Source: Prochilodus magdalenae (Eukaryota > Chordata > Actinopteri > Characiformes > Prochilodontidae). Taken from it: 64,000 bases of DNA. This document shows positions 1 to 64,000 of this stretch, one piece after another; position 1 is the stretch's first letter; the number at the start of each line of letters is the position of its first letter. Made by a program: the position numbers and the translations under genes. The notes beneath the pieces were generated by a model. It worked only from the letters and a program-made list of their open reading frames with translations. It ran no database searches and was not told where the DNA came from. The DNA lies in contig JAMWET010000582.1 in assembly GCA_024036415.1 (NCBI GenBank), positions 1 through 64,000 of the forward strand, read 5' to 3'.

Positions 1-129
1 CATTTATACTTTATACCTTACCCAGACACTAAGGACTCTATTTTTATACTTTCATACTTTATATTGTATTTCTGTCTCTATTTGTACAATCTCTCTTGCT
101 TCTGTTGTTACTTCTGTATAGTTTGTATA

Positions 130-172
130 TCTGCTACTGGATGCCTTGAATTTCCCTCTGGGATCAATAAAG

Positions 173-217
<45 letters not shown>
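130..217 (+). repeat. TATC microsatellite at a retroelement-like tail
   Basis: A TATC tetranucleotide run (about 172-217) follows the phrase tccctctgggatcaataaag. In fish this combination is typical of the 3' end of a LINE or SINE whose tail is a simple repeat. No coding part of such an element is visible before it, so only the tail is supported. Confidence 0.6.
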
Positions 218-218
<1 letters not shown>

Positions 219-711
219 GTACTATTCTTTTGTGTTTCGTGACAAAACACATTTTACTTACAAATTATTTGACAAGCAGTGAAAATAATTTTGTTTGGGG
301 TTATGGGGTGGACCTCAGAGTTTGTTCTTATTGAATTTTGTTTTTCACATGTGAGTCTCTTCTTTGTTTTTCTTTACCATGCTCTTAGAATTTAAATAGC
401 AATTTAATTATGCTACTACTGCTAATGGCAGTAATCACATGCTAAATACTACATTATAATATACGCTGCCAGTGATAAATGATGTTAAAACAAAATGTAA
501 CACAAGTTAATATAAAGTCTGTAGCACCCTGTACATATGTACACCACACTGTATGATTTGTGTATGTGTATATATATATATATACACACACAAATATTCT
601 TCCTGCCAGTACATTATTATCAGCCCCTTTAATTTAATTTAATTTAATTTCACAGAATGCAGAAGACAGATTTGACTTTTTTATTCATTTTTTCTGGATG
701 GTTTGTACAAA
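218..711. other. AT-rich stretch without a gene
   Basis: No convincing exon on either strand. It holds a short TA run followed by ACAC (about 569-591) and an AATTT run (about 630-650). Confidence 0.5.
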
Positions 712-1200
712 GAAGTTGTCACGCTTCCGGGTTTTCCCTGCTCCCGTGCTTCTCCGGACTCAACTTCCCAGAGGGCAACGTTCGATGACGCCACGCCAGC
801 GTCCAATCCGGTTCGCTCTCCATCACCGGAGTTTTAGCAAACAGCTGAACCAAATTATCGTCCTCCATTTATACCTCTCCACGCCGCTTCAGCCTTTGCG
901 AAGCTTTGCCAACGTAGTTTGCAATTCTGAGCGTTCTTTCTCTGTGTTATCTCGTTTCTGGTTCTTGACCTCTGTTTCCGTTTTTCGACTACCCTTTTGC
1001 CTTTTCCTCTAAACTTGTTTGCCTCCGCTGATTGTCTCTTCTGGTTCCGACTTTGCCTGCCTCGACTACGTTTTCTAGCCCTACCCTTGTTGCTGTATTA
1101 CATTGCTGCATAGTTTGATCACTTCCCTGTTTAATAAACATCCAGGCTTGACTTTTAACTCTGCAAGCGTCGACCCGGAGTCTTTTGTCCTGACAGAAGT
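712..1200 (+). mobile_element. Solo LTR, Gypsy-like, with 5-bp target duplication
   Basis: The element runs from TGTCACG at 717 to CCTGACA ending at 1195 (479 bp) and is flanked by the direct repeat GAAGT (712-716 and 1196-1200), as expected of a retroviral-type integrase. It contains a TATA-like stretch (ttatacctc) and a polyadenylation signal (aataaa) near its end, the normal LTR layout. No internal gag or pol lies beside it, so it is a solo LTR left by recombination. It shares phrases such as gcaattctgagcgttc with the LTR at the right end of the window. Open reading frames inside it are not genes. Confidence 0.85.
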
Positions 1201-1376
1201 GAATTGGGGCTTTTATTATTTACATCACGTTTAAATTAATTTAACAAAGAAACCCAAAGAACAAGATTTCTTAACATGCCTATACCAGGCGTGAGCAAGT
1301 GGACTATAAAGCCCCCAGCATTGAGCTATAGAGAAGTGGAACTGTGTTCTCTGGACTCGGGGGGGGCTCACAAGAT

Positions 1377-1493
1377 TTACTCTTTATTAGTCCCTGCTGC
1401 TATAATCCGATCCCGAATGTATAGCCGGATCTCATTCACTTGGCTTTGCTTCATGGATGCAGGATCTCCAAATCTCAGAAGAGCTTCAGCATT
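1377..1493 (-). CDS. Possible terminal exon of an unidentified gene
   Basis: On the minus strand a good acceptor (tgatttttcag) is followed by an open stretch of 38 codons starting NAEALLRFGD and ending AGTNKE before a stop. Its composition is protein-like (charged, few rare residues). I do not recognise the family, and no upstream exon is visible on the minus strand in the neighbouring 1.2 kb. It lies outside the transposon at 2.7-6.5 kb. It may be the last exon of a gene whose other exons lie beyond the inserted transposon, or a relic of one. Confidence 0.35.
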   Translation of the reverse strand, partial: NAEALLRFGDPASMKQSQVNEIRLYIRDRIIAAGTNKE

Positions 1494-2701
1494 CTGAAAA
1501 ATCACACACACACACAGAGTGAATACACATCCACTGCAAAACACCCCCTGAAATTCTGAAATGTCTTTTTAAGAAGCTGATTAGTTAACCCCTAGAACCC
1601 TAGATTTGTTATTCAGTTATTAATTTGCAGAAACAGAAATTGTTGCCAAATAAATCTGAGTCGTTTTATAAGAAGACGCGCTTGAACAGAATGCGTATTC
1701 CTGAGGAAAGCTTCCTGTTTACCTCCCGCCTACTCCGTTGCGCATCATCATAACTCAGCGCCTGATTGGTCTACAGACTTGATTGACATGTCGTTGGAAA
1801 GCTGAGAGTCTAAGTGCGTTTGAAGGCGGAGATCTAAGGGGATTATATTTTAATTAATTTTTGAATCCGTTGTATTTTATTTTGAACTGTTGTTTTTTCC
1901 AAGCACTTTTTACACAAACATGAGGATTATTAACGAAAGGATTGAAGGAAAGATAAAAAGGTGTATGTGTGAGTGGTAGCGGCCATTGCGTATAAGTGAC
2001 GGATTCTAAGAGGAAAATATCTCTCGTTTGGAAAACCTTTTTCTTTTGATTGTAATTCAGTAGCCGTGCATTTCAGTATAATGGTTTACATCATCGTAAT
2101 CCTGAGAGACTGCCCGTTCGATTAGTATATAATTTTGTCCACATTGGCTAAAAATGGCTTTAGGAAAAATATGAATATGCATACTTTACCTAAAAGTTTT
2201 CCGGGCAAGGTATTTTGCGACCAAAATATATATTTTCTGAAAGAAACTAAAGATAAAAGAAAGATCTAAGCTTTAATATGGTATCTTGGTTGCCTATATT
2301 GGACCTGCAATGCTTCAGATATACTGCTAGATATTCACAGTCACGGATTTGTAGCCCATCGACGGGCTATGGCATTTTAAGTCGTTAACCAGAAAATAAT
2401 CCAGTAATTAGCTGAGTCTGTCAGTACATTCACTTCCAATATAATTTAGAAAGCTATGAAAGTGATCTTAATACTACACATTACAAGCTTTAAAACTACC
2501 TCAGTATGGACGAAACATGATTAAAAATAGCTAGAAAACATTAGAAAACTACTAGCCAGCAATTAGCTAGCTAAATCAGGATAAGCAACAAAATACAAAA
2601 CTTTTAACTTATAACTAAGATAAGGTTAGATACAAGATACCTAACTGCCTCAAACTTTAATTCAAGCAAATAACTTAAACTGAGATCCACCAAAACATTA
2701 T
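1494..2701. other. No gene seen
   Basis: Mostly AT-rich unique-looking sequence with a short CA run at 1503-1518. I see no exon with coherent splice sites and no recognisable repeat. Confidence 0.4.
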
Positions 2702-2707
2702 CTTAGC

Positions 2708-2955
2708 TGGTAACACTTTATAATAACGTTTGTTTATAAAACATTTATAAGTCTTTAATTCCTAATGAACTAATCATGAATTAATGATGTACTTACATCT
2801 GTAAATCATGAATTAGTATATTATAAACGCTTTATAAGACACATATAAGTTGTTATTTTATAATTAACAAATGATGAATAGATCAGGAATTTAGTTATTA
2901 TAAATCAGTTATGTACATATAATAGTTATAATATGTTAGTAGCATACATTTATTT
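2708..2955 (+). repeat. Left terminal inverted repeat of the transposon
   Basis: It pairs with 6296-6539 on the other strand. Shared blocks include cattaattcatgattagttc-type and acataagtaca-type phrases and the outermost TGGTAACACTTTATAATAAC. Differences are scattered substitutions and small indels, so the two arms have diverged since insertion. Confidence 0.8.
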
Positions 2956-3251
2956 CTCACTATATTTTTCTCAAAATGCAGCATTTTGGCGCAATTATAA
3001 CTGGATGCGCGTCAGTTAAATGTGCGCCACTGAAATCATTGATATTCAGGATTATATTATTAATTATGTGTTATACACATTTCTAATAAGCATGCAAATC
3101 TTATATATTTATATGCCCTATTTTACTTGACAGACTAATTTGATTTGCGTTTAATGGTTGTATGTACTGTATATGTATGTGTACGTATGTCCATTATTAA
3201 AAGTGGAGGTGGAACTTTGCAAGACGAGTTGAGTAAATTCAGGGATGCAAC

Positions 3252-3414
3252 ATGACACATGCTGGCGCTTGGAGATGTCAGGCAGTAATGGAGTTAGGCA
3301 CAGCAGTTGTAACTCGCGCCAAGCGAGCTAAAAAAGCAAATGAAGACAAAATGTCATCATCATTAAATACAAACAAGTCAGCGGAAACCAGCAAAGATGG
3401 AGCGGATGATAAGG
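3252..3414 (+). CDS. CCDC106-like protein, exon 1
   Basis: First coding exon of a small protein encoded inside the transposon. The first in-frame ATG after an upstream stop is at 3252. A second in-frame ATG at 3288 (MELGTAVVTRAK) may be the real start. The exon ends with donor G|gtaagt after 54 codons plus one base. The encoded segment is hydrophilic, rich in Lys, Ser and Asp, and includes a basic patch (TRAKRAKK) that could be a nuclear signal. The total product would be 158 residues, or 146 from the second ATG. The family call rests on exon 3. Confidence 0.7.
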
Positions 3415-4048
3415 GTAAGTAGTGTGATGTAATGATAAAATATATTGATTTAAATGAGATTTATGATGATAAAGTTTGCTAGCTCTCTGCTAGCTAAAAA
3501 CGAACACTAGCAAATAGCTAGTTAGCTAATGTAGCTTCCCAGAGCATTTGGCTAACGTTAGCTAGTTCTCAGTTCGTTATGTGTGTCGTACGTTTTAGCA
3601 TCCTCACGCGAATTTTAGCATGCGAGCTTTGGTATTCCCATTAGGGTATTGTTAATCAGCTAGTACGGTTGTGAAAAGTACAGCAGATGATGACCGATAG
3701 GCAGCCCGTTGCTCCCACGATCAACCCTGGAGCTGCCTCTTGGTCAGTATTTCAGTATTATAACTTTTTTCTGTTTTAATCTGTGACTGTTGGGCAGTTA
3801 TCTAATTTTATGTGTTGTTTATGCTGCCTTTTAGGACTCATGAGAAATGTATAATGCCCATAAATCGTTTGTAATATTTATGACTCAGATCGTGGGAAAC
3901 TATAGAATCCATGAACTTAATTCTTATTGGTAATTGTTATATTTTGAAATAGTCCACTGTCCATGTAAGGAATTAATATAACTGAGTGATTGAAATGATA
4001 TAATTAGGAAATATAATCTCTTTCTTTGATTCCTTAAATATATTACAG

Positions 4049-4195
4049 GCCCCCAGTTAGCCTCAACAGCTGTGATGTCCTTGAAAACACACCAAATCCT
4101 GTTGGCTGCATCAAAGCAGAAAGAAATGGCTATGTCAAAAACAAATGCTGACCTGAAAGTAGAAAGGGACATTCTTCTAAAACAATTAGCCAAAT
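4049..4195 (+). CDS. CCDC106-like protein, exon 2 (coiled coil)
   Basis: The exon lies between acceptor atattacag and donor t|gtgagt and continues exon 1 in frame (phase 1 in, phase 1 out, 147 nt). The encoded segment (SLKTHQILLAASKQKEMAMS, then KVERDILLKQLAK) has heptad-spaced hydrophobic residues among charged ones, as in the coiled coil that gives the CCDC106 family its name. A coiled coil suggests homo- or hetero-dimerisation. No stop or frameshift is present, so the gene may still be intact. Confidence 0.7.
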
Positions 4196-4474
4196 GTGAG
4201 TGTTTTTATTAGTAGATATAAAATATAGTTGACATATATTGTCATATTAACCCATATAACCATGGTGCTTGTGTCTAACGTACTGCTTTGAGGTGAAGGA
4301 GAACAACATTTAAATAATGCCTGTTCAGGACTGTTTTAGTTGGCAAAATTGATGGGCAAAGTTATGAAGATTATGTTTTAGTCCACATTAAATAAGGTTA
4401 GGGGGTTATATTAAAGTCAATTTGTTTGTAGTGTTTTTATTTACGAGTTTTACTTTTGTGTTATGTCTTTGTAG

Positions 4475-4641
4475 CTGGAAATCCTCAACAGACAGTAAGA
4501 AGATACAAGAAGATTTTGTATCAGTACAGGAGGGGGAAAAATCTTTGTGATGCCTACAAGCCTGTGGGTGTGGATAGAAACACTGTAGTGGCCAGTGCTC
4601 CCATTGCAGAGTTAGCTATTGTGGCACCTCGAGTACAGTAA
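4475..4641 (+). CDS. CCDC106-like protein, exon 3 (HTH-like C-terminus)
   Basis: The exon starts after acceptor tctttgtag in the phase left by exon 2 and ends at a TAA at 4639-4641. It encodes a basic segment (RRYKKILYQYRRGKNLCDAY) and then GVDRNTVVASAPIAEL and IVAP. This pattern, an RY-start helix, a loop, and VDRNT with a second helix, matches the C-terminus of fish CCDC106-like proteins as I know them and looks like a small helix-turn-helix. It is the best-supported part of the gene, because the related element at 57-61 kb encodes VDRNTIVLTAVIAE at the same place. AATAAA-type signals follow at about 4780 and 5015. A role in DNA binding is inference. Confidence 0.75.
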
Positions 4642-5159
4642 GCTGTTGGGAGGGTTACTCCAGACACGAGAAATTGCAGGTGTTTGCAATGAAGTGTGCG
4701 GATGTCTTAAACAATGATGCACCACTGTGGAAATGTTCAATAAGAAAAACAAAATTGTACCTTTAATGAAAAGAAAAATAAATAAAAATAACAAAATAAG
4801 AACCGTTTTATTTGTTACAACTGCCTACGGTATTAGATCAGAAGCTGTGCAGTATAGAAAAAGGTAAATGAGCATTTTAATGGCTATGTTTTCTTAGAGA
4901 CACTTTATTGTTTTGTATTATGCTGTGAGTAAAAAGTAAAAATGTTTGCTACTGTGTTACAAAGTACGGCAACAACAGAGTGATTATTCAGTTGCTTTTT
5001 TCCTTGTTCATTGAATAAAGTTATAATTACTCTGTAATGTCTTTTGACGTTTCTCAGTTAACACAAAATCTATACATTGTTGCTTGTTGCAACTTCAAGT
5101 AAAGCACTGCAAGATGTTTTATAAAATCTGACTCATTAATTTATTAAATGCCTGAACTA

Positions 5160-5505
5160 CTTTAATTCAGTAAATGACTTGTAGGCATTTATAGATATTT
5201 ACAAATAGAGAACAGTTTTCACTTTAGGTTAGGGGCTGCAAAGTGTTGCATAAATGTTGACCAACTCATTTATAAATGACTTAACAGAAGAACTTAGTTT
5301 ATAGATGACTTATAGGCATTTTTAGATATTTATATGTAGAGAATAGTTTTCACTTTAGATTAGGGGCTACAAAGTGTTGCATAAATGTTGACCAACTCAT
5401 TTATAAATGACTTAAGAACGTAGTTTATAAATCACTTATAGACATTTTTAGATATTTATATGTAGAGAATAGTTTCCACTTTAGATTAGGGGCTGCACAA
5501 ATGTT
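5160..5505 (+). repeat. Three tandem copies of a roughly 120-bp unit inside the transposon
   Basis: The unit contains taggcatttttagatattta, ttttcactttagattagggg and gttgaccaactcatttataa. Copies start near 5180, 5307 and 5425. The third lacks the gttgaccaact part. Such subterminal arrays are often bound by the transposase of an element, but that is inference here. Confidence 0.75.
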
Positions 5506-5759
5506 GAAAATAATGTATATGTAATTTACAGGTCATTTATAAAACATGAGTAAGAGTATCACTGATGTTTGTTAATGTTTAGCAAATAATTAATTTAGCA
5601 AATCATTCAGAAATGGCACATTGCATTAACAGCTAGAATTAATGAAGGTTTTATTTTTTTCTAATTGCATGTACATTATATGCAGTAAAAGTTAATAACA
5701 TCTGAACTACTGATTTGTTCATCATTAATTCATTATGAAGGAGCAGCATGTATAATTTA

Positions 5760-6190
5760 CGTTTACTACATTTTGCAGAGACACTTATCCAGAGTGATTA
5801 CAAAAGTGTTTTTTTTCTGTTCATTCAGAAAATAATATTCTTAGCTACTGTAAATAGTCTGAATATACCCCTGAGCTAAGATACTGCCAGAAACAAAGAG
5901 TTGGTGCTAATTCCTACTTATAAAGATAATCCTGAATTAAGACTTTCTATAAGCTTTAAATTACTGTTTATTTAAATGCATCACAGAGAGATGGATCTTC
6001 AGTGGGGATCTGAAGATGGACAGTGACTCTTCTGCTCAGTGCAAGAATGTTCTACCACATGAGCTCCAGTAGAAGAGTCTTGGTGCTTGTCTTTCATGTG
6101 CCTTGGCTCAAGCTGAGCTGTACTTGAAGCTCAAATCGCTCTTGGTCATCAGGTAGGAGGGAGCTGGTCTATGTGGTGGCTTTGTTGGCT
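5760..6190 (+). repeat. Degenerate dispersed repeat within the transposon
   Basis: The phrase cagagacacttatccagagt is a degenerate form of the very common teleost repeat also seen near 30.0 kb (gacgctcttatccagagcga). The following 350 bases are non-coding. The boundaries are not certain. Confidence 0.4.
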
Positions 6191-6295
6191 TCAAGACTTG
6201 ATAAGTTCATGATTAGTAAATCACAAAGTCAAACTTTATAGATGTTTTATTTTGTTAGGATTTTTGACTAGGAGAGCCTAAACTTTAAAGTCTTT

Positions 6296-6539
6296 TGTAA
6301 ATACACTAATAATAATTATAATTATTGAATGTACATAACTGATGTTTAACAGTTGAATTCCTGATCTATTCATCATTTGTTAATTATTAAAATATCAGCT
6401 TATATGTGTCTCATAAAGCGTTTATAATGTACTAATTCATGATTTACAGATGTAAGTACATCATTAATTCATGACTAGTTAATTAGATATTAAAGACTTA
6501 TAGATGTTTATAAACAAACGTTATTATAAAGTGTTACCA
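6296..6539 (-). repeat. Right terminal inverted repeat of the transposon
   Basis: Reverse complement of 2708-2955 (see there). The outer end is GTGTTACCA at 6531-6539, followed by the CTTAGC target repeat. Confidence 0.8.
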
Positions 6540-6545
6540 CTTAGC

Positions 6546-7282
6546 TTATTCATTGAATTAGCTATAGCTAAAAGTTTGATGGTCGAGTAAAGCTAAAAAA
6601 AATGAAAATGTTTTTCTTGTAAGCTACTATAAAAAATATAGCTACATTTACCACAAACTGGAATTAACTTTACCTCTGAACTTCGCTTTAGAAAAAATTT
6701 CTTCACTGTCTGTGAACATAAAATAAGTAAGATGACGTTTGTTTGTAAGTTAGCTATAATGCTTCTATTAGCTCAGAAATATCAGTGTTCAGTCAACAGT
6801 GTTCGTTGGATAATAATTCATACACTATTTCTTAAATATATATCTTAAAATGTAGAGTTAAATTGAGTAATGGAGCTTTATACATAACTATTAACCTAAT
6901 TCTGCTTACCATTTCCTACTGTCTCTGTTTCCCATCGGTTCCTTTGAATTTGCGCCTTTTCGCTCCCTTGCATTCATTGGTAGACATGCACAGATGGGTT
7001 CGCTTTCTTTTTTTTAAAGTAAGGGGTGAAAATAACCTCGCTGTGTGGCAAATGCTACTTGTACCCGGGTGCAAATAGACACTCCGAAAAAAAAAAAAAC
7101 GCTGGTAAAAATAAAGTAGATTTTAACGTACTAAAATATATGCATATACACAGAACCCCTCCACAATTATGGGCACCCCGGGTTAAGATGTGTCCTTAGG
7201 CTTCTTATGAATTCTTTTTTAAATAATACACAATGTAAAAAAGAGAAAGCTCCAACCTTTGGCATTTCTCTTTCACACTCAC
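6546..7282. other. No gene seen
   Basis: AT-rich, with an A run at about 7086-7099. No exon or recognisable element. Confidence 0.4.
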
Positions 7283-7289
7283 ACACTCA

Positions 7290-7322
<33 letters not shown>

Positions 7323-7421
7323 CAGCTAAACCTGTTGTTACTTTCCTCTTTCACTTTGAACCTGAACTGGAGCCAAAGACCATGCATCACTACTACAAAC
7401 AAGACCTACCCCCCCCCCCGA

Positions 7422-7458
<37 letters not shown>

Positions 7459-7460
7459 CT
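7280..7460 (+). repeat. Two CA microsatellites
   Basis: CA runs at about 7291-7320 and 7421-7456 flank a unique segment (cctgaactggagccaaagac) that belongs to the inverted duplication described next. Confidence 0.9.
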
Positions 7461-7780
7461 TCATTGTCATTGTCTTTTCATTTAAACAGGTTTTATTTAT
7501 TATATTCTGTACTAACTAAGTTCATTTTATTCTCTGTTCCCTGTATAGTCTGATCTCGCTGTCAGGTCACTACAGACTTTCTCTGACCAGATCAGTCTAC
7601 TAAACACACTGAACTGTGGATCTCTCTGTAGCTCCTCCTCTTTCTGTCTGTCTCTGTGAGTGTTGAAGTCCTCCTCAGTGTGGAATGTGGTTTGTGTGTA
7701 AACTGGAACTGGTTCGGTTTTTCTGGTGATGATTCTGAAACTGATGTCTGTAACAGTAAAACTAGGAAGACAGTCGAGGT
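7322..7780 (+). repeat. Left arm of an inverted duplication (upstream of the broken receptor copy)
   Basis: This stretch matches the reverse complement of about 51260-51690. Shared phrases include ctttcactttgaacctgaac, actacagactttctctgacc and gattctgaaactgatgtctg. In the right arm the segment lies in the first intron of the minus-strand receptor gene, so here it marks the 5' region of the plus-strand copy. The match resumes at about 8455-8570 after an LTR remnant absent from the other arm. That insertion therefore came after the duplication. Confidence 0.8.
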
Positions 7781-7861
7781 AAATTCATTTTAATTTCAGT
7801 TCAAATTCAGTTTAATTGGTTTTTTTATATTTATACAAACAGAGTGAAAAAAATGTACTTG

Positions 7862-8334
7862 ATCCTGACGGTTATTGGTGCTCTGTAACGATGGACAAAC
7901 AGATTGTGACGTGCGCTGAACTAAAAGCAAGGCACAGTACTGAAACACAGCAACACCAAGAACTGGAAATACAATCAAGGGCAAAACTGAATCATAGTCA
8001 ATAAACAGGCAAGGATCAGACCAGACAGAGGTATCAAAGGAAATAAACAAGAAGCGTAAACCAGAGAATTTAAGCAGAGTCAAAGCCAGAGTAACAAGGA
8101 CAGACAAAGAGAGAATGCTCAGTATGCAATAGAATGGCAATACTTTGCAATGAGCCAGTGCGAGAGAGAAGTATTTAAACAAACGGACAAATTAACAAGT
8201 GGACCAATCAGTATTCTGGAGACCGAGGCAATGGGTGTGATTGGGTAAGGGTGAACATGTGACATCGGGTAGTGGAGTGCAGGAGATCAGTGGTGAGAAT
8301 AGAACCAGCAGGCATGACATGCTCTCACAGTGAC
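7862..8334 (-). mobile_element. LTR-like remnant
   Basis: Read on the minus strand it starts TGTCACTGTG and continues with a pyrimidine-rich body (ttgccattctattgcatact, ttgactctgcttaaattctc), ending near cgttacagagc. The start and style match the other LTRs in the window. I find no target duplication and no clean right end. The 128-codon open frame on the minus strand here is not a gene. Confidence 0.5.
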
Positions 8335-9001
8335 AATTCCACATAGTACAGCTGTGTGTAGTGTATTTGCTTCATACAAAGCAATAAATAACATTTTTTA
8401 AGAAAGAATATTTTATGAAGAAAAAAATAAGAAAATTCAGGAATTAGCAGAAAACAATTTTATATAAAGACTTTAAAACTGCTGTTTCTGTAAGACATGT
8501 AGCTATCAAGAACAGGTCGTCATATCTGTCAGTAAATTACTGTTTAATCAAAATCTAGTGAGTTTAAAAACATTTATTCAACATCTATGAATATGACTGG
8601 TTATCATATTTTTATCTTTTTAAAACTGATAAAAAGTTTCATATCTGTTGGGATTAAATATAAATGACAAACTTATCTGTACTTAACCTCAGAAGCCCTG
8701 GCCAAGTGACACCACTGGTGTAGGAGTAAAGCGGACATATTTTTAGGAAAAGGTTCATGCAGTCTATCTGCTATATTAATGTACTATATTACTACCACGT
8801 ACCAGTCTGGTGTAGTTTTTAGATCCATTAAGTGACCTTTAACCCAGGGCTCATAGTGTAAAACAAAATGCTGCTACTCTCTTAATTCAGGTGTTAGAAT
8901 GTGTATTAGTCAGTATCAGTAAATCAGTAAATATTACACCTTGTCTTTTTGTTAGCGTATAATGGAGAGTTTGTGTGCTAGATTCATAAAGACTTACATT
9001 A
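8335..9001. other. No gene seen; resumes the inverted-duplication match
   Basis: About 8455-8570 (gtttctgtaagacatgtag, agctatcaagaacaggtc) matches the reverse complement of about 51120-51240. The rest shows no exon. Confidence 0.5.
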
Positions 9002-9264
9002 CCAGTCAAAGGTTTAGACACACCTAACTAAATGGTGTTGGTGATCTTAAAGACTCTGCAGGCTTACTTTTAACAGCTCCAACTGGTGAGATGTCCAAAA
9101 CAATACATATCCTGATATACCACATACACTCCTGATGTACCACAATATTATATTTTTGCCATAATTCCATGAGTGTTATTTTAGAATTTGATTCTAAAGT
9201 ATAGCATTTAGCTAAAAATAAGCAAAAACCCTTTAGGAGTACCCATCTCTAAACTTTTGACTAG
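9002..9264 (+). mobile_element. Small Tc1/mariner-type MITE
   Basis: The left end ccagtcaaaggtttaga and the right end (reverse complement ctagtcaaaagtttaga) form about 17-bp inverted repeats. Each is flanked by TA, the Tc1 target site. The interior (about 260 bp) has no coding capacity. The termini are typical of fish non-autonomous Tc1 families. Confidence 0.65.
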
Positions 9265-10954
9265 TACTACATGAAGTGTATTACATGGAGAGTCTGGGGC
9301 TAATTGAGATACAAATTTGAAGTTTAATTAAGATACTAATTGAGTTTCTCTGCTAGGATAGTTTTTCTGCTAGAATGGTTTCTCTCCTCTAATAAGAGTG
9401 ATGTAGTAAAAGTTCAGTCCACTGTTCACTTGTGAGAGCTGAAAGTGCTAAAGTGTGAGGAGATGACAGTGCAGGTGTGAAAGGGGATAAAGTTGTTGAC
9501 CTGCTGACCTGCTGATGAACACTACTGAAAGCTGTAACTTAAATTTACATTCAGTTTCATTTCAGTGTTTCTTCATACACCACCCAGTGCTGTGGAGAAG
9601 GATCAGAACCAGGTGGAATATTTCATAGTAGTTTAAAGCAAAAGTTGTTGTTCATATAGCTTATACATAACTCTTACTTAGCCAGTGAATAACAATGAAG
9701 TGGCCAGTTGCCAGAAATGCTGAAGCTCAGTTAGTGTATTTAACAGCCTACTGTAACATTACTGCTAGCAGGATAATTTCTGCAAACTTTACACTTTAAT
9801 TTAAAACCCCAACACAGTGTCCCACAGTGCTGACTGGTACAAAACCCATATTAATCAAATTACCCAAGTTAGATATGCAAATATGCTGCTTATGCTACTG
9901 TACTAGTATTAATTTTTTCTTACAATTTAAAAAGTCTGCAATCACACTTTGAAATGCCACATAATTAAAAATAACATGTAAAAAAAACTAAAAGAACATG
10001 TGACATTACAAAAAAAGGAGAAATAGTGTATTTCAGAGAGTTTATTGGTCAAACGAACATTTTATTTTGTTTAATACTATAGTTATACTATCATGGTTTG
10101 CTAATAGTTCCTGATGGTAAGCGTAACTTGGAGAGAACATGATCTGGACCACTGCAGTTCAAATTTCTGAAATCAGAAATTTAAGTTAATCTAAGTTCAT
10201 CCTGAGCTTACGTTCATTTAAGAGCTAAAACCACTTGCTTAATATCACACAGTGTCTAGAAATATACAGGTAGGACATTAGCTCCTATTTCTAAATGTAT
10301 TAATCTAATGTTCACTGTATGGAGTCTTTCTTAGTTATGTGGTTTGTTTAAAGTGTTTGAATTTTGATGAGTATAACTGAGCTAAGTATCAGTCTCATCA
10401 GAAAACCTGCAGTGTAAAAGGAAGATCTGTGTAGGCTATTTCATTTATATCTCTTAAAAGCCAAAAGAAATCATATGTACTAGAATGAAACCGTTCAGAA
10501 GATGTGATTCCAATTAATACCTGCAGACATTAGTAGATAGTTAGTGACATGTGAGTGACATGCATCACTGAAAGTGGTAAACTTGCACACACATGATTTG
10601 AATGTAATTTCAGTATAAGATACCTGTGATCTAATTCTGACTAATAATTTATTTACTCTTTAATATCCTGATTCTGAAATGTTGCTGCATGTATTCCATT
10701 ACTACCTGACTAATATCCTGAATGATCCTCAGATGATCTGCTCTCTGTGATATAATAATGAATAATAATGAATATGTATGATGAGTTCCTCCTGAAGTGT
10801 GTGCAAAGATGTGGTTACTAACTGTAACTAGCTGTGCCAAAGCAGCTTTAACACAGAGATATGTAGACCTGCTGTGAAGATCTGTTCTCATGTTATTCAG
10901 TACCTTTATTATTTAAACAGCTATAAATCAGATATTTAACTGTTGATGTTGATC
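9265..10954. other. No gene seen
   Basis: AT-rich sequence where an intron of the plus-strand receptor copy would lie. I looked for the signal-peptide exon found at 47.2 kb (ATGAAGGTGCTCTGT) and did not find it. Confidence 0.4.
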
Positions 10955-11588
10955 AGCAGAGCACTGTTAATCAAGCTGCTGACCACACAGCACTGCAGAT
11001 TTAACTACTGACCACACAGCACTGCAGATCAAACTACTGACAACACTGCACTGCAGATCAAACTACTGATCACACAGCACTGCAGATTTAACTACTGACC
11101 ACACAGCACTGCAGATCAAACTACTGACAACACTGGACTGCAGATCAAACTACTGATCACACAGCACTGCAGATTCAACTACTGACCACACAGCACTGCA
11201 GATCAAACTATTGACAACACTGCACTGCAGATCAAACTACTGACCGCACAGCACTGCAAATTCAACTACTGACCACACAGCACTGCAAATTCAACTACTG
11301 ACCACACAGCACTGAGATCAAAATACTGACAACACAGCACTGCAGATCAAACTACTGACCACACAGCACTGCAGATCAAACTACTGATCACACAGCACTG
11401 CAGATCCAACTAATGACCACACAGCACTGCAGATCAAACTACTGACAACACTGCACTGCAGATAAAACTACTGACTGCACAGCACTGCAAATTCAACTAC
11501 TGACCACACAGCACTGAGATCAAAATACTGACAACACAGCACTGCAGATCAAACTACTGACCACACAGCACTGCAGATTCAACTACTG
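10955..11588 (+). repeat. Minisatellite with a roughly 29-bp unit
   Basis: About 21 imperfect copies of actactgaccacacagcact followed by gcagatcaa. Variants differ by small substitutions (attcaact, aacactgcactg). The array is interrupted by a LINE and continues at 12197. Confidence 0.9.
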
Positions 11589-11816
11589 CATCGTGGATGA
11601 CTACACACACCCCTCACACACACTCTTCACCCTCCTACCATCTGGAAAAAGGTACCGAAGCATCCGGGCCCTCACATCCAGACTGTGCAACAGCTTCTTT
11701 CCCCATGCCATCAGACTCCTTAACACCCAGAGTCTGGTCTGAACAAACAACACATTAGTGTCTGAACTGAAATCACACACTCTCTCTCTCACACACACAC
11801 ACTCACCACTCACCAC

Positions 11817-11852
<36 letters not shown>

Positions 11853-12196
11853 TTCCACCAACTGGATAACTTTAGTACTACTGTTAAATTCAAATACAGT
11901 GTTTACAATGTCTAATGTTTACATCTACACCAAATGCACCTTACTGCTCCCACTACTAAGGGGCCGACTGCACTGTTCTCCCCCCCTGTATTTATTGTTT
12001 GTCTTGTAAATGGTTGTGTGTATTTATAGTATATTGTCTTGCGCACTTACGCACGTGCACTTTATGTTGTATTGTTTTGTGTAGTCTATTGTTAGATGTA
12101 GCACCTTGGTCCTGGAGGAACGCTATTTCGTTTCACTGTGTACTGTACACCACTGTATATAGTTGAAATGACAAATAAAACCACTTGAACTTGAAC
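11589..12196 (+). mobile_element. 5'-truncated LINE, 3' end with the C-terminus of ORF2
   Basis: The first 150 bases encode the end of a non-LTR reverse-transcriptase ORF (DDYTHPSHTLF, then LPSGKRYRSIRALTSRLCNS and NTQSLV stop). A 3' UTR follows, with a poly-A run (about 11819-11850) and a tail aataaaaccacttgaacttg. The same C-terminus and tail occur at 54.3-55.2 kb. The element sits exactly inside the minisatellite. Confidence 0.8.
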
Positions 12197-12396
12197 TACT
12201 GACCGCACAGCACTGCAAATTCAACTACTGACCACACAGCACTGAGATCAAAATACTGACAACACAGCACTGCAGATCAAACTACTGACAACACAGCACT
12301 GCAAATCCAACTACTGACCACACAGCAGTGCAAATCCAGCTTCTGACCACACAGCACTGCAGATCCAACTCTCTCTCCATCCTTCTCTCTCTCCAT

Positions 12397-12433
<37 letters not shown>
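12197..12433 (+). repeat. Minisatellite continued, then CT microsatellite
   Basis: The actactgaccacacagcact-type array resumes directly after the LINE tail (12197-12365). It is followed by a CT-rich run (about 12370-12432). Confidence 0.85.
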
Positions 12434-12435
<2 letters not shown>

Positions 12436-12533
12436 TTAACAGTGCCCAGGCCTAAAATTGAGTGTCCAGAATAACTTTACACACACGCTTGGTGTAGCAA
12501 AGAACCAGCAACTTGGATTGCTTCCTGAGTATA

Positions 12534-13520
12534 CAGGTGCTGGTCATAAAATTAGAGTATCATGAAAAAGTTGATTTATTTCAGTAATTCCCTTCAAAAA
12601 GTGAAACTTGTATATTATATTCATTCATTACACACAGACTGATATTTTTCAAGTGTTTATTTCTTTTAAATTTGATGATTATAAGTGACAACTAATGAAA
12701 ACCCCACATTCAGGATCTCAGAAAATTAGAATATCACTTAAGACCTATACAAAAAAGGATTTTTAGAAATGTTGGCCAACTGAAAATTATGAACATGAAA
12801 AGTACGAGCATGTACAGCACTCAGTACTTACTTGGGGCTCCTTTTGCCTGGATTACTGCAGAAATGCGGCGTGGCATGGAGTCGATCAGTCTGTGGCACT
12901 GCTCAGGTGTTATGAGAGCCCAGGTTGCTCTGATAGTGGCCTTCAGCTCTTCTGCATTGTTGGGTCTGGCGTATAGCATCTTCCTCTTCACAATACCCCA
13001 TAGATTTTCTATGAGGTTAAGGTCAGGCGAGTTTGCTGGCCAATTAAGAACAGGGATACTATGGTCCTTAAACCAGGTACTGGTAGCTTTGGCACTGTGT
13101 GCAGGTGCCAAGTCCTGTTGGAAAATAAAATCTGCATCTCCATAAAGCTGGTCATCAGCAGGAAGCATGAAGTGCTCTAAAACTTCCTGGTAGACGGCTG
13201 CGTTGACCTTGGACCTCAGAAAACACAGTGGACCAACACCAGTAGATGACATGGCATCCCAAACCATCACTGACTGTGGAAACTTTACACTGGACCTCAA
13301 GCAACGTGCATTCTGTGCCTCTCCTCTCTTCCTCCAGACTCTGGGACCTTGATTTCTGTTGCTCTGTCCATAGTGGTTTGTGGTCATCTAGCTTTATTGT
13401 CAACAGGTTTGGCAAGAATTGTTGCAACTGCTTTGTGAGTAATGGGAGGCCTGTTTCAGTGGCATTCATTAAAATCTTCAGCGATGACATACGTGCTGCA
13501 TGCACCAGATCTCTAAAAAT
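12534..13520 (-). mobile_element. Tc1-like transposon, truncated, with decayed transposase
   Basis: The left terminus acaggtgctggtcataaaat follows a TA. The transposase is on the minus strand: 12821-13387 gives the C-terminal half, including FIFQQDLAPAHSA, NWPANSPDLNLIENLWGIVK (second D and third catalytic acid of the DDE/D set) and a C-terminal GAPSKY. The N-terminal DNA-binding half is missing or frameshifted (13155-13505 is in another frame), and no right inverted repeat is seen. It cannot encode an active enzyme. Confidence 0.85.
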
Positions 13521-14270
13521 TCATTCACTGTTTGCCAAAACATTTTCATGTTATATAGATGTTTCCTTACTTTTAAAGACTTTACAGACATATATATATA
13601 TATGTAGTTGTTAAACAATACTTAGTTAATGTAAATGTAGTTACAACCTTATTTAGCAACCAAAGTGAATGTAAATATTTTTCTTGTGGGTAATAATTTA
13701 AAATAGAACCAAATTATACTTAGATAAGGCATGCAGCTACCCTGTCTCAGCAAAACAGTGAATATTGGTTCACATCCAAATATCTCAAGTCATTTGTCTT
13801 GTATGTGCATCTGGTACACTTGCGCTTACATCGTCCACCTTTAGGCTGCTTAAGTTCAAGAAAATATCCCAGTAATTTACATTGTCAGCTGACACAGATT
13901 TTAGCAGATTTATTAGATTAACTGAAGCAACAGGTCGCAAAACTATGCAGCTGTGTGATGCAGCTGTGCAACAGACACAAACCACAGGGATAGTGGACAC
14001 ACTAGAGAGTAACTATGCTAAACCAAGCCTAAAAGTTGGCAGTACTCCAAGATACCAGCAGTTCCTTCCATATGTCTCTCTAGTGTTTGCTCCCTCAGTA
14101 ACAATCTGCACTAATGTTAAAGACTGTAAGTGACAGGAGATGAGTGATTACTGAAAGAAGCTATACAGTACCAGTATCAGTCCAATCTTACTTCCAACTA
14201 ATTACTGCTTAGAAACTGGACTTTTTAGAAACTATGTACTGATTAGTAAAGATTATATACAATATAATAT
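13521..14270. other. No confident gene
   Basis: A plus-strand open frame at 13882-14133 (start MSADTDFSRF) is not recognised and has no splice support. A short TATA run lies at 13591-13602. Confidence 0.35.
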
Positions 14271-15623
14271 ACACTGCTCAAAAATATAAATTTTCAAACA
14301 CTTTGAAAACACAAATCATGCAGAATATCTTTATATAGACTGGGTAATATGTTAGGAATGAAAGGATGCCACATTGTTTGATGGAAATGAAATTGATCAC
14401 CCTACAGAGGGTTGAATTCAAAGACACCCTGAAAATCAAAGCGAAAAAATTATGCAGCAGACTCGTCCCTTTGACCCAAATTCCATTGCAGCAACTCAAC
14501 ATGATACTCAGTAGTTTGTATGGCCTCCCCATGCTCCAAATGAGACGACGGATGGTGTCCTGGGGGATTTCCTCCCAGATCTGGACCAGGGCATCACTGA
14601 GCTCCTGAACAGTTTGAAGTGCAACCTGGTGGCGTCGGATGGACCGAAACATAATGTCTCAGAGGTGTTCTAATGGATTTAGGTCAGGCGAGCCAGTGGG
14701 CCAGTCAATGGTATCAATTCCTTCATTCTCCAAGAACTGCCTGCATACTCTCGCCACATGAGGCCGGGCATTGTTGTGTACCAGGAGAAACCCAGGACCC
14801 ACTGCACCAGCGAGGGTCTGACAAGGGGTCCGAGGATTTCATCTCGATGCCTAATAGCAGTCAGGGTGCCGTTGTCTAGTGTGTAGAGGTCTGTGTCCTT
14901 CCAGGGATATGCCTCCCCAGACCATCACTGACCCACCACCAAACCAGTCATGCTGAATGATTTTTCAGGTGGCATAACATTCTCCACGGCGTCTCCAGAG
15001 CCTGTCACGTCTGTCACATGCTCAGGTGAAACCTGCTCTCATCTGTGGAAAGCACAAGGCGCCTGTGGCAGATCTGCCAACTGTGGTGTTCTGTGGCAAA
15101 TGCCAATTGAGCTCTACGGTGCTGGCCAGTGAGCACAGGGCTCACTACAGGACGTTGGGCCCTCAGCCCGCACTCTTCTAGAGTAACTGCCTGCCTCCTG
15201 GAATCTCCACCGTACTCTTAAGACTGTGCTGGGAGACACAGCAAACCTTGTGGCAATGGCACATATTGGTGTGCCATTCTTCAGTAGTTGGACTTCCTGT
15301 GCAACCTCTGTAGGCTCCAGGTACCGCACCATGGTACTAGTAGTGACGCTGGCCCAAGTCAAATGCAAAACTAGTGAAAAACCTGTCGGAAGAGATGAGG
15401 GGGGACAAAATGTCAATGACCTCGTCCTTTTAAACCATTCCTGTTTTGGGGGTGTCTCATGGTTGCTCCTCTACTGCACCCGTTGTTAATTTCATTAAAA
15501 CCAAAGCAGCTGAAACTGATTAACGGCCTTCCCTACTACTTAACTGACAATCAATATCCCTGAAGTTGAACTGAGTTGATGCTATACTCTGATTAAAAAG
15601 TGTTCCGTTTATTTTTTTGAGCA

Positions 15624-15625
<2 letters not shown>
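14271..15625 (-). mobile_element. Tc1-like transposon, near full length, decayed
   Basis: The termini are inverted repeats: cactgctcaaaaatataa on the left, and ttatttttttgagcagta on the right, whose reverse complement starts tactgctcaaaaaaataaac. Both flanks are TA. On the minus strand the N-terminus (15114-15416) includes an HTH segment (NGTPICAIATRFAVSPSTVL). The C-terminus (to 14575) includes QELSDALVQIWEEIPQDTIR. The frame is broken several times in between, so the transposase is dead. Confidence 0.85.

Positions 15626-15687
<62 letters not shown>
15625..15687 (+). repeat. TA microsatellite at the Tc1 right end
   Basis: A pure TA run of about 60 bp that has grown from the TA target site of the Tc1 element. 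Confidence 0.9.
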
Positions 15688-15688
<1 letters not shown>

Positions 15689-16387
15689 AATCACAAATGC
15701 TCTTTGGATGTTAAGCCAGCAGTAGCGAATGCAGTGAGGATATCTTACCATGCACTTGGTATTTTATTTGCCCATATAAAAGCAAGAATGTGTGTTTTAC
15801 CATATCCATGATCAAAAAAGGATGTGTACACTAAATATCAGTGTGGTTTCACTTCATTTAAATATATGTATATATGCAAATTTGTGTATGTATGCATGGG
15901 AGAGAAATGCTACATTTTATCATTGATTATACTCATAAATGCAGTTAAAGATCATAAGAGTCAGTGATTCATTAACAGTGTAACTAACCAGTCTGTAGAA
16001 TTTATATGATTTAAATAAAGACAGATGAAGAATATGGGAACAAAAACAAGCCCATTCTTTGAGGCAAACATAAATTCATTCTGTAAAACAGTTACAGTAT
16101 TTTGTATTTTAGGGTTTAGGTGGTCAGCCATGCTGTCCTGTAGTTCAACCACAGTAGTAGACAACTTCAGGTTCATTGGCTGAGATGAATTATGAAAATT
16201 AATTATTAGATGTATAATGAATTCAGGTTAATTATTAAAATAAAAATAAAAACTACTGTACTAGAGCATATTAAGCCTTTACAAAATAACGTGAAAGTAT
16301 GTAAAATTTCACATTTACATGGTTATGTGTACCTAGAGTTTTTATTATTATACTTTAATTATATGTCATGTTTATATTTGATTTCAG
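15688..16387. other. No exon seen; intron of the broken receptor copy
   Basis: AT-rich. It ends with the acceptor of the IgV exon at 16388 (tatttgatttcag). Confidence 0.4.
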
Positions 16388-16740
16388 AGAACTTTATGGT
16401 AGTTGGTCCAGCTGCACCTCTTGTTGTTGAAGTGGGTGTAGATCTGGTTATGCCCTGTTCTGTCCAGCCAAACATCAGCGCTGTGGATATGATGGTGGAG
16501 TGGATCAGAACAGATCTGAGTGGAAGAGATATGTTAGTGCATCTGTATAAAGATCATAAGGTCACAAATAATAAGCAGGTTCGATCTTACAGAGGAAGAA
16601 CAGCTCTATTTAAAGACGAACTGCAGAAAGGAAACACCTCACTGAAACTCTCAGCCGTTCTACCTTCTGATCAGGGAGTTTATCAGTGTGCCATTCGAAG
16701 TCCTGGCTTGACGATGCCACTGTTCATGTTGAAGTCGAAG
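16388..16740 (+). pseudogene. IgV exon of the plus-strand receptor copy, frameshifted
   Basis: Acceptor atttcag and donor g|gtgagt bound an exon encoding a butyrophilin/MOG-type V domain: VVGPAAPLVVEVGVDLVMPC, the core Trp in MMVEWIR, and the F-strand Cys in SDQGVYQCAIRS. Sequons NIS and NTS suggest glycosylation. Against the two intact IgV exons of the minus-strand copy (360 and 357 nt) this exon is 353 nt. One base is missing near 16707-16709, just after the second cysteine, so the G strand is read out of frame and the phase into the next exon is lost. The final bases still show the old ending (gttgaagtcgaag) in the shifted frame. Confidence 0.85.
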
Positions 16741-17584
16741 GTGAGTAATAATAATTATAAGTTCTTGTTAAGAATGGATAAATTTTGTAGTATAGGCGCT
16801 GAAGAACCAGAGGTCTAACAAACAGCTACTATTTTATACTAACCCAAGATAAAAAAAACCCTGTTAGTGGTCTGCTTACAGCTGCATTCTAAGCATTCAG
16901 TGAGACTTCAGTGAGAATGTGTGAAACTGAATAGTACAGAAAGGACCATGTTCCCTCTTAAATGCATTATTTTCTAAAATCATATTAACTATTAATACTA
17001 ATTACACATTACAATTATACTTTTTACACGAGACACACACTGACACTTGTATCATAAGGTGTGAATGCTAAAGATAAGGGGGACAGTGCAATTTTTACAG
17101 CCATTTTTACATTCCTAGAAATTTTCTATACAAAACATCACAAAAATGAACGAGAATTAAAATAATAGATGCACTTCATAGACACAGGTATCTGAACAGG
17201 CCTCTTTATTATTAAGCCCAGGTGTTTCAGCCACATCTTTTGCTAACAGGTGGATAAAATAATTTTTTATGCACGATTTGTTTTTTGCTCTTGCATGTGT
17301 AATGGAAGGTTCTAAGGCAAAACAACTGCTCCACCTGTAATCCATACAAGTAGGACAGCAGATGATAAAATACTTGGCCATATATTGTATATCTGCTATT
17401 TAATGTAGTAAGAACAACATCAAAAAATGGCATGGCTAATCAATATTTTTGAAATCTTTTAACAAATTTAGTTCAAACATTCTGACATTGTTCACATTAA
17501 CACCTGTAATGTGTTCGGCCAATTACAGACCCTGGATGATTGAGGAGGTTCTGAAAACTTTCCATTGTTTCTCTCTCTTTTCAG
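16741..17584. other. Intron without a visible TM exon
   Basis: In the minus-strand copy a 90-nt TM exon lies between the IgV and linker exons. I find no counterpart here. Confidence 0.5.
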
Positions 17585-17750
17585 AAAAAGTCTCAAAAAA
17601 CAAGCTTTCTCCTGCACAATGCTCAGTCATAGCCTACATGCATCTCCAGTCAGAGAATGTGAAGAAAGAACTGGACCTGAATAAATTCAACACATCAGAG
17701 AAAGGTTTCAGAAAACTCATCCCAGCCACTACAAAGTGCAAAAAAGCTCG
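17585..17750 (+). pseudogene. NLR-type linker exon of the plus-strand copy
   Basis: A 166-nt exon (acceptor ctcttttcag, donor cg|gtgaga) with an open frame: NKLSPAQCSVIAYMHLQS, KKELDLNKFNTSEKGFRKL, then KKAR. This is the segment that precedes the LRRs in fish NLRC3-like proteins (family pattern LSPAQ, LDL+KY, SEEG, LLP, RKA). Length and splice phases (1 in, 2 out) equal those of the exon at 42055-42220. The exon itself is intact, but the upstream frameshift makes the gene a pseudogene. Confidence 0.85.
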
Positions 17751-19249
17751 GTGAGAGTTTAACATGAAGATGATTGTGTTCATATTAATACTGTGAGATT
17801 ATCTTTGAATAAAATATGACATAAGTCTGGATTGTCTAAAGAGAGTTACCAAAAAAGATCTTGTCAAAGCAATGTGTATTGTGTTGTATTGTATATTGTA
17901 AATATTGCTGTTTATTATTTAATGAAGCTTCACAGTGTAACTGCCTTACACTGAAAATAAAATGGCTCCTTTAGTATAGGATTATTTACTGTTGCATTCT
18001 TTTTAAACTGCCCTGCTTATTTTAAGATTAGATTGTCTATTTACAGTTGGTGGGGTTAGGGGGACCTGGAGTTGGAGCCAAGTGTGCTCAATTCATGGAT
18101 CCATTCAGCAATTTAAATTGTACTAAAAACCATTGGGCAATCAAGGATTTCATTAGAATACAACCTGGGTTATGCATATGCAATGTCAAAATTAAATAAA
18201 TGTGTTAATAATTTCAGAATTAGTGGATTACCTACCCTAAACACCAACAATTGCTAATTAGTTAATGAGTTGTATCAGATTAAACAAGGTTAGGTCTCTA
18301 TGACTGGGTATGGGAATCCCTGACTGAATATATGTCCTTAAAATAGAAGGTACTGTTTATTATATTTGTTTATTTATTGTGTTATTAATAAGCCTTGTAA
18401 AGCCAAGTAAGCTTTAAGCTTTAAGTTGGAATGGAATAAAGAGGACTGGAATAGAGGACTGGAATAAAGAGGAGAAGAACCACCCAGCTTGTTATCAGCA
18501 CACAGTTCAAAAGCTAGTTATCTGTGATGGTATGGGATGCATTAGTGCATATGGCATGGTATGCATCTATGAAGTCACCATTAACGCTTCCTGTCACTCA
18601 CATTTGGTGTATTATGAAATGAAACAAAAGAGACCCAGAACTGTGAGAAGCTAAAATCTGAGATCAAGCAAACAGTTCACTTTCAGAACTAGAGCAACTG
18701 GTCTCGTCAGTTCCAAAACACAGCATGCTGTTAGACGAAGACCTGATGAACACAGTACTGAACATGAACCTGTCCTAACTGTTTTGAAACATGTTGCTCG
18801 AATCAAATTTTATAAATCACTAGCATTTCTCAGTTTCAAAATTTGACAAATTGTCATTGTACTCTTTCCAATTAAATATATGGATTGAATGATTTGGATA
18901 TCACTGCATTCTCTTTTTTTTCCCCACACATCTTGGGTCTTCTTCATCAGCTTGATTTTAATTGTTTACCTATTATAAATTAAATACACATATTGTACTT
19001 TCTGAGCAAGCAGCAGGTAAGCAGGTATGTGCAAGCAAAAATTGGAATGAAATTAAATGTGAACAATTAATGACTATTAAGTAAGCAAATGGGAGAGACA
19101 TTTCTCAAAAGCAATCAGTGTAGTACATAATTTTAAGATAATATAAGACATTAAAATGTCAACACTGAATTAAAATTTCCATTAATTTCAAACACAGTTT
19201 GAAAATCTTCATTCATATTATTCATTTTTTTTGTTTCGCTAACCTTTAG
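17751..19249. other. No gene seen; intron
   Basis: AT-rich sequence without a recognisable element or exon. Confidence 0.4.
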
Positions 19250-19365
19250 ACTTGCTGGTTGTAATCTTACTGAACAGTCTCTTGAAACTTTGAATTCAGC
19301 TCTACAAACAGAATACTCATTCCTAAGAGAGCTGGACCTTCAAATTGTAAACTTGAAATATTTGG
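19250..19365 (+). pseudogene. LRR exon with a 58-nt internal deletion
   Basis: Starts like the other LRR exons (LAGCNLTEQSLETLNSALQ, then FLRELDL) and ends with the usual donor region (ttgg|gtcag). It is 116 nt instead of 174. The missing 58 nt remove the middle of the repeat and shift the frame. Confidence 0.8.
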
Positions 19366-19474
19366 GTCAGAATTCCAAAATTTTTTTACATTTTCCTATA
19401 TTTTACAACACTTTGGAAACTGTTTAGAAACTTTATTCACTATACTATATGTTGCATTTATTCATCTTTTGCAG

Positions 19475-19648
19475 ACTTGCTATGTGTAAACTCAGTACAC
19501 AGTCCTGCAACAATCTGCAGTCAGTTTTACAAACAGAAACCTCCTCCTTAAAAGAACTAGACCTCAGTAACAATGACCTGTATGATTCAGTAGTGGAAAT
19601 ACTCTCTGCTGAACTGAAGAGTTCATCCTGCAAACTGCAGACACTCAG
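19475..19648 (+). pseudogene. LRR exon, open, in the broken copy
   Basis: 174-nt, phase 2-2 exon encoding a ribonuclease-inhibitor-type LRR pair: [39 protein letters not shown]. It is open and well bordered (ttttgcag, ctcag|gtcac). It belongs to the disrupted plus-strand copy. Confidence 0.85.
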
Positions 19649-19766
19649 GTCACTATACCTATTTCATTAAATTGTGCATTTCTATACAGCACTATTAACA
19701 GTTAATATATTCTTAGTTTACATTTAATTCCAATTACTGAATAATGCTTTTACTCCCCCTTTGCAG

Positions 19767-19940
19767 ACTTGCTGCATGTAAGCTCAGTATACAGTCCTGC
19801 AACACTCTGCAGTCAGTTTTACAAACAGAAACCTCCTGCATGAAAGAATTGGACCTCAGTGAGAATGATCTGCAGGATTCAGGTGTGGAGAAGCTCTCTG
19901 TTGGACTGAAAAGTTCACACTGCAATCTGGAGATGCTCAG
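19767..19940 (+). pseudogene. LRR exon, open, in the broken copy
   Basis: 174-nt exon: [46 protein letters not shown]. It is a near duplicate of the preceding exon at about 290-bp spacing. Confidence 0.85.
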
Positions 19941-20852
19941 GTCATTCCTACTTTTAGTATGTTCCCTAAGGATAATTCAGTATTATTCAGTGTTCAGAGT
20001 TAATCAGTACTTTACCAAAACATGTCTTTATATCACAAACATAAATTTGAACTGTATATAATACCTGTTCTAAAAGAGGATTTATGCAGGGCTAGAGAGC
20101 TAAAGTATGAATTTTAGGTTTAATGTTGGTTACACACTGCATTGTATGTTGTATTCAAACTTCTCATTTCCATGTCTCTACAACCTTCCTATCTCTTGCA
20201 ACCCAGAGGAATATGAGATCCCCTTTGAGTTTATCAGCTCCTCTCAGTACTTTTTCTTTAAGCTCCTACTGAGGGTCAGGTGGTTCAAATTTCTACAGTG
20301 AATAGTGCTGTAGTGAAGAGTGCTATTCAGATATCTTCAAAAATGGATAGACCAGCTCTTATATGATAAATATTAAAAATACCACAATAGCGTTTTGTGA
20401 TTACAATATAAGTTCAAAAGGTAACATACAAACGTGTGTCATTTTCTTCAGGAGATCCAGCACTGCTCTGAAATATGTTGGTAAAAGGTTTACAAATATT
20501 TATGAATATTTTAAAGTTTTAATTCAATATCAAGATAAGCAGTGAGATTTTCGAATCCAAACTGGCTTACTCTGATTACTGATAAATTTTATTTACAGTT
20601 TTGTTATGTTTAATTCCTGTGTTTTAATCTATTTCACTCCACTAAGAAGACATGAGAATGAGTTAATGAGTTTCTAAATGGTTAATTAAAGGATTTTTGT
20701 AAGGGAAAGCATAGAGTGTAAAAATGTAAAAACAGAATGTAAAAAAAAAAATTTCTGTCGAAAGCTGTTCTAAACATTGTTTGTTTTAATATGTTTCTGT
20801 TTAGTTTTGTTTAATACCAACGTGAATAATTTCTCTCACTCTCACTCTGTAG

Positions 20853-21026
20853 ATTATCTGGTTGTATGATCACAGTGGAGGGCTGTTCTTCTCTGGCTTC
20901 AGCTCTGAGTTCAAACCCCTCATACCTGAAAGAACCGGATTTGACCTACAATTATCCAGGGGAGTCAGGAAAAAAGCTGCTCTCTGTTAGACTGGAGGAT
21001 CCACATTGTGCCCTTAACTCTCTCAG
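20853..21026 (+). pseudogene. Last LRR exon of the broken copy
   Basis: 174-nt exon encoding the distinctive final NLRC3-type repeat: LSGCMITVEGCSSLASALSS, DLTYNYPGESGKKLL, EDPHC. It matches 31192-31365 in the other copy. No B30.2 exon follows on the plus strand within this window. If unspliced, translation would stop a few codons after the exon. Confidence 0.85.
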
Positions 21027-21789
21027 GTATCAACAACTGTGTTTATAAGTATAAGTCTATGGGTCTGTGGTGAATGAAAAATGCACCACGGATTCGACAT
21101 GTTCTGCCACAGTTTTAAAATACACCATTTTGTCAATCCAGTGGTTACAAAGAGCAGCACTAAGGGCATTGCTTGTAGCTTCAAGGCTGTTTCATATCTA
21201 CTGCAAATGAAGACAAGCCATGGGACATGCTGCCAAAGTGACTTTATTGTGGCTGACATTGCTGATTGCTGTGGAGGTTTCTAAAGTGGCTAAGGATCTT
21301 CGCTCTGCACTGTCTGGTGTTCCGGGTTTAACTTTGCTTGCACTCTTTCTAAACTTTGCAGTTTAAAAATTCTGATTGTAAATTGTATTCAATTTTAAGG
21401 TAACTAATATTGTAACTAAGTTAACTTATATAGTATTGAAGGTTAACTAACATAGTAACTAAGATTACTAATATAAGGTCAAAGGTTAACTAATATTGTA
21501 AGTAAGACTGTCTAAAGTTACCATAGAAACTAGCATCCTGGTTAATTATTCATCCTGAACTATGTAGAATAGTTTAACTGACTTCTTGTCTGTCTCTTCC
21601 TTGTCTGTCTGATTTTACAAAGTATTGCCCACTCTGTAGTTCATGTACCAAGCAAACATTTTTGCACAAGATTAGTAGGTAGACTAATCATTTTGATTAT
21701 TATGATAGTAATTCCTTGAGAACTTTCCCAGTTATCAATTTACTCGTTTATGCTGTTCGTTTGACTGTGGATTGTGGACTGTTAACTGG
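21027..21789. other. No gene seen
   Basis: Contains a degenerate tandem of taactaatattgtaact-type phrases at about 21400-21500. No exon. Confidence 0.4.
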
Positions 21790-22530
21790 AGGTTAAACTA
21801 AAATTGATTCCTAACCTTTCCTTGGAAACAGCTCTTCAGACTTGTGGACCCCTCTGGAAAATGGTCAACAGTAGTTCTATGGCTATGTGAGGCCAGGAGT
21901 GTAAAGGTACTGAGAGAGGCAAAAGCTTTACAAGGAGTTTTACACTGGGAGCATTCTGAGCAAGAGGTACCAACAATATTTAGGAGGTAGGAGATAGGAG
22001 GTATATGATAAGTATAGGTATACCTGATAGGTATATGTTGCACCTTAGTCTCCAGAAGTGAGTGAATAGTGAACGCAAGTTTAAACATGATCTTAAATGG
22101 GCACAAATATCTTATCAGCAGGGCAGTAAGTGGGTGATGGGGTCTGATTATTAAGCTGACCAATCTCGAGGTCTGTCTCTCACCTAATGGAAGCAAGAAT
22201 CACCTTTGAGAATAGTACCAACCGATTCTATGGCATCAGTATCATGTATACCACATAATGCAACTGCTCCGCACCCACAATGGAAGCATCAGCTTTAACA
22301 ATAAATGGTTTTAGAAGGACCAGGGTGCTTGGGAGTGGGAGCAGAAATAAACCTTTCTATGAAGGCGGCTTGGGCTTGAGTGTCCCATGTTTTTTGCATT
22401 TCCTTTGAGAATGCAGTACGGGCAGCAGAAAAACAGAACTGTAATTTCTGATAAAATCCCATGGAACCCTTTAATGGACGTGAGGGTAGGCCAGAGAACA
22501 ACCACAGTAATCTTGTGGTCATCCATTACA
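21790..22530 (-). mobile_element. Gypsy-type retrotransposon pol remnant
   Basis: On the minus strand, from 22530 downward, fragments in different frames match the RT/RNase H region (PTLTSIKGFHGIL; TQAQAAFIERFISAP; PKHPGPSKT) and then the integrase region (CSQCKTPCKAFASL, SWPHIAIE). This order (RT, RNase H, integrase) is that of Ty3/Gypsy pol. Frames are broken and most of pol is missing. Confidence 0.65.
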
Positions 22531-22974
22531 ATATGCTCTGCATTTATAATGTAACCATAAAGAGCAGAGGATTATGGGAAATGTAGTTCCCTGATTTAGC
22601 AGAGGCAGGGGAGGAGTTTAGACATGTGACAAACACTGTAATATAGTTTATCAGCTTACTATAGTAAGAACAAATACTGTTGACTAAGGATGATCGAAAT
22701 AATTGCAACACAATCTATTGTAACACGCTGTTTTGTAAAGCTCTGGAAGTTACTGAAAGGAAAATTTGTGTCACACAAAACCAGGGGTGGAATCCAAAAG
22801 CAGGTTTAATGGTAAAAAAGACCCAGGCAAACAAAGCAGATAAAATAAAAAAACCTGCACCAAAACAATCAAAAACTAATTGTGAAAGCCAAATAGACAA
22901 GCTAGTCTGTGATACTCCATGAAACAATGCACAACCGCTTCCCTCTTACGTAACATGGATATGCTTGGCTTACA

Positions 22975-23335
22975 GATAGAATTTTAATAGAAAGAGCAGT
23001 CTCTGCTGGCCTCTGTCTCTTGTGTTGCTGTGACAGTCTCTGCTGGCCTCTGTTAGTCTCTCATGTTGCTGTTACAGTCTCTGCTGAGCTCTGTTAGTCT
23101 CTCGTGTTGCTGTTACAGTCTCTGCTGGCCTTTGTTAGTCTCTTGTGTTGCTGTTACAGTCTCTGCTGGCCTCTGTTAGGGTCTCATGTTGCTGTTACAG
23201 TCTCTGCTGGCCTCTGCCTCTTGTGTTGCTGTTACAGTCTTTGCTGACCTCTGTATGTCTCTTGTGTTGCTGTTATAGTCTCTGCTGACCTCTGTTCATC
23301 TCTTGTGCTGCTGTTACAGTTTCTGCTGGTGTATA
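22975..23335 (+). repeat. Minisatellite with a roughly 40-bp unit
   Basis: Eight or so copies of cagtctctgctggcctctgt followed by tagtctcttgtgttgctgtta. Copies differ by a few bases, and some lack the tagtct part. Confidence 0.85.
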
Positions 23336-25344
23336 ATCATGTTGTAGTTTTAATACATGTATGAATGTAGCCTGTATCTATTTAATGCAACTAAGCTCGA
23401 GTACCAAACTACAGCTTCTGTTCCTTGTCATTTCAAAGTGTCTGTTACCCTGCAACATAAAAATGAATAACTGTTTAAGCAACACAGACAACTCAGTCAT
23501 CTACTATAAATATCATGTCATATACTCTTGTAGCACACTGGTAATGAAATGTGGTTGATGTAGGTTAATGTAAAAATATAAGTATTTCATGCATTTTTGG
23601 AGCAATTCTTTTGGTACACTAATAATGCAGTTCTCACACATTATAATATAAGTATTACAATCCTCTAAAAGATTCCTGTGTGTGTGTGTGTGATACATTC
23701 TGTATCAAGGTTAATACTGAAGCACAGTTTCATGAACTAAAAAGCTCAAGTCACCTTTTAGTCAAATTTACCTGCTGATACACAGTTGCAGAGACAAAGA
23801 CAGAGAGGTAGAAATAAACAGAGAGAAAAACAGAAAAAAAGACAGACTTACAGAGAACGGTACAGACGGAGAGATACACAGAGACAGAATGAGACAGAGA
23901 GATAATGAATTAAGAAAACTTCTTAATGTATTTGTGTGTGTCCAAAGAACATGATTACACACCTCACCTGTTTTCATTCTTTGTGAGGCCCAGTTCCATG
24001 TTGAGAAGTAACACTGCTTTTTTATTATCAATGCAGAGAAAAGTTCTGGCTTTAGTCCATTCTGCTACATGTACTGACTACATCTATACATGACATGAAT
24101 TAGATTTGGCTGTTTAATATAAAGATTCGACTGTTCATTCTTTTTCATGTTTTTATTTTATCTAGCAATAGTAAAATACACTGGAACGAATTTTAGTTAT
24201 GATTTATTAAAAAAGGTAAATTCAGCATTCTTGGGATCATATTTCTAAACATGTAAAAATCGGTCAGAAAGATGCTGAATATAATTAAATATTATGAATC
24301 TGCTGTTGCCTGGTATCAGTATAGATTGTGGTTATTGTATATTACAATCCGTAATTTAACCAATAAACTGTAATAATTTAGTAATTTACTCTGTGTTAGG
24401 GAAAGTTATTGGCTAAGGGCATATACTGATTTTCACGTTGGACTACATGGGGGCGCCAATCACTGGGGTCTTATAAACTGTGGGCTCAGCTGGTAATGGC
24501 CAACTGGAGGAACGGCAGTAAATGGTGGTGCCTTGAACGCTGCACAGACTCTTCCAGAGAAAGGTTGTCTCTCTCCTTGGGTCTCAAGCCGTCAACACCA
24601 AGAACATCTTTGTTCTACCTCCAAAACCAAAGTTATGAATTTAATGTGTGTCATCCCAGCCTAGAAACACCGGGAACTCTCATCACTGGGGACTTAATAT
24701 TAAATAGTAACTGCTATTAAGGCCCATCTCCTACCCTACTCGTGGGTCATGATCTCAATAGCATATGAGTAAAAGTTGATTGCATTTCTGTTCTTTTTAT
24801 CTACTGTATTGTATGAATTCTGAAACCTTATGAAAGTTTGTGCCAATAGCATGTGGAAGTTTCTGTTGGAATGCAAAGAATACTAACCACCATGCTATCC
24901 AACTGTTAGTTATGTGTTTAACTTGTCTCTTCCCTTTTTAAGACTGACAAGCAGAAATAACCCACTATCAGAGTTTGCTTTGAAACTTATATAGTCAGCA
25001 GTATACACTTACCATTTGTGGGGGGAGGTCCTAAGCCATACACCAGGTCAAAATCACCAATTAGAGGTCAGCTAATAAATATTCAGTTATCCCCGATCAA
25101 ATTAGCAAATGGGATCCGCCCTGCAGGGGACAACACAGAACGCGGATAAAATATTGAGCGCAGTCTGAATAAGCGTGTTTCTGAGCTTTGAGCTTCAAGC
25201 TTATTGCTCGCCGCCAACCTTCGGTGACTTCAGCCTACTAGGCAAAGTTTTCTCCAGATATCATCCAGGAACACCGAAACTTAGTGCCAACCTCGAGATT
25301 AAAAACAGATCTGAGAAGTTTGTTAAATTTGTTTTCAAGCGTTT
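23336..25344. other. No gene seen
   Basis: Contains a GT run (23678-23692). I see no exon and no element I can name. The stretch at 25090-25330 has a mobile-element feel (promoter-like, GC-richer) but no diagnostic ends. Confidence 0.35.
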
Positions 25345-25470
25345 GTTTTGGTATTAGTTAGAGAGAGAGAGACAGAGGGACAGAGAGAGATAGAGTGACA
25401 GAGAGAGAGATAGAGAGAGAGGAAAAAAGAGAGAGAGAGAGAGAGACAGAGAGGGGGGGAGAGACAGAAA
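25345..25470 (+). repeat. GA-rich simple repeat
   Basis: A gagagagaca-type low-complexity run. Confidence 0.85.
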
Positions 25471-25524
25471 ACTGACTTTAAACCCCCTTTATTAAATTAT
25501 CATTAGATTAACAGTCCAACTGTT

Positions 25525-26560
25525 AATATAATAATAATAATAATAATACTTTATTCTTGTATAGCGCTTTTCACAAACCCAAAGTTGCTTACAATTGATT
25601 GTTGATGTCAGATAGAAAAGAAACAAATAAACATTAAAAACAACAAGGACATACAGTAGACAATAGACAATATGAGCATGATCATTTAAGAGAGCGGTTT
25701 TAGTCTTGAGGCAGGTTGTAAGCGAGAGTAAAGAGATGTGTTTTAAGGTTAGATTTAAATACAGAGAGTGAATTGGACTGCTGGGAAGGAGAGATGGGTA
25801 TATCATCCATGTATAATGTAAGAGGGTTTTACTGAGGGTTGATTTGGATCCAATAAAAATGAGTTACGTTTTATTACTGTTTAACATGAGAAAATTGGGT
25901 TTCATCCACATCTTGATCTCGGACAGGCAGGTTTCTAAGTGAGTAAGAGGTGGATAATAGATTTAGTACTAAGCTAAATCTGGGTGTCACCCGCTTAACA
26001 GTGAAAGTCAGTTTGAAATGACATAGTATTTGTCCAAGAGGAAGGATGTACACAATGAATAAGATAGGTCCAAGGACTGAGCCTTGTGGAACCCCTTGAG
26101 TGACAGCAGCAGGAGAGGAAGTATGACCTGAGAGGGTGATGAACTGCTTTCTATTAATTAGGTATGATAAAAACCAGTCCAGGAGAGTGCCATCAATCAG
26201 TGCTCATGCAGCCTTGACAAAAGAATGGAATGACACACTGTATTGAAGGCTGCACTCAGATTGAGCAGTAGGAGGATGCTGCAGCCACAAGCAGGTCATT
26301 GATGACCTTAATTAAAGCTGTTTTGGTGCTTTGGAATGGACAGAAACCAGACTGGAAAGGTTCAAAGAGATTGTTGTTTACTAAGTATTTTTGTAGCTGA
26401 CTAGCAACTGTCCGTTCAAGGACTTTGGACAGAAAGGGAAGGTTAGAGATAGGGCGATAGTTATTGAGATCTGTTTGGTCTAGACCGGGTTTTTTGAGTA
26501 TGAGAGTAACTGCAGCAATCTTATAGATAGAGGGAACTTGGCCAGAGTAAGAGTTGTGAG
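25525..26560 (-). mobile_element. L2/Maui-like LINE, reverse-transcriptase fragment
   Basis: On the minus strand the sequence encodes degenerate RT domains in order: KKPGLDQTDLNNYRPISNLP, then KVLERTVASQLQKYL, then FEPFQSGF, and further down TQGVPQGSVLGPILFIVYI. The 3' end near 25550 (aaaagcgctatacaagaata) and a following TTA repeat match fish L2/Maui tails. The catalytic YADD box is lost and stops interrupt the frame. Confidence 0.8.
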
Positions 26561-26864
26561 ATGGGGGACTAGGGCAGGCAGACAGTCTTTAGTTAAAGTT
26601 GTAGGGAGCGGATCAAGAGAACAGGTTGTAGTTTTGGAAATGGTTATGATATTGGCAATGAAGGAAGAGTCAGTAGTATTGAAAGTGGAGAGAGAGGTAG
26701 TTAAGCAACAAAGTCCAGGAATTGACTTTTAAAATGTGGAACAAAACAAAACCAGATCAGAGAACAGCAAAAATACACACACACAAAGACACAGTTATAA
26801 TAAACCAGTGAAACCGTAACATGCCCAACCAACACACCACTGCCCAACCAACACACCACTTCAA

Positions 26865-27560
26865 ATCCAGAAACATTGTGACAACCATAGTACAAACCAA
26901 ACTTAACTCTTAATCATGACTCCTCCTATGCCTGAAAAAGCTTTACAGTTTCCATGTCCTGGCCCTCAGACATCAGCCTGAAAGACTTCCAGACAGCTAG
27001 TACAGCCTGCCAAACCAAAAATGTAGCCAGTGTAGATTTAATAACTTGGGCCTTAGAATACCTGCACCAGAAAATAAACAGAGCACAGGTGAACAGAAAG
27101 CCCAGTCCAGTAAGAGCTCAGACCAGGAGCTCAAACAAGCGGGACTAGCCGGGAGCATTCAGAGAAGCTGTGGAACACAGAATCTGGCTCATTACAGAAG
27201 ATGCAGTATGGAAGAACAGAGGAGTTAAACCTGGACACAAAATCATTAGTGGGCACAACACAGTGCAGAATCCTTCACTGGAGGTCCCTAGAATGTTTGT
27301 GTAGAGGGCTTTTATACAGGAGACTCCATGAAGGCCTCACACCCTCAGGGACAGAGAGATGGGCTCTCCACTTAGAGTCACAGCCTCCCTTTAACTCCTG
27401 GAAATGTATGGCCCCCACACAGCTCCAATACAGCACAGTTTTACCAGATGTGGACAACGGAAACCTCAGAGGCTTCCCATGGAGAGAAGCTGCCCCTCAC
27501 TGTTCTCACTCTCCGGGACACATAGGGTGACGTATAACTCTGAAAAGGGGACATGCCAGC
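26865..27560 (-). mobile_element. L1/Tx1-like LINE ORF2 C-terminal remnant
   Basis: The minus strand encodes fragments of the cysteine-rich C-terminus of L1/Tx1 ORF2: RILHCVVPTNDFVSRFNSSV, then CIFCNEPDSVFHSFSEC, then LATFLVWQAVLAVWKS. The pattern CxxC...HxxxxC is typical. Frames are broken. The plus-strand open frames here are only shadows. Confidence 0.65.
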
Positions 27561-27604
27561 CAGCACATGGTCCACTAAGGCCTTGAGGCTCTGAGTCAAA
27601 GAGG

Positions 27605-27720
27605 CAATAAAGGTACTAATCAGTCTGCCAGAGAGAGAGACAGAGAGAGGAAAAAACAGAAAGGGAGAGAAAGACAGAAACAGAGTAAGAGGGAGAAAGA
27701 GAAAGAGAGAGAGACAGACA
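27605..27720 (+). repeat. GA-rich simple repeat
   Basis: A gagagaaagacagaaa-type low-complexity run directly after the B30.2 stop codon region (downstream on the minus strand). Confidence 0.8.
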
Positions 27721-27729
27721 CACAGAAGG

Positions 27730-28262
27730 TTATTCTCTCACACACACTGATGAGTAATAATAAACCCAGAATCCAGCATAGAGCGGTTCAGTGAATGTGG
27801 TGTAGAAGGTGTGTAGGTGAGTCAGTGTCTGTGGATCAGAGGAGACTCTGTAGAAAGACAGAGTGCCGGCCGGACAGTCCACATACACTCCTACTCTCTT
27901 ACAGTCGGCGGGAGGAACAGAGACAGCAGTGCTGATATTATTGTGATAAACAGAGTAACTGCTATCAGAGCAGATCAGACTCCAGGACTTTACATTCCGT
28001 CCAAACCTGCAGTCATCACTGGCTCCTTTCCTGCTGATTGATTTATATGTTACTGCTATATGAACCTCTCTGCTCCACTCAGCCTCCCAGTAACAGCGTC
28101 CAGTCAGACTCTCTCTACTCAGAACCTGAGCATAGTAATCAAATCTCTCTGGATGATCAGGATACGGCTGATCCTCCCACACACGCTCCACCTTCCTGTT
28201 CCCGTCAGACAGAGAGAGAGAACTGTACGCTGTGTTGAGATCCAGAGTAACCTCACAGGAAT
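27730..28262 (-). CDS. B30.2 (PRY-SPRY) exon, C-terminus of the Ig-LRR receptor
   Basis: A 177-codon exon after acceptor ccttgtgtgcag, ending at TAA (27730-27732). The PRY part has CEVTLDLNTAYSSLSLSDGN, YPDHPERFDYYAQVLSRESL and GRCYWEAEW. The SPRY part has VTYKSISRKGASDDCRFG, KSWSLIC, GVYVDCPAGTLSFY and EPLYAGFWV. It is complete and of the type attached to fish NLRC3-like and TRIM proteins, where it is a ligand-binding module. All upstream exons of the minus-strand gene precede it in order. The exon starts in phase 1, while the LRR exon at 31192 ends in phase 2, so a small joining exon (usual in fish NLR genes) must lie between, and I could not find it. Alternatively this exon belongs to another gene, but none is visible. 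Confidence 0.85.
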
Positions 28263-28299
28263 CTGCACACAAGGAGAGAGTGAGAATGAGTGAGTGAGA

Positions 28300-28375
28300 G
28301 TATTATTATTATTAATAATTATTATTATTACCATTATCATTGTCATTATTATTATTGTTGTTGTTGTTGATGATG
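28300..28375 (+). repeat. ATT/GTT trinucleotide microsatellite
   Basis: A mixed TTA/TTG/TGA run in the intron before the B30.2 exon. Confidence 0.85.
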
Positions 28376-28789
28376 ATGAAGTGTGGTTCTGCTTCCGGTG
28401 TGAAATGTTCTGAAGATTTCAAACCCAAATAAAACAGATGTATTAAATAAAGAGTTTCTTTAAAGGTAAAATAATTGTGAGTATGAATTGAAAGCGTGTA
28501 CAGATTGTAGATCATAAACAGAAATATCTTCAGTTCTGTTATACTGTAATATTCAATGTGAGCTAGTTAAAAGTTCCAGACTGTACTAATAAAACACTGT
28601 AATATGGAATAATAAGGTGGAACAAGGAGAATAAAATAGAAGATGTAATGGGAGGTCATTAATCCATTCATTCAGTTTCAGTCTCTGTTTAAAAGAGAGT
28701 CGCTCAGTAAAGTTGGGCAGATTTTTGCGTTTCACTGAATACAGTAATGGAACCGTTTCTAAAGTGCGGGTACTGTTTAAAAACACAAG

Positions 28790-28925
28790 ATTCAGAGAGA
28801 TCGGAATCAAAATCAGAATCAGAATCAAGCTTCATTTACACATACAAGGATTTTGTCTTTGGTTACAGTAGCTCAAAGGGCACAGAGAGTAACAACATTA
28901 TACACACACACACACACACACACAA
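28790..28925 (-). repeat. Retroelement-tail-like repeat and CA run
   Basis: The phrase ttacacatacaaggattttg occurs in the 3' region of many fish LINE/SINE families (orientation minus). A CA run follows (28902-28924). No coding part is seen. Confidence 0.45.
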
Positions 28926-29259
28926 ACTGATAACCGGTCACTATGTTTTTGTAATATCATGAAAACCAGTAAGTTCACACATCTTTCCTTTTTTATTGTT
29001 AGATTAAAGTGTCTTTGTGTTAAAGAACCAATTATTTTGATCGTGGTTTGTATGGCTAATACTGAAAAAAAATTAAAATAAGTAGCAGGCACAAAGAACT
29101 TGGCATGTTGTGAACAGAGCTAAAAGCTCTATAAAAGAGTTTTATTTAACAAACTAGTAACAGAGCACAACAGCAAATAACAAGCACATATACAAACAAA
29201 AGTGCAATGCCAGGTACAATATAAGAGATAAGAAGGAATCAAAGCCAGAATTTTTGCAC

Positions 29260-30770
29260 AGTGGGGTTAAGGTTAGGGTCAAGTTCAGGTGTAGTATCAC
29301 TTTTGGTTAAAGGGATTATGGTGAGGGTGATGTTTAAGTATAGTATTTGGAATAACAAGTTAGGGTCAGGTTTAAGTGTAGTATTACTTTTAGCTAAAGG
29401 GGTTTAGGTCAGGGTGAAGTTTAAGTAAAGTATTTGGGATAATGAGGTTATAGTGACGTTAAGGTGTGAATTTTTTTTGGGTACTGTTTTGGCAGTAGGT
29501 GGCAAAGCAGCTTTTAGTCTTTATTAAGGCTAAGTATAGAACAATATTAATTTTAGCTGGTAGTCACTTGAACATGTAGTGCTAGTATTACATTGGGCTG
29601 ATACAGTTAAGGTTAGGGTGAGGTTTTTGTGTAGTATGAATTAAAAAACTGAAATCAAGGTTAAGTGTACGGGTAGTATTACTTTTGTATACTGACGTTA
29701 GGGTGAGGTCTAGGTATAGTATTACTTTTGGATACTGAGGTTAGGGTGAGGAATAGGTGTAGTATTAATTTTAAATACTGGGGTTAAAGTTAGGGGGAGG
29801 TTTAGTTAAAGTATTAGTTTTAATTGTGAGGTTAAGGTTAGGGTGAGGTTTAGGTGCAGTATTACTTTAGGATTCAGATGTTAAGATTAGGGTTTAGCTA
29901 TAGTATTATTTTTGGAGTATTATTTTTTGATTACTTTTGGATACTTGTGTTAAGGTGAGGATTAGGTTTAGTATTACTTTTGGATATTTACATTTACGGC
30001 ATTTAGCTGACGCTCTTATCCAGAGCGACTAACAAGAGTATTCATGTTACAGGTAGGCCAGTGTTTTGCCCAAGGGTTTTGCTGAACTACACCAACCCCA
30101 TATACTGAGGATACTGAGGTTAGGGTGAGGTTAAGCTGTATATTAGGTGTATGGCATAGTATTTTAAGGTTTAAGGTTAGGTGTAGGTGTATGATATAGT
30201 ATTATTTTTGGATACCAAAGTTAAGGTTAGGGTGGATACTAAACGCAAGGTTAGGGTTAGGGTTAGGTTTATGTGTAGTATTACTTTTGGATACTAAAGT
30301 TAAGGTTAGGGTGAGGTTTAGGTGTATGGTGTAGTATTACTTTTGGATTTTTAGGTTAGGGTAAGGTGTATGTGTAGTATTACTTCAGGATATTGAGGTT
30401 AAGGTGAGGGTAATGTTTAGGTGTAGTATTTTTGCATTCTGAGGTTAAGTTTAGGATAGAGTTTAGGTGTGGGATTACTTTTTGAATTTTAAGAGGTTAA
30501 GGTTGGCACATTTTGTGAGCAGCTGGTGCGGTATCTTTTAGTCTTTAAGGCTTAACAAGCATAGGACAATATGTATTATTTTTGGACACTGAGGTTAAAG
30601 TTAGGGTAAGGTTTAGATGTAGGTGTAGTATTTTTTTGCATACTGAGGTTAAGGTTAGGAAAAGGTTTAGGTGTAGGTGTACTATCAGTTAGATCCTAAA
30701 ATTAACGTTTAGGTGTAGTATTACTGTTAGATACAGAAGTAAATGTCACTGTTTGGTTTATATGTAGGTG
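29260..30770 (+). repeat. TTAGGG-rich degenerate minisatellite
   Basis: About 1.5 kb of degenerate copies of a roughly 50-bp unit built from gaggttagggtgaggtttag and gtgtagtattacttttgga. One point (about 30247-30275) has three direct telomere-type units (ttagggttagggttagg). Copies vary a lot, so the array is old. Confidence 0.8.
29988..30105 (+). repeat. Common teleost dispersed repeat
   Basis: The motif catttacggcatttagctga then cgctcttatccagagcga is found across fish genomes in short dispersed repeats. It interrupts the TTAGGG-rich array. Confidence 0.7.
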
Positions 30771-31191
30771 TGGTTCAGGTGTGTGTGTATATACACCAGG
30801 TATGCAGGATATTGAAAAATTCATTAATCTTCCAGATTTCAGTCTGTTTTACCTCAAACGGCTCCCCACCCAGTATATATACTTACATCTCTTTGGTTTG
30901 ATCGTAATCTTGCCCTCATGTTCCACTCTAAAGAGCAAACACAGAGTAGTGAGATATTTTCAGTGGAAAAAATATTTGTCTGAATCTATATATGTATTTT
31001 GTTTTCTATTTGTATTGTTTGATCTCATTATCTCTCTCTCACTCTCTCTTTCTCTCTGTCTGTTTCCTTATCTTTCTCTCTTTTACTCTCTCTTTCTGTC
31101 TGTTGCCCCCCCCAAGTCAGTCTCTTTTTATTCAGTCATTTTCCTTTAGTTTCTCACATATACAAACACCCCTGAACAGAGCTGTTCATAC

Positions 31192-31365
31192 CTGAGAGTG
31201 TTCAGTGAGCAGTGTGGATCCTCCTGTTTAGCATAGAGCTGCTTCAATCCCGACTCTCCTGGGTGATTGTAGGTCAGATCTAGTTCTTTCAGGTGTGCAG
31301 GGTTTAAACTCAGAGCTGAAGCCAAAGAAGAACAGCCTTTCTCTCTCACCATACATCCTGATAAC
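31192..31365 (-). CDS. LRR exon 6 (last) of the Ig-LRR receptor
   Basis: A 174-nt phase 2-2 exon (acceptor tttctgcag, donor ctcag|gtatg). It encodes LSGCMVREKGCSSLASALS, HLKELDLTYNHPGESGLK and EDPHCSLNTLR, the capping repeat found last in fish NLRC3-type LRR arrays, just before B30.2. It is open and well conserved with 20853-21026. If the donor is not used, the frame ends 13 codons later (YEQLCSGVFVYVRN stop), which would give a form without B30.2. Confidence 0.88.
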
Positions 31366-31829
31366 CTGCAGAAAGAGAGACAGAGTGAGACACATACTGT
31401 ATATATTGTATATATATGTATAGAGTATAATGTGTATATATATACGGTGTGTATATATTATTGTAATTTTGGTTAATTAGTTAATTATTACTAACAACTA
31501 ATAATAATACAATAATGACAGACTAATATAGAAAACACAGTTTACTAACATAGTAACTAACTTGTTGTGCTTTATGAGTGCTGAAATAAGCTGCAGCACC
31601 CTAAGGCCCAGGCTTGTCAGGGAAATAGCCAAAATAAAAAAGGTCGATTGATTTAACATTAATGTTAGTTGTAATTTTAATTTTTAAATAAATGTAGTTG
31701 TCTATAATACTGTATTAAAATCTGGTGTGACCAGTGGTAGGTTGTGTCTGTTCTGTTAATTTAATAGTAGGATGGGTGATTGATTTATTCTCTGAAAAGT
31801 GTTAGAAGTTGTAGTAAATATAAAATGGA

Positions 31830-32130
31830 TTTTTTTAGGTTGTAATATTATAACTAGCTAACTTAATGCCTTGTATATTGCTATGCAATTTTATTGCTAA
31901 GAATAGACAGCAGTGCCAATGAACAATGAACTTGTGCCTTGGATGTCCATGGATAAAACCATTCTGATCATGTCCCATTATATGTGGTAGAATGTTCTCC
32001 ACCATATAAGGAATGATTGTTTTATCCAGGGTTTGGTGCTTGTGATTGTGTGAGAGAATCTGGGGATTCTTTCCCATGATGCAAAGGTTTTGGACCATTT
32101 GGAATTTTTGCATGAGGCAACAGTGTTGTT
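31830..32130 (-). mobile_element. L1-type LINE RT remnant
   Basis: The minus strand encodes a short RT piece (VENILPHIMGHDQNGFIHG), like the L1 motif around PDQxGFIxGR, in broken frames. It lies in the intron between LRR exons 5 and 6. Confidence 0.5.
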
Positions 32131-32141
32131 GAGCTGTTTGA

Positions 32142-32612
32142 TTGACAGACACAGGTGATGGGGTACCATTCAGTAGAAAACAGAGCTATGAAAAACTGGT
32201 ACTGAGACGGTTGGTTTTGGTGTGGAAGGATTTCTACAATCGAGCCTTTGTGAACATCATGTATTCTCCAGACATTCATCACAAAACTCCTGCCTCAGGT
32301 GTTTTGAGTAAATTTTGGTACCGTTCAGTGACTGCAAAACATGGAAAAGAATGGAATACCATATTTCCTATGGCTGAAATTTTGATAAGAATGAGAACGA
32401 TGCAGAATGCACTCTCACAGAGACAAATTTTTACATCTCAGAAGGTCTTCACTTATCACAGAGTGCCTAAACATTTCTGGCCTAAGGTAATACGTCTGGA
32501 ATCTGATGATGTTGAGGAAAAAATGGAGAAGTCTGACAGTAAGGAAACTGATGAAGAAGAGCAGCAAGATGGTAAACTGCCATACCTATTTAGTATTCGG
32601 GATACTGTTTGA
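32142..32612 (+). CDS. Unidentified open reading frame (156 codons)
   Basis: An open frame starting MTDTGDGVPFSRKQSYEKL with a protein-like core (YNRAFVNIMYSPDIHHK; GVLSKFWYRSVTAKHGKEW; YHRVPKHFWPKVIRLES) and an acidic tail (ETDEEEQQDG). I do not recognise it. It is flanked by L1 pieces and lies about 2 kb from a Polinton-type capsid remnant, so it may be cargo of the same element. No promoter or intron can be assigned. The real start could be upstream. Confidence 0.4.
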   Translation: MTDTGDGVPFSRKQSYEKLVLRRLVLVWKDFYNRAFVNIMYSPDIHHKTPASGVLSKFWYRSVTAKHGKEWNTIFPMAEILIRMRTMQNALSQRQIFTSQKVFTYHRVPKHFWPKVIRLESDDVEEKMEKSDSKETDEEEQQDGKLPYLFSIRDTV

Positions 32613-32624
32613 CGTTGGTCAACC

Positions 32625-32850
32625 AAAGTCATAGATACAGAGGATGAAGAAAGGGACTGAATTTCTAGTTTAGCCCACAGCAAATCTGGGGAATGAAGCC
32701 AACACAAGACCTTTTGAATATGGGCAGCCTAGTAGTAAAATAGAAAATTGGGAAGGGCGAGCCCCCCATCAAATTTAAATCTCTGTAATAAAGATTTATT
32801 CATCAATAGATGAGCTGATCCAAAGTTTTAGTAGTATACAATAAAAAAAA
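32625..32850 (-). mobile_element. L1-type LINE C-terminal remnant
   Basis: The minus strand encodes KFDGGLALPNFLFYYWAAH and then LLWAKLEIQSLS, resembling the GGLGxPNFxxYYWA motif downstream of the RT domain in fish L1 ORF2. The fragment order relative to 31830-32130 is reversed, so the two are separate pieces or rearranged. Confidence 0.6.
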
Positions 32851-33015
32851 AAAACACGAATGAGGAAGATGAGTTTAACGAAGATAAAGAAGCAACGCGC
32901 AAGTGTGTAGCAGCAGGATCAGGACCACAAGTCTTTGACCTTGGCTGAAAAGGGCAGGGTTCACTTGCCGGTCAAAAAGTCAGAAGATAGCGGACAGCTG
33001 CCATGTTAGGCAAGC

Positions 33016-33560
33016 GTGATATGTGAGTGCGAGGCCCTGTCAGAATGTGAGAGTAATGATTCATCTTACTCAGACGTTCCATCCGTTGTGGATGAAGAGT
33101 CTTTGGCCATTCAGATAAAACTAATTGTAGAATGTATTTGGTCTAAAGCATTTATGCAGGCTATTGGAGAATGGGTGGAGCAGCTGTGCCCGGGATGTAA
33201 AATCAATCAGCCTTCTCAAAGGCAACACACATGTATTAAAGGTGTACCCATTCTGTTAGATAAAGTTTTAAAGCAGAAATGGCTCCATCTCCATCAGATG
33301 AACTGTGTCATTATTTTGGATTGAAAGAACAATTTGGTGATGGACATTTTGCAGAAGATGTGCAAGATGATGCAGGAAGTTTTGGAAGAATACGACCCAC
33401 TGTAAGAGTATATCACCAAACACCTGTCTAGTTTTTTGGCCCCCTTTCAGCACAAGAAGTCTTCAGAGCAGGAAGATTTTGCTATTGAAGATGCGGCAAC
33501 AGGCATCTTTCACATTCTGAATCGTACTGACGTGAGTGAAGTGTATTGTACAAAATACAT
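33016..33560 (+). pseudogene. Unidentified decayed gene with a Cys/His motif
   Basis: One frame stays protein-like across about 180 codons apart from two in-frame stops (near 33322 and 33406). It has an acidic/Ser start (CESNDSSYSDVPSVVDEES), a segment WVEQLCPGCKINQPSQRQHT whose C-x2-C...H-x-C spacing suggests metal binding, then MCKMMQEVLEEYDPL and YITKHLSSFLAPFQ, and ATGIFHILNRTDVSE. I recognise no family with confidence. Association with the nearby Polinton-type remnant is possible. Confidence 0.45.
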
Positions 33561-33605
33561 TGATATTTTAAACATACACATATGTTCTATTTAGTTTTTT
33601 AAGAT

Positions 33606-33800
33606 AAGTCATGTTGTCTTTTGTAGTTTTGTAGAAAACCTGTGTAACCTTTCTACCTTGCTTTTTATAAAGCAATGTAATCTATCTGTATTTAAAAGTC
33701 ATGTAAGCTCTTGTAGTTTTGTAGAAAACCTGTGTAACCATTCTACGTTGCTTTTTATAAAAAAAGTTTTGTAATATTTCTGTATTTAAAAGTCCTGGAA
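33606..33800 (+). repeat. Tandem duplication of a roughly 100-bp unit
   Basis: Two copies of ttgtagttttgtagaaaacc then tgtgtaacc, ttctac, ttgctttttataa, and ctgtatttaaaagtc, starting near 33610 and 33710. Confidence 0.75.
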
Positions 33801-34489
33801 TCATAACAAAACATGTGTATTCAATGTTTTGTCAGCATTAGATACTAACAACAAAAAACAATAAATGTCCTAAAACCTTTTTGTAAAAAAATAAAAAGCT
33901 GTCATGTTTGTTGTATATTTCATCATCATTTGTTTTTTCACCAAAACATACAGAGATGTTAAAATTATTGTAAATAATTTATTGACAAAATCACAATGGG
34001 ATACACACTTTTGCACACCATCTACAATATGACAGTAAAAGTTTATCCACAGCAAACTTTTCACATACTTTTTAACCATGCGATAGTTTTCTTGCAAATT
34101 TAACGTATAAGAATTTAACACTTCTGGAAAGGTAATTCCTATTAAATGTTGGTGTAAAAAAAACACAATGTTGACCGCAGGTATCTGATGTAAAGTCTTG
34201 TAATTTGTGTAGAGTTATATATAATGCATATATATAGTGCAAAAAGTTCAAAGTCAGTTCCCTAGGAATTAAAAAATTCTGCATCGCCTTGTGGGGAAAT
34301 TTAAACCACTAACCAGTGTTCACTGGCTGAGGTGTGTGTTTAGTATAAACCCAAGGGGTGATGAGTTTGAGAAATGTATTGCAGGCAGTAGGTCATAAGG
34401 AAGCACCCCTGCAAAACCTCTTGTACATCGCATGGCTTTAGCAATCTGGAGAGTGTCTATATTTTTTTAAAATAATCTATAAGCACTTC

Positions 34490-35640
34490 TCATTTACAGT
34501 TAATTTCTAAAATGTTGTGGAAAACAGTGAACACGATAACTTTTATGGTGTGTGCTACAGAGACTCTGAATCTGAGATCCAGTGTGACATTTCCAGACTG
34601 GATCAGAGATATGTAATCGCTGCTGTACTTATCCGGAGTCCAATTGAATGAGAATAAATTGTAACCTTCGTGGTATTTCTCACAATTGATAGCCAACGGT
34701 TGATCTCTTAAGCCCCTGTCTGTGACTTGAACGAGGCTGTAAAATGCTCTCAGGCAGCGCAGCCTGCTGAAATCAGGTCTGAAAAGTGTGGAGGGATAAG
34801 TGGGACAGAACCCACCATAAAATTTAATGATTCTACATCGTAATGGTGAAAATTAAAAGGGTTTTGTGTGTAAGCACCGCTAAAAGACTTGTTATGAACG
34901 TAAATGATAGCTTTGAATTTTGGAATCTGACCCAAGAAAAGATTATCTTGATTGGATACACGACTCCCCACCGGCACGCTAAACACTTTCAAGTTCACTC
35001 GCGCTCATCGGCGTCGAGGCATGCCCAAGCTTTACACCGGGTGTAAATTAATTTTCTTTACATAAAGCAATGTGGACAGAATGTGTGCTTTATAACCAGA
35101 GTTTGCATCCGAGAACACTAAAACAAATTCGACTTTATTGCAAACTAGTTTTATTCTCACACTGACAAATTTAAAACAAGTATTTCCTGAAACCCAAAAT
35201 CTAAGTGTAATAATAAATATATTATTTCTGGTCAGGTCACTTTTGTCCATTTGTCCCACCATATCTTTATAAAAAAAGACCTGCTGAAAATTGTGAATTC
35301 AACGTATCTTATGAAAAATTTAATAAACTTTCCAAGACATAAGTGGAACTGCTTTGAGAAATGAGTTTATCACCCATAGACAAATCCAATTGGCTAAAAA
35401 GAGTGGCTATGGGATAACTAGACCCACTCTGGCATCATCCACTAGATCCGTCCCATCTTCATCGGTAAGTTTACAGGTGAGGTACAAAGGTGAATGGTTC
35501 AAGTCCAGGTACGTGTCCCCAAACATGCTATATAAAACGTAGGATTGACACTGTTCTGGGTTAAGGGGGTTTAAAAAGATCCAGTTCAGACTTCATGCAT
35601 TCGGGCAATGTATAAGCGACATCTTTTTAAAAAGTATGTC
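34490..35640 (-). pseudogene. Polinton/Maverick (adintovirus-type) capsid gene remnant, F54H12.2-like
   Basis: Three minus-strand pieces, in order, resemble the F54H12.2-like structural protein of Polinton/Maverick elements and adintoviruses, generally taken as the minor capsid/penton. The N-terminal part (about 35640-35400) includes GDTYLDLNHSPLYLTCKL. A middle part is at 35032-35130. The C-terminal parts are 34750-34998 (DNLFLGQIPK; NPFNFHHYDVESL) and 34490-34696 (SGNVTLDLRFRVSV). Frameshifts and stops separate the pieces, so no functional product is expected. I see no polymerase B, integrase, protease or packaging ATPase nearby in the window, and no terminal repeats. It sits in the intron between LRR exons 5 and 6 of the receptor. 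Confidence 0.7.
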
Positions 35641-35978
35641 AGGGCTTGCTTTGACCTTTTTTTTCCGTTGTTGTTGTTACGTTTCTTCACAAGATTTAAA
35701 AGAGCTGTGTGTGCCAGCGTCTGTGGCAACCTTGTGTCTAGGATGACACTCATGCGTGAGACTTTGTTTTATGATATTTTGGTATTAGGTCTTAAATGTC
35801 TTAAACAGTTGTATTTTGTTCTTATAATTGTTCTTATCACTAATCTAAATGTCTATATCAACTACTTAATGAATCAGAAATGTATCAATGGAATTACCCC
35901 GATTCATTTAAAAAAGGCTTAAGCAAAGACCATTATGCTTTAACATCCCATTTCAAAATTAGCTGAAAGACAGCTGAC

Positions 35979-36152
35979 CTGAGTATCTCCAGTTTACAGT
36001 GTGAACTCTTCAGTCCAGCAGAGAGCTTCTCCACTCCTAAATCATAAAGCTCATTGTTACTGATGTCCAGCTCTTTTAGGGAGGTGGTTTCTGTTTGTAA
36101 AGCTGATCCCAGATGTTCACAAGACTTTTCCCCCAAATTACACAAAGATAGT
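35979..36152 (-). CDS. LRR exon 5 of the Ig-LRR receptor
   Basis: 174 nt, phase 2-2 (acceptor tgtttgcag, donor ctcag|gtcag). It encodes LSLCNLGEKSCEHLGSALQ, KELDISNNELYDLGVEKLSA and [10 protein letters not shown]. It is one of four nearly identical exon units spaced about 450 bp apart. Confidence 0.9.
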
Positions 36153-36431
36153 CTGCAAACAGAAAATATCTATTACAAATTTCATTACACGGTCAAAGCA
36201 GTATGTAATATTTAAACAACAGATTCAACTTTTAATTATTTTTCATTTTACCATAATGGTTACAGTAAGAGATATAATAGTATATCCAACAACTGAATTA
36301 GGGAAGCTTGGTTAACAACAGCGGAATTACCCTTGTATTCAAAATCACATAGTTGTTATGAGGATTAATCATAAATTATTAAGATTTAAAGTTCCATTCC
36401 AAAATTAACTGAGAACTGAGAGAAGGCTGAC

Positions 36432-36605
36432 CTGAGTATCTCCAGTTTACAGTGTGAACTCTTCAGTCCAGTAGAGAGCTTCTCTACTCCTGAATTATGA
36501 AGCTCATTGATACAGATGTCCAGCTCTTTTAGGGAAGTGGTTTCTGTTTGTAAAATTGATCCCAGATGTTCACAAGACTTTTTTCCAAATCTGCACTTAG
36601 ATAAT
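36432..36605 (-). CDS. LRR exon 4 of the Ig-LRR receptor
   Basis: 174 nt, phase 2-2, with no ATG but fully open: [49 protein letters not shown]. The change DISNN to DICIN alters the conserved Asn ladder, so this repeat may pack differently. Confidence 0.9.
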
Positions 36606-36881
36606 CTGCAGGAAGAGAGTAAGCATTAGAAATCTTATTGTAGAGTCATTTTAAGCAGTATGTCATTTTAAAATAACGGTTCCAACCTTTAATGATTTTT
36701 CACTTTACTGTAAAGATCACAGTAGGGGATAGAATAGTATATCCAACATCTGAATCAAATAAGCTTAGTAAAAAACAGTGGAATTCCCCTTTTATTCAAA
36801 ACCCCATAGTTGTTATGATGATTAAGCATAAATTATTCAGATTTAATGTTCCATTCCAAAATTAACTGAGAAAAAGCTGAC

Positions 36882-37055
36882 CCGAGTATCTCCAATTTAC
36901 AGTGTGAACTCTTCAGCCCAGCAGAGAGCTTCTCCACTCCTGAATCATGAAGCTCATTGTTACTGATGTCCAGCTCTTTTAGGGAGGTGGTTTCCATTTG
37001 TAAAACTGATCCCAGATGTTCACAAGACTTTTCTCCAAATGTGCACTTAGATAAT
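36882..37055 (-). CDS. LRR exon 3 of the Ig-LRR receptor
   Basis: 174 nt, phase 2-2: [49 protein letters not shown]. The last two exon bases are GG instead of AG, which changes the joined codon (Arg to Gly) but keeps the GT donor. Confidence 0.88.
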
Positions 37056-37323
37056 CTACACAAAGGCAGTAAGCATTAGAAATCTTATTGTAGTCATTTT
37101 AGGCAGTATGTAATAACAAAATAACAGCTACAACTTTTAACTATTTTTCACTGTACTGTAACTGTTTCAGTAAGAGATATAATAGTATATCCAACAACTG
37201 AATGAAGTAAAGCTTAGTACCAGTGGAATTCCTCTTTTATCCAAAATCACATAGTTATGAGGATTAAGCATAAATTATTAAGATTTAATGTTCTATTCCA
37301 AAATTAACAGAGAAAAAGCTGAC

Positions 37324-37497
37324 CTAAGTATCACCAGTTTACAGTGTGAACTCTTCAGTCCAGCCAAGAGCTTCTCCACTCCTGAATCATGAAGCTCATT
37401 GTTACTGATGTCCAGCTCTTTTAGGGAGGTGGTTTTTGCTTGTAAAACTGATCCCAGATGTTCACAAGACTTTTCTTCAAATGTACACTTAGATAAT
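37324..37497 (-). CDS. LRR exon 2 of the Ig-LRR receptor
   Basis: 174 nt, phase 2-2, open: LSKCTFEEKSCEHLGSVLQA, KELDISNNELHDSGVEKLLA, SSHCKLVILR, donor cttag|gtcag. First of the four near-identical units. Confidence 0.9.
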
Positions 37498-39387
37498 CTG
37501 CAAAAAGAGAGTAAGAATTATACATTTTATAATAGTCATTTTAAGCATTTAAAGTATTTAACTTTTAATTATTTTTACATTACACAAAGTAACTCTACCA
37601 AATAAGAGTAAGCATTCCAAATCTTTTTAAAGCAATTTATGACTTGTGTACTGCATAACTGTATATTAGATAGAAAATATGTGAAACTGATTATTACATT
37701 TAGTTTGCCTTTTTATTGCTCATAATTATTTTAATGAACAATCCAAGAGAATGATCACAATTGAGTCCCTTTGAGATGAGATCAGCTGCAGCATTTCTGG
37801 ATGGTCTTGACATATGGCTTCTGCTGTGCAAAGTATAGTCTTAAATTGATGGATGCAGCAATGAACAGTGTTTATTAAGGTATTTGTGTGGTGACATCAT
37901 CACAGAAACCTTCCAGTTTTTACTGTACTGCTGTCTAATGGGTCAAAAGTCTTTGGCATTCAGTTGTTGTATTTGGCCTTGACTGTATGAATCACTGACA
38001 CTTTTGCATCGTAGAGGGAGAAATATCTTAAGTCTTTGTCAACACTTATTGAGGAACACAGACTGAAGACCTATCTTTTTGTAATGCACTTAAGTCAGTA
38101 AGCACTAGTAGATGTGTAAGTTATGTGTATGTACTTGTGTTGCACTTACAATTACCTTTTCTCTCTAGGTATGAGCGCTGTGCTGGAGTTGCCAGGTAGT
38201 GCACTTTTCGTTTACATATGTGTGTGTATTGATCTTTCAAGGTGTCAGTACTGGTCCTTGTTCGAGCAGTGGCTGAGCTCAAGGGGAGTTTTAGGCTCTA
38301 ATCAGAGTTTGTTCTCCAGAGTGGTAACTATAGGTGACTGCAACATGTCAAACTAAGTTTCTGTAATATCTCAGAAAACACTTAACTTTAAATTATTTGA
38401 TTAATCATCTATTTTGTAGATTGTTAAAAAAGTCTTTTCAAGAAATAGAATTATAATTATGACATAAAACATCATATTTAAAATCATAAAGAAAATTAAC
38501 TGTTATGCTACAAGACATCTTAACTTTAATAGGTTACAGAGCCTGTATAAAAGAATTATATTTTAGAGTGGAAACGTCAGAGAGGTGTCAATGGAGCTTC
38601 TAGCCAATAATGAACAATTGCAGTGACTGATGCTTAAATCTGCAGCAGCCTCTCACTCAGTAGATTATAAAATAGTTTTATAAATATATATTTTTGCATG
38701 TATTTTATTAGTCGAGTTTGATTTAATTAAGCCTAATCCTGTCTAAAGAATTGTTACTGATGCTACAGTGACATATTTCTTATAATATCTTAATGTTTGA
38801 TATACACTTTTGAAATATAAATTTGGACATGTTGTGGAAATCTAGAAATGTTATATTTAAATTTTCAGTTATCCTCAGTTTTTTCAATTATTTTCACAAA
38901 TTAAAATTAGTTTCAAACTTGTATGCATGAATTCCAACCTTTTTACCTTATTACATTGTCATTTCAATGTCCTACTGTTAGGTTATCAGTTAGTGATAGA
39001 TGAATGCATTTTCACAAAAGAAAATTCTGCCACTGCCAGCAAATATGTTTAGCATTAAGCAGAACATTTCTCAAATAAAAACAAAGCATGTGACGTGAAA
39101 GGAACAAAAGAGACACCCTCTGCCCCACCAACAGCTTCAGTTACCAACAGCTACTATTATTACAATTATTATTTATTAACACGTGTTAACCCACAGTGAT
39201 TTCTGTTCTGGACATTTTGTTTAGGTGAGTTAAGTCGTAATGTTGGCTTTTAAGCAATTTTTAAAAATCCTATCTCCTTCTTAACATGTGTACCCTTCTT
39301 TAATTATAATACATGTTGACAAATCTGGAGTGCAATTGTTATTATATAGCCACTACATGGCCATATTAAATAAGGGAGTTTCGTTAC
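37498..39387. other. Intron without a recognised gene
   Basis: About 38020-38100 reads EEHRLKTYLFVMHLSQ stop on the plus strand, which resembles an L2-type LINE C-terminus, but the support is thin. Otherwise AT-rich. Confidence 0.35.
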
Positions 39388-39465
39388 AAAACATAATGTC
39401 TGAAATTGTGCATATTAATATATATATATATATATTAATATGCACAATTTCAGACATTATGTTTT
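39388..39465. repeat. Perfect 78-bp palindrome
   Basis: The two 39-bp arms are exact reverse complements. The left arm starts aaaacataatgtctgaaatt and the centre is a TA run. It can fold into a hairpin without a loop. It lies just 5' of a GT run and a Tc1 element but does not match the Tc1 right terminus. Confidence 0.9.
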
Positions 39466-39609
39466 ATAATGTGTGTGTGTGTGTGTGTGTGTATAAAACT
39501 CCACCTCCACTCCACTTATTATTCTAAATTAGAAGCACCTGTCTGAGGTCGTTAGCTGCCTAAAGACACCTGTCCACGCCACACAATCAGTAAGACTCCA
39601 ACTACTAAC

Positions 39610-40545
39610 ATGGCTAAGACCAAAGAGCTGTCCAAAGACACCAGAGACAAAATTGTTGACCTCCACAAGTCTGGAAAGGGCTACGGGGCAATTCCCAAGC
39701 AGCTTGGTGAAAAAAGATCAACTGTTGGAGCAATTATTAGAAAATGGAAGAAGCTAAACATGACTGTCAATCTCCCTTGGACTGGGGCTCCACGCAAGAT
39801 CTCACCTCGTGGCGTATCAATGATCCTACACGAAACTACACTGGAGGAGCTGGTCAATGACCTGAAGAGAGCTGGCACCACTGTTTCCAAGGTTACTGTG
39901 GGTAATACACTAAGACGTCATAGTTTAAAGTCATGCATGGCACAGAAGGTTCCCCTGCTTAAATCAGCACACATCCAGGCCCATCTTAAGTTTGCCCATG
40001 ACCATTTGGATCATCCAGAGGAGTCATGGGAGAAAGTTCTGTCCATCACAAAAACACCATTCCTACTGTGAAGCATGGGGGTGGAAGCATCATGCTTTGG
40101 GGGTGTTTTTCTGCACACGGGACAGGACAACTGCACTGCATTAAGAAGAGGATGACCGGGGCCATGTATTGCGAGATTTTGGGGAACAACCTCATTCCCT
40201 CAGTTAAAGCATTGAAGATGGGTCATGGCTGGGTCTTCCAACATGACAATGACCCAAAGCACACAGCCAGGATATCCAAGGAGTGGCTCCGTAAGAAGCA
40301 TATCAAGGTTCTGGAGTGGCCTAGTCAGTCTCCAGACCTAAACCCTATAGAAAATCTTTGGAGGGAGCTCAAACTCTGTGTTTCTCAGTCACAGCCCAGA
40401 AACCTGGCTGATCTGGAGAAGATATGTGTGGAGGAATGGGCCAAAATCCCTGCTGCAGTGTGCAAAAAAAAAAACAAAGGCTACTGTACCAAATATTGAC
40501 ATTGATTTTCAATTTTCACAGGTGTTCAAATACTTATTTTCCTCA
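39610..40545 (+). mobile_element. Tc1-like transposon with an internally deleted transposase
   Basis: 39610-40071 encodes the N-terminal paired-type DNA-binding part ([36 protein letters not shown]). After SWEKVL the frame breaks, and 40044-40499 continues with TPIPTV-type sequence, [26 protein letters not shown] and [19 protein letters not shown]. About 30 codons that normally carry the first catalytic Asp (WSDETK) are missing, so the enzyme is dead. The right terminus is near 40519 (acaggtgttcaaatacttat). It sits in the intron between LRR exons 1 and 2 of the receptor. Confidence 0.85.
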
Positions 40546-40610
40546 TAAATATATATATACATACTGCACAACACTTCTGTCGAACAACAGTAAAATTTTG
40601 GTATTCTGAC

Positions 40611-40784
40611 CTGAGTATCTCCAGTTTACAGTGTGAGCTGCTCAGTCCAGCAGAGAGCATCTTTACACCTGAGTCCTGCAGATTATTATTACTGAGGTCC
40701 AGTTCTTTCAGAGAGGAGTTTTCTGTTTGTAGAGCTGCGCTCAGAGTTACAATGGAGTTCAAAGTGAGATTACAGCCAGCAAAA
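40611..40784 (-). CDS. LRR exon 1 of the Ig-LRR receptor
   Basis: 174 nt, phase 2-2 (acceptor cacctgtag, donor ctcag|gtcag): [49 protein letters not shown]. It joins in phase to the linker exon at 42055 (codon GCT, TG|T). It is a ribonuclease-inhibitor-type repeat, the same class as in fish NLRC3-like proteins, which form curved ligand-binding arrays. Confidence 0.9.
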
Positions 40785-42054
40785 CTACAGGTGGGGGAAA
40801 AAACAACATAAGTAAAAGTTTTTAGAAATTGCGTTTGAACTTGGTATAGTCACAAAATTAAAAATTCATTCTATGAAATTTTTTATACATGCATTATTGG
40901 TACACATTACTCAGACATTGTTTTGTTTTTCTGGACTTCATTGAGCAAGACATCACAGGGCAGTTTTGAGGTTTACTGCATTACTGGTTACTGTTTGGGG
41001 TTACTGAAGATTTCTTAAGTACTGTTTTGTATTAGATTTCTTAAATACTACGTACTATATGTATCTTTTATATTTATCGCAAAGAAATCACGGTCTGTGG
41101 CATTACACAAAAGATAATGATCTAAAATAAAATTCTCATTACGAAATGTTGAACATTCTTATTATGAAAAGTCTGCCATAGACCATCCCAAACATGAAAA
41201 TATCTTATTTAACCTCATTATTTAATGTACTCAATGTATGTGTTTCTCAGTATCTTTCATCCCTTGATATTGTAATTTTGACAAACCATATACATTCTTT
41301 CATGTCCTGTCTAGTATAGCCCCTTTCTATGTTTTCTCTGTTGTTTTGCCTCTTTTTCTCTTGTCATTTCCATGTGCCTTTTTGTTGTTCTGCTACATGT
41401 GCTTCTGTTTGTTTTGTTTATTGCTCCTACTGTCTCCGCCCCCTTGTCAGGCCCCTCACCTGTCCAACCTTGTAGTTTGCAGCTTTGCCCCTTCCCAGGT
41501 GTTACACATTAGTCCTTTTGTTCTTGCTTGGTGTTTTGTCTCTGTCAGTTGTTTTTGTAACCCTGTTTCTTGGTAGTGTTTTGTTTCTTATTTTTTCTAG
41601 TGTATTTGTTTTCTCTTTTTAGTTTAGTTGAATTCTGTCTCCTCGTTGTGTCCAATAGTACATATAATAATAATAAAACAATACATTAAAGCTAATAAAG
41701 CCCATATTTATTGTAGTGGCAGCGTCTTCGGTCTTTTTTTTACTCACGGACGCCAAAAATGCCGTTGTCTGTCTTTTATTGAAGTCTTTTACTTCATCCT
41801 CTTTATCCCACGACAACATTCTACAAACAACCAGGTAACTTGTTCTTTTTACAAGTTTTGGATAACATGGAAAGCAGTCAAAAGCTTTTTTTTTTTGTTT
41901 AAGTGCACAGTGCACTTTTGCTTTCCTAAACCACCCCATCACACTTTCATGCGCATGTGCCCAAATCGCTGGAAACTAACAGCCAATATTAGTATTACTA
42001 ATATTAATTAATATTACTAATATTAGCTTGATAACATCTGTGTTAAACACTCAC
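40785..42054. other. Intron; contains a pyrimidine-rich dispersed repeat
   Basis: About 41305-41600 (cccccttgtcaggcccctca, cttgcttggtgttttgtctc) is repeated at about 51745-51985, so it is a dispersed element, probably the leader of a retroelement. The minus-strand open frame at 41619-41942 is not recognised. Confidence 0.45.
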
Positions 42055-42220
42055 CAAGCTTTTCTGCAGTTTGTTATAGCCAGAATAAGTCTTCTATAAC
42101 CTTCCTCTGATGTGTTGTACCTTTTCAGATCCAACTCTTCACGCACATACTGTGATTTAACGCGCATGTAGGCCACAGTTGAGCACTGTGCTGGAGAGAG
42201 TTCTTTTTCTGAGATTTTAT
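42055..42220 (-). CDS. Juxtamembrane NLR-type linker exon of the Ig-LRR receptor
   Basis: 166 nt, phase 1 in and 2 out (acceptor ctgtacttccag, donor cttg|gtgag). It encodes DKISEKELSPAQCSTVAYMR, then EELDLKRYNTSEEGYRRL and NCRKA. In fish NLRC3-like proteins the segment LSPAQ...EELDLKKY...SEEG...RKA lies at the very end of the large NACHT exon, immediately before the LRRs. Here it is a free-standing exon with its own acceptor, at the same point in both gene copies, and it follows a TM exon in matching phase. It contains VAYMRV, a fit to the ITIM consensus (V/I-x-Y-x-x-L/V), about 20 residues after the membrane. Confidence 0.88.
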
Positions 42221-43561
42221 CTGGAAGTACAGATAAACAGAATAAGACTGCTACTTGGTGACCAAAACTGTTGACACATGAAACAGACAAAGTAAACAGT
42301 GCTGATTGAGCAATTGGGACCTTGATAAAAAGTTTGTTGTTTTATGAACATTTATCAGATTTGTAATGTAAATAAATATCTGTAATACCAACTACGCTAA
42401 TAATATTTATTTTTAGAAATTAATGTGATTGTATGTGCCTGGGGTTGCTTGGTTCTGCCATAGCAAGTTATCACTCTGGCAGTATATGTGTAACTTTTTT
42501 TTGTTTGTATGCCTGACTTGTTGTCATTGTGTTGTGATTTGTGCATGTGTTAGACTGATTGTACTTGTACTGCCTGACTGTTTTTTTTGTTTATCTATTT
42601 GTGTGTCTTTTTTAAAATAAGTGTGTTTTAGGCTTGAAATGCAGGAATGCAAGTGCATTTATGAATTATATGAATTTGAACATAAAATGTATCTTGTGTT
42701 CATACTATCTCTAATTTCAAGTAAAATATTTTTTTAAATCATGGCCTTTTTTCCTGTTTGCTTTCCCATACTGTTCCAACTTGCTATATTGGCTCAGCTT
42801 TCTGATTTGGGGTTGTATTTTTACCAGCATGTGAAGTAGAGTTGTTGATTACTACAAAACTTACTTTAAAAAGTTTATTGATGGGATGTCTTATAATTTT
42901 GAGTTATTTGATCTTATTTGCCTTAACATAAAACAGATTCTTGTTTTCCTTACTATTTTAGGGTCATTTTAAGGAAGCGAAACTCCAACACATTTGTAAT
43001 TTAAGTGGTTTAAAAACCATCTTTACTGGTTTAAAGAGATGTATGTGAAAGTGTTATGGTCAGATGAGTTATGTTTGTCCCACTTGTACTTGAGGAAAGT
43101 TATTCTAAACAATAATTTTTCTCTCCCATAATGAAAAAATTCTCTGTTAATGGGAGTGATCTCTTCTGGGACAACAGAGCCATGTGTTAATTTGAAAATG
43201 CTATTATTCATATGGCCTTCTCAGTCAACAAATCAGTACCCAACTGTCACTTTAGAAAGTGTTCTTCACCACCATCACCAGGTGAAGGAATTTCTTTTGG
43301 ATGAACGGTTCTTCATGCTTTCTGTAAAGTTCCAGTACTTGTAGAATTAAAGCACTTTGAAGCTGCTCTGGGAGCTTGTAGTAGCCTACTGAGGCACTAT
43401 GGTTTTACTTTGTATATGTGACTTTGTAGTCTGTAATTGCCCAGAAGTCATGAAATACGAACACGTCATTACCAGCACACTTTCCTGTACAAGCATGTTA
43501 ATCCACCTGATGTTTTTATGAAATAAATATTATTATTGACAAATAATAATACAAAAATTAC
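42221..43561. other. Intron; no exon seen
   Basis: Around 43040-43340 is a degenerate stretch with ggtcagatgagttatg, possibly an old Tc1 fragment (WSDEL), but there is no further support. Confidence 0.35.
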
Positions 43562-43651
43562 CTTTCCAGAGGTAAGCTGTAAAGGCCACAAATATAACAG
43601 CAAACACAGAAAAGCAGATGAGGGCAATCTTCCAGGAGTGAAAACCTGGCT
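43562..43651 (-). CDS. Transmembrane exon of the Ig-LRR receptor
   Basis: 90 nt, phase 1-1 (acceptor tttgtatttcag, donor aaag|gtaat). It encodes EPGFHSWK, then a hydrophobic helix of about 20 residues (IALICFSVFAVIFVAFTAYL) and WK. This is a typical type I single-pass segment between Ig domains and a basic cytoplasmic start. It joins in frame to the linker exon (K-D-K-I-S-E-K). No counterpart was found in the plus-strand copy. Confidence 0.88.
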
Positions 43652-43925
43652 CTGAAATACAAACCAAATAAAAATGTACAGCAAGTCAAACACCAAATGA
43701 CTTAATTTTCCCTCCTGTGACATATTAAATATAATTTCATAATTAAACAGGATATGTGACCGTGACACTGTCCTATGCAGTGTAATTTCACATTTTATAG
43801 TTAATGTGAGTTGAAATACTAAAAAGATACTAGATTGAGATACACTAAAGATTAATTAATACATCTGATGTAAAAACTAAATAACACATAATAAATAATG
43901 CTGTTTTGAAATTGTGTTCTCTTAC

Positions 43926-44282
43926 CTTTAACTTCAACATAAACAGTTACATCATCATGCCAGGACCTGTACCGAATTAAACATTTGAAAGCTCCCTCAT
44001 CAGAAGGCTGGACTGCTGAGAGTTTTAGTGAGGTGTTTCCTTTCTGCAGTTCTTCTTTAAATAGGGCTGTTCTTCCTCTGTAGGACTCCATCTGACCATT
44101 ATTTCTGTCTACATGATCTTCATAGAGATGCACTAGCTTTCTAGTTTTAGTGCTATCTAGTCTGATCCACTCCACCATCATATCCTCAGCACTGATGTTC
44201 AGCTGGAGAGAACAGGGCAGAACCAGATCTTCACCAGCTTCAACAGCAAGAGGAGCAGCTGTACCAACTACTTTTGAATGTA
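43926..44282 (-). CDS. Second IgV exon of the Ig-LRR receptor
   Basis: 357 nt, phase 1-1 (acceptor ctttttttccag, donor aaag|gtaag). It encodes VVGTAAPLAVEAGEDLVLPC, the core Trp in MMVEWIRLD, YRGRTALFKEELQKGNTSLK, and SDEGAFKCLIR with the second Cys. The usual Tyr before this Cys is Phe. It ends DDVTVYVEVK. This is the butyrophilin/MOG class of V domain, likely extracellular with the canonical disulfide. Sequons NIS and NTS are present. Confidence 0.9.
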
Positions 44283-44483
44283 CTGGAAAAAAAGAAAAAG
44301 TGTACAATGTATGTAAATAATATACTTTGCATATTCAGTTTATTTTCAAGATAACCAACTTACAGTGGACCACTCATCACCACTATTGCACACCATCTTA
44401 AAATATATGCTCCTAATTCTTTGCGAGTCTAATATCTGTCTGCTGTTTGTATCATATGGTCAGTTATCACGTCGTTTCGATAT

Positions 44484-44937
44484 GTTTCTGTCACGCCTGT
44501 GGGTCTGCCTGCCTCCGCTCCTCCGAACTCCAGTTCCCAGGGGGCAAGGTCCGATGACGTCACACCCACACTCACTCGTTCCCATTCGCCGACTTATTGA
44601 TTACGGCCAGCTGTCAGGGGAGTATAGAGGCCAGCACGGAACGAGCAGTCGGCGCGAAGCTTTGCCAATCTCATTTGCAAGCCTGCGCCCCACTAACCTG
44701 TTGTCTCTTTCCTCACAGTGACCGACTGCTTGTTCCCCGTGGCTTACTCCCCTGTCACCTCTGTTTCGGCTTCCTTGGTTTCCCCGATAATCTCTGGTTT
44801 TCGACCCCCTTTAGTCTGTCTCCTGAGCGTTTGTTGTTTCGCCAGACTCGGCGTGGTGTCCAATAAACTTTTCTATTACTGTGGCTCAGCGCGCGTCACG
44901 TCCATTCCTTTGCCGCCTGACAGTTTCCATATACAGG
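44484..44937 (+). mobile_element. Solo LTR, Gypsy-like, with 5-bp target duplication
   Basis: Runs from TGTCACG (44489) to CCTGACA (44932) and is flanked by GTTTC on both sides (44484-44488, 44933-44937). It has the same termini as the LTR at 717-1195 and a polyadenylation signal (caataaac). It is inserted in the intron between the two IgV exons. Open frames inside it are not genes. Confidence 0.87.
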
Positions 44938-45522
44938 ACAGCTATTTATTAACATAAATTCATTTGAAGCTAGTCCAGTTGCATAATTATTCTAGAAAAC
45001 ATTCTACAAAATGTGTTTTTGTAAATCAAGATGGAAATCTGTACAATTCATTCTTTTTTGAGATGGGATTAGTCTTGCAGAGGCACAAAAAATTGTTTAC
45101 CTGTTGTGTTATCTGGGCGAAGTTCTCAGATTAATTAAACAGACTGATACATGGATACCAGAATATGAGAGTACTATGTTGCTCCAGTTTTGGAAAGTTT
45201 GGAAAGTAAATTTTTAATTAGGACAGCTGTCATAGGGCAGTGTTAGAGTGTAAAGGTTGAATTTGCTCATGCATTTATTCCCAGTATTGTATTTTTCCTT
45301 TCAGTGAATTCTTTCTTCAGACAGGAGGTCAAAATTGGTTTTTAACCCTTTTCTGTCAAAATACTATAAAAACTTTTAACTCTGTTTGCCTTTCATGATA
45401 TTTTGTTGCATGACACTATTTTTTCTAATGTGAGACTTGATGAATGGATACTAAAGTTATTAAATTTATTTATTTAAATAATTTATTTTAAAAAAATAAT
45501 AAATTATCAGAATTAGCCTTAC

Positions 45523-45882
45523 CTTCAACTTGAAGAACACGGACAGTTATGTCGTCATACCAGGACGCTGATTTAACTAAACATTTGTAAGCTCCCTCAT
45601 CAGAAGTCTGGACCATTGTGAGTTTCAATGAGGTGTTGCCCTTCCACAGTTCTTCTTTAAAAAGAGCTGTTCTCCCTCTGTACGACTTAATCTGCTTGTC
45701 ATTTCGGGTTTCATAATCTTTATAGAGATGCACTAATCGATTTGTTTCACTCAGATCTGTTCTGACCCACTCCACTGTCATATCCACAGCACTGATGTTG
45801 GGTTGGAGAGAACAGGGCAGAACCAGACCTACACCAGCTTCAACAACAAGAGGAGTAGCTGCACCAACTACCTCAAACATCT
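45523..45882 (-). CDS. First IgV exon of the Ig-LRR receptor
   Basis: 360 nt, phase 1-1 (acceptor tttttattacag, donor gaag|gtaag). It encodes EMFEVVGAATPLVVEAGVGL, PCSLQPNISAVDMTVEWVR, YRGRTALFKEELWKGNTSLK and SDEGAYKCLVKS, then DDITVRVLQVEG. Both Cys, the core Trp and the D-x-G-x-Y-x-C motif are present, so a normal V fold is expected. It is more similar to the IgV of the plus-strand copy than to unrelated Ig families. Confidence 0.9.
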
Positions 45883-47137
45883 CTGTAATAAAAAGCATAC
45901 ATGACATAATATATACTAATAATAACATAATAAAATACTAATGTAAATACATGTTTATAACAGGATATCACATTAAAAAACAAAACTGTGCATTTACACA
46001 AAATTCTGATGGTTTTGGCCAGACAGAATCCAGATTTAACTCAGGACTCAGTATTCTGTCCTGGCGGTAGATGGAGATGCCAACCAATGTGATGATTATG
46101 TGTATTATCAAGCTTCTGTTTTTTTAAGGAAAAGGTTTGCATGGGATTATTAACTAAATCAAATTTCTGTTTAAGTAAATGCAACTGACAAATTCTAAGT
46201 CGTATTAATTAGTCCAATTTATTTAGAAGATGGACATAGAAGTATAGAATTGAAAACAATTGGTCAGTCAATGATCAGGTCTGCTGCAGAAATCAATCTG
46301 CTGACAGCATATAGTCCACTGATCAGAGATTCTAATGGTTAATCTATCAACGACCACTGCAATTGGCAGGAAATTCTACACAGTGTTCTGACTGCACGCA
46401 TCCACAGCAAATGTCTGCATACTGAGAAAGGTTTGTCGATCATAAATTAGGCTAGACAAAATGATTTCAGCAAGAGTTAGTTGGTGTAAAGAATGAAGTG
46501 TTGATCAGAAACAACTCTGTGTTTATTAGTTTGCTGCTGTGCTGTTTGTATGTTAAACATGCTTACGTTTATGTGTTCAGCGAGGTGTATTTCACTAACA
46601 CTGAAATGTAGTCACTCAGTCACTCACTAAATGCAGTAGTTTATTATTTTTCCATTTATATTTTTCTCCTGTAGACTGTATCAATTTGTCAAGGTAGCTT
46701 ATCGAGCCAGTTCCTTGCAACAGCCTCGTCCGCATGTGAGCACACAGATTAAGGAGTTGCTTTGACCATGTCATAAAACATCTGTCAGCCCACATATTGT
46801 TTATTGTACCTCCTACTCACAAGCCTTTAAGAGGTTGGACCTTGTCAGTCAATATTGTGGGATGCACTTGTGTAGATGGACTACTGACAGTAACTGGATG
46901 AATAAATATTGCTGAGATCTACTTTGACGTGAAAGACTTTGTCTCTGTTGATCATCAGTGTAAATAACAACAAAAATGTTAACCAGTGTGTTTCAACGTT
47001 CTAGGACAACAAAACATAAAACCATCCAAATGAGTAAAAACATTCATGAGCATTACAGCTAGCTTTATCACTTTATCACTAACTCTGTGTACAGTTTCAC
47101 CTGTGTCTCTCACTCTCACTGCATGTGGATCACGTAC
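45883..47137. other. Intron; no exon seen
   Basis: No recognised element or exon. Confidence 0.4.
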
Positions 47138-47197
47138 CTGATATGGTCTCCATAAAGCCCAGGAAGGTCAGAATCACCACACAGAGCACCTTCATTT
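47138..47197 (-). CDS. Signal-peptide exon and start of the Ig-LRR receptor
   Basis: An exon of 60 nt after acceptor acctgtttttcag. Two bases in lies ATG (47195-47193), followed by MKVLCVVILTFLGFMETIS and donor tcag|gtacg in phase 1, matching the IgV exon. The sequence has a basic n-region, a hydrophobic core and a small-residue end, a clear signal peptide. The start choice is firm because the acceptor lies directly before the ATG, so the 5' UTR is in one or more upstream exons. Confidence 0.88.
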
Positions 47198-47399
47198 CTG
47201 AAAAACAGGTAACATAGACTTCAGCTCATGTTTTTCATACGGATGACATTGTTCCAAAGATCAATGTCAGAACATTTCTCAACCAGAAGCACTGGAATAA
47301 CACTGAGGTTCAAGAGTTCGGCCCATAAGAAAGCCAGATATGACCCTCAGAGGACCATCAGGATGGCCAAAATAAACTACAGAGACATAATCTAACTAC

Positions 47400-48218
47400 C
47401 TTGGGTCTGATCTCTTTGTGCTATCACTACAAAGCTGACGGGGTCCACAATCGGGTGCTCAGAGCATGTGCTATCCAGCCGGCTGAGGTTTTCACTGACA
47501 TCTTTAACCTCTCCCTAAGACTGTCAGTGATTCCCACATGCTTCAAGAGAACCACAATTGTTCCGGTTCCCAATAAACCAGCCATCACATGCCTGGATGA
47601 CTATCGCCCTGTTGCGCTGACATCAACAGCTATGAAGTGCTTAGAGCGACTGGTCAAAACCCACATCTGTTCCTCACTTCCAGACACCATGGACCCTCAC
47701 CAATTTGCATACCGCTCCAACGGATCCAAAGATGACGCTATTGCACTGACAGTACTCGCTGCCCTCACACACTTGGACAGAAAGAACACATATGTGAGAA
47801 TGCTGTTCATAGATTACAGCTCAGCATTCAACACCATCATCCCGGCTAAACTCATCCCCAAGCTCACAGACTCAGGGTCTGAACTACCATCCGTGCAACT
47901 GGATTCTGGACTTCCTGACAGGTAGACCCCAGGTGACTCTGACTCTGAGCACAGGGGTTCCTCAAGGCTGTGTCCTCAGCCCCCTCTTGTATTCCCTGTT
48001 TACACATGACTGTGTAGTCAGACACACATCCAACAACGTCTTTAAGTTTGCTGATGACACCACCATCCTAGGCCTCATCACAGATGGAGACGAGACTGCC
48101 TACAAAGAACGAGGTCAGTGTCCTGTCAGAGTGGTGCTATCATAACAATCTCTGTCTTAATATCAGCAAAACTAAGAAGATTACCGAGGACTATAGGAAG
48201 CTGCAGAGGGGTGGTCAC
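47400..48218 (+). mobile_element. LINE (CR1/jockey-type) reverse-transcriptase fragment
   Basis: An RT domain read mostly in one frame with one break near 47925: [75 protein letters not shown] and the catalytic FADDTT. After SKTKKITEDYRKLQR it is cut by a Tc1 element. It probably belongs to the same family as the 3' ends at 11.6 and 54.3 kb. It lies in the first intron of the receptor gene, opposite strand. Confidence 0.85.
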
Positions 48219-48269
48219 TTTATAATATAATAATGATTTTTCTTTATTTAATATGTTTAATTAGTCTGT

Positions 48270-49500
48270 GGTGTGAAAAAGTGTTCTTATTTATTTTGCA
48301 TGTTTGTCACTTTTAAATGTTTCAGAAAAAATGTACATATTAGTCAACACAACACAAGTAAACATAAAATGCAGTTTTAATTGATGGTTTTTATTATTAA
48401 GGGAGAAAAAAACCTACATGGCCCCATGTGAAAAAGTGTTTGCCCCCCAGTTAAAGCATAACTTAACTGTGGTTTATCACAGTTCAATTTCAGAGTTCAA
48501 TTTCCCTAGCCACACCCAGGCCTGATTACTGCCTCACCTGTCCTCAATCAAGAAATTATTTAAATAGGACCTGCCTGACAAAGTGAAGTAGACCAAAAGA
48601 TACTCAAAAGCTAGACGTCTTGCCAAGATCCAAACAATTGAGATTTTTCAGTCTGGAAAAGGTTATAAAGCCATTTCTAAAGTTTTGGGACTCCAGTGAA
48701 CCAAAGTGAGAGCTGTTATCCACAAATGTCAAAAACGTGGAACAATGGTGAACCTTCCCAGGAGTGGCCAGCCGAACAAAATTACCCCAAGAGCACAATG
48801 ACGACTCCACAAGAGGTCACAAAAGACCCCACAACAACATCCAAAAAACTGCAGGTCTCACTTGTCTCAGTGAAGGTCAGTGTTCATGACTCCACCATAA
48901 GAAAGATACTGGGTAAAAATGGCCTGCATGGCAGAGTGCCAAGACAAAAACCCCTGCTGAGCAAAAAGGACATTAAGGCTCATCTTAATTTTGCCAGAAA
49001 ACATCTTGATGATTCCCAGTACTTTTGGGAAAATACTCTGTGGACTGATGAGACAAAAGTTTTTGGAAGGTGTGTGTCCCATTACATCTGGCGTAACAGT
49101 AACACTGCCTTTCCGAAAAAGGCCACCATACCTACAGTAAACTATGGCGGTGTTAGTGTGATGGTCTGGGGCTGTTTTGCTGCTTCAGAACCTGGGAGAC
49201 TTGCTGTGATAAATGGATCCATGAATTCCACTGTCTACCAAAAGATCCTGAAGGAGAATGTCCGCTCACGCTGAACTGAACTTGAGTTGTGCAGCAAGAC
49301 AATGAGCATGTCCACCTCTGAATAGCTAAAGAAAAACAATGGGAAGACTTTGCAGTGGCCTTTTTTCTCCTTTAATAATAAAAACCTTTATTTAAAAACT
49401 GCATTTTGTGTTTACTTGTGCTGCCTTTGACTAATATTTAAATTTCTTTGTTGATCTGAAACATTTAAGAGTGACAAACATGCAAAAAAATAAGAAATCA
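48270..49500 (+). mobile_element. Tc1-like transposon with long inverted repeats, decayed
   Basis: Inverted repeats of roughly 130 bp or more: left part gcatgtttgtcacttttaaa and aagtaaacataaaatgcag; right part cattttgtgtttacttgtg and gagtgacaaacatgcaaa. The transposase starts near 48600 with an HTH in a broken frame. 48696-49274 keeps STIRKILGKNGLHGRVPRQK, the first catalytic Asp in ENTLWTDETKV, and VMVWGCFAASEPGRL, then ends prematurely. It is inserted into the LINE before it. Confidence 0.85.
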
Positions 49501-51115
49501 TGACCACACAGCTGTAATATTGGCTTGCTGTAGAGTAACAACCTGAGCCTCACCACAAGCATTTCAATGCGCAAATGTCCTGACATGCAAATTACAAATA
49601 AACCTAAAACTTGACCTTTTTTATGGACTTGTATGGAATTTTTACAGTGGCCTCATGAAGTCAAAAACATACATGAACAGTTCTGGTAGTAGTGCTTTGA
49701 ATTTATCTTGTCAGTGTTTATTTGATGCTCTGCAAAGGACAAACGTAAAAATAGCTGTGTGTATTGTTTTGGTGGAAAGAATCAGTCCTCTTAAAATTTC
49801 TTAAATTGTACATTAAAGTATCATAATATTAAAATTCTTGTTCAAATTCAAAATTAATTTAAAAAATATGCAATTTTTTTTTATATTTTATTTTTTTATT
49901 TCTAAATATATTCCACCTGATGCTTCTCCATTCAAGGGTTAAAAAGGTTTCAGATATTACACAGTGTTTGCCTGGCACAACTTCATCCTGTGCTGTCAGC
50001 TCCTCACACAGATGTTTGTTGATATCCAGAAAGCAGCATGGATCAACGACTGAAGATAAGAGGACATAGTAGAGGTTCTCCAGCAGACCACTGCTCAGTT
50101 GTCATTGTTCTCTGTCCTTAATAACGTACTAACCTACAGATGTTGTTGTGGTTTGTACTAAAGAATCTGCTATTCTTTGGTTCCAGCTGGGATCAAACTT
50201 TTCGGGTTTTGAACTTATTGATTTTTGGGTTTTGATTTAATAAGTGCAGGAATGGGAACAGAACCCTTTAGTGGAAAAGGGCTAAAAGAGGCATTTCAGC
50301 CACATGTGCAGAATTCTCTACAGGATATAAACTAAAGGTTTTTGTGTAGGAGTCCAAATTTACTCACATAGTGCACTATGAACATAGTAAGGAGTCATTT
50401 TGGGGCTCAGACATAGTGTTTAAGGGTTACTGAAAATGTAACTTCTCAAACTTAATGCAACACAGTGTATGGTAGATACTAATGCTGCTTTCAAGTGGTG
50501 TCTGAAACTAGGAAATACCAGTTTTCCTAGTTGTAAATTCAGTTTGAAAGTCTGACAAAGGCGTGTTTATATAGTGTGAACTCAAAAGGGAAGATACAGG
50601 AGTTCACAAGATATGGCGTGTAATTCAGCCTTTTCAGCAAGTAATAATCTGGCATTACAACCTTTAAAGGAGCCCACAAAGGAGCCCACATTAGCTTCTT
50701 GCCCATTATGTAATATCTTATACAGTGCTAACACTGATGGTCCCAGAGTGAGGTGCTGTGGCTCTGTAGTTTGACCCTCCTCACCACCATTAGAGTGCGC
50801 ATTCTCTGTACAGCAAACCAACACTAAGTAACACTGAAACTACAGGAAGAGACAGATGCTCAAAGTCTGTTCACTATCAGCTGTTTATATTTTATTGTGT
50901 GTTTATTATTAGTGTGATTGGTTTCTGATTAATAATGACTACATTCAGAATAACTATGCTTTACAGATTAACACCAGACAACATATCATATATGCCTTAC
51001 TAGCTTAGACAATAATTATTCATTATAATAATTATTATTATCTATTATTATATCCAAAAAAAGGAATAGTTCTCTAATAGTTCTGTTCTGTGGTGGTCTA
51101 AATAAATGAATGAAG
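49501..51115. other. Intron; no gene seen
   Basis: AT-rich. The minus-strand open frame 50582-50824 is not recognised. Confidence 0.4.
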
Positions 51116-51119
51116 TGAA

Positions 51120-51690
51120 CAGTGATATTTCCTCGAATAACTGACTAGATTTTGATTAAAGTCATATACTGACCAGTTCTTGATAGTTACAAGTCTTATA
51201 GAAACAGAGGTTTAACAGTCTTAATATATATATATTGTGGTTCATTTACCTTTCTAGTGTTATTGTTACAGACATCAGTTTCAGAATCATCACCAGAAAA
51301 ACAGATCTATGTAGTTCCAGTTTACACACAAACCACATTCCACACTCAGGAGTAACTGAGGACATCAACACTCACAGAGACAGACAGAAAGAGGCAGAGC
51401 TACAAAGAGACCTACACTTCAGTGTGTTTAGTAGACTGATCTGGTCAGAGAAAGTCTGTAGTGACCTGACAGCGAGATCAGACTATACAGGGAAGAGAGA
51501 ATAAAGTGAACTTAGTACAGAACATAATAAATAAAACCTGTTTATATGAAAAGAATGAGGAAGTGTGTGTGTGTGAGACAGACAGAGAGATGGTGGGGGT
51601 GTAGGTCTTGTTTGTAGTAGTGATTCACTACTGGAGTCTGTGGCTCCAGTTCAGGTTCAAAGTGAAAGAGGAAAGTAACAACCGGTTTAA
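51120..51690 (-). repeat. Right arm of the inverted duplication
   Basis: Reverse complement of about 7335-7780 and 8455-8570. It is uninterrupted here, while the left arm holds an LTR remnant. It lies in the first intron of the minus-strand receptor gene. Confidence 0.8.
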
Positions 51691-51739
51691 CTGAAATGTT
51701 TGTGTGTGTGTGTGTGTTATTGCATGTGTTATAGGCTTG

Positions 51740-52330
51740 TGTATGTAATGTCCTGTCTTGTCTTGCCCGTTTTTCTCGGTTTTCTCTGGTTTTCTGTTTC
51801 TGTCTTGTCCATATGTTTCTGTTTGTTTTGTTTTTTTGCTCATCCTGTCTACGCCCCCTTGTCAGGCCCCTCACCTGTCTCTTGTTTGTAACTCTGTCCC
51901 TTCTCAGGTGTTTCTCGTTAGCCCTTGTTGTTTTATTCTCTCGTTGTGCCCTTTGTTCTTGCTTGGTGTTTTGTCTCTATGCCAGTTGTTGTTACAGTTG
52001 TTACATAACACCAAGCCAACTATGGATGCAGCAAGTCGACTTGATACTGGCGATAGGGACATTGCTTATATGCAAAACCTGCTTGACACTCTTCAGGATG
52101 GAAGACCTCTGTTGCTTTCTACTCTCATGGCTGTTCTCTGTCTGATGGAGAATGGGAGGATGTCACTTTAAGGGCTTTCAGATGAAGGTGAACTTTATTT
52201 TCAGTATTTGACCTGCCCCATGACACCTGAAGTGGTAAAAGTACTCTTTTTAAAAACTTTGCTCAGGGGAAAAGCTGCACAATGGGGAGACATTGTTTTG
52301 AAAAGGACGTCGGTACGGCCCCGTCTGCAC
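51740..52330 (+). mobile_element. Retroelement leader and gag-like start, remnant
   Basis: A pyrimidine-rich leader (shared with about 41305-41600) is followed at 52024 by ATG and MDAASRLDTGDRDIAYMQNL, which resembles the start of gag proteins of fish Gypsy elements. Slightly further, in another frame, comes PEVVKVLFLKTLLRGKAAQW. The frames are broken and no pol follows. Confidence 0.45.
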
Positions 52331-52460
52331 CCGAGACTCCTGTCCTACCCACGAGTTCCCGAGACTCCTGTCCTGCCCGGGGTTCCCGAGACTCCTGTTC
52401 TGCCCGGGGTTCGCGAGGCTCATGTCCTGCCCGGGGTTCCCGAGACTCATGTCCTACCTG
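52318..52460 (+). repeat. Minisatellite with a 27-bp unit
   Basis: Five copies of cgagactcctgtcctgcccg followed by gggttcc. The open frames across it are artefacts of the repeat. Confidence 0.85.
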
Positions 52461-52734
52461 GGGGTCCAGTCTCTATTCCAGTTCCCAGTCCAGTCTCCTT
52501 TCCAGTTTCCTGTCTGGACTTACAATTCTTTTTCCATGTTTTCCTCAATGTGTAACCCATCTTCTCGTCCAGGTTTTGTGTTTGTCCCTGTGACTGTCTG
52601 TCTTTTTGCCTGTCACTGTTAATGTTCAAGCTCCAGTGTCTTCAGGGTTGTCTCTACCTGTTGCTGTCTCTGTTCCTATTCCTGTTACCATTTCTGTTCC
52701 TGTCTTCCTGTCATCATTACTCCAGTCTGTTCAA

Positions 52735-52905
52735 AGTCCAGTCGTTTGTCCAGTCTCCTGTCCTGTCGTTTGTCCCGTCTTCTGTCCGTTCCTCAGTCCA
52801 GTCTCCTGTCCTGTTGTTTGTCCAGTCTCCTGTCCTGTTGTTTGTCCCGTCTTCTGTCCGTTCCTCAGTCCATGCTCCTGTCCTGTTGTTTGTCCAGTCT
52901 CACAA
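52735..52905 (+). repeat. Minisatellite of cagtctcctgtcctgttgtt-type units
   Basis: Copies of ccagtctcctgtcctgt, tgtttgtcc and cgtcttctgtccgttcctca in a higher-order pattern. Confidence 0.85.
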
Positions 52906-53163
52906 GCTCACACAGTCTCAGCACTAAACCTTCAGAAGCCACACACAGCACAACACAGTGTGGAACATTCTCATAATGAAAAAAGAGCAACAACAGAACA
53001 CAACAAGGAAGTGCTGATACTATATTCCTATGAAGACATTTTACCAACTGATCACACCACCTCACCTCTCAGTTCAGCCTGAGAGTCTGTTTCACATTAC
53101 AGTCAAACACACAAGTAGTAAAATCAGTAATCATATCCACCATAAAGCTGAGAGCAAAGTTAC

Positions 53164-53232
53164 CTGTTTCTGAGCTCAGTCTTCAGAGTCTTTCAGGGTC
53201 TTCAGCTCCATTTTCATCAGGAGATCCAGTCC
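53164..53232 (-). other. Possible 5' UTR exon of the Ig-LRR receptor
   Basis: Minus strand: a stretch ending gctcagaaacag|gtaactt with a good donor. It contains a short upstream frame (MKMELKTLKDSED stop) that is not the receptor start. The donor position fits a non-coding first exon upstream of the signal-peptide exon. The 5' limit and promoter are not visible. Confidence 0.35.
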
Positions 53233-53661
53233 TACATCAGAGACACATCAGCTCATTTATAATCACATGATCTCTATTTTAATACTGTAGTTTCTCACAG
53301 TAGATCGGTTTATTATACTACACACCTGTACACACACTCAGCTTCTCTACTGGAGTTTAGGCTGAATGATAAACTAGCTGCAGCTTTCTTTTCCTTATTC
53401 AGAGAAAACCAGTTGGACCACATTTACCCACATTACAGGTGTATCCGAAGTCCAGTCATAACAAGACCAGGCAAGCCTCCATCAACTGCACTGTATTTAT
53501 TATCTAAATGTCTGTTTTGTAATATATATATAGAAAACTTTGTTTAGGAGAGATATGAACATTTTACATCACCTACAGCATGTAGAAAAGTCCATTTGAC
53601 CAGTTTTCCAAAAACATTATTACGTATCATAATATAGTACAGTATCATAGTACTAATTATT

Positions 53662-54301
53662 ACGCTAGTACTGCTACTATTACTACTACTGCTACTACTA
53701 CTACTACTACTACTACAGCTACTACTACTACTACTGCTGCTACTACTAGTACTACTACCACTACTACTGCTACTACTACTGCTGCTACTGCTACTACTAC
53801 TACTCATTCTACTTCTTCTGCTACTTCCACTACTACTACTACCACTGCTGCTGCTGCTGCTGCTACTACTACTACTACTACCACTATTATTACTACTACT
53901 TCTGCTGCTACTACTATTACTATTGCTGCTACTGCTATTGCTCCTACAACTACTATTACTACTACTCATACTACTACCACTACTGCTGCTACTACTACTG
54001 ATACTACTACTATTACTGCTAATACTACTACTACAACTACTACTATTACTACTACTCATACTACTGCTTTTACTACTTCCACTGCTACTACTACTACTAC
54101 TACCACTACTACTATTACTACTACTCATACTGCTGCTGCTACTACTGCTGCTGCTACTACTACTACTGATACTACTACTATTACTGTTACTACTACTACT
54201 ACTATTACTACCACTACTACTACTATTACTGCTACTACTACTACTATTACTGCTGCTTCTTCTACTATTACTACTACCGCTACTAGTACTACAACAACTA
54301 C
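53662..54301 (-). repeat. 640-bp CTA/CTG trinucleotide array
   Basis: Almost pure mixture of CTA, CTG, TTA and CCA triplets. It creates a poly-Ser frame on one strand and a poly-Leu frame on the other. Neither is a gene. It begins exactly at the 3' tail of the minus-strand LINE at 54302. Confidence 0.95.
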
Positions 54302-55250
54302 TCAAGTCAAGTAGTTTTTATTGTCATTTCAACCATATACAGTGGTGTGCAGTACACAGTGAAACGAAACAACGTTCCTCCAGGACCAAGGTGCTACATA
54401 GAACAATAAATGCAATAAATACATAAGACAATTTACAATATACAAAACAGCAAACAATAAATACAGGGCGGGGACAGTGCAGATAGCCCACTGGTAGTAA
54501 AGACAGGGAGGGGACAGTGCAGATAGCCCACTGGTAGTAGGAGCAGCAAAGTCCATTTTTTATAGATGAACATTGTTTAAGCAGCAGTTATGTTCGTATA
54601 TTGATATAAATGAACATTGTACTCCTTAGGTGTATGTGTGACAGAGTTAAAAGATGAGACTGTGTGTGTGCGTTCAGTCCAGTCACTGAATGTGTTCAGT
54701 TATTCAGACCAGACTCTGGGTGTTAAGAAGTCTGATGGCTTGGGGAAAAAAGCTTTTGCTCACTCTGGATGTGAGGGCCCGGATGCTTCTGTACCTTTTT
54801 TCAGACGGTAGGAGGGTGAAGAATGTGTGTGAGGGGTGTGTGTGGTCATCCACAATACTGTTTGCTTTGCGGATGCAGCGTGTAGTGTAAATGTTCGTGA
54901 TGGTGGGGAGAGAGACACCAATGATCTCAGCCGTCCTCACTATTCGCTGCAGGGACTTGCGATCTGATACAGAGCAGTTCCCAAACCAGGCAGTGATGCA
55001 GCTGCTCAGGATGCTCTCGATGGTTCCTCTGTAGAATGTAGTGAGGATGGGAGGTGGGAGATTTGCCTTCGCAGGAAGTAGAGGCGCTGCTGGGCTTTCT
55101 TGGCTATGGTGCTGGTGTTGAGGGACCAGGTTGTGGCAGGTGAACTCCAAGGAACTTGGTGCTCTTGACGATCTCCACAGTGGAGCCGTCAATGTGTAGT
55201 GGAGAGTGGTCACGCCTTGTCCTTTAAAGTCAACAACCGTCAACTGCGGA
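54302..55250 (-). mobile_element. LINE 3' end with ORF2 C-terminus
   Basis: Minus strand: 55080-54704 encodes FYRGTIESILSSCITAWFGN, LQRIVRTAEIIGVSLPTI, DDHTHPSHTFFTLLPSEKRY and IRLLNTQSLV stop. A 3' UTR follows, ending acaataaaaactacttgac. Same family as 11589-12196. The 5' side is truncated and frameshifted. Confidence 0.8.
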
Positions 55251-55319
55251 ATCACTAAGTGCCTTAAAAAACCCACATTTTTTTATTTGACAATCTGTGT
55301 ACAAGGAAAATCGAAGCAG

Positions 55320-57012
55320 CAATGGCCAGAAAAAGATACCATTATTATGAGTTTGGTAACAAAACTAGCAAGCAACTGGCATGGCAGATAAAAACAGATG
55401 TATATATACAAATTCTTTTTATAGTATCATATATAACAGATAGTATTAAAACAGATGATGGTAGACAAATAGAAAATTCAAGAGACATAAATTCAGAATT
55501 TAAGAAATATTATCAAACATTATATAAGACTGACAGACAATGACAATACCAGAATAAAACAATTCCTGAATCAGTTACCTGAAATACTTTGTTTAAAATA
55601 ATAGCATCTCGATTGGAGAAAATCAATCCTAAAATTATCCATACAGACCAAGCAGGTTTTGTTAAGAACAAGCAAGGAGCATATAATGTTCTGAGGTTGT
55701 TTCATATTATTGATATTGCTAAAAGACAGGAACATCCCTTGGTGATATCGTCGATGGATGGAGAAGGCGTTTGACAGAATTGAACCTGATTTTCTTTTTG
55801 AGACTCTGAGGGCTATGAATTTTGAGACACCTTTATTAAACGCTCTTTTTGACTAATGGAGTTTACACTTTCCTGAGGCTGTGGACAGGGATGCCCAAGC
55901 TCTCCTGGCTTGTTCTCCATCACTATAGAGCCATTAGCCATTGCAATTTGCTCAGACTTATCTATCACAGGCACGATAATAGGCACAGAGGAGCATAAAC
56001 TGGCACTTTATGCAGATGATCTATTAGTATTTATATCCCATCTTTTCTTGCATGCCTTAAATAATACAGTGCAGTTTCAGTTTTCTGGGCTCAAAAAAAT
56101 CAACTTTCTACAATAATGTCAAACACGTTGATTTCGGCTACTTTTGATGCATGGCATAAGTTACATTCTGTCTTGGGCCTAGATATACAGCTGTTGGTTA
56201 ACACACCTCTTAAAAACAACCCAAGCATCCCTGCAACTTTAGCAGATGGTATATTACAAACCTGTGTCAGGAAAGGCATCAGATCGGTTGTGACCTCTAT
56301 ATCAATAATGTGTTTGCCAGCTTTGGTGAACTCTCTGAGTTCTATGGTTTACACAGACATAATCTTTTTAAATATCTACAGATCAGACATTGGATCGGGA
56401 GTCAATCATTAGGGGTATTCCGAAATAAACTAGAGGAAACTTTGCTTGAAACTTGTCTGTTGGAACCCAAATGTATTTCCACAAAAGGTCTTACTTCTTG
56501 TGTCTATAATGTTATTGATAACATGCCAACTTGTGTTCAAAAAAATAAAAATGGGAATTAGACCTAAGCTGCACGTATGAAGATGATAGCTGGAGCAGAT
56601 TACTGAATTCATTTCAGACAGTACTAGTATCTACCAAACACAGACAAATTCAATTTAACATTATCCATTGTACATATTAGACTCCATATGGGTTGAATAA
56701 ACTTAGTGATGGTATCTCCGGTGCCAAAGGTGTAAAACATCTGTTGAGGATCTTGTTCATATGCTTTGGAGTTGTGTACAGTTGCAGACCTACTGGAATA
56801 ATGTGATCACAAAAACCAGAGGTGTGTGGATTTAGACCCTGATTCCAAGATGTTATATCCCTGGAACTACTTCCTTGCAGGAGATACTTTGCTTTGCTGG
56901 CATCTACCACAGCAAAAAAATGTATACTTAAATACTGGAAATCTACAGAACCTCCAAACCAAAAACATTGGATTAACAAACTGTTATCATACTGCACTCC
57001 TAAAAAAATCCT
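55320..57012 (+). mobile_element. L1-type LINE, decayed ORF2
   Basis: Fragments in shifting frames follow L1 order: INSEFKKYYQTLYKTD, IASRLEKINPKIIHTDQAGF and VKNKQG, then the catalytic ALYADDLLVFIS (about 56008-56043), then C-terminal pieces to NIGLTNCYHTALLKKSW near 57014. Many stops. The 3' UTR continues at 61387 after the inserted element. Confidence 0.8.
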
Positions 57013-57039
57013 GGTAACCCTTTCTTTTAAAGTCCCCTA

Positions 57040-57400
57040 AATTCTAGGTATTAACTAGGTAAGTGTGAGGTACAAACTCCAAAGTACTAGGTAATTATTT
57101 TGGGGAACAAGATGGTAAGTACCAGGACAGTATAAATTAATTACACTGAAATGTCTCATGGGTTTGAGGTATTAACCAGGTAAGTGTGAGGTACAAATGT
57201 GGGTCACAGGATAGTAAGTACCAGTGCAGCCTAATTACACTGAAATGTCTCATGGGTTCTAGGTATTAACCAGGTAAATGTGAGGTACAAGCTTAGGTAA
57301 CATGATGGTAAGTACCAATGCAGCCTAATTACACTGAAAGTTCTCATGGGTTCTAGGTATTAACCATAGAAGTGTGTGGTACAAGCTTGGGTAACATGAT
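57040..57400 (+). repeat. Four tandem copies of a 92-122-bp subterminal unit
   Basis: The unit contains taggtattaaccaggtaagt, gaggtacaa, gatggtaagtaccaatgcag and ttacactgaaatgtctcatg. Copies begin near 57043, 57166, 57259 and 57351. Confidence 0.85.
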
Positions 57401-57896
57401 GGTAAGTACCAATGCAGTGTAATTTCATAGACATTAAAAATGCCAGTGAAAGTAACAAGTTGGTAATTACAAACATGGACACAATTTCACACTGAGAAAA
57501 TGATACGTTTATATCATTGTCTTATATAGTATGTACCTGTTTATTACTGAGAAAGAAAACTGAATCTGAACTGTAAGAGAAAGCAGCGATTATTTCTATG
57601 GTATTACTGAGTACTTACCATGTAGCTCAGAAAACTAGTCACTTGTAACACAGCCTGCTGTTAGTACTGAGTAACTAACAGAATGTTCTGCTTAATAAAG
57701 AGGTAAAGGGACTGTAAAAGAAAGCAGCAATTATTACTATGGTATTACTGAATGCTTACCATGTAGCTCGGAAAACTAACAACTGACACTTTTGACAGCT
57801 CTGTGTTTTGACACACACAATATTGTTCACAGAGAGATGTTCTGTCCTGACAAATGAAAGAACTAAAAAGTAAGAAGAATGAATTATGTTGTTATT

Positions 57897-58148
57897 TTAA
57901 TTGGGAACATCTAGGAATGCCTTGCACCTTAGGGCAAAATGAATCAGTGTTTCGTCTTCTATAAAATCAGGAAGTGGCCCACTGTCCTGCCCTTGTGCAG
58001 CGATCATGACTTCTGCTATAACAGCTGTCAGCACAATGGTGTTTCTGTCTACTTTCAGTTTTCGCACAGCTTACAGTGATGCTCCTTGTTCACTGAAATT
58101 CTTTCAATACTGCCCTGTATCGATGTAAGGCCTCCTCTGGGCACTTTA
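57897..58148 (-). pseudogene. CCDC106-like last exon, disrupted
   Basis: After acceptor tgttctgtag the minus strand reads KCPEEALHRYRAVLKEF. One extra base then shifts the frame and a TAA follows soon after. It continues VRKLKVDRNTIVLTAVIAEV, MIAAQGQDSG, and FIEDETLIHFALRCKAF to a stop at 57897. The VDRNT...IAE core aligns with exon 3 of the gene at 4475-4641. The two lesions make it a pseudogene. Confidence 0.75.
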
Positions 58149-58496
58149 CTACAGAACACAAAGAGGGAACAGGAAAAAGTAACATTTTAACTATTATGAG
58201 CCAGTAGTAAAGTAAAACTGCAAGTGACATATAGAGACACATCAATTTCAACAAATATTCTGATCTGAGAATTAAAATTAACTGTACCAAATTAACTGTG
58301 ATTGCACACCATTGAGGATCAAATGAATATCATCATATATTTTATATAATGCTAGTAAGTCTGAATGTGTTCAATGTTTCCTAAAAGAATACCTCAAAAT
58401 ATGAAATATATGTTTGTACTTGTAAATAATGACAAATTAAAAAGATCTTCCATATCTGAACAGGTTGCACAAATGAACTGTAATACCTCTTACCCA

Positions 58497-58615
58497 AAGG
58501 CAGATTCCTTTTTATGCTCCTTTTTTTTTGACTGGTTCTGATGCAAAGTCAGAGTCGGAGCATGATTCAGAAGAGCATGAAGGGTCTGATAAACAGTCTG
58601 TTCTTATTTTCCTGG
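58497..58615 (-). pseudogene. CCDC106-like upstream exon, disrupted
   Basis: Minus strand: a Ser/acidic stretch (SDPSCSSESCSDSDFASEPV) followed by a basic run and donor gg|gtaaga. A run of nine A puts the following codons out of frame with the next exon, a likely slippage lesion. Confidence 0.55.
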
Positions 58616-59801
58616 AAACCTTTGACAGAGTAAACACAGTAACAGTGAGAATTTATTTGTAAAACTGAATGCTTGTAATCTGATCATATGTCTTTCTTTC
58701 ACCAGCTGTACTTATTATTTCCACACACACACACACTCAACATATCTGAAGTGTTATAAATTTAATAACAATTTCTTAAGTTGTTTTTGTACATGTTGAT
58801 TTTTATTAAAGACTATTTTCATACTTTTATGTATTCATGAAACAATAACATTATTTTATCTGTAATATGCACTATAGGTTTCATCCATGGATAATGATTA
58901 CTAAAGTGTGCTTTTGCAATGTTTTATAATCTTACAGTACAGCAACAGAACACCATAATGTACACACTATATACATTTCTATTAAGTAGTTTCTTAATAT
59001 ATATACATTTTTCAATAATAATTCAATAATAATATGCATATTTCAAAAGTCATGGAGTCTAGAGTACATGTCCAGTCAAATTTAAAAGTAGCTGGTTTTA
59101 GATGGCTTAAAACAAGCTGGACTAGGAAAATCATGCTACACTATGCTGGTCAGCTAGTTACGGTTTTACAGTTTAGTAATTTGATGGTGTTTTGTGTTGT
59201 AGTTTGATGGTGTAGCTGGGTGTGCTAATAGATCAGCTAAACCATAAAAATACCAAAAAATAGTATCATCTACCAGCTTAACCTTTTGAGCTGGCCAACC
59301 AGCTGGTCATTAGGCAAATGTCTTAAACATTAACTAGTTTTAAACATTAATATTGCAGCTTCTACCTCTGTGGAAAGAGGTTGCACTGTTTCTGCACAAA
59401 CTGTAATGTTGGGCTTTATAAAAAATATATTCCCTCCATCCAATCTTGCTTCACAAATGAAAAGGGAACGCTAACAGAGCTAACCGTAAGATACGACGTG
59501 AAAATGGCTTTCCTGGGCTTTAGCTGTGGGCTAACGCTGCTCTCCCCTGGAGTTCAGGATAAACTAGCAAAAACATTTTGCAATAAAAGTCCTGTTCGAA
59601 ACAACCCCATAAAACAACTACAGTTGACAAAAAAACAGATTAAACATTTTCTAAAATCATTACAGTATCTCTGCCATCACTGCTAATGTCACTGTCCGTT
59701 TACTTTTTTCGGTCGCTGAAATTAGTTGCTCATTTTATTCATGCGCGTCCGAGGTACAATTATAATAAATCGTGGTACAAGAGTAGTAAAGTTATTGTAT
59801 C

Positions 59802-60151
59802 ATATTGTAGCGAGCACAGGGGGTGGGTCTGTTATATTGCGTGTGCTGCTGCTGTATGCCTCTGTCTGTGTGCCCGCCTCTGCGCTGCCTGTGTGTGAAT
59901 GGATGACAGGTGTGGGGCCTTCCTCGTGGGTGGGGTTATGCAGAGTGGTAGGCACCACTCTGAATCTACCATTTAGTAGATTCTTAGCTAGGTTAGTGAC
60001 CTTAGGGCTGTTTGCATGCTGTGGGTTATTGGGTTTTACGCTCCTAGCATTTGTAAATGCTCTAAGTGAGTCGTGCCCTCTTCTAAAATAAAGAGCTTTT
60101 GGTTTAACCACGCTTCCTGAGTCGATGGCTGCCTCTCGATCGCTACAATAT
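59802..60151 (+). mobile_element. Solo LTR with 4-bp target duplication
   Basis: TGTAGCGA (59806) to TCGCTACA (60147): 8-bp perfect inverted termini, 342 bp, flanked by ATAT on both sides. It has a polyadenylation signal (aaaataaagagc). It is a different family from the TGTCACG LTRs and is inserted inside the second transposon. Confidence 0.75.
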
Positions 60152-60884
60152 GATTACACAAGCAATGCCGCTTAAATAACAGAATTCAATTTTACCTGTG
60201 TACTTTTCAGAACAATCCGTGCGATCCCACCAGCATCAGTTGCTGATATTCCTCTTCTTGCAGTGGAATGCTGGGAGTAGAATTTTGCGCCAAAATAAGC
60301 CAATAAGGTAACGCTTTGTCAGTTAACGAGCAATGTCATTGGTGTATTTGGAATCAAACGTCTTTGAGTTCCAAAGTGCTTCCTATTGCCTATGTAATGC
60401 ACCACATAGAGGATGGAAACGTGGGTTATGTAGTGAAAATGCACGAAATGAGAAACAGGTAATCTTATAGGTACTTATAAATATCTTTATACGGAGCAAA
60501 TTCGATATATATAATCTAACACGCTATTGCTTATGTGGTTCCCTATTTAGGAAGTAAGGAGAAATATGGTATTCAGGAGCTCACACCCAGCTTAACGAAA
60601 GGGCCTGGCGAAACTACAAAGAGGACATCCATAAGTACAGAGACAACCTTTATGATTTTAAAATTCATTGAGTGGAATTACTGGCTGGGAAGACGCCACA
60701 AGAATGGACTACTTGGCCTTACATTAGAGCATGCTAATGTTACACCACCAGGTTTGGTGGTGAAGAAAAAGGAGAGAGCCATCAGTAAAGTAGTGAATAA
60801 GTTACTTCTGTTGTCTATTTTCCTTCTTATTCTTTTCACATAATTTGAAGTATAATTTTAACATGTTATTGTTTTCATTTGTCA
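60152..60884. other. No confident gene inside the second transposon
   Basis: A 102-codon plus-strand frame (60535-60843, start MVPYLGSKEKYGIQ) is not recognised. It could be part of the element or chance. Confidence 0.3.
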
Positions 60885-61386
60885 GGGCAGGACATCTCTC
60901 TGTGAACAATATTGTGTGTGTCAAAACACAGAGCTGTCAAAAGTGCCAATAAACTTTTTCACCGTTGTGAGCAATCTTGCTTTCTTTTACAGTGCTGTCA
61001 GTGGTTAGTTTTCCGAGCTACATGGTAAGCATTCACTAATACCATAGTAATAATCGCTGCTTTCTTTTACAGTCCCTTTACCTCTTTATTCAGCAGAACA
61101 TTCTGTTAGTTACTCTGTACTAACAGCAGGCTGTGTTACAAGTGGCTAGTTTTTTGAGCTACATGGTAAGTACTCAGTAATACCATAGAAATAATAAACA
61201 GGTACATACTATATAAGACAATGATATAAACGTCATTTTGATATAAAATTTTCTCAGTGTGAAATTGTGTCCATGTTTGTAATCACCAACTTGTTACTTT
61301 CACTGGCATTTTTAATGTCTATGAAATTACACTGCATTGGTACTTACCACCATGTTACCCAAGCTTGTACCACACACGTCCATAGT

Positions 61387-61530
61387 TTTTTAGTTCTTTT
61401 CTTTCTCTCTTTTTTATACTTTTTCTCCCTTTGTTAAAAATGGAATGTACTGTGGTTATATTTGCTAATTTGTAAATATTTATTGAATATTGTACATTCT
61501 TAATAAATGTATCTATACAAAAAAATATTT
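61387..61530 (+). mobile_element. 3' end of the interrupted L1
   Basis: tttgttaaaaatggaatgta, then ttcttaataaatgtatct and an A-rich end are typical of an L1 3' UTR. It continues the L1 cut at 57012. Confidence 0.6.
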
Positions 61531-62075
61531 TTTTATTTTGCTTGTTTAAGTCCTGGTATGTCCCTCAGGAAATGCATATCTGTTTAAGTATTGTGTTCAC
61601 TCACACTCGTCTAGAATTATATAGGACACAAAGGAGAACAGAAGAACAACTGCCCTACTGCGTCTCCCACACTTCTTTTCAGAGGAGACTTCTTAGATAA
61701 TCAGGATGTGTGAAGTGAGTAAATATCTTAAGTGATATTAAGATGACACGTGTATAGGGATTTATTTAAAACTTATTCAAATTAAATTCCATGTACATTT
61801 TAGTTACAGTATTTTTTTTCATTAAAAGCTAAAGACAGCAGTACACAAGTTAAATGGTACACAGTGATATGCAGTCTGGTAATTAAGAGTCATTCATTGT
61901 ACTTTTTTTCTTCCTGCACTCCAAATTATAAGTAAACCTTACATTAAATTGGCCCTTTTTTTAACAATTTTAACTCCTTTTTCAAACTCATTTTAGAGCC
62001 CATACCTTGACTAGGTGTAGAGCATGTTATTTATTTTTTACCTACAACGTAACTAAATCTGTCTACTGATTTCAG

Positions 62076-62297
62076 GCTCATGGTGAAAACCTGGATATCC
62101 TCATGAAGGGAATGCGCATTGACCTTCCAATTGGACATGAAGGTGTTCTGTATGATGCATCTCATCGTGAAATCTTCAATGTTGCTATAGTGGAGGAGGA
62201 GACGACTGTTCTTCATGAGCTCAGATGTGTCCACTGGTTTTACTATGCTAATGGGGCCCCATCTACTGCCTTAATCTGGATCACCCTCGCTAAATAA
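62076..62297 (+). CDS. Possible terminal exon of an unidentified gene
   Basis: After acceptor ctgatttcag the plus strand is open for 73 codons (AHGENLDILMKGMRIDLPIG; EGVLYDASHREIFNVAIVEE; HELRCVHWFYYANGAPSTAL) to TAA. A polyadenylation-like aataaag overlaps the stop. The sequence is protein-like but unknown to me. There is a weak likeness to the C-terminal region of fish SAMD3-like uncharacterised proteins. A second stretch at 62321-62482 is also open (VIIKVKPDSSSARIHGLRN). Confidence 0.4.
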   Translation, partial: AHGENLDILMKGMRIDLPIGHEGVLYDASHREIFNVAIVEEETTVLHELRCVHWFYYANGAPSTALIWITLAK

Positions 62298-62579
62298 AGT
62301 ACTGTTTGAATTCCAGCAGGTCATCATCAAGGTTAAACCTGACAGCAGTTCAGCTAGGATACATGGACTTAGAAACAAACTGCTGAGGGATCGCTTACAG
62401 ACTGATGACTGCACCTCTCAAGCCTTCACTGGGAAACTCTGTGTTACTTCCCCAGAAAGTAATGTCTGGACTACATGGTGAAACACTGGTAGAACAATGT
62501 AGACTCTTTGGGTTTATATAAGCCTTCATGGTACACTTTAGATCCGTGACTAAACAGAATATACCTTGTAGATAATTCA

Positions 62580-63546
62580 ATCAAATAAAGTCCAGGCACC
62601 CCTGAAAAAAATTTAGACTGGTTCTTACAGGATACGAGGCATATGAGGGTAAATCTTACTTTATGAAGTATTAACTTGGAGAAAACATTAAATGCTGTTG
62701 AAGAACATTCAGCTAGAAGCTCATGGGATTGTTCTTACACTAGGACTAAATGCTGGTCAGGTGTTTATCTGGAGGAAGGCTTTTTAATTTTACACTACTT
62801 GTTTTATTTTCTTGTTCATCCAGGGGTCACTTTCAGCTTTACAGTAACTGATAAGTGGTTATCATCATTACTTTGTCCCTTCATATCATACTGTCTCCCT
62901 CTCTCTGTCCATCTCCCTTTTTATTCTTTATGTCCCCTGCACACTTTTACTTTATTTATATCTTTTTCTTCCTGCTGATTCTTTTTTCACACACAGTTTT
63001 AGGGGTTACATGATTAAATGGTGATTTACATGAAACATATTCTAAATTATCTGATAAAGTCCTAGAAATAGTTTTATATAGCACCAAAATGTTTTCAGCT
63101 GTTACATCAAGCTGGTAAAAATAAAATGACCAATTTCCATCAGTCTGAAGAATGATTTCACAGTCCATAGAATTCCTTAATCCTACAAATGGAGTGTTAA
63201 TGGTATTTTCTATTTCTAGCTCTAAAAGAACCATTTTTAAAGCATGTAATAGTCTGTTGTCTCCCTTTCTCCCAATTTTGTAGAGCATGGAAGATATTGT
63301 CTGATGAAATAGATGTTGGCTGTTTTATTCTTTATGCTTTTTAAGAAACCATTATATACAAGTTTGTCTGATTGTAGCTGTAGGTTTATTTAGTGTGAAG
63401 GTTAAACAAATTAGCAAACTTACCATTATTAGTCAAGATGATGAATAAATCTTAATAAAAAACATTTAAAAACATCAGTGTTTATAACTTAACATAGAAT
63501 AAAAGTGTTCTGAATATAGTTCAAGCTACCTTAACTTGAAACTTGG
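62580..63546. other. No gene seen
   Basis: No exon or element recognised. Confidence 0.4.
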
Positions 63547-64000
63547 TGTTGGAAACAAAGAACTTGGACCTATGCGTGCAGAGCTAAAGACCAGGTGAGC
63601 TTTATTAAACAATCGGGCAGTTGAACACAGCACCAAAACATGACCAAGGTGAGATCAGAGTCAAGGAACAGGATAAGGTCAGAATCAGAGTAGATAGTCG
63701 GCAAGGCAATTAGAGTAGGGATAAAAAAGGGAAAAACGGCCAGAAGAGCAGACGGAGGTCGAATAGCCAGAGAGTAGATGAGAACAAAAAGCCAATAGAG
63801 ATAAGGAAAGGGGTCAGAACCAGAGTAGATAAATCACAAGATTGAACGCTCAGAATTGCAAAGTGGGTTTGGCAAAACTTTGCAAGAAGTGTCTGTAGGG
63901 CTTATATGCAGACTGGTTGATTAAAGACAGGTGTGCTAGTACTCAGGACACCTACAGCGGAAATGACTGGGAGACTGGAGACATGTGGGTGTTACGTCAT
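63547..64000 (-). mobile_element. LTR (minus strand), cut by the window end
   Basis: Read on the minus strand it contains aatcaaccagtctgcatata, tttgcaattctgagcgttca and gtttaataaagctcacctgg, and ends tttgtttccaaca. The middle phrases match the LTR at 717-1195 (gcaattctgagcgttc, gtttaataaac). The 5' end is beyond the window. Confidence 0.7.

Follow-up and report, generated by a model that had tools for sequence, protein, structure and literature searches.

NLRs are cytosolic sensors, and butyrophilins are surface reporters of internal state. Butyrophilins (BTN3A1, BTN2A1) and their kin (ERMAP, MOG, BTNL2) have a signal peptide, an IgV domain of butyrophilin/MOG type, one transmembrane helix (TM) and, later, a B30.2 domain. 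In BTN3A1 the IgV and B30.2 domains are joined by a juxtamembrane region; a role for the BTN3A juxtamembrane region is described in PMC10665462. The fish NLRC3-like or NLR-B30.2 family has the order FISNA-NACHT-LRR-B30.2 (PMC4852459). In the sea cucumber, AjNLRC4 is presented in PMC8699970 as a membrane receptor of the form Ig-Ig-TM-NACHT-TM.

The gene considered here, gene A, lies on the minus strand of the window, i.e., the whole 64-kb stretch of DNA analysed, from a South American fish. It shares the butyrophilin features listed above, but its second Ig domain is V-set, its B30.2 lies outside the butyrophilin branch, and an LRR solenoid occupies the place of the BTN3A1 juxtamembrane region. 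With the fish NLR-B30.2 proteins it shares, in the same protein order, the linker after the HD2 position, the LRRs, the connector, and the B30.2; compared at the protein level, however, gene A lacks FISNA, NACHT, winged helix, and HD2 and instead has a signal peptide, IgV domains, and a TM. Gene A and AjNLRC4 both join Ig domains and a TM to part of an NLR, but AjNLRC4 keeps NACHT without LRRs, whereas gene A keeps LRR-B30.2 without NACHT; the two would have arisen independently. Ribonuclease inhibitor and the NLRP LRR domains have the same solenoid fold but are soluble or NACHT-linked, rather than placed after a TM.

No description of an IgV-TM-linker-LRR-B30.2 receptor was found in the literature. 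The claim of an earlier sequence-only reading that no such receptor has been described thus met no contrary publication, although uncharacterised database models do exist; among their labels are 'ribonuclease inhibitor-like', 'butyrophilin-like protein 2', or 'NACHT, LRR and PYD domains-containing protein'. Gene A very probably encodes a real, conserved, single-gene membrane receptor and most likely belongs to a predicted type I membrane receptor family of Characiformes and Gymnotiformes.

Exon structure of gene A and its partial copy

Splicing of 13 exons with GT-AG borders and matching phases gave an open frame of 882 codons followed by TAA, with AG/GT at each internal exon border; read in its two alternative frames, this splice contained 56 and 79 stops. 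The exons are as follows:

47195-47138, minus strand: exon 1, ATG and signal peptide MKVLCVVILTFLGFMETIS (exon map; hydrophobic N-terminus)
45882-45523, minus strand: exon 2, IgV domain 1 (360 nt, phase 1-1; Pfam V-set)
44282-43926, minus strand: exon 3, IgV domain 2 (357 nt, phase 1-1; Pfam V-set)
43651-43562, minus strand: exon 4, transmembrane helix (90 nt, phase 1-1; hydropathy peak)
42220-42055, minus strand: exon 5, NLR-type linker, predicted to cap the LRR solenoid N-terminally (166 nt, phase 1-2; tree, predicted structure)
40784-40611, minus strand: exon 6, LRR1 (174 nt; exon map, Pfam LRR)
37497-37324, minus strand: exon 7, LRR2 (174 nt; exon map)
37055-36882, minus strand: exon 8, LRR3 (174 nt; exon map)
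36605-36432, minus strand: exon 9, LRR4 (174 nt; exon map)
36152-35979, minus strand: exon 10, LRR5 (174 nt; exon map)
31365-31192, minus strand: exon 11, LRR6, terminal type (174 nt; exon map)
30927-30887, minus strand: exon 12, connector VEHEGKITIKPKR (41 nt; restores phase into B30.2)
28262-27730, minus strand: exon 13, PRY-SPRY (B30.2) and stop TAA (exon map; Pfam PRY, SPRY)

All 12 exons named in the sequence-only reading were present and ended where it had placed them, and the GT-AG borders and matching phases that it described up to the last LRR were borne out by the splice check. Its list was incomplete, and the phase mismatch after LRR6 arose because the 41-nt connector exon (30927-30887), which brings the right phase into B30.2, had been overlooked. 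It had also extended the gene to 53232; with gene A exon peptides, and with selected ORFs compared with Pfam, no gene A coding exon was found between 47196 and 53232. A 5' UTR exon is possible there, because the ATG directly follows an acceptor-like site.

Pfam matches above the cut-offs in the gene A protein were V-set (two stretches), LRR, PRY, and SPRY; neither FISNA nor NACHT was matched in the protein, and the linker alone matched no Pfam family. The N-terminal IgV is of the butyrophilin/MOG type, and its structurally solved relatives are CD276, MOG, and butyrophilins. The two IgV domains are 68% identical over 113 residues, and Pfam assigned the second to V-set and not to a C type; the outer half of gene A is V-V where that of butyrophilins is V-C. 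Hydropathy indicated a single TM after the Ig part, EPGFHSWKIALICFSVFAVIFVAFTAYLWKD, between IgV2 and the linker, and the strongest 19-residue hydrophobic window began at residue 267, within the TM exon. Among LRR exons 2-5, dN/dS was 0.36-0.97, and LRR4/LRR5 were not unusual in the frame-blind control (358 of 2000 did as well), so little can be learned from these young repeats.

A second copy, said in the sequence-only reading to have the same order and exon sizes, lies on the plus strand (copy B):

16388..16740, plus strand: single IgV exon (353 nt, frameshifted)
17585..17750, plus strand: linker exon (166 nt, open)
19250..19365, plus strand: first LRR exon (58 nt short)
19475..19648, plus strand: LRR exon (174 nt)
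19767..19940, plus strand: LRR exon (174 nt)
20853..21026, plus strand: terminal-type LRR exon (174 nt)

The sizes agreed for the linker and three LRR exons. A full match to the order and exon sizes of gene A was ruled out by the frameshifted IgV, the short first LRR, and the missing parts: copy B (16388-21026, plus strand) yielded no signal peptide, second IgV, TM, connector, or B30.2. Copy B is a degraded, partial copy of the gene A design, and it supports shared ancestry of the exon order, not a second working gene.

Relatives in other fishes and the origin of the two halves

Protein searches with the junction, as the sequence-only reading had suggested, were performed twice and listed 129 proteins (P0001-P0129); one list was the best 120 of 699, and the candidates were limited to proteins within set lengths that had 5-residue words in common. 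An IgV and the linker were found together in 78 of the 129, from 10 species of Characiformes and Gymnotiformes, P. magdalenae included, and in 74 a TM lay between them. LRR motifs followed in 72 of these 74, and 30 reached B30.2 while 44 did not, shares that are biased because the searches favour long proteins. No NACHT motif occurred in the 78 proteins, as scored by sequence motifs. No catfish or Electrophorus protein was among the matches listed (129, with one list the best 120 of 699). The chimeras, all of them predicted proteins, had one or two IgV domains, and two models had three. The layout evident from their sequences is a signal peptide, a butyrophilin/MOG-like IgV, one TM, and then, within a few residues, an NLRC3-like LRR solenoid with its own N-terminal cap. 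The predicted chimeras end in the B30.2 of the NLR where the model is long enough, and they have no FISNA, NACHT, winged helix, or HD2.

Some models were shorter or differed in exon content. The hypothetical protein P0021 (NCBI, Prochilodus magdalenae) is a partial model of gene A that lacks IgV2, LRR3, the linker end, and B30.2. The TM was skipped in four Prochilodus models; P0134, P0137, P0152, and P0158 ended after the linker, and P0146 (Electrophorus, named isoform X3) and P0170 (Brachyhypopomus) had other short tails past the TM. Because some models skip the TM or stop after it or after the linker, the long form may not be the sole or main product of the gene family.

In NACHT NLRs the counterpart of the linker lies directly after NLRC4_HD2, and gene A carries NLR-type LRRs with this preceding post-HD2 segment. 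In a linker tree of 128 proteins and two window rows (one of the 129 was dropped for too short a segment), the chimera linkers formed one group across a supported branch from NACHT NLRs. A connector-like motif ahead of B30.2 was also present in the NACHT NLRs P0031 and P0033. In the B30.2 tree, 34 of 36 rows labelled butyrophilin (proteins from the relatives search without the linker motif) fell on one side, and the gene A B30.2 fell outside with support of 100. Inheritance of the B30.2 from butyrophilins was thereby ruled out, and the domain, behind its connector, belongs to the NLR side. The IgV tree (199 rows, 118 columns) was poorly resolved, with chimera and other IgVs intermixed.

Divergence was compared across 59 chimeras, the 74 with a TM minus identical or short ones. 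IgV and linker divergence were correlated; TM and LRR1 divergence showed no correlation once species was taken into account (525 of 2000 permutations were as high). Between species, the TM averaged an identity of 0.62, the last IgV 0.66, and the linker 0.70; the TM was no more conserved than the remainder of the chimera. The chimera IgV held strongly variable stretches; B30.2 variability was computed on 18 proteins. The earlier proposal that an IgV-TM half is joined to the LRR-B30.2 half of an NLR without NACHT is thus upheld by the open 13-exon frame, the 74 of 129 listed proteins, the IgV-linker correlation, and the linker and B30.2 trees.

An AlphaFold model was made of an Astyanax relative, with an alignment of 55 proteins hand-picked from the 129. 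It had a helix at 263-288, in the TM region, and a pTM of 0.52, a value at which the mutual arrangement of domains is not predicted. In the model the linker caps the LRR solenoid N-terminally, and the solenoid, from cap to end, resembles ribonuclease inhibitor and NLRP LRR domains, in a comparison whose rows span mainly model residues 286-689 and B30.2 and barely cover the Ig part. The top Foldseek match was full-length BTN3A1 (8zhr_F; E 4.7e-23), a gappy match with an rmsd of 45.

Alternative explanations and possible modes of action

The NCBI model of the gene A locus has a different exon content, as might be expected if gene predictors had strung together two adjacent loci, one coding for an IgV-TM protein and the other being the 3' portion of a disrupted NLR gene, with no joined mRNA. 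We consider this highly improbable. The IgV-TM-linker order recurs in 10 species, the chimera linkers are separated from those of NACHT NLRs by a supported branch, IgV and linker divergence are correlated, queries with the pre-linker (NACHT) parts of four NLRs detected no NACHT remnant in the 64-kb window, and the open linker frame has no ATG upstream of its exon. On these grounds chance adjacency or a gene-prediction artefact was rejected. A main product consisting of a short IgV-TM or IgV-TM-linker receptor, with the LRR-B30.2 exons rarely used, would be compatible with the structural claim and would suit both the truncated models and the stop met at once on reading past the linker donor in copies A and B. 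It is nevertheless unlikely, given the LRR motif in 72 and B30.2 in 30 of the 74 listed models (a proportion biased to long proteins), the open frames of all gene A exons, and the linkers and terminal LRRs of copies A and B, where the number of residues kept was reached in 47 and 23, respectively, of 2000 frame-blind controls.

For the predicted single-gene receptor, an inside-out mode, by analogy with BTN3A1, is the likeliest of those considered, and we propose it tentatively. The tail would be cytosolic, with a stiff connection to the TM, and the chimera would be unable to assemble an ATP-driven inflammasome wheel. The LRR-B30.2 tail would bind a cytosolic ligand or partner, and the clustering or reorientation that follows would be relayed across the short junction at the TM to the IgV face, where a receptor on another cell would read it. 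Signalling in the opposite direction, with IgV binding clustering the LRR-B30.2 tails to recruit cytosolic NLRs or TRIM-type partners, would accord with the strongly variable IgV stretches and with AjNLRC4, which, according to PMC8699970, attaches to microbes on the outside and exerts its effect via its inner part. We regard it as somewhat unlikely, because none of the Pfam matches in the tail is a death-fold, TIR, or enzyme domain, and the two ITIM-like strings (residues 304 and 776) fall within the linker and B30.2. A protein that has lost NACHT but kept the sensor half would also fit a membrane-tethered decoy or regulator that shares ligand with full-length NLRC3-like NLRs through LRR-B30.2 and has no NACHT oligomerisation; this is improbable, as it leaves the retained, variable IgV face unexplained. 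Other mechanisms take up the rest of the probability.

Meaning for the receptor family

The chimeras could, in our tentative view, be a separate class of vertebrate immune receptor, in which the sensor half of an NLR was relocated to the plasma membrane and coupled to a variable IgV ectodomain. Such a class would have had a single origin before the Characiformes/Gymnotiformes split, would have many genes per species, and would report the state of a cytosolic ligand at the surface, or surface contact inward, without a NACHT motor. The family is testable because its predicted members include proteins of Colossoma, Astyanax, and Pygocentrus, which are fishes kept or farmed. If a conserved family does join the NLR sensor half physically to a butyrophilin-like surface half, the LRR-B30.2 part would be able to work without the NACHT motor, and such proteins would allow one to ask, in a natural setting, whether transmembrane signalling by B30.2 holds more generally than in the gamma-delta T-cell biology of mammals.

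Structure and coding integrity of gene A and copy B

Splicing of the 13 exons of gene A (minus strand, 27730-47195), for which boundaries, lengths and phases were computed, gave a single frame of 882 codons plus a stop; the remaining two frames contained 56 and 79 stops. All internal exon borders were AG and GT, bearing out the sequence-only reading's claim of GT-AG borders and of matching phases up to the last LRR. The exons it had named are there, but it had overlooked a 41-nt connector, which sets the phase right from the last LRR into B30.2. A connector-like motif also precedes B30.2 in P0031 and P0033, ordinary NLRs of these fishes.

Exons of gene A
Minus strand, 58 nt: signal peptide
Minus strand, 360 and 357 nt: two IgV exons
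Minus strand, 90 nt, phase 1-1: TM
Minus strand, 166 nt: linker
Minus strand, 174 nt each: six LRR exons
Minus strand, 41 nt: connector
Minus strand, 533 nt: B30.2

Pfam matches above cut-offs in the protein were V-set (two stretches), LRR, PRY and SPRY; the linker had no Pfam match. Among the best 60 of 128 matches to solved structures, the outer part was nearest to CD276, MOG and butyrophilins. A hypothetical Prochilodus magdalenae protein, P0021 (NFI96_001961), holds the full, unaltered peptides of the signal peptide, IgV1, TM, LRR1, LRR2, LRR4, LRR5, LRR6 and connector exons of gene A and the first part of its linker, without its IgV2, LRR3, linker end and B30.2. As P0021 illustrates, database models may contain errors.

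The LRR1-LRR2 intron of gene A contains a Tc1-type transposase (39556-40499, plus strand) with Sleeping Beauty HTH, Tc3 HTH and DDE matches over two overlapping ORFs. The intron before B30.2 (29300-30750, minus strand) is, as judged by eye, packed with degenerate CCTAACCTTAACC-like repeats. The following were also observed in the window.

12821-13387, minus: transposase-like piece
15114-15470, minus: transposase-like piece
48681-49274, plus: transposase-like piece
25874-26588, minus: RVT_1 reverse-transcriptase piece
47344-47925, plus: RVT_1 piece
55877-56116, plus: RVT_1 piece
54704-55282, minus: PF09004 match
53544-54426: long low-complexity stretch, several frames open, with Ser, Thr or Leu runs

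One RVT_1 piece lies directly upstream of the gene A signal-peptide exon.

Copy B was said to have the order and exon sizes of gene A. The plus strand does retain IgV, linker, three LRRs and a terminal LRR in this order, but the sizes agree only in part: the IgV exon measures 353 nt and has a shifted frame, and 58 nt are missing from the first LRR exon. No signal peptide, second IgV, TM, connector or B30.2 belonging to this copy was found. Between the two linkers dN/dS was 0.26, and the residue retention of the copy B linker, free of stops, was equalled by 47 of 2000 frame-blind controls. In the linker tree copy B lies closest to P0019 and P0017, both one-IgV members. Copy B supports an inherited IgV-linker-LRR order and not a second working receptor.

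Relatives in other fishes

Two junction searches were pooled, one with gene A residues 240-360 (IgV2 end, TM, linker and LRR1 start; 33 proteins) and one with the matching part of a gymnotiform relative (best 120 of 699 proteins). Among the 129 distinct proteins listed, 78 had IgV and linker together, and 74 of these had a segment of at least 25 residues of the type GKGFHAWKIAIICISVFAI...AYILKD between them; these are counts of protein models, several being isoforms of one gene, and not of genes. The other four, all Prochilodus models, lacked the segment. The 78 came from Prochilodus (18), Colossoma (17), Brachyhypopomus (11), Hoplias (8), Pygocentrus (7), Salminus (5), Serrasalmus (4), Acnodon (3), Metynnis (3) and Astyanax (2); Prochilodus belongs to the order Characiformes and Brachyhypopomus is a gymnotiform. 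The 74 had one IgV in 40 cases, two in 32 and three in 2. An LRR motif followed the linker in 72, the other two (P0046 and P0061) being LRR-like when judged by eye, and B30.2 was present in 30. One Acnodon model, P0003, has two linker segments, which suggests a tandem or read-through of two units. A NACHT motif was found in 41 of the 129 and neither NACHT motif nor IgV in 10; among the matches listed, no protein had both, and none of the 43 taken as cypriniform had IgV.

When just the outer half served as query, a further search gave 396 relatives, of which 120 were taken, 115 of them new. Among these 115, 16 fitted a TM pattern, two judged false; the linker followed in 12 of the remaining 14, and P0146 (Electrophorus) and P0170 (Brachyhypopomus) had other short tails. 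Four models (P0134, P0137, P0152 and P0158) stop directly after the linker. Both copies have a phase-2 donor, G|GTGAG, at the end of the linker exon (42054-42051, minus; 17751-17754, plus), so that read-through meets a stop immediately, and these models could represent a short membrane isoform. The four TM-less Prochilodus models mentioned above are P0024, P0030, P0084 and P0087. Because the gene A TM exon is 90 nt in phase 1-1, skipping it would leave the frame intact; the product, if real, would be a non-membrane form.

Origin of the two halves

A tree built on the linker and LRR1 had 130 rows and just 112 columns, a small number for that many rows. In it, every one of the 80 Ig-bearing rows, with the two copies from the window among them, and 4 rows bearing neither mark were separated by a branch of SH-aLRT 97 from the complete set of 40 NACHT rows and 6 rows without either mark. 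The characiform/gymnotiform NLRs P0031-P0033 lay on the NACHT side. This is as expected from one fusion followed by duplication, which the tree, with its few columns, supports but does not prove.

A butyrophilin origin of the inner half was ruled out by the B30.2 tree (101 rows), in which 34 of 36 butyrophilin-labelled rows lay on one side of a support-100 branch, with no chimeras and no NLRs. The two outliers, P0173 and P0201, resemble chimera models that have been cut short; a tree with all 36 forced together was not rejected (p-AU 0.48). The separation therefore fits an NLR as the source from which the inner half was taken as a block. NLRs of these fishes have a linker that starts directly after HD2 (P0031: HD2 470-602, linker motif 618; P0033: HD2 537-693, linker motif 709). 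The pre-linker parts of P0031, P0032, P0033 and zebrafish P0118 had no match in the 64-kb window at E up to 1, in agreement with the claim that NACHT is absent. P0032 (Brachyhypopomus) and P0090 and P0117 (Labeo) carry PF00097, which we take to be the RING domain, along with FISNA and NACHT; by their Pfam accessions they are another NLR fusion in these fishes.

The IgV tree did not resolve its branching. Divergence matrices of 59 distinct chimeras were compared with 2000 within-species permutations. The last IgV and linker correlated at 0.48, a value reached by 0 of 2000; permutations as high numbered 0 for IgV-TM, 13 for linker-LRR1, 17 for TM-linker, 29 for IgV-LRR1 and 525 for TM-LRR1. The TM-LRR1 result argues against a close linkage between these short stretches; all other pairs fit one gene.

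No description of the IgV-TM-linker-LRR-B30.2 architecture was found in the titles and opening abstract lines of the literature outside bioRxiv and most subscription journals, two of the searches covering 10 of 242 and 15 of 24 papers; within that scope the claim that no receptor of this form has been described is not contradicted. Howe et al. 2016 reported NLR-B30.2 fusion and exon shuffling in zebrafish (PMC4852459), and the accessible text contains neither "Ig domain" nor "butyrophilin". The sea cucumber AjNLRC4 authors were aware of no prior protein with both Ig and NACHT (PMC8699970). In the accessible portions, a 2026 butyrophilin phylogenomics paper (PMC12841164) lacks the words leucine, LRR and NLR, a 2025 fish NLR review (PMC12436146) uses transmembrane and immunoglobulin once each, neither on such a fusion, and a 2024 zebrafish NLR paper (PMC11192531) has none of six terms looked for.

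Variability and proposed mode of action

At the level of sequence, the order of the coding parts and their integrity, the recurrence in related fishes, the NLR-type inner half and the absence of NACHT were demonstrated. The last IgV varies most in three stretches, 42-45, 54-60 and 99-108, where smoothed entropy is 1.5-2.2 and exceeds 2 at positions 45, 102 and 105; on a general reading of IgV domains, these would be binding-face loops (C-C' turn, CDR2-like and CDR3-like). Mean between-species identity was 0.66 for the last IgV, 0.70 for linker, 0.63 for LRR1, 0.75 for the last LRR and 0.62 for B30.2 (18 proteins); at 0.62, the TM is therefore not specially conserved.

Because it has a signal peptide and a single TM, the chimera is predicted to have type I topology. 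The LRR-B30.2 tail would then lie in the cytosol, coupled to the TM by a very short junction. To our knowledge, BTN3A1 is the only worked IgV protein in which a cytosolic B30.2 senses inside and alters the IgV outside. There, the ligand sensed by B30.2 changes what the IgV shows (PMC10665462; PMC10533412). Three modes were weighed with the finding that Pfam detects no signalling domain in the tail. That the chimera is an outside-in scaffolding receptor we consider rather unlikely, and that it regulates NLRs improbable. Our tentative preference is for the inside-out mode: as in BTN3A1, the tail may sense a ligand inside the cell and thereby alter the IgV display outside.
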